Shown piece by piece: positions 1 through 64,000 of a DNA stretch of 64,000 nucleotides. The notes beneath the pieces are model-generated. The model saw only the letters and a list, made by a program, of their open reading frames with translations. It was not told the origin of the DNA and searched no databases. Both the position numbers and the translations under genes were made by a program. Where the stretch lies: the NCBI GenBank assembly GCA_020846005.1, contig JADLEQ010000040.1, forward strand, positions 62,001 to 126,000, read 5' to 3'. This DNA is from Polyangiaceae bacterium. GTDB lineage: Bacteria; Myxococcota_A; Polyangia; Polyangiales; Polyangiaceae. Each line of letters starts with the position of its first letter. Positions within the stretch are counted from its first letter, which is position 1.

Positions 1-3000
1 GCGTCGCCGCCTGGTAGAGGGCGCCCTTCTGAGCGTCCAGATCCTCGAGGATCTGAGCCTTGCGCTGCAGGATGAGCGACATGTCGGCGTAGCGCTCGGT
101 CGCCTGGAAGAGCGCCTCGAGCGACTCCGCGGCCGCCAGGTTGGTCGGGTCGATGTGGAGCACCCGCCGGTACAGCTCGATCGCGCGATCGACGTCGCCG
201 ACCTCGTTCTGCAGGACGCGCGCCGCGAGCGTGCAGAGCTGGCTCCCGAGCTCGGGCTCTCCCTGCTCACCGGCGAGCCGCTCGAGCACGTTCGCGTGGT
301 CGAGGGATCGGCCGGTGGCGCGGGCCAGGCGGTCGAGTCCCTCCCGCGTCTCCTCGTGGGCCGGGTCGACGGCCAAGGCCCGCGCCAGGGTGTCGAACGC
401 CGCGCTCGGGTCGGAGGCGGCGTCCTCGTAGAGCGCCGCGATCTGGTGCAGCAGCTCGACCCGGCGCGCCGGATCCTCCGCGCGCCGGACCTGGACCTCG
501 TGGACGCCGATGAGCTTCGCGTAGTCCCCCGCCTGCCGGTAGAGGGGCTCGAGGATCTCGGCGATGGACAGCTCGTTCTCGGGCGCCGCGCCCAGGCGCT
601 CCAGCGCAGCCAGCGCCGTGGCGTTGGCGGGATCGCGGTCGAGCACCTGGCGGTAGCCCTCGATCGCGGCCTCGAGCTCGCCCATCTGCGACTCGCGGAG
701 CGCCGCGAGCCGCAACATCAACGCGAGCTGAGCCTCGTCCGTCGGGGCGAGCTCGAGCTGGGTCTCCAGGTTGGCAGCGAGCTCCCCCCAGGCGCGCTGG
801 CGGGTGAACAGCGCGTCGAGCGCCGCGAGGGCGACCTGGCTCGCGGGATCGAGCGCCAGCACCTCGCGGTAGGCCGCGATGGCCTCGTCGGGCTTACCGA
901 GCCGCTCCTCGTACACCTGCGCCATCTGCGCGTAGAGCGCCTCGCGCTCGGCGCCGTCACCCGCCAGATCGATGCGGCGCCGGTGGACGCCGATCAGCTG
1001 CTCCCAGTGGCCCGTCCTCGCGTAGAGCGCTTCCATCGCGGCGAGCGCGTCGGCGTCCGACGGGTCGAGCGACAGGACGCGCTCGTAACCCTGGGCCGCC
1101 TGCTCGACGCGCCCGAGGCGCTCCTCGGTCGCGGCGAGCCGCAGCCAGTAGTCACGCGCGAGCGCCTGATCGGACACGCTCGAGGCGACCTTCTCGTAGA
1201 TCCCGATGAGCGAGTCCCAAGCGTTCGCGGCCTCGGCGAGCTGTTCGAGCTCCTGGCGTGACTCCACCAGGGAGGGATCTTCGGCGAGCGCGCGCGCCTG
1301 AGCGTCGAGCGCTCGCTTCACGTCCGGCAGGTTGTTGGCCGCCGTCGACGCGGCCTTACGGAGGAGCGCCACCCTGCGCTGCTGGTCCGACTCCGCGGCG
1401 ACGAGGATCTCGAGAGCGCCCAGGAGCCGCTCCCAGTCCTCGCGCCCCTCGTAGATGCTCTCCAAGATCGTGGCCGCGTCGGCTCGGAGCTCCGGGTGCT
1501 CGAGGAACCCTTCGAGCGCCAGGCGGGCGCCCTCGTGGTCCGGATCGACGAACAGGATCTCGCGGTGGTTCTCCAGCGCGCCGCGCTCGTCCCCGAGGCG
1601 GGTCGCGAGGGTCCCAGCGAGCCGGAACTTGAAGTCGATGAGCTGTCGATCGTCGACATCGAGATCGATGCGCCGCCGCAGGACCTCCGCGTACGCCTCC
1701 CAGCTCTCGGTCTGCAGGTAGAGACGGTCGAGCGCCTCGAGCGCGGCCGCGTCCGCCGGATCGTCCTCCAGCACCGCCTGGTACGTCTCGATCGCGCGCG
1801 CCGCGTCGCCGATGGCGTCCCGGTACAGGGTCGCGATCTCGAACAGGATCTGCTTGCGCGTGGCGGCGTCGTCGGCGAGCTCCCGCTTCCGCGAGTAGAC
1901 CTCCAGCAGCTCGTGCCAGCGGCTCGCCTGCCGGTAGAGCCGCTCGAGCGCCTCGATCGCGGCGGGGTTCTGCGAGTCTGCGTCGTACACGGCGCGGTAC
2001 GCCGTGAGCGCGTCGTCGACGCGCCCCACCTCGTCGACCAGGATGCGACCGAGGCGTAGTCGCAGCGCCGCCGCGCCGTCGGCGTCGCTCGCCGCGTCCG
2101 CCTCTTCGACGGCGGCCGCGTAGGCGCCGATGAGGTCGTCCCAGCGACCGGTCGCCTTCGCCGCGCGCTCCGCGTCGGCCTGGCTCGTCTCGTCGCCGGG
2201 GGCGATGCGGAACGCCTCCAAGAATCGCTCGAACGCCTTGGCCTCGTCCTTCAGGCGCGCCTCGTAGAGCGCCGCGACCTCGCGGAGGAGCTCCAGCCGC
2301 TCGCCTGGGTCCTCGACGTGCCCGAGCTTGACCTCGATGGCGGTCGCCAGGCCTTTCGAGTTGTTCGCGGAGGCGTAGATCGGGACGAGGCGCTGGGCCG
2401 CGAGCAGGTGGTTCGGCTCGATGCTGAGCACCTTCTCGTAGGCCTTCGCCGCGCGGTCCGGCTTGCCCTTCTGGGTCATCCAGAGCTCGGCGATCTTCAC
2501 CAGCATGCCGATGCGCTGCGCGTCGTCCTCGGCCTTCGCCTCGTTGCTCTCGAGCACGCGGATGAACTCATCCCACTTGCCGGTGTCGGCGTAGAAGACC
2601 TCGAGGTCGTCCCACCGCCCGAGGGTGACGTAGCGCTTCTTGAGCTGCTCCTGCGCTCGACGGTCGTCGGGCTGGAGGGTGAGGAGCATCTGATACGCGT
2701 CGACGGCACGGGCGTCGTCCTTCAATCGGTCGCCGGCGACGGCGCCCAGCTTGTTCAGGAGCTCGATCTTCTCCTTGGTGTCGTACGTCAGCTCCGCGAG
2801 GTGAGCGAGCGCGTCCGCGAGCTTCTCGTACTCGCGCGAGCGCTCGTAGAGCTGCGTGAGCGCGCCGAGCGCGTCGAGATCGTCGGCGTCGTCCTCGAGG
2901 ACGACGGCCCACAGCTCCACGCAGACCTCGGGCTTCTTCACCCGCTCGGTGGCGAGCTTCGCGATCTCCTTGAACGCCGCCGCGCGCGCCGGGCCCGGTG

Positions 3001-4624
3001 GGAGCTGGGCGGCTTCGTTGCGGTTCAGGCCGATCAGCTTCTCCCAGTCACGCCGCTTCTCGTACGCGCCTCGGAGGTATTCGATCGCGGTCGCCTCGTC
3101 GGGCTGGAAGGCGACGACTCGCTCGTACGCCTTGACGGCCTCGGCGGCGTTCGAGAACTTGTTGGCGAAGAGGTCCGCCGCGCGGAGGAACAGCTCCACG
3201 CGCTCGACGTCGTCCGGCACGGCCTCCGCGAGCTGGACGAGCGTCTTCACCGCCTCGTTGGCGCGCTTCTGCGCCTCTTGCTGCGCGAGCTTGTCGCGCA
3301 GCGCCTGCACCGCTGCCGGATCGGCGGCCCCCGCCGACGGCGCGGGCGGCGCGGCCGACGGCGCAGCGGGCGGCGCAGCCGACGGCGCGGCGGGCGGCGC
3401 CTCCGATGCCGGCGCAGGCGCGACGGACGGCGCGACGGGCGACGGCGACGGCGTGACGGGCGCCTCCGCGACCGCGGCCGGCGCCGGCGTGCTGCGCGCC
3501 TCGGGCGCGCTGCTCAGGCGCGCGCCGATCTGAGCCTCGAAGGCCGCGAGGCTGGGGTGGCTGGCGTCGACCGCCGCGAGGCGCTCGAAGAAGCCTCGCG
3601 CCCGGATCAAATCGCCGAGCTCACGCCACGCGGTGAGGCCGGCGACCGCGAGGAGGTAGCGGTGCTCGCCGCCGTCTCCGCCCGCGCGGGCGACCTCGTC
3701 GGCCAGCGCGACGACCCGCGCCCAGTCGCCGCCACGGGCCCCCACGTGATCACGCAGCCACGCGAACGCGGCGTCGCGATCCGGCGCGAGGCGTAGCGCG
3801 GCCTCGAGCAGCTCGGCGCCGAGCTCCGCGTTCTGGTGACGAAGCGCCCAGCGAAGCCCGAAGCGGAAGGCCGCCGCGGCGCGCGTCGCGGCGTCGGCCG
3901 ACGCGGCGAGCACCTCACGCTGCAGCGTGGCGAGCTCCTCGAACCGCTGCGTCTCCGCCAACATCCCCTCGTAGAGCGCGGCGGCGACGTCGCTGGACGG
4001 ATCGGCGGCGTACGCCCTCTTCAGCAGCGCCTCCACCTCCCCGGGCGCGAAGCGACGCGCGACGCGCGACGCGCGCAGGAAGCAACGCGCGCGCTCGGGT
4101 CCCGTCCCCGCGGCGTGGCCCGCGCGGAGGAGCGAGGCGATCCGCTCCTGCCACTGGTCGTCCGACGTCTGGACGTCCTCGAGCAGCTCGCTCACCCGCT
4201 CGCCGCCACCCGCCTGGAGCGCGCGCGCGTACGCCTCGGTGGCGCGCTCGAAGTCGTTCTGGTCGCAGAGCACGCCGCCGAGCTCCTCGCCGAGGAGCGC
4301 CGCGTCCTGGGCGGCTGGCGCGTTCTTCAGCTGCAGCTCGAGCAGCTTCTGGACCATGTTGAGCTTGCCGAGCTCCCAGTAGACCGCGCGGGCCTCGGCC
4401 AGCGCCTCGAGCAGCGACGGATCCAGCTTGAAGGCGTCCTGAAAGTGCTTGAGCGCCTTCACGCTCTGGAGGAAATGCTCGTGGAGGAGCCGGCCGAGCA
4501 GGAGGTGGAGGCGCGCCTTCGTGGTCGCGGCGTCCGAGCCGGCCAGCCCGTGCTCCACGGCTTCGACCGCGCCCAGCCAATCCTGGTGGCTCGTGAGTAG
4601 GTTCACACGCTGCTCGAGATCCAT
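1..4624 (-). CDS. Giant cytoplasmic TPR protein (3' end outside window); possible GltI-like scaffold
   Basis: The frame is open from an ATG at 4624 to the window edge, at least 1541 residues, so the C-terminus is missing. The start is supported by AGAGGAAG just upstream. There is no signal peptide or membrane segment, so the protein should be cytoplasmic. Residues 1-370 and 440 onward are back-to-back TPR-like helical pairs, many with a recurring core of the form A-I-E-x-Y-R-x-V-L-x-x-D-P. A Pro/Ala/Ser linker separates the two arrays at about residues 375-435. It is last in the glt-like row, 123 bp after a TPR lipoprotein. In Myxococcus xanthus a very large TPR protein (GltI) belongs to the same gliding cluster; I infer equivalence from size, topology and position only. 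A generic TPR scaffold is the alternative. Confidence 0.8.
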   Translation of the reverse strand, partial: MDLEQRVNLLTSHQDWLGAVEAVEHGLAGSDAATTKARLHLLLGRLLHEHFLQSVKALKHFQDAFKLDPSLLEALAEARAVYWELGKLNMVQKLLELQLKNAPAAQDAALLGEELGGVLCDQNDFERATEAYARALQAGGGERVSELLEDVQTSDDQWQERIASLLRAGHAAGTGPERARCFLRASRVARRFAPGEVEALLKRAYAADPSSDVAAALYEGMLAETQRFEELATLQREVLAASADAATRAAAAFRFGLRWALRHQNAELGAELLEAALRLAPDRDAAFAWLRDHVGARGGDWARVVALADEVARAGGDGGEHRYLLAVAGLTAWRELGDLIRARGFFERLAAVDASHPSLAAFEAQIGARLSSAPEARSTPAPAAVAEAPVTPSPSPVAPSVAPAPASEAPPAAPSAAPPAAPSAAPPAPSAGAADPAAVQALRDKLAQQEAQKRANEAVKTLVQLAEAVPDDVERVELFLRAADLFANKFSNAAEAVKAYERVVAFQPDEATAIEYLRGAYEKRRDWEKLIGLNRNEAAQLPPGPARAAAFKEIAKLATERVKKPEVCVELWAVVLEDDADDLDALGALTQLYERSREYEKLADALAHLAELTYDTKEKIELLNKLGAVAGDRLKDDARAVDAYQMLLTLQPDDRRAQEQLKKRYVTLGRWDDLEVFYADTGKWDEFIRVLESNEAKAEDDAQRIGMLVKIAELWMTQKGKPDRAAKAYEKVLSIEPNHLLAAQRLVPIYASANNSKGLATAIEVKLGHVEDPGERLELLREVAALYEARLKDEAKAFERFLEAFRIAPGDETSQADAERAAKATGRWDDLIGAYAAAVEEADAASDADGAAALRLRLGRILVDEVGRVDDALTAYRAVYDADSQNPAAIEALERLYRQASRWHELLEVYSRKRELADDAATRKQILFEIATLYRDAIGDAARAIETYQAVLEDDPADAAALEALDRLYLQTESWEAYAEVLRRRIDLDVDDRQLIDFKFRLAGTLATRLGDERGALENHREILFVDPDHEGARLALEGFLEHPELRADAATILESIYEGREDWERLLGALEILVAAESDQQRRVALLRKAASTAANNLPDVKRALDAQARALAEDPSLVESRQELEQLAEAANAWDSLIGIYEKVASSVSDQALARDYWLRLAATEERLGRVEQAAQGYERVLSLDPSDADALAAMEALYARTGHWEQLIGVHRRRIDLAGDGAEREALYAQMAQVYEERLGKPDEAIAAYREVLALDPASQVALAALDALFTRQRAWGELAANLETQLELAPTDEAQLALMLRLAALRESQMGELEAAIEGYRQVLDRDPANATALAALERLGAAPENELSIAEILEPLYRQAGDYAKLIGVHEVQVRRAEDPARRVELLHQIAALYEDAASDPSAAFDTLARALAVDPAHEETREGLDRLARATGRSLDHANVLERLAGEQGEPELGSQLCTLAARVLQNEVGDVDRAIELYRRVLHIDPTNLAAAESLEALFQATERYADMSLILQRKAQILEDLDAQKGALYQAAT
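3331..3445. repeat. Degenerate GC-rich repeat coding the Pro/Ala linker of the giant TPR protein
   Basis: Imperfect copies of a motif around GGCGGCGCAGCCGACGGCGC are arranged in tandem. On the minus strand they encode an Ala/Pro/Ser-rich linker between two TPR arrays. The repeat is in phase, so copy-number change would alter linker length without breaking the frame. Confidence 0.6.
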
Positions 4625-4747
4625 GCTTCCTCTGGGGACTTGCGATCGTGGCGGCGAGGCAACCGGCCCGCGCGGCGCGCGGCTGCTCTCGAGGCGAAGG
4701 AGAAGTCCGCGCGGGCGGTCGACGCCTCGCGCGTTAGTGGTCGAAGG

Positions 4748-5677
4748 TCAGTCGATCTTTCCGCCGAGCTGCTGGATGCGAGAGTTCGCGTCCGCGCACT
4801 CGTCCTTGTACTTGGTCGCGTTCGCGCTCCGGCAGGCTCGCTTGACGAAGGCCTTGAGCATCTGGATGGCCTTCTCCCGCTGCGGCGGCTGGCTCGCCGC
4901 GTAGGCGCTACCCAGGTTGAAGGAGATCTCGGGGTGCGTGTCGCCGGCGAATTCGTTCGCCTTCTCCAGCGCCACTACCATCGCCGCCGTGTCGCCCGAG
5001 CCCTGCGCGGCGACCGCGACCATCGAGTAGATGGTGTAGAGGTTGTCCTTCGTGTCCTCGCGCGGGGGGATGAGCCGCGTGCCCTCCTTCAGGATCGCCT
5101 CGGCGTCCTTGTAGAGGCGCATCGACATCAGGATCTCGGCGACCTCGCCGTAGAAATACGGCTGCGTCGGGTCGTGCTCGATCGCCTTGATGTAGTTCTC
5201 GATCGCGGCCTGCTCGTCCCCCGTCCAGAGGTGGGCCTGCCCCAGGAAGTGGTAGCACTCGGCGAAGTTCGGGTCCTTCTGAGTGCACTGCTTGAGGGGC
5301 TCTTTCGCCTCCTCGTACACGTCCTTGTTGTTGGCGTCCCCCTCGGCCTTCTTGATGAGCGCGTAGCCACGCTCGAACCAGTAATCGGCGAACTCCGGCG
5401 CGGCCTGGACGGCCCGCGCCATCGTCGAGGCGGCCTTGTCCCAGTCCTCCTTCTTCTTGTACGCCTGCCCGAGCTTCTTGATGATCCGATGGTTCGTCGG
5501 ATCGAGCTGGACGGCCTGCTCGTACTTCTGGATCGCCCCCTCGACGTTCACCTTGTAGGCTTGGTCGCCTTGGTTCGCGAGGTTGATCGCCTCGATGTGG
5601 TCGCGGCTGCAGCCGCCCGTGACGGCCAGCATCCCGACCAGCGAGGCCGCGGCCCCGAACAATTCACGTGCTCTCAT
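4748..5677 (-). CDS. TPR repeat lipoprotein in the glt-like row
   Basis: This 309-residue protein starts at the ATG at 5677, preceded by GGGAGAG; the longer open frame upstream has no better site. The N-terminus is a lipoprotein signal ending in VTGGC, with Cys23 as the likely lipidated residue. From residue 30 on it is a run of TPR units with typical N-x-A-Y-x-x-x-x-D-x-A and L-D-P-T features, including a well-formed set at about 30-130 and 160-290. It lies between gltG and the giant TPR gene, all on the minus strand, so it probably serves the same envelope complex as an outer- or inner-membrane-anchored adaptor. I do not recognise a named orthologue. Confidence 0.85.
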   Translation of the reverse strand: MRARELFGAAASLVGMLAVTGGCSRDHIEAINLANQGDQAYKVNVEGAIQKYEQAVQLDPTNHRIIKKLGQAYKKKEDWDKAASTMARAVQAAPEFADYWFERGYALIKKAEGDANNKDVYEEAKEPLKQCTQKDPNFAECYHFLGQAHLWTGDEQAAIENYIKAIEHDPTQPYFYGEVAEILMSMRLYKDAEAILKEGTRLIPPREDTKDNLYTIYSMVAVAAQGSGDTAAMVVALEKANEFAGDTHPEISFNLGSAYAASQPPQREKAIQMLKAFVKRACRSANATKYKDECADANSRIQQLGGKID

Positions 5678-6061
5678 CCGAGCTCTCTCCCGTTGCTGTC
5701 CACCATGCGTTTCGCCCGCGCGTGGCAACGGAAGCGGCCGGCCAGCGCGCGCTCCGGCAGGGCGCGAGCCCGGCGAAGCGGCGGCCAGCATAGGCGGACG
5801 GGCCCTCTCAAGTAAAGGCCCGCGCCCGGCAGTTCGCCCCGATTTCAGCGGCTTTCGGCGCGCCCCCGCCGCGACGCCGGCGGCGGCGCGGCGCCCCCGC
5901 GGCGCCCCCGCGATCGCGGCGGGCGACGCGCGCCGTCGCGGCTCGAGCCGCCGACGTGATCGCGCCTCGCGAGGTCGGTCGCCGCCGGAGCGCGCCGCCG
6001 GAGCGCGCCGCCGGAGCGCCGGCAGCTCCCGGCGCGAGCGCCGGTCAGCTCCAGCTCGGGC
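5678..6061. repeat. 384-bp intergenic stretch with a 13-bp tandem repeat
   Basis: No gene is visible between gltG and the TPR lipoprotein. The stretch is very GC-rich. Three perfect copies of GCCGCCGGAGCGC lie at 5981-6019, and a 7-bp inverted repeat (GCGCCGG, 6-nt loop, CCGGCGC) follows at 6016-6035. There is no T-tract, so it is not a classical intrinsic terminator. Confidence 0.6.
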
Positions 6062-8125
6062 TCACCCGGGCGAGAACATGATCGGATAGACGACCGTCAC
6101 GATGCCGCCCTCCGGCTGTGGGAAGGACAGCCCGTAGTACGCGCGGACGACGCACCCGACGACCCCGGAGTCCGGGATGTCCGAGCCGCCGTTCGACACG
6201 TTCGACACGGAGCCGTCTCGACCGATGACGAACCGGACGGAGACGCGCCCCTCGAGGTTCGGGTTCCGAGAGAGGCCCTGCTCGTAGCACATGCGGAAGC
6301 GGCCGTAGTTCTGCCGGACGATGCGCTGGATGACCTCCGGAGGGAGGCGGCCGCTCACCTGCGTCGCGCCCATGCGGACCTTCGGCGCCTTCGACTTGTG
6401 CGCCCCGCCGAGCCGCCCGTGGCCGGAACCGAAGCCCTGCCCGGTGCCGGTACCGGCGCCGTGGCCCAGCGTCCCGATGGAACCGAGGCCGATGCCTTCG
6501 CCGCGACCGCCGCCGCCCTCGCCGATGCCGGAGAGCCCGAGGCCCCCCGCGCCGAAGGCGTCGCCGATCTCGTCGCCCCACATGTTGCCGCGGGCGCTCA
6601 CGTCGTCCATGCCGAGCGAGGTGTCGCGGCCCCACGGCGCGGTCGGCGCGTTGGGATCACCGGCCGCGCCGGTGTTGAGGAGCCCGATCATGCCGAACTC
6701 GGTCGCCTCACGCAGCGCGGCCTGGCGCGCGAGGTGCGGATCGGGGTTGTCCTTCGGCCCCTGGACGGCGTAGCGCTTGTTCGTCGCTTTCGTCGTCGGG
6801 TTGCCCATCGAGCCCTCCTCGCCCTTGGCGCGAGTGCCCGTGCCGCCCTCCTTGTTGTCGGCCTTGTCCTGGGTGACCTCCTCGGTCTCCTTCTCCTCCA
6901 TCTCGCGCTCGGCCGCGGAGTTGAGGAACTGCTGGATGAGCACGAGCTGGCTCTTGTCGATGTCCTCGTCGCCGAGCAGGCCCGACGGCGGGATCGCGAA
7001 CGCGAGCGCCCCGATGAACCCGCCGACCGAGAGGAACGCGAGCCCGAAATAGGCGAACACCGTCCAGTCCGTCCCTGCCCCCATCCCGCGCGGCACCGGC
7101 TTCCCCGCGTTCACCGCCGAGACCTGGAAGACGAAGCCCCCGAGCTCGACGCGCGCGCGGCTCCCGCCGCCGAGCGCGATCTGCTGCGCGCCGCTCAGCT
7201 CGGCGCACGGCTGCGCCTTGGCGCGAGCCTCGTCCACCGTCATACGCCCCTGGCCAGCGATCTCGACGTGGCCCTTGGCGCCCGCCGGGAGCACGACGCT
7301 GGCTCCGCCGGCGCCCCCGAGGACGATGGGCATGCGGGTGGTGCCGAGCTTCTCGGATGGGACGAAGAAGTCGGTCGTGACGTTCTTCCCCTCCTCCTCG
7401 CCGATGTAGAAGTTCCTCGGCGGGGTGAGGTGCGAGACGTGGATCACGTTCGTACCCCAGAGGATCATGACCTCGACGGACTGGACGTGGGGCAGCTCCA
7501 CCTCGTCCGAGCTCACGTCGGGGCCGCTCTTCACCAGCGTGTAGGTGTACGTGCCGGGCGGCGCGTCATCGGGGACCGCGAGGCTCGACCCCTTGGACAC
7601 GCTGGCGAACGGGTTGGCGGACGCCACCTCGAACGGGTTGCTCGCGGCCGCGAACGGCGCCGACGCGCCCGCCGCAGCAGCGAACGGGTTCGCCGCCGCG
7701 GCCGGCGCGGACGCGGCCGCGAACGGCGACGAAGCTCCCCCCGCGAACGGGTTGGCCGATGCCGACGGCGCCGCGGCGGCCGGCGCGGGCGCCGGCGCAG
7801 GCTGGGCCTCGGCGCCGGGCGCGTCCGCGCTCTCCAGCGAGATCCGCGTCCCGCCGATCAGGATCTGATCGCCGACGTGGAGCTTGCACTTGTTGACCCG
7901 GGCGCCGTTCACCATCGTCCCCGGCTCGTTGCCGAGGTCGATGAGCGTCACGTCCTCCGGGCCGGCGACCTCGATCACCGCGTGCATGCGCGACGCTTGC
8001 TCGTCGTCCACGCGCAGGTGGCTCTTGGGATCCTTGCCCACCTTGACGATGTCCTGCGCGATCGTCTCGCGGCGCAGGAGGGCATCGTTCTGATACAGCG
8101 CGAACGTCAGGACGGCCTTGGCCAT
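6062..8125 (-). CDS. gltG: GltG-like inner-membrane FHA / TonB-C (AgmX/PglI type) protein
   Basis: 687 residues, ATG at 8125 with GAGGAA upstream. Residues about 22-100 form a forkhead-associated domain (VGKDPKSHL, SRMHAVIE, NEPGTMVNG), expected to bind phosphothreonine in the cytoplasm. An Ala/Pro linker at 105-178 carries repeated xPFA motifs. A second folded region spans 190-345. A single membrane segment lies at about 355-377. A charged stretch (400-450) and a Gly-rich linker (520-575) lead to a C-terminal TonB-like domain at 587-687 with the AgmX/PglI hallmarks (MCYEQGL, NPNLEGRV). This exact order is that of M. xanthus GltG/NfsG, which links the cytoplasm to periplasmic partners. The neighbours GltC/D/E/F fit. 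FHA changes: GK replaces the usual GR, and PGT the usual NGT, so phosphopeptide binding is uncertain. Confidence 0.9.
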   Translation of the reverse strand: MAKAVLTFALYQNDALLRRETIAQDIVKVGKDPKSHLRVDDEQASRMHAVIEVAGPEDVTLIDLGNEPGTMVNGARVNKCKLHVGDQILIGGTRISLESADAPGAEAQPAPAPAPAAAAPSASANPFAGGASSPFAAASAPAAAANPFAAAAGASAPFAAASNPFEVASANPFASVSKGSSLAVPDDAPPGTYTYTLVKSGPDVSSDEVELPHVQSVEVMILWGTNVIHVSHLTPPRNFYIGEEEGKNVTTDFFVPSEKLGTTRMPIVLGGAGGASVVLPAGAKGHVEIAGQGRMTVDEARAKAQPCAELSGAQQIALGGGSRARVELGGFVFQVSAVNAGKPVPRGMGAGTDWTVFAYFGLAFLSVGGFIGALAFAIPPSGLLGDEDIDKSQLVLIQQFLNSAAEREMEEKETEEVTQDKADNKEGGTGTRAKGEEGSMGNPTTKATNKRYAVQGPKDNPDPHLARQAALREATEFGMIGLLNTGAAGDPNAPTAPWGRDTSLGMDDVSARGNMWGDEIGDAFGAGGLGLSGIGEGGGGRGEGIGLGSIGTLGHGAGTGTGQGFGSGHGRLGGAHKSKAPKVRMGATQVSGRLPPEVIQRIVRQNYGRFRMCYEQGLSRNPNLEGRVSVRFVIGRDGSVSNVSNGGSDIPDSGVVGCVVRAYYGLSFPQPEGGIVTVVYPIMFSPG

Positions 8126-8173
8126 GGAACTTCCTCGGGTGACACGTGGGGGCGCGGCGCCCCGGCGGTGGGA

Positions 8174-8443
8174 TCAGATGTTCTCGACGGACTTGAGCAT
8201 CTCCGGCACGAAGGACGTGCGCGGGCGGATCAGCGTGGAGCGCGCCGCCTTTGGGCGCACGCGGATGGTGGCGTCGTTCGGCCCGAAGCCGCCCGCGTTC
8301 AGCGGATCGTCCTCGAACGAGTACCCGTACCCCTCATCGCTCGACTCGGCCTTCGCGCGCGCCCCCTGCGCGAACGCGACCGGGGCGAGAGCCAAGAGGG
8401 ACAGCCCGCAGGCGACCGAGATCAGGATCTTGCGCTTCGACAT
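8174..8443 (-). CDS. gltF: Small periplasmic protein, GltF-like by size and position
   Basis: 89 residues from the ATG at 8443, with GAGGAGA correctly spaced upstream. Residues 1-25 are a clear cleavable signal peptide ending in AFAQG. The mature part is short and hydrophilic, with a conserved-looking IRVRPKAARSTLIRPRTSFVPEML tail split across two Arg/Pro patches. It sits 48 bp upstream of gltG and follows gltE, exactly the place of gltF in the M. xanthus cluster; the assignment rests on position, length and export signal, not on a domain. Confidence 0.65.
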   Translation of the reverse strand: MSKRKILISVACGLSLLALAPVAFAQGARAKAESSDEGYGYSFEDDPLNAGGFGPNDATIRVRPKAARSTLIRPRTSFVPEMLKSVENI

Positions 8444-8948
8444 GGTGAAGTCTCCTCGAAAACTTCCGGGAATTGCAGCGTCAGTGTACTCCGGAGGGCC
8501 CGGCATCGTCAACGGGAAAGCGGGCTGGGGCGGAAGGATTCAGTCGCGGGGGGAGGGCACGGAGACTCGATACGCAGCGCCTCGTACGCAGCGCCTCGTA
8601 CGCAGCGCCCGGATGGATCGTGATCGGATCGGCCAGGAGCGGGCTCGGACGGGGGGCGCGCGCTCGGGCCTTGAGGCCGCGAGCACACGATACTGCTCGC
8701 GACCGACAGCGCCTTCGCGGCGAGGTTCCCGACATCGGTGACGTGAGCTGAAGAAATTCACACAGCCACACGGCACTCTTCCACCGAGCCGACAATCACC
8801 CGACACCAGCGGCCGAGCGCACCTGGTCGTGTGCAGCGGACCCGGGACGCCTGCTCCGCCCGCGGCAGCTGCGGGGCGCGCGCCGGGTGCGCCTCATGGT
8901 TCCGCGGCCGGGCCGCCCGCTCGCGCGAGGCGCCCGGCCCGCGTGCCC
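8444..8948. repeat. 505-bp intergenic stretch with 14-bp tandem repeat (8571-8609)
   Basis: No credible gene lies between gltE and gltF. TACGCAGCGCCTCG occurs 2.8 times in tandem at 8571-8609. A less GC-rich patch at 8740-8790 could hold a promoter for gltF-gltG, but no convincing -35/-10 pair is seen. The gap is long compared with the 22-48 bp spacing elsewhere in the row, so gltF-gltG may be transcribed separately. Confidence 0.5.
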
Positions 8949-10487
8949 TCACTTCGGCGCGTCAGCGGGGGGCGGCGTCGCGCCGTCGCCACCAGCGGGC
9001 GGCTGCCCACCACCCGTCCCCGGCTGGTCGGCGTCCGGCGCGCTCGATTGTGTGGCGGCGCGCTGCTTCTCTTCCTCTTCCATCCGCTTGCGGTCCTCTT
9101 CGCCGGCCTTGAGGAACTTGATCATGTCCTCGATGTCCTGCGCGCGCTCCTTCGAGCGCTTCACCGCGTCCGCGAACACCGGGTCCGCGCCCGCCTTCGA
9201 AATGAACTGCCGGTACAGGCCGGCCGCCGCCTCGAGGATGGGGATCGTCTTGGCGGCGCCCGTCTCCCCGGAGACGGACTTGGCCTTGTACTCCTGCGTG
9301 AGGATCGCCTCGTTGTAATAGGGCTCCGCGCGCGAGGGATCGGCCTTCTTGGCGAGGTCGAGGTGCTTCTGCGCCTCCGCGACGTACTTGTCGAAGTTCG
9401 AGTCGTCGATCTGGCCGCGGATCGCCAGCGCGAGGCCGAGGTGCGCCTCGAACTCGTTGGGACGGAGCTTGAGCGCGTCGCGGTAGGCCTTCTCCGCCTC
9501 GGCGAAGCCGCGGAAGGAGATGTTGACCGCCGCGTAGTTCATGTGCGCCTCGAAGAACTTCGTGTCGAGGCGGCGCGCAGCCGCGAAGCTCTTCACGGCG
9601 CCGTTGAAGTTGCGGAGCTCGACCTGGATCAGGCCCGCGGTGTTGTGGATCGGCGCGTAGTTCGGGTTCTTGCGGACCGCCTGGCCAGCGACGAGCGCGG
9701 CGAGGTCGAGCATCTGGTTGTTGACCTGGGTCTTCTTCGCGCCAGCGACGACGAGCGTGCGCCGGCGCTGCTTCTTCGTCGCCTTGTCCTTGTCCTTCTC
9801 GGACGCCGCGCGCGCCTGCTCGAGATAGTAGATGGCGAGCTGGTTGAACGCCGGCATGTAGCTGTCGTCGATCGCGAGCGCGCGCTGGAGGTTGCGCTGG
9901 GCGCGCTCGAAGTCGTTCTTACCCTCGCCGTCGGCGACGTCGTTGCCGCGCTCCATCTGCAGCGCGGCGAGGCTCACCAGCGCCTCGACGTTCTGGAACT
10001 TCGCGTCGCGGATGATCTGGTCGAGCTTGCGGATCGTAGCGTCCAGATCCGGCGTCTTCGCGTGATCGTAGAGGACGAGCTGCGCCCGGGCGCGGTGGAA
10101 CCCCGGATCGGCCTTGGCGGCGGCCTCGAACTGGGCGCGGGCGTCGGCGTCCTTGTCGCAGCGCGCGTAGGCGAGCCCCGCGTTGTAGTGGGCCTCAGGG
10201 AATTTCCCTTGGGACTTCGCCGCGGCGACGAACGCGTCCCCGACCGACTTGCACGTCGCCTCCGACCAGTCGCCGGCCTTGTCGCGCTGCGTGAAGTCGC
10301 CGAGGGCTGCCTCGTACCCGGCCTTGGCCTCGGCGCGGACGACCTGACCGCTCGTCGTCTTGTCCGCGCCCTTCCCCGCCTTGCCGACGGGGGTGGTATC
10401 GGTGCCCGCTCCTGCAGCGGCGCCCCCGCCGCACGCGGCGAGGAGGAGCGCCCCGGCGACGACGAGCGCGTGGTTCACCTGGCTCAT
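8949..10487 (-). CDS. gltE: GltE (AglT)-like TPR outer-membrane lipoprotein
   Basis: 512 residues, ATG at 10487, 32 bp after gltD. The signal ends in LLLAAC with Cys19 lipidated. TPR-type helices fill about residues 85-420, including NPNYAPIHNTAGL and LRPNEFEAHLGLAL units. The C-terminus (450-512) is an acidic coiled segment followed by a Gly/Pro-rich tail. In M. xanthus GltE is a TPR lipoprotein of the gliding complex encoded right after gltD, matching the order here. The open frame extends upstream to 10787, but the lipoprotein signal only fits a start at 10487. Confidence 0.82.
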   Translation of the reverse strand: MSQVNHALVVAGALLLAACGGGAAAGAGTDTTPVGKAGKGADKTTSGQVVRAEAKAGYEAALGDFTQRDKAGDWSEATCKSVGDAFVAAAKSQGKFPEAHYNAGLAYARCDKDADARAQFEAAAKADPGFHRARAQLVLYDHAKTPDLDATIRKLDQIIRDAKFQNVEALVSLAALQMERGNDVADGEGKNDFERAQRNLQRALAIDDSYMPAFNQLAIYYLEQARAASEKDKDKATKKQRRRTLVVAGAKKTQVNNQMLDLAALVAGQAVRKNPNYAPIHNTAGLIQVELRNFNGAVKSFAAARRLDTKFFEAHMNYAAVNISFRGFAEAEKAYRDALKLRPNEFEAHLGLALAIRGQIDDSNFDKYVAEAQKHLDLAKKADPSRAEPYYNEAILTQEYKAKSVSGETGAAKTIPILEAAAGLYRQFISKAGADPVFADAVKRSKERAQDIEDMIKFLKAGEEDRKRMEEEEKQRAATQSSAPDADQPGTGGGQPPAGGDGATPPPADAPK

Positions 10488-10519
10488 GGGATGCCTCTGT
10501 TGCTTCGGGTGGTACACGG

Positions 10520-13500
10520 TCACTTCCCTCCCCCGGCCGGCTTGGCGGCCCCGCCCTCGCCGGGCTTCGGCTTCTCGGGCTCCGTGGATGGCGGCGCGGT
10601 GATGAGCGGCTCCCCGCCGATCTTGAGCGGGTACGGGCGCTCCTTCAGCGTGCTGTTCACGCGGCTCGCCGAGCCGGAGAACTCGTCCACGAGGTGGTAC
10701 TCGGACTTGTAGTTCTCCGCGAGCCAGGCCTCGCACGCGCGGGAGTATTCGTCGAAGTACTGATATTTCACCGAGTACTCGAGGCACGTCCGGTAGGCGC
10801 CCTTGGCGACCTGCTTCTGCGGCTCGGAGCTCTCATCGAGCGCCGCGAAGTACGCCTGGCGCAGCTCCGTGTCGCGCTTGAAGGACTCCGGGATGGGAGC
10901 GGCGCGGAACTCCTTGACGAAGGTGGCCCACATCTGCCCCACGCGCGAGCCGGCCGCGATGACCCACCGCGGAGGCGGGACGGGCTGCAGATCGATGATC
11001 TTCTTGTACTCGGCCGTCGCCTCGTCGATCAGCGGCTTCTTCTTCTTGATCCAGTCCGCGACCTTCGTCTGGATGTGCTTGAGCACCTCTTCCTTGGTGC
11101 CCGGCCCCTTGTACTCGGGGAACTTGACGGCATCGACCTTCGCGCGCTTCTGCTCGGCGAAGTAGAACAGCGCCTCGCCGACCGCCTCGAGCGCGCGACC
11201 CAGGCGGCGCTGCTTCGCGCCCTCGTCCTCGGGGAGCGCGTCGATCTCGGCGAGCGCCTTCTTCGGATCGCTCCACAGCTTCACGACGGTGCCGTACTCG
11301 GCGCCGGCGTTCTGGCCGCGGTTCATCCGAACGTACGTCCGCCCGAGCAGCGCGTGCGCCTGGACCTTCACGTCCAGGGTCGCCTTGCCGTCGATCAGGC
11401 CCATCGCGCCGGTCAGCCGCTTCCTGACGTCCTCCCACTGTTGCTTCTCCGAGTAGTGGGCGGCCACCGCGAAGGCGATCTGCGCCGCCTGGGCGGGCTT
11501 CTTGGCGCCGAAGTAGCGGTTGTAGTCGTTCGCCGCCTTGATGGCCTCGTCCTCCTGGCCGAGGCCGAGCCGCAAGACGACGGTGTCGCTCAGGGCCTGG
11601 TCCGCGAACTCGCCCTTGTACTTCGTCGCCTCGGCGTAGCGGACGTAGAAATCCGCCGCGCGGTCGTAGACGGCGATGGCCTGGTAGTTGCCGCCGATCT
11701 CGTAGGTCGCCTTCATGGCGAGATCGGTCTTCTCCAGCTTGTACTTCGGGTTGAGGAGGATGAGCCGGGCCTGGATCGACTTCGCCAACAGGCGCGCGGC
11801 CTGGTAGGCGCGAGCCATGTTGTAGACGATCTCGTCCATCTTCCCGCACTGGGACTTCTCGCCCTTCGCCAGCGGCTCCTCGCCGTACACGCGCCAGAGC
11901 TCGAGGTAGGCGTCGCCGCCCTCCTTGTACTTGTCGAGCGCCTCGCGGGTCTGGCCCTTGTCCTGCAGCGAGTCCGCGAGCTCGACCGTCTTCTGCGCGC
12001 GCATGCGCCGGATGTCGCACTGAATGCGGTTCAGGAGCTCGCACTGCTCCTTGTTGTCCTCGGCCTTCTTGCCCTGGCAGAAGCGCTCGAGGAGCAGCGG
12101 GACGTCCTTGCCCATGTCGTCGAAGCAGCTCGGCCGCGGGGGTTCGGCGCGCGCGCCGAGCACGTTGATGGCCTCGAGGTACAGCTGCGCGGCGTAGATC
12201 GCGGCGTCCTTGTCGGAGTGGTTCATCGCCACGTCGCGGAAGCCGAGCGCCGCCTCTTCCCAGCGCTGCGCCTCGAAGTACGTGCGCGCGCGAGCGTATT
12301 TCACCTCGACGTACTGCTCCTCCGCGCTGGTGTCGCCCTTGGGCGGCTTGATGTAGCAGACGTAGCGGTTGAAGGCCGTGAGCATGCCCTTCTGGAGCGG
12401 GGTCAGCTCCTTCGGCTTGAACCGCTCCCACTCGCCCTTCTTGGCCTCCTGATCCGATTTGTCGGCGCCCTTCGGACCGAGGCCCTTGCCCTTGCGGTCC
12501 GCCTCGCCCTTGTACATGGCGTCGTACATCTTCTGGTAGCAGAGCACCGCGGCGTAGGCGGCCTCGGCGGCGTCCGCGCCCGTCGGATTCTCGGCCACGA
12601 CGGCGTCGAAGGCTGGCCCGCACTCCTCCCAGCGCTGCTGGAAGTAGAGGAGGTCAGCCATCGCGTACTTGATCTTGTAGAGCGTCGGCCAGTCTTCCTT
12701 GACGATGCGCGGGAACTCGAACTTGGCGAAGTCCTGGCTGGTGAAGGTCTCGGAGATCCTCTTGTAGAGGTACGCCGCGAGGTCCATCGTCTTCTTGTCG
12801 CCGGTGCCGCGCACGCCGCCGGAGCCGACGGCCTCGAGGTGCCAGCTCATGCCCGTCTCCGCGAGGAGCTCGGCCGTCTTGTTGTCGCACTCGAGCTTCG
12901 CGTCGGCCGGGTGCTCCGACTTCTGGTACTGGTTGCGCATCGCGATCTGCGCGTCCATCTCCTTGCGGATCGCCTCCTTGTCGCTCGCCTTGACCGCGCT
13001 GGTCGCGCCGGTGATCTGCGCCTGGTAGAAGCACTCACGCTTGCCCTTGTCCCGGACCATGAGGTCCCGGTACAGCGTGATCGCCTCCTTGTAGTGGCCG
13101 GTGTCGAGGTAGGCGAGCCCGAGCTCGTTCAGCATCTCGATCGTCTTCGTCGTCTCGCCGCCCTTGTCTCCGGACAACGGCTTGAAGAAGCCGAACGCCT
13201 GCTCGGGCACGCCCGACACCGCGTAGACGGGGATGAGATCGCGCCGGGCCGACTTCGCGAGCTGCGCGGCGTTCGGCAGGGTCGCGTACTGCTCCCCGTA
13301 CTCGATCACCTTCTTGAACTCGCTCATCGCCTCCTTGTAGTTGCCCTGGTTCCAGTGGACGTACCCGAGCTTGTACCGGGCGTAGCCGTAGACTTTGTTC
13401 TCCGGCGGCGGGTACTTGATCACCTCAGCGTAGGCGCCCTCGGCGAGCGCCCACTTGTTCGGGTCGCCGAGCGCCTCCTGATAGAAGAGCTCGCCGAACG

Positions 13501-14293
13501 CGAGGTACGCGTTGGGGACGAACGGCGACTTTGGCGCCTTCTCGATCAGCTCGAAGTAGACCTCGCGCGCCTTCTTGAGGTTGCCGTCCTGCTCGTACTC
13601 GTAGGCGAGGTAGTAGAGGATCTCGTCGATCTTCGAGTAGTTCGGGTACGCCGCCTTCATCAGCGTGTAGAAGGCGATCGCCTTCTTCCGCGCGGCCTTC
13701 ACGAACTTCCCGGCGGTCGCGGCCTCCTTCTTCGCCTTGGCGGCCTTCTTCGCGTCCTTCTTCTTCCCGCCGACGCCCTTCTCGTAGTCCTGCGCCTCGA
13801 TCTCGGCCTTCGTCTTCTCGGACAGCGCGGCCGTCTCGAGCTCGACGTAGCCCTCCGCCAGGCGCTTGATGAGCTGCGGTCGATCGGGCGACTTCTTCGG
13901 CGTCGACTTGAAGAGACGCTCGAGGCCGTCGATCTCCGTGATGAGGAGCGCGCGCTTCCTCGGCGCGAGCTTGGACGCGCGGATGCTCTGCGCCAGCGAC
14001 GCGTCGACCGCCCCGGCCTTCGCCTGGTCCTGCCGGGCCTTCGCCTCACGGGGCGGGGGCGCCGACTTGAACGCCGTCCCGCGAGCCTTCTTCACCTCGA
14101 ACTGGCTCGGGCCGCCCGGGCACTCGTCGATGTTCTTCTTGGCCTCGGCGGGTACGCACTCGGCGCTGAGCGTGTGCGGCTCGGTCGCGGCCGTAGCGGC
14201 CGGGGCCGCGAGCACGGCGCCCACCATCGCCGCGAGAATGGCCACGGCGCGGAGGCCGCGTGCCTGGGTCCTGACGAAGATCTTGGGGTACAT
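10520..14293 (-). CDS. gltD: GltD (AgmU)-like large periplasmic TPR protein
   Basis: 1257 residues, close to the roughly 1200 of M. xanthus GltD/AgmU. The ATG at 14293 follows GAGGAG and opens a signal peptide (about 1-36, ending APAATAA). The mature protein is exported and Lys-rich, with TPR and TPR-like repeats through most of its length (for example about residues 195-480 and 690-1010) and a Pro-rich C-terminal tail. Scattered cysteines (CVPAEAKKNIDEC near the N-terminus) fit a periplasmic location. It lies 22 bp after gltC and 32 bp before gltE, so the three are surely one transcript. Role by family: periplasmic scaffold of the gliding (Glt) or spore-coat (Nfs) machine. Confidence 0.85.
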   Translation of the reverse strand: MYPKIFVRTQARGLRAVAILAAMVGAVLAAPAATAATEPHTLSAECVPAEAKKNIDECPGGPSQFEVKKARGTAFKSAPPPREAKARQDQAKAGAVDASLAQSIRASKLAPRKRALLITEIDGLERLFKSTPKKSPDRPQLIKRLAEGYVELETAALSEKTKAEIEAQDYEKGVGGKKKDAKKAAKAKKEAATAGKFVKAARKKAIAFYTLMKAAYPNYSKIDEILYYLAYEYEQDGNLKKAREVYFELIEKAPKSPFVPNAYLAFGELFYQEALGDPNKWALAEGAYAEVIKYPPPENKVYGYARYKLGYVHWNQGNYKEAMSEFKKVIEYGEQYATLPNAAQLAKSARRDLIPVYAVSGVPEQAFGFFKPLSGDKGGETTKTIEMLNELGLAYLDTGHYKEAITLYRDLMVRDKGKRECFYQAQITGATSAVKASDKEAIRKEMDAQIAMRNQYQKSEHPADAKLECDNKTAELLAETGMSWHLEAVGSGGVRGTGDKKTMDLAAYLYKRISETFTSQDFAKFEFPRIVKEDWPTLYKIKYAMADLLYFQQRWEECGPAFDAVVAENPTGADAAEAAYAAVLCYQKMYDAMYKGEADRKGKGLGPKGADKSDQEAKKGEWERFKPKELTPLQKGMLTAFNRYVCYIKPPKGDTSAEEQYVEVKYARARTYFEAQRWEEAALGFRDVAMNHSDKDAAIYAAQLYLEAINVLGARAEPPRPSCFDDMGKDVPLLLERFCQGKKAEDNKEQCELLNRIQCDIRRMRAQKTVELADSLQDKGQTREALDKYKEGGDAYLELWRVYGEEPLAKGEKSQCGKMDEIVYNMARAYQAARLLAKSIQARLILLNPKYKLEKTDLAMKATYEIGGNYQAIAVYDRAADFYVRYAEATKYKGEFADQALSDTVVLRLGLGQEDEAIKAANDYNRYFGAKKPAQAAQIAFAVAAHYSEKQQWEDVRKRLTGAMGLIDGKATLDVKVQAHALLGRTYVRMNRGQNAGAEYGTVVKLWSDPKKALAEIDALPEDEGAKQRRLGRALEAVGEALFYFAEQKRAKVDAVKFPEYKGPGTKEEVLKHIQTKVADWIKKKKPLIDEATAEYKKIIDLQPVPPPRWVIAAGSRVGQMWATFVKEFRAAPIPESFKRDTELRQAYFAALDESSEPQKQVAKGAYRTCLEYSVKYQYFDEYSRACEAWLAENYKSEYHLVDEFSGSASRVNSTLKERPYPLKIGGEPLITAPPSTEPEKPKPGEGGAAKPAGGGK

Positions 14294-14315
14294 TCGGGAC
14301 TCCTCGTTCCTCTCG

Positions 14316-16115
14316 TCAGCGCGCGCACGCGCTCGTGACCACCTGGCGGTAGAAGCCGAGCTCGTCGCGCCAGTACTCGCCGTCGAACGGCCAGAGGACG
14401 TGCTCCTCGTCTGGCTTGACGAGGCCATACGTCTGGCCCTGCTCCTTGGTGACCTGGCCCTGCTGGATGCTCTCGTCGAGGAGGTTCCTGCGGGCGGCGG
14501 TGATGTCGATCAGGATCTTCTCGCCGTTGCGCCAGTGCTCGTTCATGTCGTCGAGGTTGCGCTGGTAGCGGTCCATGGCGAGCTCGCCCGCCGCCTTCAC
14601 CGCGAGCTCGCGGGCCTGCTTCAGCGTGTCCTCGACGTTCTGACCGAGACTCGACCCGCGGAAGTTGGCGGGTGACTTGCGGAACCTCGCGAGCTCGTCG
14701 TCGAGCATCGCGACGTACTCGATATTGCGGAGGAGCTGGCGATCGCTCAGCGCGTTCTCGACGATCGGCTTGAGCACGGGCGGGTCGAAGGTCGCCTTCC
14801 CGGCGCGGACCTCCTTCAGGAACTTGAAGAAGGGCTCCTCTTGGTTGGCGCCCTTGAACTTCGCGAGCACCTTCTCCAGCCCGGTGCGGATCGGGCCGTA
14901 CTTCTTCTGGAAGCGCGCGACGACGGTGGTGGCGCCCTCGTAGTTGCAGTTCGCGAAGTAGACGACCGCCTTGAGGACCTGCGCCTCCGGGTAGAACGAG
15001 TTCGGGAAGTAGGGGCTCTCGAGCGTGTGGATGTTGCCGAGCGCGTGGGGGTAGTCGCCGGCCATGAAGTACGCCCACGACTGCTCGAACAGGGCGTCGA
15101 GCCAGTACTCGCTCGCCATGTCGACCATGTTCCAGTACTTCACCGCGGCCGAGAGCTTGTTCTCGTCGACGGTGGGCGCGTTCGTCTCGGCGTCCAGGCG
15201 GATGGAGGCGCTGTAGTAGGTCCGCGCCATGGAGAGGTAGGCGAGATCGCGGAGCCGGGCCTCGTCCTCGACGCCCTCGACGCCCTCGTCCAGCGCCTTC
15301 TCGATCCGCTGGAACGAGTTGACCGCCGGGACGGACTTGCGGAGCTGCACGTAGCTGATGCCCATGAAGAACTGGGCCTTCACGTAGTACTCGCTGTCGC
15401 GGTCCACCTTGAGGAAGAGGCGCACCGCCTCCTCGTACTGGCGGTTCCGGTACTTGTAGCGGCCCAACATGTAGTTGAGCTGCCAGTAGAGGTCCTTCTG
15501 CTGCGCGTTGTTGAAGCGCGAGACCTGGTCGTCGGTGTACTTGCCGACGCGCTCGATGATATCCGCCGGCTCGGGGAGCTGCGTCGCGAGCTTCGCCAGC
15601 CAGAGCAGCGTCTCCTTGAACTTGAGGTGGTTCTTGTTGTCGGCGATGACGCTGAAGCGCGCGTAGCTCGCCTGGAAGAACTTGAGCCGGTAGAGCGCGA
15701 TCGCGAGGTAGTACTCCGCCACCTGGCGGTTGCCGGGGTCGTCGCCCGTCTCGCCGTTCACGACGCGGAAGAGCGCCTGCGCGGCGTCCTGCCACCGCTC
15801 ACGATCGAAGAGCTTCTTCGCGGCGGCCGCCTCCTCCGTCATCTGCCCCGCGGTGACCGGGCCTTGCTCCGCGGGCGCGTCCTCGTCGAGGTCGATGTCG
15901 ACGCCGCCCTTCTTGTCGCCCGCCTTCTTGTCGCCCGCCTTCTTGTCGCCCGCCTTCTTGTCGCCCGCCTTCTTGTCGCCGGCGGCGGGCTTCTTCTTCG
16001 GAGTCTCCTCCTCGTCGAGGTCGATCACCTCCTGCGCTCGCACCTGCGTGGGAGCGACCGAGACGAGCGCGGCGGAGCCGAGGACGCACAGGGCGACCAG
16101 GTGCTTGCGGAACAT
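14316..16115 (-). CDS. gltC: GltC-like periplasmic TPR protein with Lys-rich repeat
   Basis: 599 residues, ATG at 16115 with GGAG upstream. A signal peptide (1-28, ending QVRAQ) is followed by an odd segment: an acidic patch (DLDEEE), four to five KKAGD units at about 46-68, and a second acidic patch (DIDLDED). From residue 90 on the protein is TPR-like (AEYYLAIALYRLKFFQASYARF, YMLGRYKYRNRQYEEAV). It is the first gene of the row and directly precedes gltD. M. xanthus GltC is likewise an exported TPR protein, encoded with gltA/gltB. A generic TPR protein is the fallback. Confidence 0.75.
   Translation of the reverse strand: MFRKHLVALCVLGSAALVSVAPTQVRAQEVIDLDEEETPKKKPAAGDKKAGDKKAGDKKAGDKKAGDKKGGVDIDLDEDAPAEQGPVTAGQMTEEAAAAKKLFDRERWQDAAQALFRVVNGETGDDPGNRQVAEYYLAIALYRLKFFQASYARFSVIADNKNHLKFKETLLWLAKLATQLPEPADIIERVGKYTDDQVSRFNNAQQKDLYWQLNYMLGRYKYRNRQYEEAVRLFLKVDRDSEYYVKAQFFMGISYVQLRKSVPAVNSFQRIEKALDEGVEGVEDEARLRDLAYLSMARTYYSASIRLDAETNAPTVDENKLSAAVKYWNMVDMASEYWLDALFEQSWAYFMAGDYPHALGNIHTLESPYFPNSFYPEAQVLKAVVYFANCNYEGATTVVARFQKKYGPIRTGLEKVLAKFKGANQEEPFFKFLKEVRAGKATFDPPVLKPIVENALSDRQLLRNIEYVAMLDDELARFRKSPANFRGSSLGQNVEDTLKQARELAVKAAGELAMDRYQRNLDDMNEHWRNGEKILIDITAARRNLLDESIQQGQVTKEQGQTYGLVKPDEEHVLWPFDGEYWRDELGFYRQVVTSACAR
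15909..15980. repeat. 15-bp in-frame minisatellite inside gltC
   Basis: CTTCTTGTCGCCCGC (plus strand) occurs four times perfectly at 15909-15968 and a fifth time for 12 bases. On the coding strand each unit adds KKAGD-type residues. Near-perfect identity suggests recent expansion by slippage. Confidence 0.9.
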
Positions 16116-16665
16116 GCTTTACTCCGTGTTTCTGCGGCGTGACGGCCCGGCGCTCTGGCCCGAACCCCTCGGGCGTGCGCGGCGCGAGCGAAAAAGCTCA
16201 ATCAAATCAGCAACATACTAACCTGCGGCCGGGCGATGGTAGATACCCGCGACGTCCGTTGTCAAGCGGGACCGGCCTCGCCGGAGCGGGTCGCGGGAGG
16301 CCGGATTCGTGCATCAGGAGCGGAAGGGCCGACGCGAGACGGGACGGGACGGGCCGGGGCTGGGCTCGAGCCGGGCTCGGGGGCGCGGAGAGCGCGCGAG
16401 AGCCAAACGCGAGCCCGCGCCCTCCGGCGGGCGGCGGCTGCCGCCCTCGCCCGGCGTGCGCCGCGGCGCGGCCGGGAGAGGACGACGAGGCCAGGACGAC
16501 GAGGGCAGGACGACGAGGGCAGGACGACGAGGCGCCGACCGGAGCCGCGAGGCGCGGGGCGCCGAGCCTTCCGACACACGGCGGGCGGGCCGGATTGGGG
16601 CGGCGGTGAGATTCCGCGTTGACGGAGGTGCGAGGCCCGCGCTAGCCTTCGAGAGTCGGAACGCC
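16116..16665. repeat. 550-bp divergent intergenic region with 14-bp tandem repeat (16481-16533)
   Basis: This separates the leftward gltC row from a rightward lipoprotein gene. GACGACGAGGSCAG repeats 3.8 times at 16481-16533. A rare AT-rich patch (16190-16222) lies in the gltC leader. A promoter candidate for gltC is listed separately. No gene is supported in the gap. Confidence 0.6.
16236..16265 (-). promoter_or_regulatory. Candidate sigma70-type promoter of the gltC-D-E operon
   Basis: Reading the minus strand, a perfect TTGACA (16265-16260) is followed after 18 nt by TACCAT (16241-16236, 4 of 6 to TATAAT). Transcription would start near 16229, giving a leader of about 110 nt that contains the AT-rich patch. 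Found by eye; no expression evidence. Confidence 0.35.
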
Positions 16666-17301
16666 ATGATGTCAAGCACGCGCTCCCCCTGGTCGATCGC
16701 CCGTTCGCTCCGCCTGCTCGCGCTCCCGGCGCTGGCGGCCGCCACGCTCGCGCTCGGCTGCGAGAGCGGCGGCGTCGGTGACCCGTGCGTCCCAGAGGAC
16801 GAATACCAACAGGAATTCAGCGGGTACTCGTCGGACGAGGTGAACGTAGAGAGCCGATCGTTCCAGTGCGAGACGCGGGTCTGCCTGGTGAACAAGTTCC
16901 AGGGCCGCGTGTCGTGTCCCTACGGGCAGACGGCGGAGGACATCGCGGGCGAGCAGGGCACGTCGCCCAAGCGCTGCCGCATCCCCGGCACCAGCGGCGA
17001 GCGGCCGGTCGATCAGATCACCGCCGTCGTGAACGCCCAGCTCGTGGAGCGCCGGGCGGACAAGGCCGTCTACTGCTCCTGCCGCTGCGCGGGCCCCGAC
17101 CCGAACGCGCGCTACTGCGAGTGCCCGAGCGGCTTCAAGTGCACCGCGCTCATCGACGATCTCGGCCTCGGCAACGCGAACCTCGCTGGGTCGTACTGCG
17201 TGAAGGACGGCACGGCGGGCACGGCGGCCATCTCGAGCCAGACGTGCAACCCGAACCCGGCGAGCCCCGACTTCTGCGGCGGCGACGGCGCCAACCCGTG
17301 A
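16666..17301 (+). CDS. Cysteine-rich lipoprotein of unknown function
   Basis: 211 residues from the first of two adjacent ATGs (16666/16669). The N-terminus is an export signal ending in LALGC (Cys32 probably lipidated). The mature protein holds 14 further cysteines, some in dense groups (YCSCRC, YCECPSGFKC) that recall EGF-like disulfide knots. It is transcribed divergently from gltC. I recognise no family. Cys-rich lipoproteins are known contact-stimulable gliding components in myxobacteria (Cgl proteins), but nothing here proves such a role. Confidence 0.75.
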   Translation: MMSSTRSPWSIARSLRLLALPALAAATLALGCESGGVGDPCVPEDEYQQEFSGYSSDEVNVESRSFQCETRVCLVNKFQGRVSCPYGQTAEDIAGEQGTSPKRCRIPGTSGERPVDQITAVVNAQLVERRADKAVYCSCRCAGPDPNARYCECPSGFKCTALIDDLGLGNANLAGSYCVKDGTAGTAAISSQTCNPNPASPDFCGGDGANP

Positions 17302-17370
17302 GCCAGGGGCGCGCGGGCGAGCGGTCGCGCTCCCCGCAACCGGCGGCCCGCACGAGCCGATGCTCGGCGA

Positions 17371-17739
17371 GTGGACGCGAAGCGACGTGAGCGAGACGCG
17401 CGGGGCGCCGAGCGTGCCGTCGCGGCCGAGCTGATCCGCAGCGGTTGGGCGATCCTCGGCGTCAACGTCCGCGCCGGGCGCCTCGAGATGGACGTGGTCG
17501 CGCGCGGCGGACCCGTGCTGGGGATCGTCGAGGTGCGCACGCGCGGGCCGAGGTCGTGGACCCGACCGCTCGGGAGCATCGACTACGCCAAGCGCCGGCG
17601 GATCCGGCGCGCGGGGGAGCGCCTGTGGCGGCGCCTGCGCGCCGATGAATCGCTCGAGCGCGTCCGCTTCGACGCAGCGAGCGTGCGCTTCGATCCGGAC
17701 GGCGACTTCTGCGTGGAGTACGTGCGCGGCGCGTTCTGA
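17371..17739 (+). CDS. YraN/UPF0102-family endonuclease-like protein
   Basis: 122 residues, the normal length for the family, from a GTG at 17371; no in-frame start exists further upstream. The fold signature is present: GAERAVAAELIRSGW, then N-x-R-x-G-R-L-E-M-D-V-V-A, then VEVRTR, matching the restriction-endonuclease-like core (E/D/ExK-like positions). The usual GEID is GRLEMD here and the ExK lysine is Arg, so catalysis is doubtful. Function in bacteria is poorly defined. It ends 9 bp from a convergent HAMP-protein gene. Confidence 0.85.
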   Translation: MDAKRRERDARGAERAVAAELIRSGWAILGVNVRAGRLEMDVVARGGPVLGIVEVRTRGPRSWTRPLGSIDYAKRRRIRRAGERLWRRLRADESLERVRFDAASVRFDPDGDFCVEYVRGAF

Positions 17740-17748
17740 GCGCGGCGA

Positions 17749-18531
17749 CTAGTCGAGCGCGGCCTTCATGTCGTGGCGGAGGGCGAGCAGCGGCTCGAGC
17801 GCCGCCGGCTCCGCCTTGCCCTCGAGCGCAGCGATCGCCTGCTCGAGCTTGCCGATCTCGACCTCTTGGCGCTCCCGCAGGCTGATCACCATGGTGCGGA
17901 ACGTCTCGAAGAACTCGACGAGCTCGTCGCCCTTGCGGAGCGGTGTCGGCACCTGGAGCCGGCCCGCGCCTACCGCCGCCAGCTGACGCTTCATCTTGTG
18001 GATCGGCCCCGCCACCTTGTGCGTCACGAGGATGCCGGCGATCCCCAGCGCGACGACCAACGCGCCGAGGACGACGACGAGCGCGACGAACATCGTCGTC
18101 CGCTGCGTCTCGAGCGCGGCCGGCTGCGCGCGCACGATCGCGTTCTGCGCCTCGATCTGCTCCTGCTGCTTCTTCAGCCGCTCGTCCTGCGCCTTGGAGT
18201 CCGCCGTGAACGCGTTGAGGAGCTCCGGGTCGTCCGCGTAGTCCGGGTCCTTCACGATGTTCATCTTGACGACCTCGCTGACCTTGCGGCTCTCCTTCAC
18301 GACCTCGCCGCCGAGCGCCACGATCTGCTCGCTCTTCGACTGCATCTCCCGGCTCTGCTCGATGATCTGCTGGCTCGAGCGCCAGAGGATCCCGCCGAGC
18401 GAGACGCTGAGGAGCGCGGCGATCCCGACCAGGTAGCCCGCGTACTTCAGCTGGAAGTGACGATCGAGCAGGTAATTCTTGAAACTGCGCTGGTGTCGCC
18501 CGCTCGGGGCGGCGGCGGCCGCTTCTGCCAT
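17749..18531 (-). CDS. Two-pass membrane sensor with HAMP domain and no output domain
   Basis: 260 residues, ATG at 18531 with GAGGAG upstream. Membrane segments at about 31-50 and 147-169 flank a Lys/Glu-rich, probably coiled periplasmic region (55-140). A HAMP-type segment (AGPIHKMKRQLAAVGAGRL) occupies about 172-225, followed by a short helix. There is no methyl-accepting, kinase or cyclase domain, so it must signal through a partner. Upstream on the same strand lies a HEAT-repeat protein gene. Confidence 0.8.
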   Translation of the reverse strand: MAEAAAAAPSGRHQRSFKNYLLDRHFQLKYAGYLVGIAALLSVSLGGILWRSSQQIIEQSREMQSKSEQIVALGGEVVKESRKVSEVVKMNIVKDPDYADDPELLNAFTADSKAQDERLKKQQEQIEAQNAIVRAQPAALETQRTTMFVALVVVLGALVVALGIAGILVTHKVAGPIHKMKRQLAAVGAGRLQVPTPLRKGDELVEFFETFRTMVISLRERQEVEIGKLEQAIAALEGKAEPAALEPLLALRHDMKAALD

Positions 18532-18756
18532 GGGGTGCTCCTCGGGGACGGGGCGCCGCGCCTCCGGGGGCGCCGGCGTGACGTGGCGGCTCCGCAGACC
18601 GGACCCGACCACGCGGTCGGTGACCCAGCCGGACGCCCGCTCCGTGGGCGGGCGTGAGCTGGTCCCGAAGATCGTAGGGTGCCCCGCCGGGTGAGCGCAA
18701 GCAACCGGCAGCCGGCCCGGCGCCCCACCCGTGCGCCTGCCGTCACGCTCGCCGGC

Positions 18757-19629
18757 TCACTCGATCTTGTCCGCCTGGCCGGCGAGCTTCGCGACGGCGC
18801 GCCCCGCGGCGTCGCGGAGGAGGTCGTCCTCTGCCGTGCGGTCCGGGCCGCTCGCGCCCTCCTGGGTGAGCTTCACCGGGAGCGTCGCCTTCAGCGCCTT
18901 GCCCGGGTACGTGAAGATGGCCAGCTCGACCTTCATCGTGAGCTTGCCGCCGTCGTACTTCGGGGCCGAGACCGTGGCGGTGAGATAGAAGCCCTTGACC
19001 CCGGACCGGCCCTCGAGGCGCTGCTTCGCCTCGGCCTCCGTCTCGTCCGCGGGCGCGAGCGCCCAACCCTCGAGCTTGCGCACGGCCTCGGCGAGCGCGG
19101 GGCGAACGAGCCCCTCGACGCCTCCGCCCTCGCGGCCCGTCTTGTCGGTGATCGGCCCGATGGAGACGTAGATCTTGGTGTCGTCGCGCAGGCCGTCGGA
19201 AGGGCCGGGATCGGCCGCGCCCCCCGCCGGCGCGGCCGCGGGCGGCGCCTTCCGCCGCACCTTTCGGAGCGCCTTCCGGAGGGTGGTCTTCACGGACTTC
19301 ACCTTCTCGACCTTGATGCGCTTCTTCAGGCAGTCCGCGCCGCCCTTCCGCAGCTTCCCGAGCCCCGCGGCGGCGGCCGCGCGCACTGCGGAGCTCGAGT
19401 CGGAGAGACCGCCGCAGAGCGGCTTCACCGCCGCGGCTTCTCCGCTCGACCCGAGCGCGAGCGCCGCCTGCGCGCGCACGCGGAAGTCCTCGGCCTCGGC
19501 GAGCTTTCGCGCCAGCGCCTCCACGTCGGCGGCGCCCGCGGGCAGCGCGACCAGCACGCCGAGGAGCACCAGCAGCGCGCAGCGGAGCGCAGCAGCTAGC
19601 CGGCGCGGGGACGTCATGGGGGGCATCAT
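18757..19629 (-). CDS. Secreted HEAT-repeat protein
   Basis: 290 residues if the first ATG (19629) is used; in-frame ATGs at 19626 and 19617 are possible and no clear ribosome site decides between them. A signal peptide ends in ALPAGAA. HEAT-like repeats (RVRAQAALALGSSG, AVRAAAAAGLGKLRK) cover about 45-100, then a Lys/Arg-rich stretch and a Pro/Ala linker, then a beta-rich domain (150-290, KIYVSIGPITDKTG). It is followed on the same strand by the HAMP sensor. The C-terminal domain is unfamiliar. Confidence 0.75.
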   Translation of the reverse strand: MMPPMTSPRRLAAALRCALLVLLGVLVALPAGAADVEALARKLAEAEDFRVRAQAALALGSSGEAAAVKPLCGGLSDSSSAVRAAAAAGLGKLRKGGADCLKKRIKVEKVKSVKTTLRKALRKVRRKAPPAAAPAGGAADPGPSDGLRDDTKIYVSIGPITDKTGREGGGVEGLVRPALAEAVRKLEGWALAPADETEAEAKQRLEGRSGVKGFYLTATVSAPKYDGGKLTMKVELAIFTYPGKALKATLPVKLTQEGASGPDRTAEDDLLRDAAGRAVAKLAGQADKIE

Positions 19630-19759
19630 ACGCCGACCGACCGAATCTCTCGACTTGATTGGACGAGGCGTGGTCCGCCGCCATTCTGCGTCGCCGCGCG
19701 CCGACGACCGCGGACGCCTGCCCGAGGCGGCTCGCCACGCGCCGTGGTAGGCGGGATCG

Positions 19760-21439
19760 ATGCGCGGCTCCGGCGCCCTGGCCGCGGCGATCGCCACCTT
19801 GACGAGCGCGTCGCTCGCGCGCGCCGTCGAGGTGCGCGTCACGGGGACGGCGGTGATCGAGGCGCGGGCGGCCGTCCGCGGCGGCCGCGTGGAGCTCCGC
19901 GGGCGTCTCACGGATGACGCGGGCCGCCCGCTCGCTGGCGAGGCGGTCGCGCTCGAGCTCTCCGGACCGGCCGCCGGCGCCACGCCGCGGGCGTGCGCGA
20001 CCGGACGCGGCCCGGCGAGGAGCGGTCCCGGATGGACGCTCGTGACCGACGCGTCGGGGACGCTCTGCGCCGAGCTGCACGGCGCGGGCGTCGGGGGGAC
20101 GGCTCGGCTCCGCTTCGCCGGCACGGCGTGGACGGCAGCGACCGCGCTCGACGTCGTCGTCGACACCGCGCGCGAGGCCGTCACCCTCGCGTTCGAGCCC
20201 GCGCCCTCGACGCTGCCGCTCGAGCGCGCGTCGCACGTCGTGTGGATCCAGGCGCGCGGCGACGGCGTCGAGGCGTCCGATCCGATCCAGGTCGAGCTCT
20301 CGCTGCAGGAGCCCGACGGCGCTGCGCGCTCGGTCGCGCGCGCGAGCGCGCGCCTCGGCGAGCAGGTGAGGCTGGTCGTCAGCGGCGACGCCCTCGGCGA
20401 GCCCGGGCCCGCCACGCTGCGTGCGCGCTTCGCCGGCACCCCGCAGCTCGCGCCGGCCGAGGCGACCGCGCTCGTGCAGCGGACGGTCCGCGTGACGATC
20501 ACCGCGCCGGCGAGCCTGCAGCCGGCGGATCCGGCCGACGGCATCGAGCTCCCCGTGGCCGTCGGGTGGGCACGGGGGCCCATCGCGGGGGGCCTCGTCG
20601 ACGCGCGCCTCGGGCGCGAGTCGGTCGGCACCGGCGCCGTGAGCGATGGTGCGGCGCGCGTCGTCGCGCGCTTCGAGACGACGCGCAGCGGCGACGTCCC
20701 GCTGACGCTCACCTACGTGCCCGCCGCGCCGTGGCTCGTGCCCGCGGAGCCGCTCGTCCTCCGCGTCCCGGTGTCGGCCCCGAGCCCATGGCGGCGCTGG
20801 CCGTGGCTGCTCACCGCGCTCGGCGTGACGGCGATGGTGACGTGGACGTGGCGGCGGCCGGGGCGGCACGCGGAGGCGGCGCCCGCCCGGCCCCCGGCGG
20901 ATGGGCGCGCCTCGCTCGAGCTGCTCCGCGCGGGTCCGCCGCGGTCGGGGTGGACGGGATGCGTCGTCGACGCCCACGAGGGCGGCCCGCTCGCCGGCGT
21001 GGAGATCCGGATCGTGGCCGCCGGCTTCACCGAGGATGCGACGCTCGCCAGCGTGACGTCTCGAGCGGACGGGCGCTTCGAGCTGCCCTGGGTGACCCCC
21101 CCGGGCGCCACCGGGCGGATGGAGGCCCGCTCCGAGCACCACGCGGCGTTGGTCCGCGCGCTGCCGCCGGAGGGCGAGGTGGTGCTCGCCCTCGTGTCTC
21201 GGCGGCGAGCCATCCTCGATCGGCTGGTCGCCTGGGCGACCCGGGCCGGCCGCCCGTGGCGTGAGGGCGCCGAGCCGACCCCCGGACAGCTCGCGCGCGC
21301 CGCCGAGGAGCGCGCGGCGCCGGACATCCAGGCGTGGGCGCGCGCGGCGGAGGGCGCGGCGTTCGGCCCCGTAGCGCCGTCGGAGCAGGACGAGCGCGCC
21401 GTCGAAGCGCTCGAGCCACGGGCGGCGCACCGGGGCTGA
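19760..21439 (+). CDS. Membrane-anchored protein with Ig-like and carboxypeptidase-regulatory-like domains
   Basis: 559 residues with a signal peptide (1-22). The exported part (25-340) consists of beta-rich modules; one at about 32-60 reads as a fibronectin/CarboxypepD_reg type unit (GRLTDDAGRPLAGEAV). A membrane helix lies at about 345-365, followed by a second CarboxypepD_reg-like module (CVVDAHEGGPLAGVEIRI) and a charged C-terminus. Such proteins in myxobacteria usually sit at the envelope; the substrate or partner is unknown. It precedes ftsY by 89 bp. Confidence 0.75.
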   Translation: MRGSGALAAAIATLTSASLARAVEVRVTGTAVIEARAAVRGGRVELRGRLTDDAGRPLAGEAVALELSGPAAGATPRACATGRGPARSGPGWTLVTDASGTLCAELHGAGVGGTARLRFAGTAWTAATALDVVVDTAREAVTLAFEPAPSTLPLERASHVVWIQARGDGVEASDPIQVELSLQEPDGAARSVARASARLGEQVRLVVSGDALGEPGPATLRARFAGTPQLAPAEATALVQRTVRVTITAPASLQPADPADGIELPVAVGWARGPIAGGLVDARLGRESVGTGAVSDGAARVVARFETTRSGDVPLTLTYVPAAPWLVPAEPLVLRVPVSAPSPWRRWPWLLTALGVTAMVTWTWRRPGRHAEAAPARPPADGRASLELLRAGPPRSGWTGCVVDAHEGGPLAGVEIRIVAAGFTEDATLASVTSRADGRFELPWVTPPGATGRMEARSEHHAALVRALPPEGEVVLALVSRRRAILDRLVAWATRAGRPWREGAEPTPGQLARAAEERAAPDIQAWARAAEGAAFGPVAPSEQDERAVEALEPRAAHRG

Positions 21440-21528
21440 TCTCCGCGCACCGCAGCGCGCGGCCCGGCGCGCGTTGACGGCGGCACGACCGACGGCCTAT
21501 GGTGCCGCGCCACCGCGAGGCGAGCGTC

Positions 21529-22824
21529 ATGGGTGATATCGTGTACGTCCTGGGAGGTCTGATCGCGCTCGCCGCGATCTACTTCCTGTTCTTCCGGAAG
21601 CCGGCGGAGACCCCGAAGGAGCTGCCGGCGCCGGAGCCCGAGCCAGCGCGGCGCGAGCCCGCGCCGAAGGCGGGCGGGCCGAGCGCGCGAGCCGCAGAGC
21701 CCGAGCCCAAGGCCGAGCCGCGTAAGGCCGCGGCCGAGCCCGCGCCGAAGCCCGTGGCCGCCCCAGCGGCGAAGCCAGCGCGCGAGGCGGAGCCGGAGCC
21801 GGCGAAGGCCGCGCCCGCACCGCCTCCCGAGCCGCCGCCGCCGCCGAGCGCCGCGCCGGATCGTCCGTCGCTCACACCGAAGCGCGACGTAGGCGGGCTC
21901 CGCCGCGGGCTCGCTCGCTCCCGCGAGGAAGGTGGCTTCTTCGCGAAGCTCCGGTCGCTGCTCGGCGGTCGCAAGGATCTCTCGCCCGACGTGGTCGCAG
22001 ATCTCGAGGAGGCGCTGCTCGCGTCGGACGTGGGCGTGGCGACCACGGAGACGATGGTAGCTCGCGTACGGGAGACGCTCTCGAGCGCCTCCCGGGTGAA
22101 CGAGATCGCGGTGTGGGACGCGCTCCGCGCCGAGGCGCGACGCGTGCTCTCCGTTGGCGGGAAGGCGGGGCCGTTCACGCTGCGTGCGCACCCGACGGTC
22201 GTGCTCATGGTCGGCGTCAACGGCGCGGGCAAGACGACCACCATCGGGAAGCTGGCGACGCGCCTCGGCGCCGATGGGAAGAAGTGCGTGCTCGCGGCGG
22301 GCGACACCTTCCGCGCGGCGGCGGTGCAGCAGCTCGTGGTGTGGGGCGATCGAGTCGGGTGCGAGGTCGTCCGCGGCAAGGACGGCGGCGACCCCGGGAG
22401 CGTCGTCTTCGAGGCTGTCCAGCGCGCGAAGACGCTCGGCGCGGACGTGGTGCTGGCAGACACCGCGGGGCGCCTGCACACCAAGACGAACCTGATGGCC
22501 GAGATGAAGAAGATCGCCAAGACGACCGCGAAGGCGATGGACGGCGCGCCGCACGAGATCCTGCTGGTCGTCGACGCTACCAACGGGCAGAACGCGCTCG
22601 CGCAGGCCGCCGAGTTCAAGGACACCCTCGAGGTGACCGGCATCGTGTTGACGAAGCTCGACGGCACGGCGAAGGGCGGCGTCATCCTCGGGATCGCCGA
22701 CACCCTCGGGCTGCCGGTGCGGTTCGTCGGATTGGGCGAGCGGGCCGACGACTTGCACCCCTTCGTCCCCGAGAACTTCGTGGAGGCCCTGCTGGGCGCG
22801 GACGGTGAGGCGGGCGTGGAGTGA
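21529..22824 (+). CDS. ftsY: Signal recognition particle receptor FtsY
   Basis: 431 residues from the ATG at 21529 (GAGGCGAG upstream); an in-frame start at 21499 adds ten residues before the membrane helix and is less likely. FtsY docks SRP-bound ribosomes at the inner membrane through paired GTPases. Visible parts: an N-terminal membrane helix (3-21), a long Pro/Ala/Glu linker (22-115), the N domain (about 125-215), and the G domain with GVNGAGKTTTIGKLA (P-loop), DTFRAAA, DTAGR and TKLDGTAKGG. The true transmembrane anchor differs from the amphipathic A domain of E. coli but is seen in related bacteria. Confidence 0.97.
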   Translation: MGDIVYVLGGLIALAAIYFLFFRKPAETPKELPAPEPEPARREPAPKAGGPSARAAEPEPKAEPRKAAAEPAPKPVAAPAAKPAREAEPEPAKAAPAPPPEPPPPPSAAPDRPSLTPKRDVGGLRRGLARSREEGGFFAKLRSLLGGRKDLSPDVVADLEEALLASDVGVATTETMVARVRETLSSASRVNEIAVWDALRAEARRVLSVGGKAGPFTLRAHPTVVLMVGVNGAGKTTTIGKLATRLGADGKKCVLAAGDTFRAAAVQQLVVWGDRVGCEVVRGKDGGDPGSVVFEAVQRAKTLGADVVLADTAGRLHTKTNLMAEMKKIAKTTAKAMDGAPHEILLVVDATNGQNALAQAAEFKDTLEVTGIVLTKLDGTAKGGVILGIADTLGLPVRFVGLGERADDLHPFVPENFVEALLGADGEAGVE

Positions 22825-22893
22825 TGGCGCGGCGGAAGTTTCCAAGTGCGGCGGAGGCCGCCGTGTCGACACGCGCGCGGTCATCATTTGGCA

Positions 22894-22923
22894 TTGATCG
22901 CGGGAAAATCCGCGTGATATAGT
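22894..22923 (+). promoter_or_regulatory. Candidate promoter with internal palindrome upstream of the GltB-like gene
   Basis: TTGATC (22894-22899) and TATAGT (22918-22923) are 18 nt apart, matching sigma70 boxes at 4 and 5 of 6 positions. The spacer holds the inverted repeat CGCGG-GAAAAT-CCGCG (22899-22914), which could be an operator. The following gene starts at 23039. Confidence 0.4.
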
Positions 22924-23038
22924 CGCCGCGCTCGCGCGGGAATCCAATTTCCTTTGTAGTTTCAGTCACTTCCCAGGGGCGGCTTCGAGCCGCGCACCCG
23001 CAAGACGGTCCGATCCGAGGCAACCCCAAGAGGCATCG

Positions 23039-23998
23039 ATGAACAAGCGTGGCATCGGGCTCCTCATCGCCACCGCACTCGCGGTCGCGGGGACGAGCGC
23101 GTACGCCCAGCCGAAGAAGCCGGCAGAGGGCGAGGCAGCAGCGGGGGCTGGCGCCGAAGGCGAGGCAGCCACTGGCGAAGCGCCGGAGGGCGAGGCGCCG
23201 GAGGGCGGCGAGACCCCCGAGGGTGAGGAGCCGGTGGAGCCGGACATCACCGGGGACGGCCTGGGCGACATCTGCAAGATCGACCCCGAGGCGTGCCCGC
23301 ACATCGACATGGACAAGGAGGCCAAGAAGCCCCTCCGCGAGGACATCTACGCCGTCCAGCAGGAGTTCGTGCTGAAGGTGCGGCGAGTCCAGGTGAACCC
23401 GTACTGGGCCTTCACGCTGAACGACCAGTTCGTCAGCCACCCGGGGCCCGGCATCGCCGTCGACTACTACTTCACCAAGGTCCTCGCCGCGGGCCTGAAC
23501 TTCAATTACTACCGCCCGTTCAACGTCGACAGCGCGTTCAACGCCCAGCTCCGCCGCGCCGCCCGCGTCGCCGTGCCGCTCACCGAGTACGACTGGGGCG
23601 CGGCGCTGAACTTCACGTACGTCCCCGCGTACGGCAAGTTCGCCGGCTTCGGCGAGTTCATCTTCCACTACGATGCGTACATCGTGGGCGGCGTCGGCGC
23701 GATCTCCACGCGGCCGATCGCCGTCATCGACCCGGACAATCGCGAGTTCGAGTACGAGCCCAAGATCTCGTTCAACGCCGGGATCGGGCTGCGCATCTTC
23801 TTCAACCGGTGGTTCGCTGCCATCCTCGAGGTGCGCGACTATGCGTTCTTCGACGAGCTCGAGAACCTCCAGATCGCGGCCAACCCGCGGGACAAGAGCA
23901 CCTGGACCGACGAGACGAGCTTCACGAACAACGTGCAGGCTCAGCTCGGGGTGGGCATCTTCATCCCGTTCTCCTTCGACTACAGGCTGCCGAAGTGA
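23039..23998 (+). CDS. Outer-membrane beta-barrel protein, GltA/GltB type
   Basis: 319 residues with a signal peptide (1-24, ending SAYAQ). An acidic low-complexity linker built on EGEA/PEGE units covers about 30-70. The rest is an amphipathic beta-strand protein with many aromatic residues (VNPYWAFTLNDQFV, VDYYFTKVLAAGLNFNYY) and an aromatic-rich end (FIPFSFDYRL), typical of the myxobacterial outer-membrane barrel family to which GltA, GltB and CglE belong. The next gene encodes a second barrel and overlaps it by one base. In M. xanthus gltA and gltB are paired in the same way. Confidence 0.8.
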   Translation: MNKRGIGLLIATALAVAGTSAYAQPKKPAEGEAAAGAGAEGEAATGEAPEGEAPEGGETPEGEEPVEPDITGDGLGDICKIDPEACPHIDMDKEAKKPLREDIYAVQQEFVLKVRRVQVNPYWAFTLNDQFVSHPGPGIAVDYYFTKVLAAGLNFNYYRPFNVDSAFNAQLRRAARVAVPLTEYDWGAALNFTYVPAYGKFAGFGEFIFHYDAYIVGGVGAISTRPIAVIDPDNREFEYEPKISFNAGIGLRIFFNRWFAAILEVRDYAFFDELENLQIAANPRDKSTWTDETSFTNNVQAQLGVGIFIPFSFDYRLPK

Positions 23999-24927
23999 TG
24001 GACACGGAGCAGGCGATGGCAACGACCCCCACCACCAAGTCGCGCGGAGCGAGCCCCCGGCGGAGCCGGCGCGCCCGAGCCGTAGCGCTCGCCGTCGGCG
24101 CTCTCGCGGGTGCAGCGACGCTGCTGCCGGCCGGCGAGGCGCGCGCGCAGGAAATCCTCCTCACCGGGCCGCTCGCCGGGGCGCCGGCGGTGCGAAAGCT
24201 CCGGCTCTACCGCGAGGAGCGCCTTGAGGTCGCCCCGGCCGTGTCGTTCACTCTGCTGGACGAGTATCAGCGCACGATCGTGCTCGGCGCGCGGGTGAAC
24301 TACAACTTCACCGACTGGCTCGCGGCGGGCGCCTACGTCGGGTACGGCGGGCTGCTCCAGCTGCCGACGGGCCTCACCGAGAAGACCCAGAAGGTCAACG
24401 AGGCGCGCATCCAGGGCGACCCCGCCGGGACCTCGGCGGATCGCCGGCTCACGGCCGTCAACATGGGCCCGAGCTTCGAGGATCAGCTCGGAGGCATCGA
24501 CTGGATCTTGGCGCCGCAGATCACGGGCGTGCCGTTCCGCGGCAAGCTCGCGCTCTTCCAGTCCGTCCATCTGGACACGGACCTCTATTTCTTCGCCGGG
24601 CCGGCCATCATCGGCGTCTCGGAGCGGCAGGACTGCAAGCGCGGCCAGTGCCCCAACTCGTTCGAGACGACGAGCCGGGTGCAGATCGCGCCGACCTTCG
24701 GGCTCGGGTTCACGTTCTACGCGAACGAGTGGAACGCGATCGGCTTCGAGTGGAGGGGGCTGCCCTTCCCGATCAACACCGGCGGCTTCGACACGCACGG
24801 CGGCGGGGCGGACGGCGAGTTCCCCGACGACCAGGTGAACGCTGACGACCGAGAGTATCGGTTCAACCAGATGCTGACCGTCAGCTACAACTTCTACTTC
24901 CCGCGGCTCCACCGGGTCAGCGAGTAG
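23998..24927 (+). CDS. Second outer-membrane beta-barrel protein, GltA/GltB type
   Basis: 309 residues from the ATG at 23998, which shares its A with the upstream TGA (TGATG). An alternative ATG at 24016 has a better ribosome site (GGAGCAGG) and gives 303 residues. An Arg-rich signal peptide ends in EARAQ. The mature protein alternates polar and hydrophobic residues (VNYNFTDWLAAGAYVGYG, VHLDTDLYFFAG, LGFTFYANEWNAIGFEW) and ends YNFYFPRL. It is probably co-translated with the upstream barrel gene, so the two may form one outer-membrane unit of the Glt complex. Confidence 0.78.
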   Translation: MDTEQAMATTPTTKSRGASPRRSRRARAVALAVGALAGAATLLPAGEARAQEILLTGPLAGAPAVRKLRLYREERLEVAPAVSFTLLDEYQRTIVLGARVNYNFTDWLAAGAYVGYGGLLQLPTGLTEKTQKVNEARIQGDPAGTSADRRLTAVNMGPSFEDQLGGIDWILAPQITGVPFRGKLALFQSVHLDTDLYFFAGPAIIGVSERQDCKRGQCPNSFETTSRVQIAPTFGLGFTFYANEWNAIGFEWRGLPFPINTGGFDTHGGGADGEFPDDQVNADDREYRFNQMLTVSYNFYFPRLHRVSE

Positions 24928-25047
24928 CCGGCCGGCGGGGAAGCCTCGCTCAGGGTTCGTCCTCCGGCGCCGGGGGGGTCCGCACGACGCAGCAGCGGCG
25001 CGCCGCCCCCCGGGGTTGGCTGCGCGATCGCCTCGCCGGACGGCCGC

Positions 25048-25794
25048 TCACCCGGCGCGGCGCGGCACGCCGCCATCGAGGCGGAACTCCGGCGGCAACG
25101 CCTCGCGGAACGCGGCGAGCTGCTCGGCGGGGACCTCGAACTTCCCCTCGGCGAGCCCCTGGGCGATGCGGTTCTTCACCCGCAGCGACTCCTCCTCGAG
25201 GAGCGCCTCCACGAGAGCGTCGCCCACCTCAGCGACCGAGTGCGCGAGGAGCGTGGTGACGGCTGCGAAGCGAACCGGCTCGCTCATGTCGCCGAGGAAC
25301 GGCTCGACGGCCTCGCGGACGTCCGCGGACGGGTGCTCTGCCAGCTCCTGCAGGAGCTGAATCTTGGGCTGCGGGTCGCGGGTGTACTCGGTGTCGAACC
25401 CATCGAGGATCCCGAGGAGCTCGTCCGTCAGCTCCTGGCCTTCGACGATCTGCTTCAGCACCTTGAGCGGCCAGCTCAGGCTCTTCGCCCGCGCGCAGTA
25501 GTCTCGGATCGGAGCGAGCGCCTCGGCCCCTGCGGCGACGATGCCGCTGGCGGCGGACTCCTTCTCCTCCTGGTCGGTGATCGACGGATCCATTTGGAAG
25601 TCGAACCGCTTGAGGAGCGCTGCGGCGGACGCCGCGGAGGGGCACTTCCCCAGCTCGGCGATCGCCTCCTGGCGATCGTAGTCTTGGGCGAGCTTCTCCC
25701 CGACCACCTTCCCGAGCCGCGCGATGTCGCGGTCGCTCAGCTTTCGGGCGCTGGAATCGCCCTTGTTCTTGCTCAAGAAATCGAAGAAGCCCAT
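25048..25794 (-). CDS. Cytoplasmic HEAT-repeat protein
   Basis: 248 residues, ATG at 25794, no export signal. After a short N-terminus (MGFFDFLSK) the sequence consists of helical repeats of HEAT type: REAIAELGKCPSAASAAALLKRFD-like, IQLLQELAEHPSADVREAVEPFLG, VRFAAVTTLLAHS and SLRVKNRIAQGLAEG. Such proteins act as adaptors. It follows a Cache-domain sensor gene on the same strand with a 135-bp gap, which suggests a functional pair. Confidence 0.8.
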   Translation of the reverse strand: MGFFDFLSKNKGDSSARKLSDRDIARLGKVVGEKLAQDYDRQEAIAELGKCPSAASAAALLKRFDFQMDPSITDQEEKESAASGIVAAGAEALAPIRDYCARAKSLSWPLKVLKQIVEGQELTDELLGILDGFDTEYTRDPQPKIQLLQELAEHPSADVREAVEPFLGDMSEPVRFAAVTTLLAHSVAEVGDALVEALLEEESLRVKNRIAQGLAEGKFEVPAEQLAAFREALPPEFRLDGGVPRRAG

Positions 25795-25929
25795 GGTGTC
25801 ATCCGCTCGCGCGGGTCGGCCTTGTACCAGCTCGCGACGGCCAGCGCCACGCGGCGGCGCGCCTCGGGCGCGCGCCGGTGCCGCGCTGCCGGAGGGCGAC
25901 CGCCGCGCGGGCAGCTCCGCCAGCCGCGG

Positions 25930-27105
25930 TCAGCCGCGGTCGAACTCGCCGGGCGACGCGGCGCCGCGAGACGGGCGCCCCTCGTCGTCCGTGGTGTCCT
26001 CTTGGGTGCCGGTCAGCGCGTTCAGCACCGAGTTCAGCCGGCTGATGACGCCGCCCAGGTCGGGGTGCTCGAGCTGGAACCGGAGATCCGTCCGGCCGTT
26101 CATGACGGCGAGGAGCCCCTCCTCGATCTCGGCGATGGGACGCGAGATGAAGTTGCCGAGCAGGACGCCCGCGACGACGACCAGGACGAGCGCGATCGCG
26201 CCCACACCGAAGAGTGGCCAGAGGAGCGCCATCACGCTCCCGACGAGCGACGCGGGGACCGCCGCGAGGAGCACGGCCCGCTTGCCGTCGCCGTAGCCGA
26301 GCAGCGGCGACGCGCCGTAGAACGAGCGCTCGACGGGCTTCTCCGCGACGGCGATGGCACCGCTCCCCAGCGTGCCCTTCGTGAGCTCGATCCCGGCCGG
26401 GCCGGCCGTATCCATGACGGCCTTGCCGGTGCCAGAGCTGGCGACCACCTCGACCTGATCGCCGGCGGGGACTGCGAGGACGAGGTCCTGACCGCCCGTG
26501 AGCTCGCTCGTCCGCTGGAGGCGCTCGTCGTTCAGCGGCGTGCCGACGACGAGCGCGCCGATGACCTTACCGTCGTCGCCGCGTACCGGCGCGTAGCTGA
26601 CGAACAGCTGCTCCTGCCGCTGGCGGTTCAGCCAGACGTCGCTGCCCGTCTCGCCCTTCTCCACCGCCTGCTTGAGCGACGGGTAGAGCTCGGCGAGCTT
26701 GTCACCGCGCATCAGGTTCGAGCCGTTCCGCCCGAGCGCGACGCCCGTCGAGTCGACGAAGGCGACGAGGGACGGCGCCATCTTCGCGAAGTCGGCCTCC
26801 GCGACCGCGCCGTCGCGCAGCCGGTTGGCCTGCGCGGTCGCGGCCTCGCTCCGGCCGACCGCCGTTCCAGCCGTGAACACACCCCGCACGCCCTCCGAGA
26901 GCGCCCGCGCCGCCGCCCACCGCTCCATCCGCACGCCGTCGAGCGCGAGCTGGGCGTTGGCCGCGCGGAGGGCGCGAGCGACCTCTTCCTTCCGATCCTT
27001 CGGGTTCGACACCACATCCGAGAGGGCGGTGGCGAGCATGAAGTAGGCAAGGAGGGTTGCCATCACCACGATGCCGGCGTTGACGACGATGATCTTCCAG
27101 CGCAT
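25930..27105 (-). CDS. Cache-type membrane sensor without output domain
   Basis: 391 residues, ATG at 27105 preceded by GGAAGGGGAAG, which rules out the upstream frame start at 27135. Membrane helices at about 4-24 and 285-316 enclose a large periplasmic domain with Cache-like features (LVAFVDSTGVALGRNG, LFVSYAPVRGDDGKVIGALVVG). A HAMP-like segment (RPIAEIEEGLLAVMNG) follows, then a short coiled region and a disordered tail. There is no kinase, cyclase or MCP signalling domain. The downstream HEAT-repeat gene is the likely partner; a histone-deacetylase-family gene is divergent, 51 bp away. Confidence 0.8.
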   Translation of the reverse strand: MRWKIIVVNAGIVVMATLLAYFMLATALSDVVSNPKDRKEEVARALRAANAQLALDGVRMERWAAARALSEGVRGVFTAGTAVGRSEAATAQANRLRDGAVAEADFAKMAPSLVAFVDSTGVALGRNGSNLMRGDKLAELYPSLKQAVEKGETGSDVWLNRQRQEQLFVSYAPVRGDDGKVIGALVVGTPLNDERLQRTSELTGGQDLVLAVPAGDQVEVVASSGTGKAVMDTAGPAGIELTKGTLGSGAIAVAEKPVERSFYGASPLLGYGDGKRAVLLAAVPASLVGSVMALLWPLFGVGAIALVLVVVAGVLLGNFISRPIAEIEEGLLAVMNGRTDLRFQLEHPDLGGVISRLNSVLNALTGTQEDTTDDEGRPSRGAASPGEFDRG

Positions 27106-27156
27106 TTGCTTCCCCTTCCGGGACGAACGGGCCACCCCGCCCGGGGGCGGGTCGGG

Positions 27157-28287
27157 ATGAGCACCTCAGGCGGCGGCAGACTATCATCTCCCCTCCCCCG
27201 CTTGGAAGCCGTCCCCGCCCCGACCGCCCCCCCGACGCCGCGCGGCGCGCCGGCGGTGGGCGCCGTCGCGGTAGCGGACGACCTGCTCTTCGACCTCCAC
27301 GCTGCCGAGGGTGGGCACCCGGAGCGCCCCGAGCGCCTCGCGGCGGCCCGCGCGGCGCTCGGCCGGGCTGCGCTGGGCGGGCGCGAGCGCCTCACGCTCG
27401 CGAGCCGGGACGCATCGGATGCGGAGCTGGCGAGGGTGCACACGCCGGGGCACGTGGCCCGGGTGGGCCGACTAGCCGGAGGGCGAGGCCAGCTCGACGG
27501 CGACACCTACTACGCGCCGGCGTCGGCGGCGGCGGCCCGGCGGGCGGCCGGCGCCGCCATCGCCGCGACCGACGCGGTCCTCGACGGCCGGGCGGCGCTC
27601 GGGGTCGCCCTCGTGCGGCCGCCCGGGCACCACGCGCGACCCGACCGGGCGATGGGCTTCTGCCTCTTCAACAACGTCGCGGTCGCGGCGGCCCACGCGC
27701 TCGCGCGCGGCGTCGACCGCGTGCTCGTCGTGGACTGGGACGTGCACCACGGCAACGGCACGCAAGAGATGTTCTACGAGGACCCGGCGCTGCTCTTCGT
27801 CTCGCTCCACCAGTCCCCGTTCTACCCGGGCACCGGCGAGACGGGCGAGACGGGCGCCGGCCGCGGGCGGGGCTACACGGTGAACGTCCCGCTGTCCGCG
27901 GGCGCCGGCGGCGAGGCGTACCGGGCGGCGTTCGCGCGGATCGTCGCGCCGGCCGCCGCGGCGTTCGCGCCCGAGCTCGTCCTCGTGAGCGCCGGCTACG
28001 ACGCGCACGCGGCGGATCCGCTCGGCGGCATGGCCCTCCGCGACGACGACTACGCCTCGCTCTTGCTCGCCCTGGGCGAGGCGCTCCCGCGGCCGGCGCG
28101 CGACCGCACGGTCATCGTGCTGGAGGGCGGCTACGATCTCCGCGGCGTGAGCGGCTCCCTCCAGGCGACCCTCGAGGCCGCGTGCGGCGCGCGCACCCCG
28201 GAGATCGAGGATCGACCCTTGCCCCCGCGCCACGAGGCCGAGCTCGACGCCGCCTACCGCGCGGCCCGCGGGAGCTGGCGCCTCTAG
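27157..28287 (+). CDS. Histone deacetylase family (class II-like) amidohydrolase
   Basis: 376 residues. Family members are zinc amidohydrolases that remove acetyl groups from lysines, polyamines or other amines. All landmarks are present: GHPERPERL near the N-terminus, RPPGHHA (paired active-site His), GFCLFNNVAVAA, DWDVHHGNGTQ (zinc ligands), SAGYDAHAADPLGGM (zinc-ligand Asp), and LEGGYDL. The start at 27157 is chosen as the first ATG near a G-rich ribosome site; a later GTG could remove about 30 low-complexity residues. Likely substrate: acetylated polyamine or protein lysine, not decidable here. Confidence 0.93.
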   Translation: MSTSGGGRLSSPLPRLEAVPAPTAPPTPRGAPAVGAVAVADDLLFDLHAAEGGHPERPERLAAARAALGRAALGGRERLTLASRDASDAELARVHTPGHVARVGRLAGGRGQLDGDTYYAPASAAAARRAAGAAIAATDAVLDGRAALGVALVRPPGHHARPDRAMGFCLFNNVAVAAAHALARGVDRVLVVDWDVHHGNGTQEMFYEDPALLFVSLHQSPFYPGTGETGETGAGRGRGYTVNVPLSAGAGGEAYRAAFARIVAPAAAAFAPELVLVSAGYDAHAADPLGGMALRDDDYASLLLALGEALPRPARDRTVIVLEGGYDLRGVSGSLQATLEAACGARTPEIEDRPLPPRHEAELDAAYRAARGSWRL

Positions 28288-28399
28288 CGCCGGAGCGGTT
28301 GCAGGGCGCGCGCCCGTGGACTAGCTTGCGCGGCGCGCCGGGTTCCCCGATGCGCCCCCGGCCCCGTCGCGCGCGAGCGCGCGGGAACCGGTGGCTCAC

Positions 28400-28475
28400 G
28401 GTGGGTGTAGCTCAGTGGTAGAGCACTGGATTGTGGCTCCAGGTGTCGCGGGTTCAATTCCCGTCACTCACCCCA
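28400..28475 (+). tRNA. tRNA-His (anticodon GTG)
   Basis: The cloverleaf folds fully: acceptor 28401-28407 with 28465-28471 (one G-T pair), D stem GCTC/GAGC, anticodon stem CTGGA/TCCAG with loop TTGTGGC (anticodon GTG at 28433-28435), and T arm GCGGG-TTCAATT-CCCGT. An extra G at 28400 opposite discriminator C at 28472 is the tRNA-His G-1 identity pair. CCA is encoded (28473-28475). Confidence 0.97.
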
Positions 28476-28542
28476 GACGCAACCGCGCCCCGCGGCTCCC
28501 GGCTCGACCGGGGCCGCGCCGCGCCCCACCCCGGACCGGATC

Positions 28543-29715
28543 TTGAGCGCCTCCCCCGACCGCTACGCCTTCGACACGCTGGCCGTCCACGCCGGGCAGA
28601 CGCCCAGCCCCGAACACGGCGCGGTGATGGAGCCGGTGGTGCTCTCCAGCACGTTCGCCCAGCCCGAGCCGGGGAGGCCGCTCCGCTACGACTACTCCCG
28701 CAGCGGGAACCCGACGCGCGCGGCCCTCGAGCGGTGCCTCGCGGCGATCGAGGGCGGGACCTCCGGGTTCGCCTTCGCGAGCGGCAGCGCGGCGACGTAC
28801 ACGCTCCTCCACACCCTCACGCCGGGCGATCGGGTGATTTGCGGCGACGACGTCTACGGCGGCACGTTCCGGCTGCTCGACAAAGTGTGCCGCCCGCACG
28901 GGATCGAGACCACGTTCGTCGACCTCGGCCAGCCCGGAGCCCTGGAGTCGGCGTTCGATGCGCGGACTCGCCTGATCTGGCTCGAGACGCCGACCAACCC
29001 GCTGCTCAAGGTGTTCGACATCCGCCAGGTGACGGAGCTCGCTCGGGCGCGCGGCGTCCCCGTCGTGGTCGACAACACGTTCGCCTCCCCGGCGCTCCAG
29101 AGCCCGCTCGAGCTCGGAGCGACGGTCGTCATGCACTCGACGACGAAGTACGTGAACGGCCACTCGGACGTGGTCGGCGGCGCCCTGATCACCCGGGACG
29201 AGGCGCTGGCCGAACGCCTCCGGTTCCTGCAGAACGCGATCGGCGCCGTCCCGTCCCCCTTCGACTGTTACCTCGTGCTCCGAGGGGTCAAGACGCTCGG
29301 GGTGCGCATGGCGCGGCACGTCGCCAGCGCGACGGAGCTCGCCCGCCGGCTCGAGGCGGACCGCCGCGTCGAGCGGGTGCGGTACCCGGGGCTGCCGAGC
29401 CACCCCGACCACGCGCTCGCGCTCCGGCAGATGCGAGGCGGCGGCGGCATGATCTCGCTGGACGTGGCCGGCGGGGAGCCGGCGGCGCGCCGGTTCCTCG
29501 CGAGCCTGCGCGTGTTCGCGCTCGCGGAGAGCCTGGGCGGCGTGGAGTCCCTCGCCGAGCACCCGGGCATCATGACGCACGCCTCGATCCCCCGTGAGCG
29601 GCGCCTCGCGATCGGCCTCGGCGACGGCCTGGTCCGCCTCTCGGTGGGCGTCGAGGCCGTGGAGGACCTGTGGGCCGATCTCGATCAGGCGCTCGCCCGC
29701 GCTGCCGGGCTTTGA
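28543..29715 (+). CDS. Trans-sulfuration PLP enzyme (cystathionine gamma-synthase/lyase family)
   Basis: 390 residues, the usual length. The start is a TTG at 28543; the next in-frame ATG (28627) would remove conserved N-terminal sequence. Family features: TLAVHAGQ, YSRSGNPTR, the phosphate-binding FASGSAATYTL, ETPTNPLLKV, VVDNTFASP, the PLP lysine in HSTTKYVNGHSDVVGG, and SLGGVESL near the end. These enzymes handle cystathionine, O-succinyl- or O-acetylhomoserine, or methionine. Sequence alone does not separate gamma-synthase, gamma-lyase and methionine gamma-lyase. It follows tRNA-His. Confidence 0.92.
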   Translation: MSASPDRYAFDTLAVHAGQTPSPEHGAVMEPVVLSSTFAQPEPGRPLRYDYSRSGNPTRAALERCLAAIEGGTSGFAFASGSAATYTLLHTLTPGDRVICGDDVYGGTFRLLDKVCRPHGIETTFVDLGQPGALESAFDARTRLIWLETPTNPLLKVFDIRQVTELARARGVPVVVDNTFASPALQSPLELGATVVMHSTTKYVNGHSDVVGGALITRDEALAERLRFLQNAIGAVPSPFDCYLVLRGVKTLGVRMARHVASATELARRLEADRRVERVRYPGLPSHPDHALALRQMRGGGGMISLDVAGGEPAARRFLASLRVFALAESLGGVESLAEHPGIMTHASIPRERRLAIGLGDGLVRLSVGVEAVEDLWADLDQALARAAGL

Positions 29716-29768
29716 TTTCCCGCGACGACGCGGCTAGGTTACCCGCGAGCTCGGAGGTCGAAGGCTCG

Positions 29769-30434
29769 ATGGCTGTCACCGCATGCGCACCTGGACGTTC
29801 GGTTCTTCGCGGAGCAGCGCTCGCTGCCGTCGCCGCCTCGCTGGGCGCCGCCGCGTGCAGTGATCCGGTCACCCCGCCGGCCCTCGGGGCGGCGTACTGG
29901 TTCATCTCGAGCTCGCTGACGCCGCCGGCCGGGAAGAGCTGCGCCTCGGCTGGGAAGACGGGCCAGGTGCAGGCCGGGGCGACCCCGCTGACGGCCGCGA
30001 GCACCCGCGGCGTGTTGGTGTCCGACGGCGATGGCGGCGCGAAGGTGCGCTGCTCGGTCGCCCGGAGCGGCGTGGTGGAGGAGGGGGGAAAGAACTACAC
30101 GAAGTACTCGGCCAGCGGCTCCGTGAAGAAGGGGAGCTACTCCTTCTACTTCAGCGGCGAGTTCATCGAGGGCGGGTCGGCGAGCGACCCGCAGATCGCA
30201 GGCTCGGTCCGCGGGACGGGCACGGGCTCAGTCGGGTTCTTCACGCCGGATAGCCTCGGCATGGAGAGCGACGAGGCGCGGCCCTGCACGTTCGACGTCA
30301 TCGACGTAGCGGGCGGGAAGGTGTGGGCTTCCTTCGCTTGCGACGGCCTGGTGAAGTCCGACGAGCCGCAGGTGTACTGCGGCGTCCTTGAGAACTCCGG
30401 GAGCGTCTTCGCCTTCGCGGACTGCGAGAGCTGA
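29769..30434 (+). CDS. Lipoprotein of unknown function
   Basis: 221 residues, ATG at 29769 (GGAGG and AAGG upstream). The export signal ends in GAAAC with Cys30 lipidated. The mature part is a small beta-rich domain with four further cysteines that could pair (GKSCASAG, VRCSVARS, ARPCTFDV, VYCGVLE), and Gly/Ser-rich stretches. No known family is recognised. It is a single gene facing a convergent PP2C phosphatase. Confidence 0.75.
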   Translation: MAVTACAPGRSVLRGAALAAVAASLGAAACSDPVTPPALGAAYWFISSSLTPPAGKSCASAGKTGQVQAGATPLTAASTRGVLVSDGDGGAKVRCSVARSGVVEEGGKNYTKYSASGSVKKGSYSFYFSGEFIEGGSASDPQIAGSVRGTGTGSVGFFTPDSLGMESDEARPCTFDVIDVAGGKVWASFACDGLVKSDEPQVYCGVLENSGSVFAFADCES

Positions 30435-30520
30435 GCGTCCGCGCGGCCCCTCCGCCGCGCCAACCGACGCGTGCGTGAGCGAGGAGCGCGCGGCGGCCGT
30501 CGTCGCGACCGCCGCCCCGA

Positions 30521-31471
30521 CTAGCCCTGACCGGGCTTCACCGCGGCCGCGCCCGCCGGAGGCGTGTCCGCCATCTCGGGGGTCGGGGGCTCCGCCGGCT
30601 TGACGAACGGGCTCTGGACGGCGTGAGGGAGCGTGTCGCCGAGCGCGTCCTCCGCCTCCTCGACGATGCGGATCACCACCGCGGTGATGTTGTCCTCGCC
30701 GCCGTGCTCGTTCGCGAGCGCGATCATGCGCCGGCACGCCTCGTGGACGTCGGCCGAGCCTTGCACGATCTCGAGGATGTCCTCGTCGCGGATCATCCCG
30801 CTCAGCCCGTCCGAACAGAGGACGTACGTGTCGCCGGGCGAGGCCTCGTCGCTCTGCAAGTCGACCGTGACGTGGTCCTGCATCCCGAGCGCGCGGGTGA
30901 TCACGTTCTTCGGCAGCTCGTTCCGCTGCTCCTCGGTGAGCTCCGGCATGGCGAGGAGGTAATCGTTCACGAGCGAATGATCGCGCGTGAGCTGATCGAT
31001 CCGCCCCGCCCGGACGCGGTACGCGCGGCTGTCCCCGACGTGCCCGATGAACATCTGCCGCTTCCGCGGGCTGAACAGCGCGCCGACGACCGTGGTGCCC
31101 ATGCCGTGGCACTCGCGCGAGCGGCTGCTGCGCTCGACGATCTGGCGGTTCGCGATCCGGATCCCCGTGAGCAGGCGGTTCTCCTCCTCGCTGAGCCGCG
31201 AGTCGAAATGGAACGGCCACGTCACGTCCTCGAGCGCCGTCTGACGGAAGAACTCGACGATGGACTCGGTGGCCAGGCGGCTCGCGACGTCCCCAGCCCG
31301 ATGCCCTCCCATGCCGTCCGCGACGACATAGAGCTCGTGGTCGCTGAGGATCGCGTAGCTGTCCTCGTTGTGATCCCGCTGCAGCCCGACATCGCTGATG
31401 CCGGCAGCCAGTGCACGCAGACGCACGTCCTTGGTCCCTTCGTCGAGAGGTATCGGGAGTCTTTCGAGCAT
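30521..31471 (-). CDS. PP2C-family serine/threonine phosphatase
   Basis: 316 residues from the ATG at 31471, preceded by GGGAGGGCGGG; a TTG at 31495 is the longer alternative. The PPM/PP2C metal-dependent fold is complete: DVGLQRDHNEDSYAI, VADGMGGH, GMGTTVVGAL, GHVGDSRAYR, LTRDHSLV, CSDGLSG and HGGEDNITAVV, giving all metal-binding Asp residues. A Pro-rich C-terminal tail (285-316) has no membrane helix, so the enzyme is cytoplasmic. It should reverse Hanks-type kinase phosphorylation. It sits 57 bp after frr; a shared transcript is possible. Confidence 0.95.
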   Translation of the reverse strand: MLERLPIPLDEGTKDVRLRALAAGISDVGLQRDHNEDSYAILSDHELYVVADGMGGHRAGDVASRLATESIVEFFRQTALEDVTWPFHFDSRLSEEENRLLTGIRIANRQIVERSSRSRECHGMGTTVVGALFSPRKRQMFIGHVGDSRAYRVRAGRIDQLTRDHSLVNDYLLAMPELTEEQRNELPKNVITRALGMQDHVTVDLQSDEASPGDTYVLCSDGLSGMIRDEDILEIVQGSADVHEACRRMIALANEHGGEDNITAVVIRIVEEAEDALGDTLPHAVQSPFVKPAEPPTPEMADTPPAGAAAVKPGQG

Positions 31472-31528
31472 CCCCACCCGCCCTCCCGCTGTCAAGGACG
31501 GGGGGCGGAGAGGTCCCGGCCAGCCGGG

Positions 31529-32086
31529 CTAGACGGTCAGGATTTCCTTTTCCTTCGCCTGGATGATCTGGTCCACCGACTGGCCAGCCTCCGAGACCAC
31601 TTCCTCGGCCTTCTTCTTGGCGCGCTCGACCTCGTCCTCGCTGGCGTCGCCCGAGTCGGCGAGCTCCTTCAGGAGGTCCAGGGCGTCGTGGCGGGCCTTC
31701 CGCATGGCGATCTTGCACTCTTCGCCCTGCTTCTTCGCTACCTTGACCAGCTCCTTCCGGCGCTGCTCGCTCAGCGCCGGGATGGGGACGCGGATCAGGT
31801 CGCCGTCGACCTGCGGGTTCAGGCCGAGGTCGCTCTCCTGGATGGCGCGCTCGATGGCCTTCGCCTGGCTCTTGTCCCACGGCTTGATCGTGAGGAGCCG
31901 CGGCTCTGGGACGCTGACGGTGGCCATCTGCCCGATGGGCGTCGACTGGCCGTAGTAGTCCACGCGCAGGCCATCCAGCATGCCGGCGTGGGCCCGGCCC
32001 GTCCGGAGCTTGGCGAGCTCGCGGCGCAGGGCGTCCTTGGCGCGCTCGATGGCGGCCCTCAGCTCGTCGATGGCGTCTTCGATCAT
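31529..32086 (-). CDS. frr: Ribosome recycling factor
   Basis: 185 residues, exactly the family size, with ATG at 32086 and GGAGGG upstream. RRF with EF-G splits post-termination ribosomes. Recognisable features: the long helical start (LRRELAKLRTGRAHAGMLDGL), VDYYGQSTPI, VPEPRLLTIKPWD, IPALSEQRRKELVKVAKKQGEECK and the closing KEKEILTV. In most bacteria frr follows pyrH and tsf; here it stands beside a PP2C gene with a divergent TetR gene upstream. Confidence 0.98.
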   Translation of the reverse strand: MIEDAIDELRAAIERAKDALRRELAKLRTGRAHAGMLDGLRVDYYGQSTPIGQMATVSVPEPRLLTIKPWDKSQAKAIERAIQESDLGLNPQVDGDLIRVPIPALSEQRRKELVKVAKKQGEECKIAMRKARHDALDLLKELADSGDASEDEVERAKKKAEEVVSEAGQSVDQIIQAKEKEILTV

Positions 32087-32214
32087 GGCGACCCTCCCCG
32101 CGCTCGGGGCTGGCCCGTATACCACCGCTCCCGGCACCGATCGACGGCGAACGACTGGCCGCGGGCGGCCGGCGGGCGGCGCCGCGCTCGCCAGCCGCCA
32201 CCCGGGCTGGAGTC

Positions 32215-32230
32215 GTGACCCCGCGGTCAC
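32215..32230. promoter_or_regulatory. Palindrome next to the TetR gene, candidate autoregulatory operator
   Basis: GTGACC-CCGC-GGTCAC is a 16-bp inverted repeat with perfect 6-bp arms. It ends 20 bp before the chosen TetR start (32251), in the divergent frr/tetR region. TetR regulators usually bind such palindromes of about 15-20 bp near their own promoter. The site also argues against the upstream GTG start at 32215, which would lie inside it. Confidence 0.5.
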
Positions 32231-32250
32231 TATTCTCGAGGCAGCCCGCC

Positions 32251-32979
32251 ATGCCCGCCGAGCGCCGCCCCCAGCCGCCGTTTCGCCCGGGGCGCGTCCC
32301 CGAGGCACGGCCCGGCCCCTCGGGCGGCCGGCGGGACTCCAACCGGGCCGAGCGCGCCGCCGCGCTCTGCGTCGCGGCCGTGCGGCTGTTCCGCGAGCGC
32401 GGACTGGACGCCGTGCGCGTCGACGACATCGCCCGCGAGGCTGGCGTCGCGAAGGGGAGCTTCTACCGGTACTTCGCCGACCAGGCGCAGCTCGTCGAGG
32501 CGGTGTTCGAGCCCGTCGCGTCGCGAGCCGCCGAGGCGCTCGGCCGCTGCGAGGCTCGACTCGACGCCGCGCGGAGCCGCGCCCACATCGCCGGTGCCTA
32601 CCGGCAGCTCGCCGCCGAGCTGGCGGGCTCCTTCCTCGACTCCCCCGAGGTCGTCGCGCTCTACCTCCAGGAGTCGCGTGGCCCGCCCGTGGGCGCGCGC
32701 CGGCCCATCCGCGCCCTGGCCGACCAGCTCGCCCGCCGGGCGATCGCGCTCACCGCGGTCGCGCAGCGGACCGGGTGGCTGCGGCCGCTCCCGCCGGAGG
32801 TCACCGCGGAGGCCGTGATCGGCGCGGCCGAGGCGCTCGCCCACGGCCTGCTCGCGGGGCGGATCACGCTCCCGCCTTCCGCGGCGGCGGAGGCCCTCGT
32901 CGAGATGGTGCTGGGCGGCGTCGCCGCCTCACCCGCGACCCGAGGGGCGCGGCCGTCGAGCGCCAGGCGGCGCGCCTGA
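32251..32979 (+). CDS. TetR/AcrR-family transcriptional regulator
   Basis: 242 residues from the ATG at 32251 (GAGGCAG upstream). The N-terminal 45 residues are Pro/Arg-rich. The helix-turn-helix follows at about 46-95: AAALCVAAVRLFRERGLDAVRVDDIAREAGVAKGS is split over the family pattern, ending FYRYFADQAQLVEAVF. The C-terminal ligand domain is helical and not assignable. The adjacent palindrome suggests autoregulation. Targets are unknown; the downstream DUF882 gene starts 5 bp after its stop and may be co-transcribed. Confidence 0.92.
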   Translation: MPAERRPQPPFRPGRVPEARPGPSGGRRDSNRAERAAALCVAAVRLFRERGLDAVRVDDIAREAGVAKGSFYRYFADQAQLVEAVFEPVASRAAEALGRCEARLDAARSRAHIAGAYRQLAAELAGSFLDSPEVVALYLQESRGPPVGARRPIRALADQLARRAIALTAVAQRTGWLRPLPPEVTAEAVIGAAEALAHGLLAGRITLPPSAAAEALVEMVLGGVAASPATRGARPSSARRRA

Positions 32980-32983
32980 ACAC

Positions 32984-34159
32984 TTGCTCCCGGCGCTGAG
33001 CCGGGCCAGCGTAGAGCCGCTCTTGGCCGCCCTGCCCCCCGCCACCGCCCGTCGGACCGCGCCGCGCGACCGTGGCGCGCGCGGCGCGCGCGCCGCCGGC
33101 CGCTGGCGCCGACTCGCGGCAGCCGCGATGGCGTTCGGGCTCGCGCGCCACGCGTCGGCCGCGTGGTCGCCCGAGGAAGCGCAAGGCGCCAAGCGATCCG
33201 CCGAGCGGCTCGCGCCTTCGGTCGCGCCGTCACCCACGTCGTGGCTCGCGTGGACGCTCGCGTCGCCGGTCCGCGTCCGGCTGTCCCCACGCGACGAGCT
33301 CGGGCTGCTGCGCGCGTTCGCGCAGCCGAGCGTGGAGCGGACGCCGGAGTGGCGCGCGTTCTGGGCCGGCCGCTATGGGCCGGCCCGCAGCCTGCACGCG
33401 TCCGCGCTCGCGTGGTCGCCGACCCGCTGCGCGCCGAGCGAGCTGGTGACGCACGAGGCGTGGATCGGCGAGCGCCTCACGTTCGAGCCGGCGGAGCCGG
33501 GTTCGCTGGGCGCCGCGTCGGTGCTCGTCGATCCGCCCGAGCCCGATCGCGTCTCCATCGCGCTCGACTCGTCCTGCCCGGCCGGCGCGCTCCCACGCCC
33601 GGTGACGCTGGTGCGCTACGGCGCCGAGTACGACGTGTTCCGGCTGGTGGAGTGCGACGGCAGCGTCGCGCCCGAGGCGATGGATCGGCTGAGCGTGATC
33701 GCGCGTCCCCCGGGCGCGCCGCGCCCGGAGCTCCCGCTCCCGCTCGAGGCACGGCCCGAGGATCTCGCTGACGAGTGGGTGCCGCGCGTGAAGCTGGTGC
33801 ATCCGCGGCTCGTGTGGGCGCTGCAGCAGCTCGCGAGCGCGTTCCCGGGCCGAGCGATCTACCTCATCAGCGGCTACCGCCGTGACGACCACGGGAGCTT
33901 CCACAAGCTCGGGCGCGCGCTCGACCTGTTCATCTACGGGACCTCGAACGAGGCGGTGCTCGAGGTCTGCCGCCGCCTCGACGACGTGGGCTGCGGCTAC
34001 TACCCGAACAACACCTTCGTCCACGTCGACGTCCGTGCGCCGGGCACCGGCCACGCGCTCTGGATCGACGCGTCGCGCGTGAGCGAGCCCGCCCGCTACG
34101 TCGACGCATGGCCCGGCGTGATCGAGGGCGGCGCGCTCGCGTGGGCGGGCAGCGAGTAG
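32984..34159 (+). CDS. DUF882/YcbK-type murein endopeptidase-like exported protein
   Basis: 391 residues if the TTG at 32984 is used; an ATG at 33128 would give 343 residues with a weaker export signal. The N-terminal segment holds a twin-Arg (GRWRRLAAAAMAFGLA) hydrophobic stretch. The C-terminal 130 residues match the M15-like DUF882 peptidases: LISGYRRDD, SFHKLGRALDLF (zinc-binding H and D) and FVHVDVR (zinc-binding H). E. coli MepK/YcbK cleaves meso-Dap cross-links. The 200-residue middle region is unassigned. Located between a TetR regulator and holB. Confidence 0.8.
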   Translation: MLPALSRASVEPLLAALPPATARRTAPRDRGARGARAAGRWRRLAAAAMAFGLARHASAAWSPEEAQGAKRSAERLAPSVAPSPTSWLAWTLASPVRVRLSPRDELGLLRAFAQPSVERTPEWRAFWAGRYGPARSLHASALAWSPTRCAPSELVTHEAWIGERLTFEPAEPGSLGAASVLVDPPEPDRVSIALDSSCPAGALPRPVTLVRYGAEYDVFRLVECDGSVAPEAMDRLSVIARPPGAPRPELPLPLEARPEDLADEWVPRVKLVHPRLVWALQQLASAFPGRAIYLISGYRRDDHGSFHKLGRALDLFIYGTSNEAVLEVCRRLDDVGCGYYPNNTFVHVDVRAPGTGHALWIDASRVSEPARYVDAWPGVIEGGALAWAGSE

Positions 34160-34187
34160 GGCGGCGACGGAGCTCGCGGAGCCGACG

Positions 34188-35168
34188 ATGCCGGGACTGC
34201 TGGAGACCGTCCGCGCGCAGGACGTCGCCGTGGGGACGCTCACGCGCTCGCTCGAGGGCGGGCGGCTACACCACGCGTATCGGTTCGAGGGGCCGGCCGG
34301 CGTCGGCAAGGAGCTCGCGGCGTTGGGCCTCGCGCAGGCCCTCGTGTGCGAACGACCGACTCCTCGCGCGTGCGGCGCGTGCCGCGCGTGCCGGCTGGCG
34401 GTGACGTTCTCCGAGCAGGAGCCGCACGTCCCCCTCCACCCCGACGTGCTGTTCGTCCAGCGTGGGCTGTACGCACCGTCCCTCCTCGGCACGAGCAGCC
34501 AGGAGAAGACGGGCATCGGCGTCGAGCAGATCCGCAAGATCGTGCTCACGCGGGTGGGCTTCCCACCGCATGAGGGGCGCGCGCTCGTGGTCATCGTGCG
34601 CGACGCAGACGATCTCACCGTGTCCGCCGCCAACGCGCTCCTGAAGACGCTGGAGGAGCCCCCCGCGCGGACGCACTTCGTGTTGCTGACGAGCCGGCCC
34701 GGGCGCCTCCTCGACACCCTCCGGAGCCGTACGCTGGCGGTGCGCTTCGGCCTGCTGCCCGAGCCTGCGCTCGAGGCGCTCCTCGCGGAGCGTGGGCATC
34801 CGCCGGAGCTGGCCGCGCGCGCGGAGGGCAGCGTGGAGCGCGCGCTCGCGCTGGTCGGAGCCGCTGAGGTCGAGGAGCGCGACGGCTTCGCCGCGGCGCT
34901 CTCCGCGGCGGCCGAAGCGCCGGACCTCGCCCTCGCGCTCGAGCGCCTCGACGACCCAGGCGACCGCGGCGAGACACTCGCCCGGCTCGCGCACGTGGCG
35001 GAGACGCTCGCGCGCACGGCGAGGGAGGCGATCGCTCATGACGTCGACGCCGCGGCGCGCGCGGCGCGCCAGCACGCGTGCGTCCTCGCGGCGGCGGCCC
35101 TCGCGGAGCGGAACGTGCAGCCGCGCCTCGTGCTCGAGTCGCTGCTGATCCGGTTGCGCCGTTGCTGA
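34188..35168 (+). CDS. holB: DNA polymerase III delta-prime subunit
   Basis: 326 residues, ATG at 34188. As part of the clamp loader it loads the beta sliding clamp. The AAA+ core shows a modified Walker A (GPAGVGKELAA, lacking the T/S), a zinc module (ACGACRACR), VIVRDADDLTVSAANALLKTLEEPP, and the sensor LRSRTLAVRF. Lack of a full P-loop is normal in delta-prime. Usually tmk precedes holB; here it is a DUF882 gene 28 bp upstream. Confidence 0.93.
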   Translation: MPGLLETVRAQDVAVGTLTRSLEGGRLHHAYRFEGPAGVGKELAALGLAQALVCERPTPRACGACRACRLAVTFSEQEPHVPLHPDVLFVQRGLYAPSLLGTSSQEKTGIGVEQIRKIVLTRVGFPPHEGRALVVIVRDADDLTVSAANALLKTLEEPPARTHFVLLTSRPGRLLDTLRSRTLAVRFGLLPEPALEALLAERGHPPELAARAEGSVERALALVGAAEVEERDGFAAALSAAAEAPDLALALERLDDPGDRGETLARLAHVAETLARTAREAIAHDVDAAARAARQHACVLAAAALAERNVQPRLVLESLLIRLRRC

Positions 35169-35193
35169 CGACGCGCCAGCACGCCCCGACGGC

Positions 35194-36162
35194 TCAGAAC
35201 CCCTGGAGCTCGACGACGACCAGCTCGGAGGGCGCCGAGGGATCGTCCGGATCCGTGACGAGGAACGCCCGGTCCGGGCGGTCCGGGTCGATGGCGATCC
35301 CCTCCGCCTTCACGGCGAGGGGACGCTCTCCGTCGAGCACCACGGCGTGACGCGCGCGATCCTCGTCCAGCGCGCCGAGGACCATCCCCGCGACGGGGCC
35401 GTCCTCGACGGCGTTCGGCGAGTCCTCGGCGGCGGCCACATAGAGGACCCGCTCACCTTGCGCGGCGGCGTCCGTGAAGCCGAGCGACACGCCGGCGAGC
35501 GCGCCGAGGCGATACCGCACCACGTCGCGCGGCGCGGGCGCTGGACCGGCACCGCCCGCGTCGAGGAACGCGAGCACCTCGGCGAGCGGGAGATCGGCGG
35601 TCGCGTCGGACGCCGCCCGGCCGCCCAGCGCGGCGCCGTTCCCTCGCTGGAAGACGCGGAGCGCCTCGCCCACGATCACGGCGCCCTCCACGTTGAGCTC
35701 GGTCGCGCAGAACCATGCGTCCGCGCGGAGCCGATCGTAGAGCGCGCGCGCGTCGACGACGCGCGTCCTGCCGCCGCGCTCCAGGTCGACGACGACCACC
35801 CGGCAGCGCTCGGCGGTGGCGCCGGAGCCGAGCGCGATGAGCCTACCGGCGTGGACGAACGCCGCCTCGAGGTCGAGCTTCTCGCGCTGGTTCCCGCGCG
35901 CGTCGTCGAACTGACGGACGCCCCCCGGCGCGGGCAGCGCCACCGCCCCGACGAGGTCGTGGCGGGGCGCGACGAGCGCGAGGAACAGCGCGTCGTCCTG
36001 TACGACCGCGAGCCGCGACCCGACCCAGACCAGGCTCGAGCCGGCGCGGACGTGGGCCGGGCGGTCGACGGCGGGATCCGCGCCTGCGGTGTAGCGGAGC
36101 GGCCGGCGCTCGAGCACGCGCGCGGAGAGGGACGGATCGAAGGTGGCGGCGATCTCGCGCAT
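35194..36162 (-). CDS. Beta-propeller-like protein of unknown function
   Basis: 322 residues, ATG at 36162, no signal peptide. The sequence alternates short beta strands with conserved-looking hydrophobic cores (SSLVWVGSRLAVVQDDALFLALV, KLDLEAAFVHAGRLIALGSG, AEGIAIDPDRPDRAFLVTDPDD) and seems to be a repeated blade structure. I recall a DUF family of this kind in proteobacteria but cannot name it surely. It is convergent to holB (25 bp) and divergent from the MATE gene (74 bp). Confidence 0.8.
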   Translation of the reverse strand: MREIAATFDPSLSARVLERRPLRYTAGADPAVDRPAHVRAGSSLVWVGSRLAVVQDDALFLALVAPRHDLVGAVALPAPGGVRQFDDARGNQREKLDLEAAFVHAGRLIALGSGATAERCRVVVVDLERGGRTRVVDARALYDRLRADAWFCATELNVEGAVIVGEALRVFQRGNGAALGGRAASDATADLPLAEVLAFLDAGGAGPAPAPRDVVRYRLGALAGVSLGFTDAAAQGERVLYVAAAEDSPNAVEDGPVAGMVLGALDEDRARHAVVLDGERPLAVKAEGIAIDPDRPDRAFLVTDPDDPSAPSELVVVELQGF

Positions 36163-36236
36163 CGCGCCCGAAGCCTACCGCAGGCCGGGCGCCGAGGCGC
36201 GCGCGCGGGCTCGCGGTCGACCGGCGAGGCGGCCGG

Positions 36237-37613
36237 GTGAGCGTCGTGGCCGCCGCGCCCGAGGTGCCGGCCCTCGAGTCGCGCCAGGCGATCGACCGGG
36301 AGCTCATCGCGATGGCCTGGCCGGGGGTGCTCGCGTTGCTGCTCATGAACGCGACGGCGATCGTCGACATCGCCATGGTCGGCCGCCTCGGCAGCGGCGC
36401 GGTGGCCGCGGTCGGCTACGCGGCGCAGATCGTCCACGTCCTGACGACGGTCCTCCAGGGCGTCGCGGTGGCCGGGGTGGCGCTCATGACCCGAGAGCTC
36501 GGGGGCGGCCGCCGAGGCGAGGCCGCCGAGGCGCTCGGGGGGACGACGCTGGTGGCGGTGGGCGTCGCGATCGTCTACGCCGTCCCCCTCGCCTCGTGGC
36601 CGCTCGCGGCGCTCGAGGCGCTCGGCGCCTCGCCCGGCGTCGCGCGCGCCGCCGTGCCCTACCTGCGGCTCGAGCTCGGGGCCGCGGCGCTGTCCGCGCT
36701 CACCCTGTGCCTCGACTGCGCGCGTCGAGCGCGGCGCGATCTCCGGACACCGCTGGCCATCGAGCTCGGCGCGACGGCCGTGAAGCTCTCGCTGAACGCG
36801 CTCTTCATCTACGGGGCTGGGCCGATCGAGCCGCTCGGGCTGTCGGGCGCGGGGCTCGCCACCGTCGTCGCCCACGCCTTCGCGCTCGGCGCGTACGCCG
36901 CGACGGCGCGGTGGGGCGCGGACCCGGCCGCCGTGCTCCTGCCGCGCGCGACCCGCGCGGGCCTGCCGCGTCACGCCCGGAGCGCGCTCCGCATCGCGCT
37001 GCCCGCGGTGGGCGAGCGGCTGGTGATGAACCTGGCGCTGCTCGCGTACTTCGCCGTCCTCGCGCGGTACGGCGACGCGGCGATCGCGGCCTACGCGATC
37101 GGGGTGCGGCTGCTCGCGTTCTCGTGGCTGCCCGGGATCGGCTTCGGCATCGCGGGGGCGACCTTGGTCGGGCTGTCGCTGGGCGCGGGGCGGCCGGAGA
37201 CGGCGAAGCGCGCCGGGTGGCGGGCCATGGTGTTGTCGTGGTGGGTCATGCTCGGCCTCGCGGTGCCGTGCGCGCTCCTCCGGGAGCCGCTCGCGACGCT
37301 CTTCACCGAAGACGCGGACATCGTGAGCCGGCTGCGATCCTTCCTGCTGATGCTCGCCATCGCCCAGCCGATGATGGGCGTGCACTTCGCGCTCGCCGGG
37401 GCGTTGCGGGGCGCGGGAGACACCGTGACCCCCCTCGTGGTCGCCGCCGCCGGGAACTGGGCGCTCCGGGTGCCGCTCGCTTGGGTGGCCGCGCGCGCCG
37501 GGCTGCCGCTCTCGTGGGCGTGGGCGGCGCTGGTGGCGGACCACGCGGCCCGTTCGCTCTGGTATCTGGTGTCGTTCCGCCGCGCCCGGTGGGCACCCCG
37601 CGCGCGCGACTGA
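36237..37613 (+). CDS. MATE-family efflux transporter
   Basis: 458 residues from a GTG at 36237. Twelve hydrophobic segments form two six-helix halves joined near residue 240, typical of MATE multidrug/cation antiporters. Signatures include AWPGVLALLLMNATAIVDIAMVG, GVALMTRELGGG, and GVHFALAGALRGAGDTVTP in the second half. The substrate is unknown. It is followed after 55 bp by pgpA. Confidence 0.92.
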   Translation: MSVVAAAPEVPALESRQAIDRELIAMAWPGVLALLLMNATAIVDIAMVGRLGSGAVAAVGYAAQIVHVLTTVLQGVAVAGVALMTRELGGGRRGEAAEALGGTTLVAVGVAIVYAVPLASWPLAALEALGASPGVARAAVPYLRLELGAAALSALTLCLDCARRARRDLRTPLAIELGATAVKLSLNALFIYGAGPIEPLGLSGAGLATVVAHAFALGAYAATARWGADPAAVLLPRATRAGLPRHARSALRIALPAVGERLVMNLALLAYFAVLARYGDAAIAAYAIGVRLLAFSWLPGIGFGIAGATLVGLSLGAGRPETAKRAGWRAMVLSWWVMLGLAVPCALLREPLATLFTEDADIVSRLRSFLLMLAIAQPMMGVHFALAGALRGAGDTVTPLVVAAAGNWALRVPLAWVAARAGLPLSWAWAALVADHAARSLWYLVSFRRARWAPRARD

Positions 37614-37668
37614 TCGGCGCGCGCGGGGTGGGTTTCTCCACACGGGCGTTCCAGGGTAGGGATCGCGC

Positions 37669-38133
37669 GTGACCTCGGCGCACAGGACCCGCTCGGCGTG
37701 GTGGCTCGCGACCTGGTTCGGCGCAGGGCGCTCCCCCGTCGCGCCGGGGACGGCCGGCACGCTCGCCGCCGTGCCGCTGGCGCTGGTGCTCGAGCGGCTC
37801 CCGCTCGCGGCCCACGTCGCCGTCGCGGCGGGGGTGACCGCAGCGGGGATCTGGAGCGCCGGGGTGGTGGCGGAGGAGAGCGGCGAGGACGACCCGGGCT
37901 ACGTCGTCATCGACGAGGTCGCGGGCGTGCTGGTAGCGCTGCTCTTCGTCCGCCGGCGGAGCTGGAGGGCGCGCGCGACGGCGATCGCGCTGTTCCGGGT
38001 GCTCGACATCGCCAAGCCCGGCCCGATCGCCGCCGCGGAGCGGCTGCGCCCTGCCGGGGTGGGTATGATGGTCGACGATCTCGTCGCGGGCCTCGCCGCC
38101 GGGGTGGCCGCGCGCCTGCTGACCCGCGGGTGA
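37669..38133 (+). CDS. pgpA: Phosphatidylglycerophosphatase A
   Basis: 154 residues from a GTG at 37669. PgpA dephosphorylates phosphatidylglycerol phosphate in the inner membrane. Conserved parts are TWFGAGRSPVAPGTAGTL, then ESGEDDPGYVVIDEVAG (metal-binding Asp/Glu cluster), RVLDIAKPGP, and GVGMMVDDLVAGLAAG. Three to four membrane helices are visible. Length matches the family. Confidence 0.93.
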   Translation: MTSAHRTRSAWWLATWFGAGRSPVAPGTAGTLAAVPLALVLERLPLAAHVAVAAGVTAAGIWSAGVVAEESGEDDPGYVVIDEVAGVLVALLFVRRRSWRARATAIALFRVLDIAKPGPIAAAERLRPAGVGMMVDDLVAGLAAGVAARLLTRG

Positions 38134-38148
38134 CCGGGCGCCGGCCCG

Positions 38149-39252
38149 CTAGGGCGCCGGCTCGAGGCGCACGCGCCGCATCCTCGGCGGCGGCACGCGG
38201 CGGGAGCCCTCCCGCACGCGGACCGGCACCGGTCGCTCCGTCGCCAGGCGCCCCACGAACGCCTCGAGGCCGTGCTCGGCGCCCGAGAAGGGGAACGCCA
38301 GGCGCGCGTGCACCAGGTAGAGGCCGGCGGCGTCGAAGGTGCCGGCGGGGCACAGCTCCCGGAGCCGGGACGTGAGCTCCAGGGAACGCCCGGGCTCGAG
38401 CGAGACGAACGCGTCGCGCGGAGGCGCAAACTCGGTCGGCGCCGGCGCGCAGGTGGTGACCCCACGCGGGCCCACGATCTCGAAGCCGAGCAGCTCGCGC
38501 CGAACGTACACGCGCTTCGCCACGCCGGAGACGTTCCGCACGGCGACGGTGACCGTGACGCCTCGCTCCGAGCTGGCGTCGGAGCCCGCCTCGGCCTGGA
38601 GGCGGAGGATCTCCCCCTCCGGCGTCGCCTCGGTGCGGATCGCGGTCGCCGCCCACGTCGCGTACTCCGAGCCGAGCGCGAAGCCCTCCCCGACCAGCCG
38701 CTTCGCGCCGGCGGCCGGCGCCCCGACCTTGCGTCGCTTCCCGCCGGGCGCCTCCGGAGCCGGACCGGCGACGAACGGCGCCCGCTCCGGGACCGCGACT
38801 CGCTTCCCGCGGCGCCAGGCGGTGCGCTTCTCCTCGGGCCATCCGAACCGCGGCACCACGTAGGCGCCCGGTACGAGCACATCCTGACCCGCGGACGCGA
38901 AGCAGTAGAGGCGGGGATCGAGCGCCGCCTCCACCGTCTCCCCCGCCGCCAGCGCGACGACCCGGCGAGGCTCGGCGCGCTCGGGCGCGAGCGGCGCCGG
39001 CAGCCGACAGGTCACGGTGCCCTTCCTCCCCGGCACCCGGACCTCGAGCTCGAGCAGGCGCGGATCGGCGACCAGCGCGACCGGGCGGTCACCGCGGTTC
39101 GAGAGGTGCAGGATCCACGGCGTGTCCGTGCCCGTCGGCCGGAGCTCGACACCGAGCTCGATGGGGGGCGGCGCGGGCTCGGCAGCGCGGGCCTCCGCGA
39201 CCGACAGCGCGACCCCGGTCGCCAACATCAACGTCCGAGCGGAGCGCTGCAC
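38149..39252 (-). CDS. Exported protein of unknown function
   Basis: 367 residues from a GTG at 39252; an ATG at 39228 would shorten it by eight residues. A signal peptide ends in EARAAEP. The mature protein looks like two beta-sandwich modules (about 25-130 and 220-330), each with a two-cysteine pattern (VTCRLPAP with LYCFAS; TTCAPAP with LCPAG), joined by a basic Pro-rich stretch. The modules resemble intracellular-proteinase-inhibitor-like beta-sandwiches, but the match is weak. Convergent to pgpA, divergent from thiE. Confidence 0.7.
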   Translation of the reverse strand: MQRSARTLMLATGVALSVAEARAAEPAPPPIELGVELRPTGTDTPWILHLSNRGDRPVALVADPRLLELEVRVPGRKGTVTCRLPAPLAPERAEPRRVVALAAGETVEAALDPRLYCFASAGQDVLVPGAYVVPRFGWPEEKRTAWRRGKRVAVPERAPFVAGPAPEAPGGKRRKVGAPAAGAKRLVGEGFALGSEYATWAATAIRTEATPEGEILRLQAEAGSDASSERGVTVTVAVRNVSGVAKRVYVRRELLGFEIVGPRGVTTCAPAPTEFAPPRDAFVSLEPGRSLELTSRLRELCPAGTFDAAGLYLVHARLAFPFSGAEHGLEAFVGRLATERPVPVRVREGSRRVPPPRMRRVRLEPAP

Positions 39253-39328
39253 GCCGGAGGGATACCAGACTCCGGCGGGACGCGGTAGGGCGCACCCGGC
39301 GCGGGGTTGCTATCGTGCGGGGAGCCCC

Positions 39329-39979
39329 TTGATCGCTCGCGGCCTCTACGCGCTCGTCTGTCTCGACGCGGTCGCGCGCGCCGCGCTCGATGCCGAGGAG
39401 GCGGCGGAGGCCGTGCTGCGCGGAGGCGCACGGACGATCCAGCTCCGCGGGAAGAGCGCCGGCTCCGGTGAGCTGGTGTCGCTGGGCCGGCGGCTCGCGG
39501 CGCGCTGCCGCCGCTACGGCGCCGCCTTCGTGGTGAACGACCGCGCCGACGTCGCGGCGCTCGTCGGCGCGGACGCCGTCCACGTCGGCCGCGGGGATCT
39601 CCGCCCGAGCGAGGTGCGCGCGGTCGCGCCGGGACTCCGCGTGGGCGTCTCGACGCACGATCTGGGCGAGCTCGAGGCGGCGCTCGCGGAGCGCCCCGAC
39701 TACGTCGCGTTCGGCCCCGTGTTCCCCACCGCCTCGAAGCGGGATCCGGATCCGGTGGTCGGCCTCGAGGCCCTCGCGCGCGCGCGCGACCTCGCGGCCC
39801 GGGCCGGCGTGGCGCTGGTCGCGATCGGCGGCGTCGACCTCGCGCGAGCGCCCGAGGTGGCGGCGCGCGCGACCGCAGGCGCCGTGATCGGCGCGCTGTA
39901 TGCCGAGCGCGCACCCGCCTGCGTCGAGCGCCGCGCGCGGGCCCTGCACGCCGCGCTCGGCGGGGCGACCGCGCCATGA
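39329..39979 (+). CDS. thiE: Thiamine-phosphate synthase
   Basis: 216 residues starting at a TTG (39329) after GGGGAGCCCC. ThiE joins HMP-diphosphate and thiazole phosphate to form thiamine phosphate. TIM-barrel motifs: GGARTIQLRGK (diphosphate binding), VVNDRADVAALVGADAVHVG, VGVSTHDLGE, YVAFGPVFPTASKRD and VAIGGV. No TPP riboswitch is visible in the 76-bp upstream gap. Its stop overlaps the next start (ATGA). Confidence 0.93.
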   Translation: MIARGLYALVCLDAVARAALDAEEAAEAVLRGGARTIQLRGKSAGSGELVSLGRRLAARCRRYGAAFVVNDRADVAALVGADAVHVGRGDLRPSEVRAVAPGLRVGVSTHDLGELEAALAERPDYVAFGPVFPTASKRDPDPVVGLEALARARDLAARAGVALVAIGGVDLARAPEVAARATAGAVIGALYAERAPACVERRARALHAALGGATAP

Positions 39980-40545
39980 TCGAGCTGGCGGTGGCCGGCG
40001 CCGCGGCCGGCGCCGCCGCGCTCTGGTGGGCGTGGCGCGCGTGGGCGGGTCGCGGGGCGCGACCGCGACCGCCGAGCGCCGCGCTGGGCCCGCCCGCGCC
40101 GGCGCAGGTACGCGCGGCGCGGCGCGCGATCGTCGTCGGCGATCGGTTCACGTGCGAGGGGCTCGAGCGCTGGGTGGAGCAGGTGTGGGAGCTGCACGAG
40201 GGCGACGCGCTCGTGGCGACGATCGGGTGGGCGGCGCCCTTCGCGCTGATCCTGCCCGCGCGCGCCGCGCCGCTGCGGTGGGCGGGGCGCACCGTGCCGC
40301 TCACCCTCGGCGACGACGCGCCCCCGCGCCTGGAGCTGGCCGGGCGCCACCTCGATCTGCTCCGTCGCCTCCCCGTCGAGGCGGTGGCCGAGGAGGGCAC
40401 GGGCGACCCGCCGGCTCCTTCTGGCCTGTGGTTCGAGTACCAGGCCGGCGCCGAGCACCTCTTCGCGTACGCGGCGAGGCAGGCGACGGTCGCCGTCCTC
40501 GGCGAGCCGGCGAGCGATGTTGACGGCGTCGCGGGCGGGCCCTAG
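39976..40545 (+). CDS. Small membrane-anchored protein of unknown function
   Basis: 189 residues; ATG at 39976 overlaps the thiE stop, so the two are translationally coupled. One N-terminal membrane helix (about 2-25, rich in Ala and Trp) leads into a soluble domain of 150 residues with no recognised motif. Coupling with thiE does not by itself show a thiamine role. Confidence 0.75.
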   Translation: MIELAVAGAAAGAAALWWAWRAWAGRGARPRPPSAALGPPAPAQVRAARRAIVVGDRFTCEGLERWVEQVWELHEGDALVATIGWAAPFALILPARAAPLRWAGRTVPLTLGDDAPPRLELAGRHLDLLRRLPVEAVAEEGTGDPPAPSGLWFEYQAGAEHLFAYAARQATVAVLGEPASDVDGVAGGP

Positions 40546-40555
40546 CGTCGAAGCG

Positions 40556-40621
40556 ATGCGTCAACCGGAGGAGGCGAGGCGGCGGGGAGCCGCGCAGGGC
40601 GTACGGTGCGGAGGCGGATGA
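40556..40621 (+). CDS. Possible 21-codon leader peptide before the nitrate-reduction operon
   Basis: An ATG at 40556 opens a 21-codon frame, Arg/Gly-rich, whose TGA (40619-40621) overlaps the ATG of the cytochrome-b-like gene (40618) as ATGA, the same junction used throughout the operon. The ribosome site is weak (GAAG). It may be a chance frame or a coupling leader. Confidence 0.25.
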
Positions 40622-41766
40622 GCCCGGAGGCTGCGCGCTCGGTCGGCTGGGGCGCCGCGGCGACGCTGGCGGTCACGGTGCTCATCCTCGTCGGGTCGCG
40701 TAACCTCGCGCACTTCGACGCCGCGCTCGTCGCCTACACGTTCGCCGTGCTCTTCGCGACGTTCGGGCTCGCGTATCGCTACACGATGTGGCTCCAGCGC
40801 CCCCCGACCGCCCTCTACTGGCGGCGCGGGTGGCAGGCGTTCCTCCAGCCGGGAGCGTGGCTCGGGAACCTCGCGTCGTGGACCACGCGCTTCGCCTCGG
40901 ACGTGCTCGCCAACGCGTTCATCTTGCGGCGCGATCGGTCGCGGGGCGTGGCCCACCTGCTCATCATGTGGGGATGCCTCATCGCGGTCGCCATCACCTT
41001 CCCGCTGGTGTTCGGCAACCTTCATTTCCGCGCCGTCCCAGGTGATCTCTCGCGGTACGAGGCGATGGTGTCCGGGTTCCCGGCCTTCCGCTTCGAGCAC
41101 GGCTCGATGGTCGGCAAGTTCCTCTTCCACGGGCTGGTGTGGGCGTCCTTCCTCGTCCTCGCCGGCGTGATGCTGGCCGTCCGGCGGCGGGTCCGCGAGC
41201 AAGGCGCGGGCGCCGTGCAGCGGTTCGCCGAGGACTTCATGCCCCTCATCCTCTTGTTCGCCGTGAGCCTGACGGGCCTCCTGCTCACCGCCAGCTACAC
41301 CTGGATGTACGGTTACGGGTATACCTTCATCGCGATCCTGCACGCCATCACGGTGATCGGGACCTTCCTGTGGCTCCCCTTCGGGAAGCTGTTCCACGTC
41401 TTCCAGCGCCCGGCGCAGCTCGGCGTGCGCTTCTACAAGGACGCCGGCCGCGCCGGCGAGCCCGCGCTGTGCCGGCGGTGCGGGCACGCCTTCAGCTCGC
41501 GGATGCACGTGGAAGATCTCATCGAGGTCGAGCGCAAGCTCGGCTACACCTACGAGGTCGCTGACGGCGAGGTGCGGCACTACCAGTGGATCTGCCCGCG
41601 CTGCCGGCGGGCCTCCTTCGTGACGGCGCAAAGCCTGCTGTGGCAGGGTACGCGAGGCGGCGGGTCGCTCGAGGGATCGGGGGCGCTACCGATGCCGCGA
41701 TACGCCAACCCCGGCGAGGGCGCGGGGCCGCTCGGCGCGGAGGACGCGGAGAACTACCACCCATGA
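40618..41766 (+). CDS. Cytochrome-b-like membrane anchor of the nitrate reductase, with C-terminal zinc ribbon
   Basis: 382 residues; the ATG at 40618 has GGAGGCGG directly upstream, better than a GTG at 40606. About six membrane helices are seen (15-35, 40-60, 110-135, 175-195, 215-235, 245-265). Histidines inside or near helices ([32 protein letters not shown]) resemble heme-b ligands of NarI/HdrE-type subunits that oxidise quinol. After the last helix come two CxxC pairs (LCRRCGHAF and ICPRCRR) about 65 residues apart, a likely zinc ribbon. It opens a five-gene overlapping operon and probably passes quinol electrons to the ferredoxin and molybdopterin subunits. Confidence 0.8.
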
Positions 41767-44078
41767 GCGACGAGCAGCCTCCGGAGGGGAGCGCCCCGGC
41801 CGCCCGTCGGTGGCCGGAGCCCCCGCTCGAGCTGGAGACGATCCGGCGCTTCGGCCCGCACCGCGTCGACGCGCGCAGCGCCCGGCTCACCGCCGCGCGG
41901 GCGGACGAGCGGCTGGTGAAGACGCACTGCTGCTTCTGTGGACAGCAGTGCGGGGTGCAGCTCGTAGTGTCCGGGGAGACGGTCGTCGGGGTGGAGCCCT
42001 GGTACGAGTTCCCCTTCAACCAGGGGATGATGTGCCCGAAGGGCGTCAAGCGGTACCTGCAGCAGTCGCACCCGGACCGCCTGCTCCGCGCGCTCGAGCG
42101 TGACCCGGGGTCCCCCGGTGGTTTCCGCGAGCTGGGGTACGAGCGCGCGATCCAGCGCGTCGCAGGCGAGATCCGCCGCCTCCAGGAGCGCCATGGCCCC
42201 GAGTGCATCGGCATGTTGTCCGGCGCCAGCCTCACCAACGAGAAGGCCTACCTGATGGGGAAGTTCGCGCGGCTCGCGCTGCGCACTCCCTACATCGACT
42301 ACAACGGCCGCCTGTGCATGGTGAGCGCAGGATCGGGGAACAAGAAGGCGTTCGGCGTGGATCGCGCGGCGAACCCGTGGTCCGATCTGCTGGGCGCCGA
42401 GGTCGTGCTGGTGAGCGGCGCCAACGTCGCCGAGTGCGCGCCCATCACGACGAACTACATCTGGCAGGCGCGGGAGCACGGGGCTCGCGTCATCGTGGTG
42501 GACCCGCGCCTCACGCCGCTGGCCCGCACGTGCGATCTCTTCCTGCCGGTGCGGCCGGGGCGCGACACCGCGCTCTTCGCCGGCATGCTGCACCTGATGA
42601 TCGAGCACGACTGGCTCGATCACGAGTTCATCGAGCGTCACACCGTGGGCTTCGAGGCCGCCGCGGCGGAGGTCCGGGAGTGGACGCCACGCCGCACCGC
42701 CGAGGTCACCGGCATCGCCGAGCGCTCGATCGTGCGCGCCGCCGAGCTGTGGGGCCGGGCGAAGACGAGCTTCCTCCTGCACGCGCGCGGGCTCGAGCAC
42801 CACAGCCACGGCGTGAAGAACGTGCTCTCGGCGATCAACCTCGTCCTCGCCTCGGGGCGGATCGGGCGCGCGAGCTGCGGCTACGGGACGATCACCGGTC
42901 AGGCCAACGGCCAGGGAGGGCGCGAGCATGGGCAGAAGTGCGACCAGCTCCCCGGGGGGCGCGACATCTCCGATCCGGAGCACCGCGCGCACGTCGCCGC
43001 GGTGTGGGGCGTCCCGGTCGAGGCGATCCCGGGCCCCGGCGTCGACGCCTACGAGCTGATTCGACGCATCGACCGCGGTGAGATCAAGGGGCTCCTCAGC
43101 CTGTGCTTCAACCCGCTGGTCTCACTGCCCGATAGCGGCTTCGTCCGCCAGGCGCTCCAGAAGCTCGAGTTCTTCGTCGCGATCGACTTCTTCCTGAGCG
43201 AGACGGCGCGGCTCGCGCACGTCGTGCTCCCGGGCTCGCTCCAGGAGGAGGACGAAGGGACGATCACCCAGGTCGAGGGGCGCGTCATCCGTGTCCGCAA
43301 GGCCGTGAGCTGCCCCGGCGAGGCCCGGGAGGACTGGCGGATCGTGCAGGATCTCGCGCGGGCGCTCGACCGCGCCGCCGGCTTCTCGTTCACGCACCCT
43401 CGCGAGATCTTCGAGGAGCTGCGCCGCGCGTCGAAGGGCGGCGTGTGCGACTACTCGGGCATCACGTGGGAGCAGGTCGAGCGCGAGCTCGGCGTGTTCT
43501 GGCCGTGCCCGGCGGAGGTCCCGCCGGGCGCGCGGCGGCCGGCGGCGAACGGCACGCCGCGGCTGTTCGAGCCGGGCTCGTGGAACCCGATCGCGCGGGG
43601 CGCCGGGCCGTTCTTCTTCCCGGATGGCAAGGCCCGCTTCCACGCGACCCCGCACACGGGGCCTGCCGAGGACACCGACGACGCCTACCCGATCCTGCTG
43701 ACGACCGGGCGCGTCGTCAGCCACTTTTTGTCCGGCAACCAGACTCGACGCATCGGGCCGCTCATCGACCACTTCCCCGAGCCCCGGCTGGAGATCCATC
43801 CCCGCCTGGCGGAGCGCCTCGGCGTCGCAGACGCCGACTGGGTCACGGTCGAGAGCCGGCGCGGGAGCTGCACGCTGCAGGCCTGGGTCGTGCGGACCAT
43901 CCGTCCGGACACCGTGTTCGTCGCGTATCACTGGGGGGGGCGCCGCAGCATCAACCAGGTGACGAACTCGGCCCAGGACCCGATCTCGAAGATCCCGGAG
44001 TACAAGGCGTGCGCGGTGCGGCTCCGCCGGGCAGAGGGCCCGCCGGAGCACGCGCAGCGGCTGGAGCCGCAGCAATGA
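41763..44078 (+). CDS. Molybdopterin nitrate reductase catalytic subunit (NarB/NasA/NapA-like)
   Basis: 771 residues; ATG overlaps the preceding stop (ATGA). The N-terminal 4Fe-4S site is C56-x2-C59-x3-C63-x27-C91. Cys185, in [10 protein letters not shown], aligns with the molybdenum ligand of assimilatory and periplasmic nitrate reductases. Typical bis-MGD contacts follow: [34 protein letters not shown], and the C-terminal [20 protein letters not shown]. There is no Tat signal, so it should stay in the cytoplasm. The genes for ferredoxin, Rieske and three NarK transporters follow, making nitrate the likely substrate. Another oxyanion cannot be excluded. Confidence 0.9.
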
Positions 44079-44740
44079 GCGTCGACGCGCGGGACGCGCG
44101 CGTGTTCTTCGTCGATCCGGGGCGCTGCATCGGCTGCCAGAGCTGCGTGCAGGCGTGCACCGAGTGCGACACCCACCGCGGCCGGTCGATGATCCAGCTC
44201 GACGTGCTGGACCGCGCCCGCTCTCCGCAGACGGCCCCGGTGGTGTGCATGCACTGCGAGTCCCCGACCTGCGCCGAGGTGTGCCCGGCGGACGCCATCA
44301 AGCGGACGGAGGACGGCGTCGTCCAGTCCGCGCGCAAGCCCCGGTGCATCGCTTGCAACAACTGCGTGCTCGCCTGCCCCTTCGGCGTCCCGAAGATGGC
44401 CTCTTCCCTCGATCTCATGATGAAGTGCGATCTGTGCTATGACCGCACCTCGGTGGGACTCAAGCCGATGTGCGCGTCCGTTTGCCCGAGCCAGGCGCTG
44501 GCGTACCTCACGCCGGATGAGCTGGCGCGCCTCCGCCCGGCGGCGCGGCCGGTGAACACCTTCCGGTTCGGCGCGCAGGCGATCACGACGAAGGTCCAGG
44601 TCCTGGTACCGCGCGGCGCCCCCGTGGAGGTGATCGACGTGACGGCGGCGATGCACGAGCCGTCGCTGGGCCACGAGGTCGCCGCGGAGGTGTTCGACGC
44701 TGTGCTCGAGGGCGCCGACGCCCCGGAGGGGCGGTCATGA
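44075..44740 (+). CDS. Four-cluster 4Fe-4S ferredoxin subunit (NrfC/DmsB-like)
   Basis: 221 residues, ATGA overlap with the catalytic gene. Four cysteine groups for [4Fe-4S] clusters are visible: [35 protein letters not shown] and C-DLC ending in CASVC. It would wire the membrane subunit to the molybdopterin enzyme. No export signal, consistent with a cytoplasmic side. Confidence 0.93.
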
Positions 44741-45291
44741 GCCCGCGCCCGCCGCGCCGGGTCGAGCGCTCGGCGGCGCCCGATGGCCGGCCCGCCCACG
44801 AGCAGCCACGGTGGCGGCAGGATTTCCCGGTCGACTGGGGCGACGCCGACTACGTCTCGCGGCGGGATCTGGTGAAGTTCCTGGTGCTGACGAGCGCGGC
44901 GTTCGTGGCCGGGCAGCTGTGGATGGTGGCGCGGAGCTTCCTCCAGCGAGGCAAGCCGGCCCCCGAGGCGCGCGCGGTGGCCGCGCTCGACGAGCTCCCG
45001 GTCGGCGGCGCCAAGACGTTCGAGTACCCCGAGGGGAGCACCCCGCGGCTGCTCGTGCGCACCGCGGCCCGCGAGTTCGTCGCCTACGACCAAGCGTGCA
45101 CGCACCTGCTCTGCCCGGTCGTCCCGGCGGTGGCGGAGGGCAAGCTCCACTGCCCCTGCCACAACGGGTGGTTCGACCTCGCGAGCGGGCGGCCGGTGGC
45201 GGGGCCGCCGCAGCGGTCGCTCCCCAGGGTGCTCGTCGAGCTGCGCGGCTCGACGGTCTACGCGACGGGCGTGGAGGAGGGGGAGGCGTGA
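44737..45291 (+). CDS. Membrane-anchored Rieske [2Fe-2S] protein
   Basis: 184 residues, ATGA overlap with the ferredoxin gene. [10 protein letters not shown] motif followed by a hydrophobic helix (about 41-62) looks like an uncleaved twin-arginine signal-anchor. The Rieske ligands are C121-T-H123 and C139-P-C-H142, with C126 and C141 available for the usual disulfide. If exported by Tat, it lies on the opposite side of the membrane from the ferredoxin and catalytic subunits. Confidence 0.92.
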
Positions 45292-45518
45292 GCGCCGACG
45301 ATCCTCGCCGCCTGTCGCGCGCGCAGCGGATGCCCATCGTCAACGGCATCCTCGCGTTCGTCTTGCTCATCGTGATCGTCCAGCTCTGGTTGCTGACGGC
45401 CACGGTGAACGCCTACCTCGGCGGCGACACGGACGTTGCCCTCCCCGCGTTCGGCGCCAGCGTCCTGTGCCTCGCGCTCAACGCGGGGCTCCTGGGCTAC
45501 CTCCGCCGGCTCGACTGA
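45288..45518 (+). CDS. Small two-helix membrane protein of the nitrate-reductase operon
   Basis: 76 residues from a GTG that overlaps the Rieske stop (GTGA). Membrane helices at about 18-40 and 53-71. No motif beyond that; I recall similar small DUF proteins next to such Rieske genes. It may stabilise the membrane part of the complex. Confidence 0.75.
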   Translation: MSADDPRRLSRAQRMPIVNGILAFVLLIVIVQLWLLTATVNAYLGGDTDVALPAFGASVLCLALNAGLLGYLRRLD

Positions 45519-45528
45519 CCCTCGCCGC

Positions 45529-45547
45529 GGCCGCCGCTCGGGCGGCC
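45529..45547 (+). terminator. GC hairpin after the nitrate-reductase operon, in a 304-bp gap
   Basis: GGCCGCC-GCTCG-GGCGGCC forms a 7-bp stem 10 bp after the last stop. There is no T-tract, so it may stop or only shape transcription. The rest of the gap (45548-45822) shows no gene; a weak TTGCGC box near 45563 has no clear -10 partner. Confidence 0.3.
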
Positions 45548-45822
45548 CGGGTCGCGCACCGGTTGCGCTCACCGCGAGGGCCAGCGGTAAAACCCCCGTA
45601 AGCGGCTCGTAAGGCCGGGCGGGGCGGCGCGCGCCCTGCGCCTCCCGGGGCGGACCGCGATGGCGGGCAGCGCAGCGAGCTTCACGGCGGGCGGGCGCCG
45701 CACCGCCTGGTCCGCCGTGGCACGGGGCGTGCAGCCTGGGGATCGGGCCGCCCTCACGGCGCTGCCCGGCGGGCGCGCCCCGCGGTCGGTCGCGCGCCTC
45801 TCCCCTCCCCCAGGAGCACACG

Positions 45823-47130
45823 ATGCACGTCGCCGCGTTTCAGGACAAAGGATTCTGGAAGGCTGGGCACTGGCCCACGCTGCTCACGTCCCTCCTCTAC
45901 TTCGACTTCTGCTTCGCGGTGTGGGTGCTAAACGGCGCGATGGCGCCCTTCATCAGCAAGGAGTTCGGGCTCGATCCGGCGCAGAAGGGCTTCATGATCT
46001 CGGTGCCGGTGATCGTGGGCGCGTTGATGCGCTTCCCGCTCGGCCTGCTGAGCCAGTACATCGGTCGCAAGGCCGCCGCGCAGGTCGAGATGGGGATGAT
46101 CATCGCCGGCCTCGCGCTCGGCTGGCTCTACGTCGAGACGATGGCGGGCGTCATCGCGATGGGCTGCGTGCTCGGAGTGGCGGGCGCGTCGTTCGGTGTG
46201 GCGTTGTCGCTGGGCTCGGGCAGCTACCCGCCCAAGTACAAGGGCCTCGCGATGGGGATCGCGGGCGCCGGCAACTCCGGCGCGGTGCTCGCCGTGCTCT
46301 TCGCGCCCCCCCTCGCGCAGACGTACGGCTGGAAGGCGGTGTACGGCATCGCCATCGCGCCCATCGCGTTCGCGATGCTCATGCTGCAGCTCTTCGCCCG
46401 CGAGCCGGACGATCGCGAGCACAAGAGCCTCCGGGGCCACCTCGAGATCCTGCTCGACCGCGACGCGTGGATCTTCAACCTGATGTACGCCCTCACCTTC
46501 GGCGGCTACATCGGGCTCACGAGCTTCCTCCCCACGCTGTTCCACGACCAGTACGGCATCCCGAAGGAGAGCGTCGGCAAGTACGCCGCTGGCATCATCC
46601 TCATGGCGAGCATCCTGCGCTTGGTGGGCGGCGGCATGGCGGATCGCGTGGGTGGGCTCCGGATGATCCGCTTCCTCGCCGTGGTCGCCGTGGCCGGCAC
46701 GGCCGCGGCGGCCGGCCTGGTGCTGTCCGGAGGCGGGCCGCTCTCGAGCCCGTGGGTCATGGTCGCGGTGATGGTGGTGCTCTTCTCGGCGCTCGGCGCG
46801 GGCAACGGGGCGGTGTTCCAGCTGCTGCCGCTCCGCTTCCGCGGCAACACGGCCGTCGCGGGGAGCCTCGTCGGCGAGATCGGCGGGCTGGCCGGCGGCT
46901 TCCTCCCCAACGCGATGGGGCTCGGCGCAAAGTACACCGGGCTCGGCTTCACGCCGGGCTTCCTCGCCGGGACGGCGCTGTCCGTCTGCATCCTGATCGC
47001 GCTCGCCCTGGTGATGCGCCGCTGGACGACGACGTGGGTCGGTGAGGGTGGCAGAGCGCGACCGGAAGATGTATCGTCCGCCGCCACGGACGGCGGCGAT
47101 CCCCCACTCGGCGCCGCTGCGCCAGGCTGA
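45823..47130 (+). CDS. NarK-type nitrate/nitrite transporter (first of three)
   Basis: 435 residues, MFS fold with 12 hydrophobic helices. Nitrate-porter signatures are present in both halves: MGIAGAGNSGAVLAVLFAPP at about 145-164 and LGAGNGAVFQLLPLRF at about 325-340. The sequence type is that of NarK1 proton-coupled nitrate importers. It ends 11 bp before the second transporter gene. Family role: nitrate uptake for the upstream cytoplasmic reductase. Confidence 0.9.
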   Translation: MHVAAFQDKGFWKAGHWPTLLTSLLYFDFCFAVWVLNGAMAPFISKEFGLDPAQKGFMISVPVIVGALMRFPLGLLSQYIGRKAAAQVEMGMIIAGLALGWLYVETMAGVIAMGCVLGVAGASFGVALSLGSGSYPPKYKGLAMGIAGAGNSGAVLAVLFAPPLAQTYGWKAVYGIAIAPIAFAMLMLQLFAREPDDREHKSLRGHLEILLDRDAWIFNLMYALTFGGYIGLTSFLPTLFHDQYGIPKESVGKYAAGIILMASILRLVGGGMADRVGGLRMIRFLAVVAVAGTAAAAGLVLSGGGPLSSPWVMVAVMVVLFSALGAGNGAVFQLLPLRFRGNTAVAGSLVGEIGGLAGGFLPNAMGLGAKYTGLGFTPGFLAGTALSVCILIALALVMRRWTTTWVGEGGRARPEDVSSAATDGGDPPLGAAAPG

Positions 47131-47141
47131 CCGAGGACTCG

Positions 47142-48551
47142 ATGAGCCAAGAATCGACCGCCCAAGCTCCCGCCGCCGAGAGCGGCGGGATCGTCATCCA
47201 GGGTTCGTGGATCGAGCGCTGGGACAAGGAAGACCCGAAGTTCTGGGCGTCCGGCGCGTCGAAGATCGCCTGGCGGACGCTGCTCATCACGACGGCGTCG
47301 CTCACCTTGTCGTTCGCCACGTGGTTCGTGGTGAGCGCCCTCGTCGTCCGCCTCCCCGCCATCGGGTTCAAGTTCACCGAGAGCGAGCTGTTCTGGCTCG
47401 CGGCGATGCCCGGGCTCGCGGGCGGCACCCTCCGCGCGATCCACATGTTCCTGGTCCCGAAGTTCGGGACCCGAGCCGTGGTGGCGGTCGCGACGCTGTT
47501 GAAGGTCGTGCCGTGCGTCGGCCTGGGCTTGGCGGTGATGGACCCGACGACGCCGTGGTGGGTGTTCATGGTGCTCGCCTTCTTGGCGGGCATGGGGGGC
47601 GGAGACTTCTCGTCCTTCATGCCGAGCACGAGCATGTTCTTCCCGAAGCGGCTGCAGGGCACGGCGCTCGGCGTCCAGGCCGGGATCGGCAACTTCGGCG
47701 TGAGCCTCACCCAGTTCGTCACGCCGTGGATCATCGGCTTCGCGGTCTTCGGTTCCCTCGGAGGGGAGCCCCAGACGCTCACGAAGGCGGGGAAGACCTC
47801 CAGCGTCTGGCTCCAGAACGCGGTGCTCTGGTACGTGCCGCTGCTGGTCGCGATCAGCGTCGCCGCGTGGATCTGGCTCCGCAGCGTGCCGTTCAAGGCG
47901 TCCATCCGCGAGCAGCTCGACATCTTCTCCAACAAGCACACGTGGTTCTGCACGCTGACGTACGTGATGACGTTCGGGGCGTTCTCGGGGTTCGCCGCCG
48001 CGTTCCCCATGATGATCAAGAGCTTGTACGGCGACTTCCCCGGCGCGCCGGACCCGCTGACGTACGCGTTCCTGGGCCCGCTGATCGGCTCGGCGGCGCG
48101 CCCGGTGTTCGGCTGGCTCGCGGACAAGACGGGCGGCGGCATCCTGACGCAGCTCTCGGGTCTCGGGCTCATCGGCTGCTCCATCGCCCTCGTCGCGACC
48201 GGGGCCCTCGCGCCCACCTCGCTTGAGTCGTTCCCGCTGTTCGTCGGGCTCATGCTCGGCATCTTCTTCTTCACCGGCATCGGCAACGGCTCCACGTTCC
48301 GACAGTATCCGGTGATCTTCGCGGACAACCCGCGCCAGGGCGCCGGCGTCCTCGGGTTCACCGCGGCCGTGGCCGCCTACGGCCCGTTCGCGTTCAGCCT
48401 CCTCGTCGGCGCGGCCATCTCCTCCTCGAAGGCCGCCACCGGCACGAAGGACGCTTCGTCCTTCTTCATCGGCGCCATCGTGTTCACCGCCATCGCGACC
48501 GCCGTGAACTGGCGCTACTACGTCCGAAAGGGTTGCGAGCGCCCCTGCTGA
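47142..48551 (+). CDS. NarK-type nitrate/nitrite transporter (second; NarK2/NarU-like)
   Basis: 469 residues. An N-terminal soluble stretch ends in DKEDPKFWASGASKIAWRTL, the entry typical of NarK2/NarU. Signatures GVQAGIGNFGVSLTQF (first half) and FTGIGNGSTFRQYP (second half) match the nitrate-porter motifs. NarK2-type members generally exchange nitrate for nitrite. Together with the first gene this gives the common NarK1-NarK2 tandem. Confidence 0.9.
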   Translation: MSQESTAQAPAAESGGIVIQGSWIERWDKEDPKFWASGASKIAWRTLLITTASLTLSFATWFVVSALVVRLPAIGFKFTESELFWLAAMPGLAGGTLRAIHMFLVPKFGTRAVVAVATLLKVVPCVGLGLAVMDPTTPWWVFMVLAFLAGMGGGDFSSFMPSTSMFFPKRLQGTALGVQAGIGNFGVSLTQFVTPWIIGFAVFGSLGGEPQTLTKAGKTSSVWLQNAVLWYVPLLVAISVAAWIWLRSVPFKASIREQLDIFSNKHTWFCTLTYVMTFGAFSGFAAAFPMMIKSLYGDFPGAPDPLTYAFLGPLIGSAARPVFGWLADKTGGGILTQLSGLGLIGCSIALVATGALAPTSLESFPLFVGLMLGIFFFTGIGNGSTFRQYPVIFADNPRQGAGVLGFTAAVAAYGPFAFSLLVGAAISSSKAATGTKDASSFFIGAIVFTAIATAVNWRYYVRKGCERPC

Positions 48552-48677
48552 GCCGGGCCAGGCCCACGCCGCCACGCCCCCGCCGCGCCGGCCCACGCCG
48601 CGCGCGCCCCGCCCCCGACCCACGAGCGGCCTCGTCGCACGGACGCGAGCCGCGCGCCGACCGCCCCGAGCCCCGTC

Positions 48678-50168
48678 ATGCCCGACCGAAAGCAGGCCAT
48701 CACCGCGCTCACGATGAGCACCCTCGCCTTCACGATCTGCTTCGCGGCGTGGATGCTGAACGGGGTGTTGGTCACGTTCCTGGTGGACAACGGCGTCTTC
48801 CGCTGGACGGGCAGCGAGATGGGCACCCTCATCGGCCTCCCGGTGCTGACCGGCGCTGTGCTGCGCTTGCCGATCGGCATCCTCACGGATCGCTACGGCG
48901 GCCGCCCGGTCTTCACCGGGTTGCTCGTGCTCGCCGCGATCCCCATGGCGCTGCTCGGCTCGGTGGGCGGGTACTGGGGCTACTTCCTCTGCAGCCTCGG
49001 CTTCGGCACGATCGGCGCGGGGTTCGCCGTCGGCGTGGCGTTCACGTCCGTCTGGTTCCCCAAGAGCCAGCAGGGGACGGCGCTCGGGATCTTCGGGGCT
49101 GGCAACGCAGGCGCCGCGATCACCACCTTGGGAGCGCCCGCGTTGCTCGGTTCGCTCACGGGGGGCGGTTCGAACCTCGACGCCTGGCGGCTGCTCCCGC
49201 GCCTCTACGCGGCCGTGCTCGTGGTGACGGCGGTGGTGTTCTACGCCACGACCAAGAACCGGGTCCCCGAGGGCGCAGCGCAGCGCAAGCTGGGCGATCT
49301 CGTCGCGCCCCTCCGCAGCACGCGCGTGTGGCGCTTCGGCTCGTACTACTTCCTCGTCTTCGGCGGGTTCGTGGCCCTCGCCCAGTGGCTCGTGCCCTAC
49401 TACACCAACGTCTACTCGATGTCCCTGGTGACGGCCGGGCTCATGACCTCGATCTTCTCGGGCCCCTCCGGCGTGATCCGGGCGCTCGGGGGCTGGCTCA
49501 GCGATCGCTACGGGGCCCGCGCGGTTACGCTGTGGGTGCTGGTGGTGACGGCGGTGTGCTGCGCGCTCCTCTTCTTCCCGAAGATGGACATCGAGTCCCC
49601 GGGCCGGGGCGTGATCGCGACCCGGGCCGGCACGGTCACCGCGGTGAGCTCCGCCTCCGTCCAGGTGGGAGACGTCGCGTACGAGCTCAGGACGCAGCCC
49701 CCGGGTGCCCGGAAGGCGTTCAGCGACTCCGACGTCGTCGTGATGCCGGTCATCCACTCGTGGCAGGTGCCGGCCGTGGCGGTCGGCGACGCGGTCACGA
49801 AGCGCCAGGTGCTCGCGCGCGGCGTCACGCACATCTATTTCCAGGCGAACGTCTGGATCTTCACCGCGCTGGTGTTCGCCGTGGGCATCGCCATGGGGAT
49901 CGGCAAGGCGTCGGTCTACCGGTACATCGCGGACTTCTTCCCGCAGAACGTCGGGGTCGTCGGCGGCACCGTGGGCGTGATCGGCGGCCTGGGTGGCTTC
50001 TTCTGCCCGGCCATCTTCGGCTTCCTCCTCGACTCGATCGGCCTCTGGACGACCACCTGGATGCTCCTCTTCGCCACCAGCGTCGCCTGCATCCTGTGGC
50101 TCGCAGTGGCCGTCCGGGCGGCGACCGCGCGCCACCCGGGAGAGGGCGGCGAGGCCGTCCCGGACTGA
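48678..50168 (+). CDS. Third NarK-like MFS transporter with an internal soluble insert
   Basis: 496 residues, MFS fold. LGIFGAGNAGAAITTLGAP at about 136-154 is the first nitrate-porter motif; the second half has VVGGTVGVIGGLGGFFCP. Between helices near residues 300 and 395 lies an insert of about 85 mostly polar residues. Its ends (AGTVTAVSSASVQVGD and VAVGDAVTKRQVLARG) resemble the two beta-hairpin halves of a biotinyl/lipoyl or barrel-sandwich domain. It lies 126 bp after the second narK. Likely substrate nitrate or nitrite, not proven. Confidence 0.85.
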   Translation: MPDRKQAITALTMSTLAFTICFAAWMLNGVLVTFLVDNGVFRWTGSEMGTLIGLPVLTGAVLRLPIGILTDRYGGRPVFTGLLVLAAIPMALLGSVGGYWGYFLCSLGFGTIGAGFAVGVAFTSVWFPKSQQGTALGIFGAGNAGAAITTLGAPALLGSLTGGGSNLDAWRLLPRLYAAVLVVTAVVFYATTKNRVPEGAAQRKLGDLVAPLRSTRVWRFGSYYFLVFGGFVALAQWLVPYYTNVYSMSLVTAGLMTSIFSGPSGVIRALGGWLSDRYGARAVTLWVLVVTAVCCALLFFPKMDIESPGRGVIATRAGTVTAVSSASVQVGDVAYELRTQPPGARKAFSDSDVVVMPVIHSWQVPAVAVGDAVTKRQVLARGVTHIYFQANVWIFTALVFAVGIAMGIGKASVYRYIADFFPQNVGVVGGTVGVIGGLGGFFCPAIFGFLLDSIGLWTTTWMLLFATSVACILWLAVAVRAATARHPGEGGEAVPD

Positions 50169-50257
50169 ACGGGCGTCAGCCGGCTTCGTCGGGACCCGGC
50201 TTTCGAGTACGCTCCGGCTCGGTGGCCGAGGCACGCACCAGGTCAGAGTCCCGCGCG

Positions 50258-50680
50258 ATGCCGGGCCCGTTGCGGCGCGCGACGCGGGCGGCGTGCGCCG
50301 GGGCACTCGCCGCGGGCTGGCTCGGCTGTGGCGCTCCGCCCCCGCCGGCGCCGAGCGTGGTGATCGACGCGACGCCGACCTGGGTGTGCCGCGGGGATGA
50401 CCACCGGACGGAGGTGATCCTCGACGCGTCCGGATCGCAGTCGCGCCTCACGCTCGTGCCCGTGCCCGATCCACCGACGGAGCCGCCGCTCGAGCTGGAG
50501 TGGCGGCTGAGCGGCTCGGCCTGGCGCCTCGTCGAGGGCGACCTGCGCGCCGAGCGGCTCCGCCTCACGCTCGCCGCGGATCGGCCGCTCCACGTGGTGC
50601 TCGAGGCACGCAACGCCGACGGAGGCCAGGCGAGCGCCCTGCGGACGATCGGGATCGCGGCGTGCGAGGCGCCACCGTGA
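50258..50680 (+). CDS. Small lipoprotein heading an outer-membrane operon
   Basis: 140 residues from the ATG at 50258; a GTG at 50222 is in frame but lengthens the signal awkwardly. The signal ends in GWLGC (Cys24 lipidated), followed by Pro-rich sequence and one beta-sandwich-like domain with a PKD-type opening (VVIDATPTWVCRGDD) and a final Cys (GIAACEAPP). Its stop overlaps the next start (GTGA). Confidence 0.75.
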   Translation: MPGPLRRATRAACAGALAAGWLGCGAPPPPAPSVVIDATPTWVCRGDDHRTEVILDASGSQSRLTLVPVPDPPTEPPLELEWRLSGSAWRLVEGDLRAERLRLTLAADRPLHVVLEARNADGGQASALRTIGIAACEAPP

Positions 50681-51972
50681 AGCAGCTCGCGGCGGCTGCG
50701 GCTGGGACGCTCTCGACCCTCGTGGCGGCGGGTGCGTACGGGTCGGGGGGTGGCTATCTGATGGACGGCGCGCGCGAGGCCGCGCTCGCGGGATCCGTCG
50801 TCGCGAGGCGCGGGGATCCGAGCTCGCTCGACGCCAACGTCGCGGGCGCCGCCGACTCCGCCAGCGCGGCGCTCGCCCTCGGCGCCAGCGTCGGGGCGCT
50901 CGAGTCCCGCTTCGCCCGCACCGGGGAGCCCGAGTCACTACGCACTCGCGGTCTCACGAGCGCGTCGCTCGCGCTCGTCGCGCCGCTCCCCGCCCAGTGG
51001 GGCTGGGAGTCCGTGCGCTTCGCGCTCGGCCTCGATCTGCCGGGCGGGCAGGTGCTCCGGGTGAGCGTCCCCCAGCGCTACGATGCGCCCTACTCGCCGG
51101 TGTACGAGGCGCGATCCGAGCGGATGGCCGCGACGCTGGCGATCGCGTGGGGAGGCGGCCCGGTGCGGCTCGGCGCGGGCGTTGCCCTCGCCCCCTACCT
51201 GGACGTCCCGACGGAGGTCCGGTACGTGGCGTCGCGCGGCGCGACGCCGGAGGACGATGTCGAGGTGCGCTTGGAGCGCCGGCTGCATCTGGGCTTCGCC
51301 CCGCTGTTCGGGGCGCGGTGGGAGGTGGCGGAGGCGCTCCACCTGGGCGCCGCGTACCGCTTCCGCGCGGACGGCGGCGCCGAAGGCCCCCAGCGGACGG
51401 TCGCGGGCGGCATCCTCGCCGACGACCCGATCGACTACTACATCCTCTGGGACCCGGCGGAGCTCGCCCTCGGCGTACGCGCCGCTCCCTGGCGCGGGAC
51501 GGAGCTCTCGCTCGACGTGGCGTGGGTGCGGTGGAGCGAGGCGCGGAGCGCGTTCGACACGCGCCTCGCGCAGCCGCTGGAGGACGTGTGGACACCTCGC
51601 GTCGGCGTGGAGCAGCGGCTGGGCGAGGTGCTCGTCGTCCGCGCGGGCTACTCCTTCGAGGGGACGCCCGTCCCCCCGCAGGTAGGCGACACGAGCTACC
51701 TCGACGCGGACCGGCACGTCCTGGGCGCCGGCGCCGGGTTCGAGCTCGAGCCGTGGCTCGGCTGGCCGCTCACGGCGGACGTGTTCGGGCGCACGCACCT
51801 CGGCGCCGAGCAGCGCGCGACGAAGGACCCGGGCGTGCTCACCGACGCCGACCCGGACGCGCCGGGCCAGCAGATCACGAACCTCGGCTTCCCGGGGTAC
51901 CGCTCTACGACCCACCTCTACCAGGCCGGCGTCACGCTCACCTACCGCCTGGGTCACGAGGCGCCACGATGA
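50677..51972 (+). CDS. FadL/OMPP1-like outer-membrane protein (first)
   Basis: 431 residues from a GTG at 50677. A signal peptide of about 22 residues precedes a GGGYLMDGAREAALAGSV segment with the shape of the FadL N-terminal hatch, then alternating strands rich in Trp, Tyr and Arg (GAAYRFRADGG, LSLDVAWVRWSEARSAF, VRAGYSFEGTPVP). FadL-like proteins take up hydrophobic compounds. A second paralogue overlaps it. Confidence 0.8.
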   Translation: MKQLAAAAAGTLSTLVAAGAYGSGGGYLMDGAREAALAGSVVARRGDPSSLDANVAGAADSASAALALGASVGALESRFARTGEPESLRTRGLTSASLALVAPLPAQWGWESVRFALGLDLPGGQVLRVSVPQRYDAPYSPVYEARSERMAATLAIAWGGGPVRLGAGVALAPYLDVPTEVRYVASRGATPEDDVEVRLERRLHLGFAPLFGARWEVAEALHLGAAYRFRADGGAEGPQRTVAGGILADDPIDYYILWDPAELALGVRAAPWRGTELSLDVAWVRWSEARSAFDTRLAQPLEDVWTPRVGVEQRLGEVLVVRAGYSFEGTPVPPQVGDTSYLDADRHVLGAGAGFELEPWLGWPLTADVFGRTHLGAEQRATKDPGVLTDADPDAPGQQITNLGFPGYRSTTHLYQAGVTLTYRLGHEAPR

Positions 51973-53294
51973 TCCGACGCACGCGACTCGCGTGGGCGCT
52001 GGGCGTTGCCGCCGCGCTCGCGACCGCTCCTGCGGGCGGCACGCTCGAGGAGGCGGTGGGCGCGAGCCCGCGCAGCGCGGCGCTCGGGGGCTCCGCCGCC
52101 GCGCGCGAGCTCGACTTCTCGGGAGCTTACTACAACCCGGCGACGCTCGCGCCGGGCGGCGCGGCGCGTGCGTTCGAGCTCTCGCTCGGTCTGGCCGCGA
52201 TCCGCCCTGCCCTCTGGGTCCGCCGCTCGGACGGCACGGCCCCCACGGTGACGGGGCCGGCTCGCGACGTGACCGGGCTCTGGCTCGGCTCGCGGTTCGA
52301 GCTCGCGCGGCCCGCACCCGGGCAGCGGCTCTCGGCCGGGCTCTCCCTCTGGGTCCCGGGGGAGCTCTTCTACTGGAACATCGTCCCCGACGACGACCTC
52401 GTGTGGACCCAGTGGAACGACCGCCTGTCCAGGATCGGCCTCCGGGGAGGGCTCGCCTACCGGCTGAGCGACGCGCTCGCGTTCGGGGCGGGGCTCGGCG
52501 TGTACTTCGCCGCGGCCACCTACACACGCGGCGAGGTCACGGCGGTGCGGAGCGGCGTCGATCCAGTGACCGGCAAGAGCATGGTGATCGTCGACACGCG
52601 GATCGGGACCGACTCCACCGTCTACGGCAGGGCGACGCCCAGCGCCGGCCTCCTCTTCACGCCGACGGACACGCTCCGCCTGGGCGTCGCGTACCGCCAC
52701 CGAGCTCACGTGGACGACTGGGGGGACACCCGGATCGGCGGCGCCCCGGGCCTCGGCAACCTGGGGTACTCGCACCACTACGCCCACTACTTCGAGCCGT
52801 CGTCGGTCCAGGGCGGGGTGGCCCTCCGCCTCGGCGCGGCGACCGAGGCTTCCTTGGACACGACGTGGGCGCGGTGGTCGGAGGCGCTCAGCACCAACCG
52901 CGACGACTGGGGCCCGGGGCGATGGGGCGACACGCTCACGCTCGCCGCCGGCGCCAGCCACCGGGTGTCGGCGGCGATCGGCCTCGCCGCAGGCTACCGC
53001 TACGTCCCGTCGCCCGTCGGCAACTTCGGCGGCCCGACGAACTTCCTCGACAACGACCGCCACGTCTTCTCGCTGGGTGGCGAGGTGGCGCTGAGCCGCC
53101 CGGTGCGCGCGGAGAGCGCGCGGGCGTCGTTCGTGTGGGCGCTCGGGTGGGCCACGCTCGTGCCACGAGCCGAGACGAAGGACTTCCGCCGGTTCACGAG
53201 CGACGACGCGCTCGCCGCCAACCCCGGCGCCTCCGGCTACCGGTACGGCGGACAGATCGGCTGGGCGACGGCCGGACTCGAGGCGCGATGGTGA
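51969..53294 (+). CDS. FadL/OMPP1-like outer-membrane protein (second)
   Basis: 441 residues, ATGA overlap with the first paralogue. N-terminal signal (1-23) and a clearer FadL hatch: GASPRSAALGGSAAARELDFSGAYYNPATLA split over the family pattern, where NPA is the hallmark. Strands such as TLRLGVAYRHRAHVDDWGDT and SAAIGLAAGYRYVPSPVGN resemble long-chain fatty acid or toluene-type porins. Conserved ends with the upstream gene (SYLDADRHVLG versus NFLDNDRHVFS) show that the two arose by duplication. Confidence 0.85.
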   Translation: MIRRTRLAWALGVAAALATAPAGGTLEEAVGASPRSAALGGSAAARELDFSGAYYNPATLAPGGAARAFELSLGLAAIRPALWVRRSDGTAPTVTGPARDVTGLWLGSRFELARPAPGQRLSAGLSLWVPGELFYWNIVPDDDLVWTQWNDRLSRIGLRGGLAYRLSDALAFGAGLGVYFAAATYTRGEVTAVRSGVDPVTGKSMVIVDTRIGTDSTVYGRATPSAGLLFTPTDTLRLGVAYRHRAHVDDWGDTRIGGAPGLGNLGYSHHYAHYFEPSSVQGGVALRLGAATEASLDTTWARWSEALSTNRDDWGPGRWGDTLTLAAGASHRVSAAIGLAAGYRYVPSPVGNFGGPTNFLDNDRHVFSLGGEVALSRPVRAESARASFVWALGWATLVPRAETKDFRRFTSDDALAANPGASGYRYGGQIGWATAGLEARW

Positions 53295-54205
53295 CGCGGG
53301 ACCGCCGAGCGGCCGCCGGGCTCGCCGCGACGGCGCTGGCGCTGGCGTCCGCCTGCGGCCCAGACTCCGCGGACGTGCCGTACCTGCGGGCGACGCGCTG
53401 CTCGACGCCGGAGTGCGCCGACGCGGCGGCGCCGGCGGACGGGGGGACGACGCAGATCCCCTACGAGCCGCTCGAGCCCTGGTCGGAGGAGCCGGGTCCG
53501 CTGGGCGGCGTGTTCGCGGTCGAGGCGATCGTGAAGGCGCGCGCGGTGCTCGAGGTGGAGGCCCGCCAGCTCTTCCGCCTGCGCATCGCGCAGTCCGGCA
53601 CCACGCTCCGCCAGAAGACGACGCTCTGCAAGTTCCTCCTCCCCAGCGTGGAGGGCGTGGCCGAGCTCGAGCTCCCCGCGAGGCTGGAGCAGGTGCTGCG
53701 GGAGAAGCCGGTGGAGGCGACGGGCGAGTTCCTCTCCCGCGCGACGACCGTCGGCGCCGAGTACCAGCCCGCGCCGAGTGACTTCGTGGTCGGGACGAGC
53801 GCGGGATTCGGCGAGCCGCTCCCGACCGAGGAGGACCGGTCCCGCGCGGTCGACGAAGACGCTGACGGGCAACCGGGGGTCACGCTCCTCGCGCAGACGA
53901 TCACCTGCGACCAGCCGGAGGCGCTCTTCGTTGCGCTCCGCACGCGGGTGCGGCTGGACGGCGTCGTGATCTCCCGCGACCGGATCGAGGGTGACGTCGA
54001 GGTCGAGCTGGAGCAGTCGGTGGTGGGCTACGCCGATCCGTGCCTGGCCGTCGCCGCCGGTATCGCGATCAGCGTGCTCCCGGGCAGCACGTTCGCCGCG
54101 GTGCGGACGCTGCCCGAGGAGGATCTGAACGGAGACGGCAACGTGGGCTGCGAGGAGCTGCTCCGCTCCGCGCCTTCCCGGTTCGGTGACGCCTGGTCGG
54201 AGTGA
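53288..54205 (+). CDS. Lipoprotein with EF-hand-like calcium motifs, end of the FadL operon
   Basis: 305 residues; ATG at 53288 overlaps the second FadL gene by seven bases. The signal ends in LASAC (Cys23 lipidated). The mature part is mixed alpha/beta. Two acidic loops, DEDADGQPG (about 198) and DLNGDGNVGCEE (near 280), look like dockerin/EF-hand calcium loops. No family is recognised; co-translation suggests it acts with the porins. Confidence 0.75.
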   Translation: MVTRDRRAAAGLAATALALASACGPDSADVPYLRATRCSTPECADAAAPADGGTTQIPYEPLEPWSEEPGPLGGVFAVEAIVKARAVLEVEARQLFRLRIAQSGTTLRQKTTLCKFLLPSVEGVAELELPARLEQVLREKPVEATGEFLSRATTVGAEYQPAPSDFVVGTSAGFGEPLPTEEDRSRAVDEDADGQPGVTLLAQTITCDQPEALFVALRTRVRLDGVVISRDRIEGDVEVELEQSVVGYADPCLAVAAGIAISVLPGSTFAAVRTLPEEDLNGDGNVGCEELLRSAPSRFGDAWSE

Positions 54206-54235
54206 CACGCGGAGCGCGCCGGGTTCGCGGGCGCC

Positions 54236-54910
54236 TCAGGTGGCGGGAGCGCTCCCGTCCTTCGGCATGATGCGGTCGGAGTCGAGGACGTAGGCGACGA
54301 ACACGACGAGACACGCCGGCACGATGTAGACGAGATCCTGCTGCACCAGGTCCTCGCCCCGGTGAGCGAGCTCGCCGCAGCTCAGCTTGGCGGCGGAGCT
54401 CCCGATGGCATGGCCGATGGCCGTGAGGAGGATGACCCAGCTGCCAGCGCCGAGTCTCGTCCAGAGCGTGAAGCTCCCGAACGCCATCTTCACGAGGCCG
54501 GCCGGGGTGGAGATGAGCTGCCGCATGGCGGGCAGCCATCGACAAACGAAGGTCGCCCCGGCGCCGTACCGCCGGAAGAGCTCCGCGGCGCGCTCGAGCC
54601 TCAGGGTCGGCAGGAAGGAGTGCTTGCCGTACCGCTCGAGGGACGGCGTCCCCACCCAGCCGGCGAGGTAGCAGTTCACCTACGCGCCGGCGAGCGAGCC
54701 CGCGATGCCCGCCACGACGGCGATCGTCGCGTCCCCCATCGGGCGCCCCAGCGTGAGCGCGCCGCGCGCGGCGAGGGAGCCCGCCGGGATCATCACGACC
54801 TCGCTCGAAAACGGGATGAACGAGCTCTCGATGGTCCTCCACACGAGCACCGGCACGAGGCCGCACGTGGCGGCGTGGAGCGCCGTGGCCTCGATGTACC
54901 GGACGAGCAT
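54236..54910 (-). pseudogene. DedA-family membrane protein gene interrupted by an in-frame amber codon
   Basis: Read as one frame from the ATG at 54910, the 224 codons encode a near-complete DedA protein (SNARE-associated/VTT domain): [17 protein letters not shown] near the N-terminus, GSLAGA-(stop)-VNCYLAGWVG in the middle, then RYGAGATFVCRWLPAMRQLISTPAGL, the family core, and final membrane helices. The only break is TAG at 54682-54680 (codon 77), where relatives have an ordinary residue. Both sides are otherwise intact. Possible causes are recent inactivation, sequencing error or amber read-through. A GTG immediately after the TAG could start a shorter product. Confidence 0.75.
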
Positions 54911-55066
54911 CTCGGAGACTGCGCACCCCTCTCGCGGGGGCGCGCGCTGCCGCGAGCCGGGGGCGCGGTCGAAGACCGTGCGGCGGACCGGAGGATGGGC
55001 TAGCCTCCAGATCGGCGCGAGCCCTCCGGCGAGGTTCCCGGGGGCCCCGGAGTCCCGCCAGCGACG

Positions 55067-55639
55067 ATGGTCCTCGAGGTCCGCACCTCAGCGTCCGATC
55101 CCATCCGCGTCGATTTTCTCGCGGGGGAGCGGGTTCCGCTCGGCCGCCTGGGGCTCACCCTCGCCCCCGGGAAGCGGAGCCCGGGGCTGGCCGCGCTTTG
55201 GCACCGCGATCTCGACGCCGATCTCGGCCGCCTCCGCGAACACTACGGGGCGACGCACCTGGTGTCGCTGCTCGAGGACCGGGAGCTCCCGCTGCTCGGG
55301 ATCGAGCCGCTCTTCGAGCGCGCCGAGGCCCACGGGCTACACGTCGTGCGGCTGCCCATCCCAGACGGCACCGCCCCGCCCCGGCCCGAGGCGGTTCGGG
55401 CGCTGGTCGCAGACATCGTCGCGTGGCTCGCCGCGGAGGACACCGTCGTCGTCCACTGCCGCGGCGGGCTCGGCCGCGCCGGGACGATCGCCGCGTGCGC
55501 GCTGGTCGCCCTGGGGGCAGGCGCGGAGGAGGCGATGCGCGTCGTGCGGAGCGCGAGGCCGAACGCGATCGAGAACGAGCTGCAGGAGCGCTTCGTGCGA
55601 GCGTTCGCGGGCCAACCAGCCGGGGCGCCGGGAGGCTGA
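55067..55639 (+). CDS. Dual-specificity/tyrosine phosphatase-like protein
   Basis: 190 residues, ATG at 55067, cytoplasmic. The Cys-based phosphatase loop is [12 protein letters not shown] (HCx5R, with His129, Cys130 and Arg136), preceded by a general-acid candidate Asp in [11 protein letters not shown]. The overall look is CDKN3-like. It ends 2 bp from a convergent alpha/beta hydrolase gene. Substrate unknown; together with the PP2C gene it adds protein dephosphorylation to the region. Confidence 0.88.
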
Positions 55640-55641
55640 GC

Positions 55642-56493
55642 TCAGGCGCGGAGCCCCTCCTCGACGAGCGCGCCGACCCGATCCGGCGCCTCGAGGTGGA
55701 GGAAGTGCCCCACACCGTCGACCTCGACCCAGCGAAAGCGTGGCCCGAAGTAGCGCGCCTGCTCCCGGGCCAGCTCGACGCCGACGCAGCCGTCGGTCCT
55801 GCCGTGCACGTGCAGCACGGGCACCTCGAGGCGCGCCGCGGCGCGCGCGAGCGCGGTGTCCCGCGCCGAGGCGAGCAGCGCGCGGTAGTAGTCGACCGGG
55901 CCCGGCAGGCTCTCGGCGAGGCACCGCTTCACGCGAGCCAGGTGGTCGACGGGTGGGCGCCACCCAGGCGACCACGCGCGCCACAGCCGCTCGACGAGCG
56001 CGAAGTCGTGCCCGCGGAGCGCGGCCTCGGGGACGGCCGGGAGCTGGAAGAACGCCATGTACCAGCTCCGCGCGAGCTGGCGCGGGTGCCGGGCGACGCC
56101 AGCGCGAAACGCGAGCGGGTGCGGCACGGCGAGCGTCACCGCGCGCGCGAAGCGGCTCGGGGCGATCGCTAGCGCGACGAACGCCGCCGCCGCCCCCCAG
56201 TCGTGCCCGACGAGCAGCACGGGGGATCGGGGCGACAGCGCGTCCGCCAGCTCGAGGAGATCCTGGGCGATGCGCCGGAGGTGGAACGGCCCCGCGAGCG
56301 TGGACGGCGCATACCCTCGCAGGTACGGCGCGACCACGCGGTATCCCCCAGCGGCGAGACGCTCGGCGAGCGGGCCCCAGGTCTGCGGAATGTCCGGGAA
56401 GCCGTGCACGCACAGCACGACCGGCCCCGCCGGGGGCCCGTGCTCCAGCACCACGAACCGCCCTCCAGGTAGCTCGACCTCGCGCTCGATCAT
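55642..56493 (-). CDS. Alpha/beta-fold hydrolase (epoxide-hydrolase-like)
   Basis: 283 residues, ATG at 56493. HGFPDIPQTW carries the oxyanion HGxP motif, GHDWGAAAAF the nucleophile Asp (nucleophile elbow GxDxG, typical of epoxide hydrolases and haloalkane dehalogenases), and GVGHFLHLEAP the catalytic His. A cap domain occupies about 135-215. Substrate cannot be told. Confidence 0.9.
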   Translation of the reverse strand: MIEREVELPGGRFVVLEHGPPAGPVVLCVHGFPDIPQTWGPLAERLAAGGYRVVAPYLRGYAPSTLAGPFHLRRIAQDLLELADALSPRSPVLLVGHDWGAAAAFVALAIAPSRFARAVTLAVPHPLAFRAGVARHPRQLARSWYMAFFQLPAVPEAALRGHDFALVERLWRAWSPGWRPPVDHLARVKRCLAESLPGPVDYYRALLASARDTALARAAARLEVPVLHVHGRTDGCVGVELAREQARYFGPRFRWVEVDGVGHFLHLEAPDRVGALVEEGLRA

Positions 56494-56566
56494 CGCGACT
56501 CCCTCCGGCGCGAGCGCACCGGACCGCCACCCTCTGCGGGCGCCAGGCCGAGGCGGCGCAGGCGGG

Positions 56567-57349
56567 TCAGCTGCCCGTCCAGCGCGCCGGGCGCTTCTCG
56601 AGGAACGCCATCAGGCCCTCTCGCGCGTCGTCGGTGCCGAGACACTCCGCCAGGCGGCCGGCGAGCATCGGGAGCTGTTCGTCGAGCGCGAGCTCCTCGG
56701 CGTCCGCCAGCGCCCGGAGCCCGAGGCGGATCGTGCTCGCGCTCTTCGACGCGATCCGGTCCGTCCAGCGCTTCACCTCGTCGTCGAGCTCGGCGGGCGC
56801 GACGGCGCGATTGACGAGCCCGATCCGCGCGGCCTCCTCGGCGCTGAGCTTCTCTCCGCCGAGCATGAGCTCGAGGAGGCGGCGCCGCGGCACGTGACGC
56901 CCGAGGATCGCCAGGATCATGAACGGGAACAGGCCGACCTCGATCTCCGGCGTGCCGAGCTTCGCTTCGGTCGACGCCACGGCGAACGTACACGCCGCCG
57001 CGATACCCAGCCCCCCGCCCAGCGCATGCCCGTTGACCTTGGCGACGACGGGCTTCGGCGCGCGCCAGAGCACCCGAAGCAGGTCGTCGTACCCGCCCTT
57101 CGGCGGCAGCGGCTCGGCCCCGGCGTCCCCCCCGCTCATCTGCAGGAAGTCGCCCCCTGCGCAGAACGCCTTGCCGGCGCCCGTGAGCACGACGCTCCTG
57201 GCGAGCGGATCGGCGAAGGCGTCCTCCAGCGCCCACAGGAGCTCGTTGGCCATCTCGCTCCCGATCGCGTTGCGCCGCTCGGGGCGGTTCAGCGTCAGCG
57301 TGGCGACGCCGTCCTGGACGGCGTAGAGGATCGTCCGATAGGTACGCAT
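56567..57349 (-). CDS. Enoyl-CoA hydratase/isomerase family protein
   Basis: 260 residues; ATG at 57349 overlaps the upstream BKACE stop (TGATG). Crotonase signatures: TLTLNRPERRNAIG, GAGKAFCAGGDF (first oxyanion loop), NGHALGGGLGIAAACTFAVA (second loop) and AKLGTPEIEVGLFP, with Glu at the usual catalytic position. It probably processes the CoA product of the coupled BKACE. Confidence 0.93.
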   Translation of the reverse strand: MRTYRTILYAVQDGVATLTLNRPERRNAIGSEMANELLWALEDAFADPLARSVVLTGAGKAFCAGGDFLQMSGGDAGAEPLPPKGGYDDLLRVLWRAPKPVVAKVNGHALGGGLGIAAACTFAVASTEAKLGTPEIEVGLFPFMILAILGRHVPRRRLLELMLGGEKLSAEEAARIGLVNRAVAPAELDDEVKRWTDRIASKSASTIRLGLRALADAEELALDEQLPMLAGRLAECLGTDDAREGLMAFLEKRPARWTGS

Positions 57350-58230
57350 CACATCACCCGGGGCAGGTTCAGGATGGCGCGCGCCTCCTCGACGGTCGCC
57401 GGCCGGCGCCCCACGTCCCGGACCATCCGGGCGGCGACCTCCACCATCTCCGCGTTCGACTTCGCCATCTTCCCGGTCGGCAGGTAGAGGTGGTCCTCGA
57501 GCCCCGTCCGGATGTTGCCTCCGAGGACGATCGCGGTCGCGAGCATGCGCCAGTGACCGTGCGAGATCCCGATGACCTCCCACTCGCTCCCGGGGTGCAT
57601 GATCTTCGTCTGGAGCTGCAGGCTCTCGACCAGCGGCGGGATGCCGCCGAGCACGTTGACGATGAAGGAGTACTGCAGCGGCGGACGGAGGATGCCCATG
57701 TCGATGAGCGGCCAGCAGCCGTGCGTGTGCCCCGTATCGAAGCACTCGAGCTCCGGCTTCACGCCGACCTCGTTCATCGCGGTGAGGAGCTTCATGATCT
57801 TCTCGTACGTGTTGGGGAAGATCATGTCGAAGACGAACGCCTTGCGCTTCTCGGAGTACTTCGAGTAGTTCATCGTGCCCATGTTGAGGGCCGCGACCTC
57901 GGGCGGCGACTCTCGGACATAGGTGCACTGGTCCGTCACGTCGTCCATCGAGGTGCCGGTCGACCAGTTGAGGAGGACGGGCGAACGCTTGCGCACCTCC
58001 TCCTTGATCCGCCGAAACACCTCGGGGCTGAAGGTCGGCGAGCCGTCGTCGTTCCGCGCGTGGATGTGCACGGCCGCGGCGCCGGCCTCGTACGCCCGGC
58101 GGGCCTCCTCGCCGATCTCGGCCGGAGTGTACGGGATGCCCTCGCACTGGCTGCGGTTGGCGAGCACGCCGGTGAGCGCGCAGGTGATCACACAAACATC
58201 GGGGTCGCGGGGGGTCTTCGGGTCGGTCAT
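57349..58230 (-). CDS. BKACE (DUF849) beta-keto acid cleavage enzyme
   Basis: 293 residues, ATG at 58230. BKACE enzymes condense a beta-keto acid with acetyl-CoA and split it into acetoacetate and a new acyl-CoA, using Zn2+. Visible: VITCALTG near the N-terminus, AAAVHIHARND (HxH zinc site), LNWSTGTSMDD, ELECFDTGH, GILRPPLQYSFIVNVLGG and GGNIRTGLEDHLYL. The lead MarR gene and the coupled hydratase suggest an inducible catabolic operon. Confidence 0.92.
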   Translation of the reverse strand: MTDPKTPRDPDVCVITCALTGVLANRSQCEGIPYTPAEIGEEARRAYEAGAAAVHIHARNDDGSPTFSPEVFRRIKEEVRKRSPVLLNWSTGTSMDDVTDQCTYVRESPPEVAALNMGTMNYSKYSEKRKAFVFDMIFPNTYEKIMKLLTAMNEVGVKPELECFDTGHTHGCWPLIDMGILRPPLQYSFIVNVLGGIPPLVESLQLQTKIMHPGSEWEVIGISHGHWRMLATAIVLGGNIRTGLEDHLYLPTGKMAKSNAEMVEVAARMVRDVGRRPATVEEARAILNLPRVM

Positions 58231-58270
58231 GGCTTCGGCTCCTGGGCAGGGCAGCGGGCTCTCAGGCGGG

Positions 58271-58807
58271 TCACTCTGGCGGCAGAGGGGGCTCCGGGGC
58301 GCGCACGATCTCGCGGACCCGGCGCGCGAGCTTCGTGAGGACGCGGCCGAGCGCCGCCGCGTCTCCGGGCTCGAGCTCGGAGAGCACCCGCCGGAAGATC
58401 GTGACGGGCTCCACGTCGAGCGTGCGCGCCAAGCGGCGGCCGGCGGGCGTCAGCGCGATGTGGACCACCCGACGATCCTGGTCGGAGCGCCGACGCGCGA
58501 CGAGGCCCCCGTGCTCCATGCGATCGATGATGCCCGTCACCGTGCTGTTGCGCGCGCGGATCAGCGATGAGAGCTCGGACAACGAGAGGCGCTCCACCGA
58601 CTCGAGCATCTTCACCACGGCGAGCTGCGGCCCGGTGAGCCCGTGACGACCGGCCGCCTCCTTCGTGACGCGCCGCGACTCGGTATAGAGGTACACGATC
58701 GCCTCGACGATCGCGTCGAGGTCGCTCTCGACGGCGGGCTCCGCGGCCGGGCGGCGCCGTGTGGGCGCGGCGCGGCGGGCTGGCGCGGCGGCTCGAAGGG
58801 CTCCCAT
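58271..58807 (-). CDS. MarR-family transcriptional regulator
   Basis: 178 residues, ATG at 58807 with GGAG upstream. The winged helix-turn-helix is clear: TGPQLAVVKMLESVERLSLSELSSLI, NSTVTGIIDRMEHGGLVARR and DQDRRVVHIALTPAGRRLA. It is the first gene of the BKACE/hydratase operon, 40 bp before BKACE, so it most likely controls the operon in response to an aromatic or acyl-CoA ligand. A promoter/operator candidate lies just upstream. Confidence 0.93.
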   Translation of the reverse strand: MGALRAAAPARRAAPTRRRPAAEPAVESDLDAIVEAIVYLYTESRRVTKEAAGRHGLTGPQLAVVKMLESVERLSLSELSSLIRARNSTVTGIIDRMEHGGLVARRRSDQDRRVVHIALTPAGRRLARTLDVEPVTIFRRVLSELEPGDAAALGRVLTKLARRVREIVRAPEPPLPPE

Positions 58808-58813
58808 TTGCTC

Positions 58814-58864
58814 CGAAAGAGAAAGTTTCGTGTGAGAAGTATCAGGCGGCGCGGCGGGCGTCAA
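58814..58864 (-). promoter_or_regulatory. Candidate promoter and MarR operator of the BKACE operon
   Basis: On the minus strand TTGACG (58864-58859) and GATACT (58843-58838) are 15 nt apart. Between the -10 and the start codon lies CGAAA-N7-TTTCG (58814-58830), which contains the palindrome GAAAGTTTC (58821-58829). A repressor bound there would block initiation, the usual MarR autoregulation layout. Confidence 0.4.
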
Positions 58865-58892
58865 CGGCCGGGCCGCCGCGCCCGCGGCTCGC

Positions 58893-60134
58893 TCAGGGAG
58901 CGGGCGCGCGCTGCTCGCGGAGCTCGCGAAGCTCGTCGAGGTTCGGCTGCACCCTGGGGTCGTCCGGGGCGAGCGCCTGGGCCCGCCGGAGCGCGACCTC
59001 GGCCTCGTCGAGCTTGCCTTGGCGTGCGAGCGCCGTCCCCAGGTTGAGCCAGGCGCTGACCAACTTGGGATCCTTCTCGAGCGCGCGGCGGAAGATGCCG
59101 ACCGCGCGCTCGGGATCTCCCGAGACGAGGTAGGCGTAGCCGAGGTTGGAGAGGAAGGTCGCGCGGTCCGGCGCGAGCTCCACCGCGCGCACCAGGTGAC
59201 GCACGGCCTCCTTGCCGCGGTTGGCCGCGAGGTAGGCCGTCCCCAGATCACCGTGCGCGCGGGGATCCGTGGGCGCGAGCAGCACCGCCTGCTCGTAGGC
59301 ACGGATCGCCTCGGGGAGGCGGCCTCGCATCAGGTACGCGGTGCCGAGGTTGGTGAGCCGCGCCGGGTTCTGCGGGTCGAGCTGGCTCGCGCGCTCGAGC
59401 CGGGCGAGGGCGCCCTCGGAGTCGCCGGTCGCGAGGAGCGCGATGCCGTGGGCGGAGTGCGCCTCCGGATCACGTGGCTCGAGGCGCACGCCGGTCTCCA
59501 GCGCCTGCAGCGCGGCCCGCGCGTCCCCGAGGACCAAGAGCAGCCGGCCGCGCTCGACGTGCGCGGGCCCATAGTCGGCGTGCTTCGCCAGGATCGCGTC
59601 GAGATCACGGACGAGGCGCCTCACTCGCGCGTCCGACGGCGCGGCGGCGAAGTCGGTCACCAGGCCCGTCCGCGCGAACGCGACGCGGACCAGCCCCACC
59701 CGCGGCGCCGGGTCACGCGGCGCGAGCTTGCGCGCGCGCTCGTAGTGGCGCCCGGCCCGCGCGAGGTCGTCCTCGGCGAACGCCTCGTCACCGGCGAGGA
59801 GCGAGCGGTCGGCCTCGTCGCCCGTGCCGCGCGCGAGCCCGCCCGGCACCGTCCCCGGGCGCGGCGGCTCGGCCGGCTCGGTCGGCGCCGGCGCGGGGTC
59901 CGGCGGCGCGGCCGGGGGGAGCTCCGCCGGCTCGCAGCCCGCGCTGCCCGGGCGCGCGAGCCCCGGGCCGCACGGACGCCCCACGGCCACCGGCGGCGCG
60001 TCGGCGGCCGGCGACCGCGCGCCCGAGGCGAGCGCCCGGTCGCCCGCGTCGCGGGCGACCGGGCGCGGCGCCGCCGCGGCACACCCGCCGGCCAGCGCCG
60101 CGATGACCACCCACAGCGCCGCGCCCCGGCTCAC
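58893..60134 (-). CDS. TPR repeat lipoprotein
   Basis: 413 residues from a GTG at 60134. Signal ending in LAGGC (Cys18), a Pro/Ala-rich linker (20-105), then about eight tandem TPR units, each near 34 residues (for example AHSAHGIALLATGDSEGALARL, ARLTNLGTAYLMRGRLPEAI, FLSNLGYAYLVSGDPERAVGIF). Probably an outer-membrane assembly or docking protein. Located 25 bp after spoVR on the same strand. Confidence 0.88.
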   Translation of the reverse strand: MSRGAALWVVIAALAGGCAAAAPRPVARDAGDRALASGARSPAADAPPVAVGRPCGPGLARPGSAGCEPAELPPAAPPDPAPAPTEPAEPPRPGTVPGGLARGTGDEADRSLLAGDEAFAEDDLARAGRHYERARKLAPRDPAPRVGLVRVAFARTGLVTDFAAAPSDARVRRLVRDLDAILAKHADYGPAHVERGRLLLVLGDARAALQALETGVRLEPRDPEAHSAHGIALLATGDSEGALARLERASQLDPQNPARLTNLGTAYLMRGRLPEAIRAYEQAVLLAPTDPRAHGDLGTAYLAANRGKEAVRHLVRAVELAPDRATFLSNLGYAYLVSGDPERAVGIFRRALEKDPKLVSAWLNLGTALARQGKLDEAEVALRRAQALAPDDPRVQPNLDELRELREQRAPAP

Positions 60135-60159
60135 CTCGCAATCGACTCCCGCGCCGGGC

Positions 60160-61724
60160 TCACGGCGCGCCCTGCGTCACCGACTGCACGGCGCCGTCGT
60201 AGCGCAGCACCGCCAGCTTCTTCTCGACCACGGTCGCGAGACACACCGGCCGGCGCCAGACCCGGTGGAGCGCCCGGAGCGCCTCCTTGCAGTAGTCGTC
60301 TCGCAGGTCGACCCCGCCGTGGTCGTGCCGGAGGAGGAGCTCGCCGCGGTTCGCGTAGTTCGCGTCCTCGACGCGGATCACGGGCTGGCCGGAGTTGGTC
60401 AGCTGCGCGAGGAGCTTCTCCTTGACGGTGCGAAACTCGCGCGACTCGATCTCCCAACGCTCCCCGCGGTTCGACCACGCGAAGGTGAACAGCCCCTGCT
60501 CGCGGGCGAAATCCTCGGTGAGAAACTCATCGATGAACGTCACGTCCGTATAGAGCTGCCGCACCTCGAACAGCTTCTCCCGGCCGAGCCCGAGGCGCAG
60601 ATCCCAGTGCCGCTTCTCGTCCAGGTCGTCGCACTCGTCCCAGTCGCGGCCGAACTGCCCGCGGTTCCACCGCTCCTCGACGCTGCGGAAGAGCTCCACG
60701 CCCAGCTTGTACGGGTTGAGCCGCCCGCCGCTCGTCGCCATGACGCCGGCGTTGTTCTCGGCATAGTCGACGATCTCGCTCGCGTCCGCCACGTGCTCCG
60801 TCATCAGCCGGCTGTGCCAGTACGAGGCCCAGCCCTCGTTCATGATCTTCGTCTGCGCCTGCGGAGCGTAGTAGTAGGCCTCCTCTCGGATCACGCCCAG
60901 GATCACGCGCTCCCAACGCTCGAGCGGCGCGTTGTCGAGCAGGAACCCGAGCACGTCGCGCGTCGGCTCCGCGGGGTGCCGCGTCCGCTGGGCTTGCCGT
61001 CGCTCCTCGATCCGCTTGCGCTGCTCGTCGAGGAACTCGCTCGGGTTGATGAACTCCTCCATGTAGTCTTTGGCCTGGAGGCGCGGCACGTCGACCTCGC
61101 TCGGCTCCTCCTCGACGGCCTCGTCTCGGTGGCGGACGACGAACCGGGAGTACGGATCGATGAGGTTCTCGAGGGAGAGGCAGATCTCGATGAACTCCTC
61201 GACCCGCTGGGTCCCGAACCGATCGACCACCCGCCGCACGGCGGCGCCGTGGTTCGCCATCTTGTCGATCCACTTGCGGTTCGGGTCGTAGGGCTGACCG
61301 GGCGCGCGCACGGCCTCGACCACGGTGGCGGGCGCGTCGAGATCGGTCGCGCGGAAGGCGAAGTTGTTCTTGAAGAAGTCGACGTGCCCGAGCACGTGGC
61401 ACATCACCAGCTTCTGATCGGTGAGGCTGTTGCCCTCGAGCAGGTAGGCGAACGCCGGGTTGTTGTTGATGACCATCTCGTAGATCTTCGACAACCCGTA
61501 CTCGTAGCTCTTGGCGAGGCGCTCGTACTCCATCCCGAACCGCCAGTGCGGATACCGCACCGGGAAGCCTCCGTACGCCGCGATCTCATTCATCTGGTCG
61601 TACGCCAGCATCTCGAAGACGACCGGGAAGAAATCCAGCCCCTGCTCGGCGGCGATCCGCTCGATCTTCTCCTGCTCCTGGCGGAGGTAGCGGGGGAGCG
61701 TGGTGTGCGAGAAGATCTTCGACA

Positions 61725-61725
<1 letters not shown>
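60160..61725 (-). CDS. spoVR: SpoVR family protein
   Basis: 521 residues, ATG overlaps the stop of the yeaH-like gene (TGATG). Long conserved SpoVR sequence: [73 protein letters not shown], and [20 protein letters not shown]. In Bacillus it affects spore cortex, and in enterobacteria (YcgB) it goes with PrkA and YeaH. Biochemical activity is unknown. The prkA kinase gene is not in the window. Confidence 0.95.
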
Positions 61726-62831
<1,106 letters not shown>

Positions 62832-62963
62832 CCGCTGCGAGCATTCTCGCACATCTTGGCGGGACGTGCGCGACGCCTCACGCCCGCCGAGGCTGCCCCC
62901 GGCGACCGAGCCTCGGTCGCGGCGCCGGCGGGCGCCCGCTTCCGTGCTAGGGGGCCGGCCCCG

Positions 62964-63566
62964 ATGACCGAGCGACTCCTCCGCTTTCGCTGCACCGGAT
63001 GCGGCAACTGCTGCAAGGAGCCGGTGCTGCCGCTCACGAACGAGGACGCACGGCGCATCGCCGACGCGACCGGCGACGCGCCGCGCGATTTCGTGAGGTT
63101 TCTGCCGTCGAGCGCGATCGCGATGGAGCACGAGCCGGAGGCGTTCCTTCAGCTGCGGCAGGGGCGCAGGGTGATGACGCTGCGGCAGGTGCGCGGGCGG
63201 TGTCGCTACCTCTCACCCGACGATCGGTGCTCGATCTACGAGGCGCGCCCGCTCGGCTGCCGCGTCTTCCCGCTGAACGCGACGTTCGGCCGGCGCGACG
63301 GCGGGCTCCGGCGCCTCACGCTGATTCAGGCGACGACCTGCGAGTACGAGCTCGACGGCCGGCAGTCGATCCCGAAGCTCCGCGCGCTCGCACACGACTA
63401 CGAGGCGGCGAACGCTCGCTGGCACCTGTGGATCCGCGAGTGGAACCGAGTGCAGGCAGCGCGCCGACGGCGCGGGCTCGCCGCGCGGCCGGCGAGCGCG
63501 CTGTTCGACTTCCTCGGCCTCACTGCGCGACGACCGAGCCTCGGTACATGTCCATCCCGCAGGTGA
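62964..63566 (+). CDS. YkgJ-family cysteine cluster protein
   Basis: 200 residues, ATG at 62964. Metal-binding cysteines: [10 protein letters not shown] at residues 10-17, then [26 protein letters not shown] and TTCEYE, the standard zinc or iron-sulfur cluster layout of the family. Function unresolved. Divergent from yeaH; its 3' end overlaps the convergent cupredoxin gene by 47 bp. Confidence 0.92.
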
Positions 63567-63900
63567 AGGCGAGGCTCCCGGACGCCGGCATCGTGATGTC
63601 GACCGGGACCTCCACGCCGAGGGGGAGATCCTTGGAGATGCCGAGCGCGGGGAAGACGAGCTTGTCGCCGCACCCTTCGTCCGACGTCCGCTTGAACAAG
63701 AGCTTCGCCGCCTTGCCCGCGGGGGCCTTCACCGTCGCCGGGTGATACCCGCTCGCGTCGACCGTGATCTGGATCGAGCCCCCCGCTGCCACGGCGGGCG
63801 CCTCGACGCTCGCCGCAGGAGTCGAGCCGTGCGGCTTCGCCGCGGGGTCACACGCGGCGGCCAGGACGACAGAGGCGAGCACGATGGGGCGGGTCTTCAT
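63520..63900 (-). CDS. Cupredoxin-like lipoprotein
   Basis: 126 residues, ATG at 63900. The signal ends in LAAAC (Cys17 lipidated). The domain (40-126) is a cupredoxin: GYHPATVKAPAGKAAKLLFKR as first strands, [36 protein letters not shown] at the end. Copper-site residues by analogy are Cys in EGCGD and the C-G-M-D-M group. Related domains bind copper next to copper-export ATPases. Near the right edge; nothing else is visible in the last 100 bp. Confidence 0.85.
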   Translation of the reverse strand: MKTRPIVLASVVLAAACDPAAKPHGSTPAASVEAPAVAAGGSIQITVDASGYHPATVKAPAGKAAKLLFKRTSDEGCGDKLVFPALGISKDLPLGVEVPVDITMPASGSLAFTCGMDMYRGSVVAQ

Positions 63901-64000
63901 CCGGGGCTCCTGGGAGATGAGCCCCGAGGCCGAGCGGCCCGGGGCGCCGAGTGCGTACGCGACACCGGTGGCCCGCGCAAGGAGCGAGCGCGCCTCAGAA

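Follow-up and report, generated by a model that had tools for sequence, protein, structure and literature searches.

The stretch of DNA analysed here, called the window, comprises 64,000 nucleotides from a Polyangiaceae bacterium and carries, at two loci, the genes of a near-complete trans-envelope machine of the Glt/Nfs type. This had been proposed in an initial annotation and is supported by the present analysis. Family matches and pairwise scores bear out the proposed run gltC-D-E-F-G on the minus strand, read from 16115 to 6062, and the two GltA/GltB-type barrels claimed 7 kb away lie on the opposite strand as described. While the core genes of the annotated locus stand, its boundaries do not: a GltI-like gene that runs beyond the window and a GltK-like gene were missed, and the start given, 4748, is the end of a gene here designated T, which is not among the M. 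xanthus glt genes. The features are as follows.

1-4624, minus strand: gltI-like, TPR protein of 3773 aa, of which the first 1541 codons fall here; continues to G000:C40:55303 outside the window
4748-5677, minus strand: T, 309-aa TPR protein (TPR by Pfam) with a signal peptide and an early Cys
6062-8125, minus strand: gltG, 687 aa, FHA domain; NF033760 335 bits, NF033768 85 bits
8174-8443, minus strand: gltF, 89 aa, small secreted protein, assigned by its place between E and G, its length, and pairwise scores
8949-10487, minus strand: gltE, 512-aa TPR lipoprotein; NF033758 67 bits, best family
10520-14293, minus strand: gltD, 1257-aa TPR protein, assigned by pairwise scores to GltD/NfsD
14316-16115, minus strand: gltC, 599-aa secreted protein; NF033756 292 bits
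16666-17301, plus strand: gltK (cglC)-like lipoprotein gene, 211 aa, divergent from gltC, assigned by profile comparison
23039-23998, plus strand: barrel B1, gltB-like, 319-aa outer-membrane barrel; TIGR04565 88 bits
24016-24927, plus strand: barrel B2, gltA-like, outer-membrane barrel, alternative start 23998; TIGR04565 48 bits

Of 30 relative loci retrieved via their GltC match, 28 show the order C-D-E-F-G-T on a single strand and the remaining two (L099, L112) end early; this order is not due to chance. The GltI-like gene comes after T in 28/28 relative loci read. Both barrels follow a gene that we take to be ftsY in all seven relatives read; B1 scores above the TIGR04565 cut-off of 60 bits and B2 below it. 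In pairwise comparisons, B1 is closest to M. xanthus GltB (64 bits, against 57 for GltA and 48 for NfsB) and B2 to M. xanthus GltA (38 bits, against 27 for NfsA).

Against M. xanthus-type references, pairwise comparisons place all five C-G proteins best with Glt, GltF being tied with Nfs. The result that would have spoken against the initial annotation, best matches outside Glt/Nfs for three or more of the five, was not observed, the best NCBIfam family being a Glt family for C, E, and G. GltC (E 7.5e-87) and GltG (E 1.1e-99) match nearly the whole of their NCBIfam profiles (55-620 of 622 and 5-647 of 650, respectively), and GltG combines the FHA domain with one hydrophobic stretch (identified by eye) and an AgmX/PglI C-terminal domain. 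For GltE, the Glt model is the best among seven families listed, with its best stretch at profile positions 199-404 of 411. All three proteins fall under the curated equivalog cut-offs (292/450 bits for GltC, 67/225 for GltE, 335/650 for GltG); however, the GltG cut-off is passed by none of 143 genomes drawn from the phylum and by all four genomes picked from the Myxococcus side, so it seems to be fitted to the latter. Pairwise scores favour Glt over Nfs for GltC (M. xanthus GltC 196 bits, NfsC 137) and GltE (Archangium GltE 76 bits, NfsE 65). GltD, for which the NCBIfam scan returned generic TPR models and no GltD model, scores 164 bits with Anaeromyxobacter GltD and 134 with that of Archangium, the latter only one bit above NfsD (133). 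GltF reaches 31 bits (E 2.5e-5) with M. xanthus GltF and equally with NfsF; M. xanthus GltF is likewise 89 aa long according to Table 1 of Luciano 2011.

The initial annotation left open whether the set belongs with Glt or with Nfs, and the phylogeny answers on the Glt side. By best-HSP scores and tree, the gltC, D, E, and G homologues are nearer Glt than Nfs and the G4 type. In a joined C+D+E+G tree (LG+G4 without mixture; 34 rows, 15 of odd composition; E rows missing for L233, L235, L232, and L244, ORFs above 900 aa having been dropped; D and E missing for M. xanthus Glt), the window group is sister, with support 98/98, to a Glt group that does not include M. xanthus Glt itself. This bears on a rival reading, an Nfs-like role without gliding, in which the motor carries the cluster around the cell while spores or cysts form, so that exported polysaccharide is wrapped about it as a coat. 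In M. xanthus, Glt and Nfs share the Agl motor (Wartel 2013); moreover, no Nfs cluster, nor any further cluster that could be one, was seen in this genome, so that one set may do both, and GltG-like proteins occur widely across the phylum, with matches at 1e-30 in 115 of 143 genomes. However, a grouping of the window lineage with Nfs is rejected by an AU test (p-AU 2.3e-5, with groups named after the first tree), and GltI and GltK, both found here, are absent from nfsA-H as given in Luciano 2011 and a 2015 paper. An Nfs-like role is thus unlikely, and the window set is indicated as Glt rather than Nfs.

The assignments of GltI and GltK carry part of this argument. The GltI-like protein matches M. 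xanthus GltI with 27% identity over 3140 aa (752 bits), colinearly and nearly to the GltI C-terminus, and is the best match in this genome to the 2800-residue part of GltI that was searched; GltI is taken as present by score and position. The GltK-like gene and gltC are transcribed away from each other in 29 of 30 loci. Out of 4755 ORFs, its profile puts the Myxococcus gltK genes at ranks 1-3, and an hhalign comparison with GltK (33 against 44 sequences) gives a probability of 76.5, against 1.3 for a reversed control. The pairwise match is weak (E 0.06), as is the reverse GltK profile search, where a single match fell below E 0.01 and the window gene did not reach the best 25; GltK (CglC) was counted as present on the profile comparison and the fixed position. 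Both genes could be over-read: the giant might be just a generic TPR protein, and the lipoprotein gene at 16666-17301 might have no relation to gltK. TPR similarity is promiscuous, another giant TPR protein on contig C55 scores 531 bits against the window giant, and the GltK searches just described are weak in two directions. Yet the C55 protein reaches only 263 bits with GltI, the window protein is colinear with GltI and fixed in position, and for GltK profile match and position agree, which leaves over-reading improbable. This indicates that the Glt set includes GltI and a GltK-like lipoprotein far beyond the Myxococcus lineage.

Between gltG and gltI, a gltH gene is mostly found in Glt, Nfs, and a third group, whereas the window lineage has T. 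T follows gltG in all 29 main-set loci that could be read, and gltH is at that place in none of them; six loci (L150, L153, L165, L099, L112, L286) were left out of the slot counts as too short. Exceptions are L216, inside the window's clade, and L159, in the third group, which have neither T nor H, and L152, where T sits 2.4 kb behind gltG. A BLAST search with only the window protein as query had found T before any profile was used; the T profile was built with 18 of the rows on which it was run, and the H profile contains L278, L281, L284, L283, and L277, so that 4 of 12 H rows match by construction. In L233 and L244, the T profile gives weak matches, of 38 and 15 bits, that lie within the GltI-like ORF. 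Apparent T proteins in M. xanthus, Archangium, and Anaeromyxobacter (246-279 bits) came from alignment A3, which included an Anaeromyxobacter protein (from L233), and were withdrawn; the M. xanthus and Anaeromyxobacter candidates showed no signal peptide at their start by eye, and the final T profile excludes L233. Among the 409,678 bases retrieved from this 5.70-Mb genome, the best GltH match has E 0.026, and none lies after gltG.

No family name fits T, which is probably a lipoprotein with a non-canonical lipobox, judging from its sequence. From its position we infer that it stands in for GltH. We tentatively suggest, holding it somewhat less probable than its negation, that in one branch of the Myxococcota an outer-membrane GltH, ancestral between GltG and GltI, may have given way to a periplasmic TPR lipoprotein, so that the machine would couple to the envelope in a second manner that differs in structure. 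The lineage offers a natural experiment on GltH, as A/B, C, D, E, F, G, I, and K-like genes are kept with another protein at the GltH position.

The motor, noted initially as absent from the window, is indeed encoded on other contigs; a genome search for aglRQS found an orthologue (M1) on C68, and the feared outcome of a genome devoid of motor genes did not arise. Its AglR is 53% identical over 205 aa, and it joins M1 with support 93/96 in a motor tree that carries a long-branch warning; in the same tree a motor on C106 is an M2 orthologue (100/100). The genome has two Agl-type motor operons, which probably lie side by side. A third motor on C107 (ExbB with two ExbD), whose neighbours are presumably Pst-like and TonB-like genes, is far from AglRQS in the tree and was rejected as an Agl motor. 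GltJ is likewise absent from the window, where the GltJ profile matches nothing but the tail of GltG and a stop-containing frame. Among candidates on C19, C81, C47, and C107, that on C19 was the best examined, with three domains in common and 90 bits to NF033761 against the 450 needed, but it was not reciprocal, its single M. xanthus match at 1e-5 being another gene; GltJ orthology in this genome is not supported by these sequence comparisons. Luciano 2011 lists GltJ among the gliding proteins essential in Myxococcus.

With two Agl-type motor operons and a putative motor-transducer pairing, the cluster could instead be an envelope machine of general use in the lineage, serving neither gliding nor spore coat and perhaps running on the M2-type motor; bacteria for which gliding is not known also carry the core complex (Luciano 2011). 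The tree and accessory genes are nevertheless Glt-like and an M1-type motor is in the genome, so we consider this quite doubtful. A solitary GltG paralogue on C80 was rejected as a second machine, since the other window Glt proteins are unmatched in the surrounding 19 kb.

Given the gene content, order, tree placement, and motor genes observed, the cluster is, in our judgement, probably orthologous to the Glt transducer, and the AglRQS orthologue encoded elsewhere in the genome would power it, most likely for gliding; it looks like the known Glt machine in a lineage-specific version. Assembly, force transmission, and gliding are proposed by analogy with M. xanthus, where the roles of the parts are treated in Luciano 2011, the 2015 paper, and a 2026 review. 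Proton-driven AglRQS in the inner membrane would pull GltG, with its FHA domain in the cytoplasm and its TonB-like tail in the periplasm, while the giant TPR protein GltI would act as a cytoplasmic scaffold. GltC, D, E, and F would then relay the force to GltA/GltB, the barrels of the outer membrane, and to the lipoprotein GltK, and surface material or a foothold would move along the cell. At the place in the gene order where GltH stands elsewhere, this lineage has T.

Among 38 relatives searched for GltC, 32 gave a strong match (including G027 and G032, whose loci were not fetched), two part of one, one another type, and three a weak partial match, the last including the sole genome of the same genus (90% complete). 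In L115, L116, and L117, a GltC-like protein occurs without other cluster genes. As early as 2011, Sorangium and other Myxococcales were reported to have Glt homologues; the exchange of T for H, the wider range of GltK, and the placement on the Glt side appear to be new.

Compared with M. xanthus Glt (gltA-K in clusters G1 and G2, with AglRQS), the window system shares A/B-type barrels, C, D, E, F, G, I, and K-like genes, the D-E-F-G order, a gltK divergent from its neighbour, and an M1-type motor in the genome. It differs in having the C, D, E, F, G, I, and K-like genes together rather than in two places, T at the position of gltH, which was not found in the bases searched, no supported gltJ, and divergent barrels behind what we take to be ftsY. 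The Anaeromyxobacter oryzae glt locus (L233, L373) also has barrels, C-D-E-F-G, and I in one place, but an H-type gene (72 bits) follows gltG and, by eye, a GltJ-like gene follows gltI, whereas none was seen beyond gltI here (L370). The G4-type core clusters (L282, L287, and this genome's own copy on C59, L082) share C, D, E, and G homologues but form a clade distant from the window cluster; those of L082 and L282 adjoin what we take to be polysaccharide-export-like genes. M. xanthus Nfs (nfsA-H) shares the C-D-E-F-G order of homologues but is a separate clade with H after G, and is described in Luciano 2011 as having no counterparts of I, J, and K.

In the window, gltC, D, E, F and G follow one another on the minus strand from 16115 to 6062, as the initial annotation had described, and a gene for a TPR protein (T) continues the series to 4748. 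The order of the last four glt genes is that of M. xanthus gltD-E-F-G (MXAN_4870-4867), where GltF also has 89 aa (Luciano 2011, Table 1). The two GltA/GltB-type barrels were likewise recovered; a GltI-like and a GltK-like gene had been overlooked. The features are:

16666-17301, plus strand: GltK-like gene, divergent from gltC
14316-16115, minus strand: GltC (best NCBIfam family, 292 bits)
10520-14293, minus strand: GltD (Pfam TPRs)
8949-10487, minus strand: GltE (best NCBIfam family, 67 bits; Pfam TPRs)
8174-8443, minus strand: GltF, 89 aa
6062-8125, minus strand: GltG (best NCBIfam family, 335 bits; Pfam FHA)
4748-5677, minus strand: T (Pfam TPRs)
4624 to C40:55303, beyond the window: GltI-like TPR protein, 3773 aa, 123 bp downstream of T
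23039-23998: barrel 1 (TIGR04565)
24016-24927: barrel 2 (TIGR04565, below the family cut-off)

The NCBIfam equivalog cut-off was not reached by GltC, GltG or GltE at these scores.

Whether the set is of Glt or Nfs type had been left to phylogeny, for which loci of Myxococcus, Archangium, Corallococcus and Anaeromyxobacter came from one named-genome scan (best 80 of 475) and a follow-up, L278 being taken as the M. xanthus nfs cluster from its gene order. A quick tree of joined C, D, E and G (51 rows) placed the window in a 30-row clade beside a 10-row Glt clade, with 94 (not starred) for their join, and a fuller search on 34 rows joined the window group and Glt at 98/98. An AU test on the same 34 rows, with groups named from the first tree, rejected the window group with Nfs (p-AU 2.3e-5), which puts the set on the Glt side. 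Glt with Nfs was rejected too (p-AU 7.1e-5); this departs from the 2011 paper, which names the nfs genes as nearest relatives of glt, and sampling and model may play a part. By best HSP, six of the seven window proteins scored higher with Glt than with Nfs and F was tied, GltD differing by one bit when Archangium was the reference.

Elsewhere in the genome, the GltG profile matched over more than 400 positions only two more proteins, on contigs C80 and C59; since M. xanthus NfsG was detected at 337 bits with this profile, an Nfs orthologue should have shown. The C80 protein (L083:10700-12595) shares 52% identity with the window GltG along 551 aa. This GltG paralogue does not match the FHA portion of the profile and stands alone, the 19 kb around it giving no match to another glt gene. 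The other belongs to a second, distant core cluster (L082, C59:1-20000) of GltC-, D-, E- and G-like genes, followed by what we take to be an outer-membrane-protein-like and then an OPX/Wza-like gene. In Archangium (L282) and in Anaeromyxobacter (L287), clusters that belong to this clade adjoin genes that are presumably MglB-MglA-like. Archangium lansinium (L280) carries, beyond its glt and nfs copies, an extra GltG that exceeds the NCBIfam cut-off, at 823 bits with neighbours in frame included.

M. xanthus GltI aligned with the giant window protein at 752 bits and 27% identity, in a colinear match that spans 3140 residues and reaches almost to the C-terminus, and with a giant TPR protein on C55 at 263 bits; with 2800 of the 4132 GltI residues as query, the window protein was the top match in the genome (240 bits; C55, 119). 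The C55 protein (L372:3577-14916, 3779 aa) scores 531 bits to the GltI-like protein. All 28 relative loci in which T and G are present have a long ORF at this position that matches the GltI-like window protein; in L113 and L114 only ~250 residues of the ORF are readable.

The gltK-like gene in M. xanthus AM003 (L186), identified from its position and length, is likewise divergent, there from gltB-A-C. Compared pairwise, this gene and the window one show hardly any similarity (E 0.06); profile-profile alignment (33 vs 44 sequences) gave a probability of 76.5 and a one-target E of 2.6e-6, and a reversed-profile control 1.3 and 0.039. Among 4755 ORFs from the named-genome scan loci (best 80 of 475), the window family profile put Myxococcus gltK genes in ranks 1-3, with a best E of 1.3e-4. 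Listed gltK genes make up 15 of the 25 best, and the other ten, mostly at the same place in window-type loci, are thus not independent support. The reverse search gave one match at E < 0.01 and expected genes as its four best, the window gene being absent from the 25 best shown. M. xanthus gltK is cglC, encoding an outer-membrane lipoprotein (2015 paper). The database record L177, which bears the title Comamonas sp. KCTC 72670 and is perhaps mislabelled or contaminated, has a gltK-B-A-C set like that of Myxococcus, with 353 bits against M. xanthus GltK.

The motor, initially noted as missing from the window, was found by genome search. In a tree for which the program warned of long branches, an ExbB/ExbD set on C68 grouped with the AglRQS-type operon (M1) of M. 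xanthus, Archangium and Anaeromyxobacter at 93/96 (identities: 53% for AglR over 205 aa, 32% for S over 192 and 39% for Q over 61), and a set on C106 with the second Agl-type operon (M2) at 100/100. The M. xanthus AglQ aspartate that lies, by sequence count, at residue 28 and presumably has a functional role is kept as D27. The same 15-bp tandem repeat opens C68 and C106 in opposite orientation (L027:1-127, L028:1-124), each repeat end adjoining an Agl-type operon, and in the one-contig relative G021 these two operons lie divergent, ~1.1 kb apart; M1 and M2 are therefore probably neighbours here.

A GltC search of this genome and 38 relatives gave strong matches (E 2.5e-70 or better) in 32 relatives, partial ones in G009 and G023, another type with no other set gene adjoining in G011, and only weak, partial ones in G001 (same genus, 90% complete), G002 and G019. 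Loci were fetched for 30 of the 32, leaving out G027 and G032. The ordered C-D-E-F-G-T series lies on one strand in 28 of these, the remaining L099 and L112 ending early; 29/30 have the GltK-like gene in divergent orientation; and the barrel pair follows a gene labelled, presumably correctly, ftsY in all seven relatives whose upstream side was fetched by choice.

T follows gltG in the window and all 28 readable relatives, with no GltH-type (H) match after gltG in any of them. The comparison was extended over window-type, Glt-side, Nfs and third-group loci. T comes after gltG in 17 window-type rows, window included (15 distinct, L194 and L245 repeating L163 and L148), and also in the basal Glt-side row L162; L216, which falls in the window's clade, has neither T nor H within 3.2 kb. 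H takes this position in nine Glt-side loci (L167, L170, L232, L233, L235, L237, L241, L244, L283) and in three loci of Nfs type, and four of the twelve belong to the H profile itself. Weak H matches (26-39 bits) stand there in five of six third-group loci, the sixth (L159) having neither. Most simply, H would be the ancestral gene after gltG, replaced by T in the window's lineage; L162 then requires one further change or an exchange.

By eye, most aligned T rows have a signal peptide and early cysteine, the lipobox of the window T being non-canonical; T is probably anchored in a membrane. No T counterpart was shown in Myxococcus, and the sampled open-licence texts on glt, nfs and agl, in which T has no name to go by, contain no reference to such a gene.

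A two-hybrid test detected binding of M. xanthus AglR to GltG (Luciano 2011); in the same species GltA and GltB are mutually stabilising and also stabilise GltC (2015 paper), and a 2026 review places GltI together with GltG as the scaffold to MreB. By homology, this chain would be expected here, and T, in GltH's stead, could link components of the periplasm with the envelope. Homologues of glt were already reported from Sorangium, Plesiocystis and Haliangium, with GltI and GltJ dated to the Myxococcales ancestor and GltH and GltK later (Luciano 2011). The H-type matches in Anaeromyxobacter and the third group, together with the GltK-like gene described here, suggest that GltH and GltK are older than that dating.

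What the first reader, a model, noticed from the sequence alone, without database searches (positions are those of the whole stretch)
40618..45518. Composite nitrate-reductase complex with a topological puzzle
The five-gene operon couples a heme-b-like anchor with a zinc ribbon, a NarB/NapA-like catalytic subunit without Tat signal, a four-cluster ferredoxin, a Rieske protein with a Tat-like anchor and a two-helix protein. It is neither classical NarGHI nor Nap. If the Rieske domain is outside and the enzyme inside, electrons would have to cross via the b-type subunit, raising the question whether it works as a quinol loop.
Basis: partly seen in the sequence, partly recalled or inferred. Interest (0 to 1): 0.6.

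Follow-up and report, generated by a model that had tools for sequence, protein, structure and literature searches.

The report
Widespread unrecognised membrane-bound nitrate reductase complex
Bacteria from at least four phyla represented by cultured isolates, and about a dozen counting metagenome bins, share an undescribed five-gene operon that most likely builds a membrane-bound nitrate-respiring enzyme from an 'assimilatory' nitrate reductase core, a haem-b membrane subunit and an outside-facing Rieske protein; in most carriers examined neither standard respiratory nitrate reductase was found.

Summary
In detail: five intact genes with 4-base overlaps, in the order NarI-like cytochrome b with zinc ribbon, NasC-type molybdoenzyme without signal peptide, four-[4Fe-4S] protein, Tat-anchored Rieske protein, DUF6755. 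It is not peculiar to this genome. The same order was found in 43 complete operons from GTDB contigs and on Deinococcus plasmids (Myxococcota, Chloroflexota, Planctomycetota, Acidobacteriota, Deinococcota and others). Invariant across them: the Rieske twin arginine (45/45), all Rieske ligands plus the disulphide pair, three cytochrome-b histidines, and the nitrate-type active-site motifs. Every complete operon whose right flank can be read also has a SLAC1-type anion channel (26) or NarK (16) nearby, which argues for nitrate reduction inside the cell. In Lacipirellula and one acidobacterial bin, nrfHA follows directly. No NarG or NapA was found in 31 of 42 carrier genomes. The catalytic subunit forms a clade distinct from nirB-linked assimilatory NasC. 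I conclude that this is a new architecture of probably respiratory nitrate reductase: NarI-like wiring, NasC core, AioB-like Rieske. Electron crossing through the b subunit is likely; whether the donor is menaquinol or cytochrome c, and what the Rieske does, cannot be settled from sequence. No description was found in open-access literature.

The parts
40618..41766 (+). Subunit 1: NarI-like di-haem b membrane subunit (6 predicted TM helices), periplasmic beta-hairpin loop (about 132-163), cytoplasmic zinc-ribbon tail (C285, C288, C326, C329)
   Evidence: AlphaFold model pLDDT 81.9; NarI chains Z about 11 over 172-187 residues, EtfD Z 12.2; NarI H187/H205 align with H242/H260; H113, H242, H260 invariant 55/55, H171 52/55
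41763..44078 (+). Subunit 2: catalytic NasC-type Mo-bisPGD nitrate reductase with N-terminal [4Fe-4S], no signal peptide
   Evidence: NF047855 760.8 bits, Molybdopterin/Molydop_binding/Fe4S4; motifs NGRLCMxSA and [15 protein letters not shown], not the formate dehydrogenase motifs; trees
44075..44740 (+). Subunit 3: DmsB/FdhB-like electron-transfer protein, four [4Fe-4S] clusters
   Evidence: Fer4_11 E 4e-19; four 4-Cys motifs, 15 of 16 ligand Cys invariant in 45 rows and one 44/45
44737..45291 (+). Subunit 4: Rieske [2Fe-2S] protein with uncleaved Tat-type anchor (RR at 42-43)
   Evidence: PF00355 E 4e-11; RR 45/45, C121-T-H123-x2-C126 and C139-P-C141-H142 invariant; model pLDDT 89.1, AioB Z 16.7, rmsd 1.7 A over 107 residues
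45288..45518 (+). Subunit 5: DUF6755 two-helix membrane protein (QLWLLTATMNAYLGGD core)
   Evidence: PF20540 E 3e-28; present in every complete operon
45823..47130 (+). NarK-family nitrate/nitrite transporter 1
   Evidence: TIGR00886 210.7 bits (cut-off 311.7)
47142..48551 (+). NarK-family nitrate/nitrite transporter 2
   Evidence: TIGR00886 280.9 bits, NarU model 261 bits
48678..50168 (+). NarK-family transporter 3, with an about 85-residue insert
   Evidence: TIGR00886 191.5 bits; same insert in L054

Best explanation
The five genes encode one membrane-bound, probably respiratory nitrate reductase with its active site in the cytoplasm. Nitrate enters through the linked NarK (or, in other genomes, a SLAC1-type channel) and is reduced by the NasC-type molybdoenzyme. 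Electrons reach it from the outer face of the membrane through the NarI-like di-haem b subunit (outer haem, inner haem), then the four-[4Fe-4S] subunit docked at the cytoplasmic face next to the zinc ribbon. The Tat-inserted Rieske domain sits outside over the outer haem and is the first one-electron acceptor, most likely of menaquinol, releasing protons outside, so the enzyme would conserve energy as a redox loop like NarGHI. Shown by sequence or comparison: gene content and order, cofactor ligands, Tat motif, NarI-like fold, NasC-type active site, transporter linkage. Inferred: assembly into one complex, cytoplasmic location, direction, quinol as donor, function of the Rieske.
For: Five-gene unit conserved as a block in 43 complete loci and Deinococcus plasmids. 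All 42 with a readable right flank have SLAC1 (26) or NarK (16) in the locus, usually directly after gene 5. No signal peptide on the catalytic or Fe-S subunit; invariant RR, ligands and disulphide cysteines on the Rieske. NarI-like fold with the NarI H187/H205 pair at the same 18-residue spacing. Nitrate-type active-site motifs. Dissimilatory context: NarK-nrfH-nrfA directly downstream in L034 and L054; putative nos-type ABC genes near the operon in L033, L047, L048, L057; of 42 carrier genomes 31 have neither NarG nor NapA found, and 12 of the 18 without any NIR_SIR protein have NrfA or NirK.
Against: NarI quinol-site residues H66 and K86 have no obvious equivalent (and alignments); H171 is Asn in two copies. 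The Rieske lacks the Ser and Tyr that raise the potential and resembles AioB, which serves cytochrome c. NrfA is no more frequent than expected in the small Myxococcota sample (3 of 9 carriers against 55 of 282 genomes overall). The window's own genome also has NarG and lacks NrfA and NirK. Many carriers are metagenome bins.
Confidence: 0.52

Rival explanations
1. Same complex and topology, but the Rieske receives electrons from a periplasmic c-type cytochrome or cupredoxin (for example downstream of bc1 or alternative complex III) and feeds them into the b haems: a cytochrome c:nitrate oxidoreductase.
For: The Rieske domain is structurally closest to AioB, which exchanges electrons with cytochrome c (8ed4), Z 15.4-16.7, above bc1 Rieske 12.4. 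NarI quinol-site residues are not conserved. Nitrate (+0.42 V, textbook value) is high enough to be reduced by such donors.
Against: No cytochrome c gene belongs to the conserved unit; CxxCH genes are rare and variable near the operons. The missing Ser and Tyr predict a lower Rieske potential, poorly suited to accept from a high-potential cytochrome c. AioB similarity is of fold, not partner.
Confidence: 0.17
2. The catalytic and four-cluster subunits are carried outside with the Rieske protein by the Tat system (hitchhiking, as AioA does with AioB), so nitrate is reduced in the periplasm.
For: AioB carries the Tat signal of AioAB (PMC3758308) and is the nearest fold; AioA is placed in the Nas lineage by PMC7331816.
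Against: NarK or SLAC1 in 42 of 42 operons would then be unexplained; the zinc ribbon and R-rich loops of subunit 1 lie on the NarI cytoplasmic side; AioA is not sister to this clade.
Confidence: 0.12
3. An assimilatory nitrate reductase that takes electrons from the membrane.
For: The catalytic subunit is nearest to assimilatory NasC; 24 of 42 carriers have a NIR_SIR-type protein.
Against: No nirB/nirD/nirA among the recurrent neighbours in the loci examined, unlike real NasC; nrfHA adjacency; 18 of 42 carriers have no NIR_SIR protein found; Crp/Fnr-type regulators and hemerythrin/RIC genes recur.
Confidence: 0.12
4. The complex runs in reverse as a nitrite oxidoreductase: electrons from nitrite leave through the b subunit and the Rieske to cytochrome c.
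For: Rieske as electron exit, as in arsenite oxidase; NarK could exchange nitrite and nitrate; topology permits it.
Against: Linkage to nrfHA and nos-type genes, co-occurrence with NrfA, NirK, NosZ; the low predicted Rieske potential is unfavourable for electrons from nitrite (+0.42 V).
Confidence: 0.05

Closest known systems
NarGHI respiratory nitrate reductase
   Same: Cytoplasmic Mo enzyme, Fe-S wiring protein, NarI-fold di-haem b anchor (Z about 11), NarK linkage; the same 18-residue spacing of two haem histidines
   Different: Catalytic subunit is not NarG (52.5 bits against cut-off 1084) and has a Cys Mo ligand motif; four 4-Cys clusters; extra Rieske, DUF6755 and zinc ribbon; no NarJ gene; NarI quinol-site H66/K86 not evident
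Assimilatory nitrate reductase NasC/NarB (Bacillus/actinobacterial type)
   Same: Catalytic subunit is the sister group; same active-site motifs; no signal peptide
   Different: Known NasC are linked to nirB/nirD and are soluble; PMC7331816 states that members of the Nas/Nap/Aio clade are not associated with four-[4Fe-4S] or membrane-anchor subunits
Arsenite oxidase AioAB
   Same: Rieske partner of a Nas-lineage molybdoenzyme, closest Rieske fold (Z 16.7), Tat signal on the Rieske
   Different: AioA lacks the Mo-ligating Cys and is not sister in the tree; no four-cluster subunit, no b subunit; oxidises arsenite outside
Haloarchaeal Nar with Rieske (NarB) and bc-type cytochrome b (NarC)
   Same: Nitrate reductase operon with a Rieske and a b-type cytochrome (own knowledge)
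   Different: There the catalytic subunit is exported NarG and the cytochrome is bc1-type; here NasC and NarI-type
QmoC/TcuB/TmcC/EtfD-type haem b subunits
   Same: Best NCBIfam hits and second fold match of subunit 1
   Different: Far below every curated cut-off; different partners

Membership tests
NarGHI | NarG catalytic subunit over TIGR01580 cut-off | tested here: not met
   52.5 bits against 1084
NarGHI | NarI-type di-haem b anchor | tested here: met
   NarI Z about 11 and H242/H260 equivalent to H187/H205; below the Pfam cut-off (21.1 against 22.9), so a distant member
NarGHI | NarH with one non-4-Cys cluster; NarJ chaperone gene | tested here: not met
   All four motifs have 4 Cys; no gene between or beside
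Nap | NapA over TIGR01706 cut-off with Tat signal | tested here: not met
   238.8 bits against 930.6; no signal
Nap | NapB/NapC/NapGH partners | tested here: not met
   None in the operon
Assimilatory NasC | NasC-type active site | tested here: met
   NGRLCMxSA, [15 protein letters not shown]
Assimilatory NasC | Equivalog model NF047855 over cut-off | tested here: inconclusive
   760.8 bits against 1100, but the nirB-linked mycobacterial NasC also falls below (789.9)
Assimilatory NasC | Linked to siroheme nitrite reductase, soluble, flavoprotein or ferredoxin donor | tested here: not met
   Linked instead to b subunit, four-cluster protein and Rieske in all complete loci
Arsenite oxidase Aio | AioA: no Mo-ligating Cys, [3Fe-4S] | tested here: not met
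   Cys present in all members, 4 Cys for the cluster; not sister to AioA
Arsenite oxidase Aio | AioB-like Rieske with Tat signal | tested here: met
   Z 16.7, 32% identity; RR 45/45
Quinol-oxidising complexes | Quinol reactivity | not testable with these tools
   Needs biochemistry

The most novel reading that the evidence does not exclude
A third architecture of energy-conserving nitrate reductase, overlooked because its catalytic subunit is annotated as assimilatory nitrate reductase or formate dehydrogenase, in which a p-side Rieske cluster and an n-side molybdoenzyme are joined through a NarI-like di-haem subunit, possibly splitting quinol electrons between Rieske and haem b.
Probability: 0.3. 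Interest if true: 0.85.

Novelty: new variant of a known kind. Interest (0 to 1): 0.66.

Why it matters
If right, many bacteria regarded as lacking a respiratory nitrate reductase, or scored as assimilatory, carry one. It would change nitrogen-cycle annotation for Myxococcota, Chloroflexota, Planctomycetota, Acidobacteriota and Deinococcota, including nitrate ammonifiers, and would be an exception to the statement in PMC7331816 that the Nas/Nap/Aio clade is never joined to the four-cluster and membrane-anchor subunits. It also raises a clean bioenergetic question: what does a Rieske centre do on the opposite side of the membrane from the Mo site.

Tried and rejected
Formate dehydrogenase: rejected by the active-site motifs and the tree. 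Nitrate assimilation: see rivals. Enrichment of NrfA among carriers: 23 of 42 across phyla, but in a phylum-matched Myxococcota sample only 3 of 9 against 55 of 282, so no enrichment is claimed. Zinc ribbon as essential: its cysteines are lost in L006. AioA as the sister of the catalytic subunit: not supported. Foldseek alone gave no significant match for subunit 1; only the realignment ranked NarI high, and helical-bundle Z values near 11 are not decisive alone. A phylum survey centred on Chloroflexota could not be run. Paper searches for the Rieske/NasC combination and for DUF6755 found no description; only open-access text was searched.
Full report
What is there. The window (G000:C40:62001-126000 of a 99% complete 5.7-Mb genome; the contextual kin are Myxococcota) holds five genes at 40618-45518 on the + strand, every neighbouring pair overlapping by 4 bases. 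They encode a NarI/QmoC-like membrane protein with a C-terminal CxxC...CxxC ribbon, a NasC-type molybdoenzyme, a DmsB-like four-cluster protein, a Rieske protein and DUF6755. Three NarK-type transporters follow.

It is a conserved system. Searching GTDB contigs with subunit 1 gave 51 loci. 43 contain all five genes in the same order (three rows flagged for order are an effect of stop-to-stop ORFs that extend upstream). Record titles name Myxococcota, Chloroflexota, Planctomycetota, Acidobacteriota, Verrucomicrobiota, Bdellovibrionota, Bacteroidota, Cyanobacteriota and others; many are bins, but isolates include Sorangium cellulosum So ceGT47, three intact Herpetosiphon species and Lacipirellula limnantheis. 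Deinococcus plasmids carry it too, where the catalytic subunit is annotated only as 'molybdopterin oxidoreductase' and subunit 1 as an MFS transporter. In a sample of Myxococcota 9 of 282 genomes have it, so it is sparse and scattered.

Conservation gives the anatomy. Rieske: twin arginine 45/45 in front of the hydrophobic anchor, ligands C121/H123/C139/H142 and the second cysteine pair C126/C141 45/45. Position 144 is Gly in 44/45 and 146 is Phe in 44/45, where bc1 Rieske has Ser and Tyr; loss of these lowered the potential by 130 and 65 mV in yeast (as cited in PMC12954380), so a rather low potential is expected, with the caution that the same paper shows an exception. Subunit 1: H113, H242, H260 invariant (55/55), H171 52/55. 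Subunit 3: sixteen ligand cysteines. The 75 residues before the first cluster of the catalytic subunit show no signal-like stretch in most members.

Folds. Subunit 1 was modelled at pLDDT 81.9. Foldseek had no significant hit, but realignment ranks EtfD (Z 12.2) and the NarI chains (Z about 11, 172-187 residues, 20% identity) at the top. A profile alignment pairs NarI H187/H205 with H242/H260. The Rieske model (pLDDT 89.1) is closest to AioB (Z 16.7, rmsd 1.7 A, 107 residues), then dioxygenase ferredoxins, then Thermus bc1 Rieske (Z 12.4); by sequence alone the Thermus Rieske scores best.

Catalytic subunit. All members share NGRLCMxSA and a TGQ/VGQxNGQG(G/A)RE motif with nirB-linked NasC and lack the formate dehydrogenase motifs. 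In the tree the operon members form one clade (support 100/100 with Paenibacillus, Mycobacterium and Streptantibioticus NasC included), apart from assimilatory NasC, NasA, NapA and AioA. [quoted passage not shown] this operon is such an association.

Inside or outside. In the 42 complete operons with readable right flank, 26 have a SLAC1/TDT anion channel (PF03595), nearly always beginning at the end of gene 5, and 16 have NarK, most directly after gene 5, five elsewhere within about 12 kb. Linked nitrate/nitrite passage is expected only if reduction is cytoplasmic.

Respiratory or assimilatory. NarK-nrfH-nrfA follow the operon directly in Lacipirellula and in L054. Crp-type regulators and hemerythrin/RIC genes recur; ABC genes that look like nosF/nosY lie near in L033, L047, L048, L057 (the nos label is my reading). 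Of 42 carrier genomes NarG was found in 10 (one as fragments), NapA in 1, neither in 31; NrfA in 23, NirK in 9, NosZ in 14; no NIR_SIR protein in 18, of which 12 have NrfA or NirK. Bins may miss genes. Against a Myxococcota background NrfA is not enriched. The window's genome has NarG and NosZ but no NapA, NirK or NrfA, so there the complex is a second nitrate reductase.

Mechanism. The commitment is a membrane-bound nitrate reductase with a cytoplasmic active site fed across the membrane by the NarI-like subunit; menaquinol as donor and Rieske as first acceptor is the most likely version, cytochrome c as donor the main rival. Nothing computed here separates them. If quinol is oxidised outside and nitrate reduced inside, it is a redox loop. 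A bifurcating version (one electron to Rieske and onward, one to haem b) is not excluded, but no conserved acceptor gene was seen.

Novelty. Parts are known kinds; the combination was not found described in open-access full text. Subscription papers and preprints were not searched, so priority is not certain.

Noticed in passing
L058 (Herpetosiphon aurantiacus DSM 785, CP000875.1), about 9246-11157: In the type strain the operon is broken: the end of subunit 1, all of the catalytic gene and the start of the ferredoxin gene are missing, replaced by DNA with a TnpB-like ORF; Rieske, DUF6755 and NarK remain. Three other Herpetosiphon species are intact.
   Followed up: partly
window 48678-50168: The third NarK-family transporter has an about 85-residue insert (SPGRGVIATRAGTVTAVSS...KRQVLARG) also present in the NarK beside the L054 operon (10672-12225).
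   Followed up: partly
window 45823-50168: Three diverged NarK paralogues in tandem behind one nitrate reductase operon.
   Followed up: no
L068 4770-5882, L069 3885-4997: The NarI-like subunit is annotated as 'MFS transporter' in RefSeq Deinococcus plasmids.
   Followed up: yes
L005, L008: Haem-ligand candidate H171 is Asn in these diverged copies; L008 is the second of two copies in one genome (G021).
   Followed up: no
L046 8944-11724: Orphan truncated subunit 1 followed by a flavodoxin-like and a RIC/ScdA-like gene, without the rest of the operon.
   Followed up: partly
L033 13082-14428: 449-residue single-CxxCH protein without Pfam match lies inside the operon between ferredoxin and Rieske; relatives near L039 and L040 operons.
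   Followed up: no
window 41763-44078: The window's catalytic subunit has a longer branch than its nearest relatives, and subunit 1 departs at nearly invariant positions (N134, S152); perhaps relaxed constraint, as the genome also has NarG.
   Followed up: no
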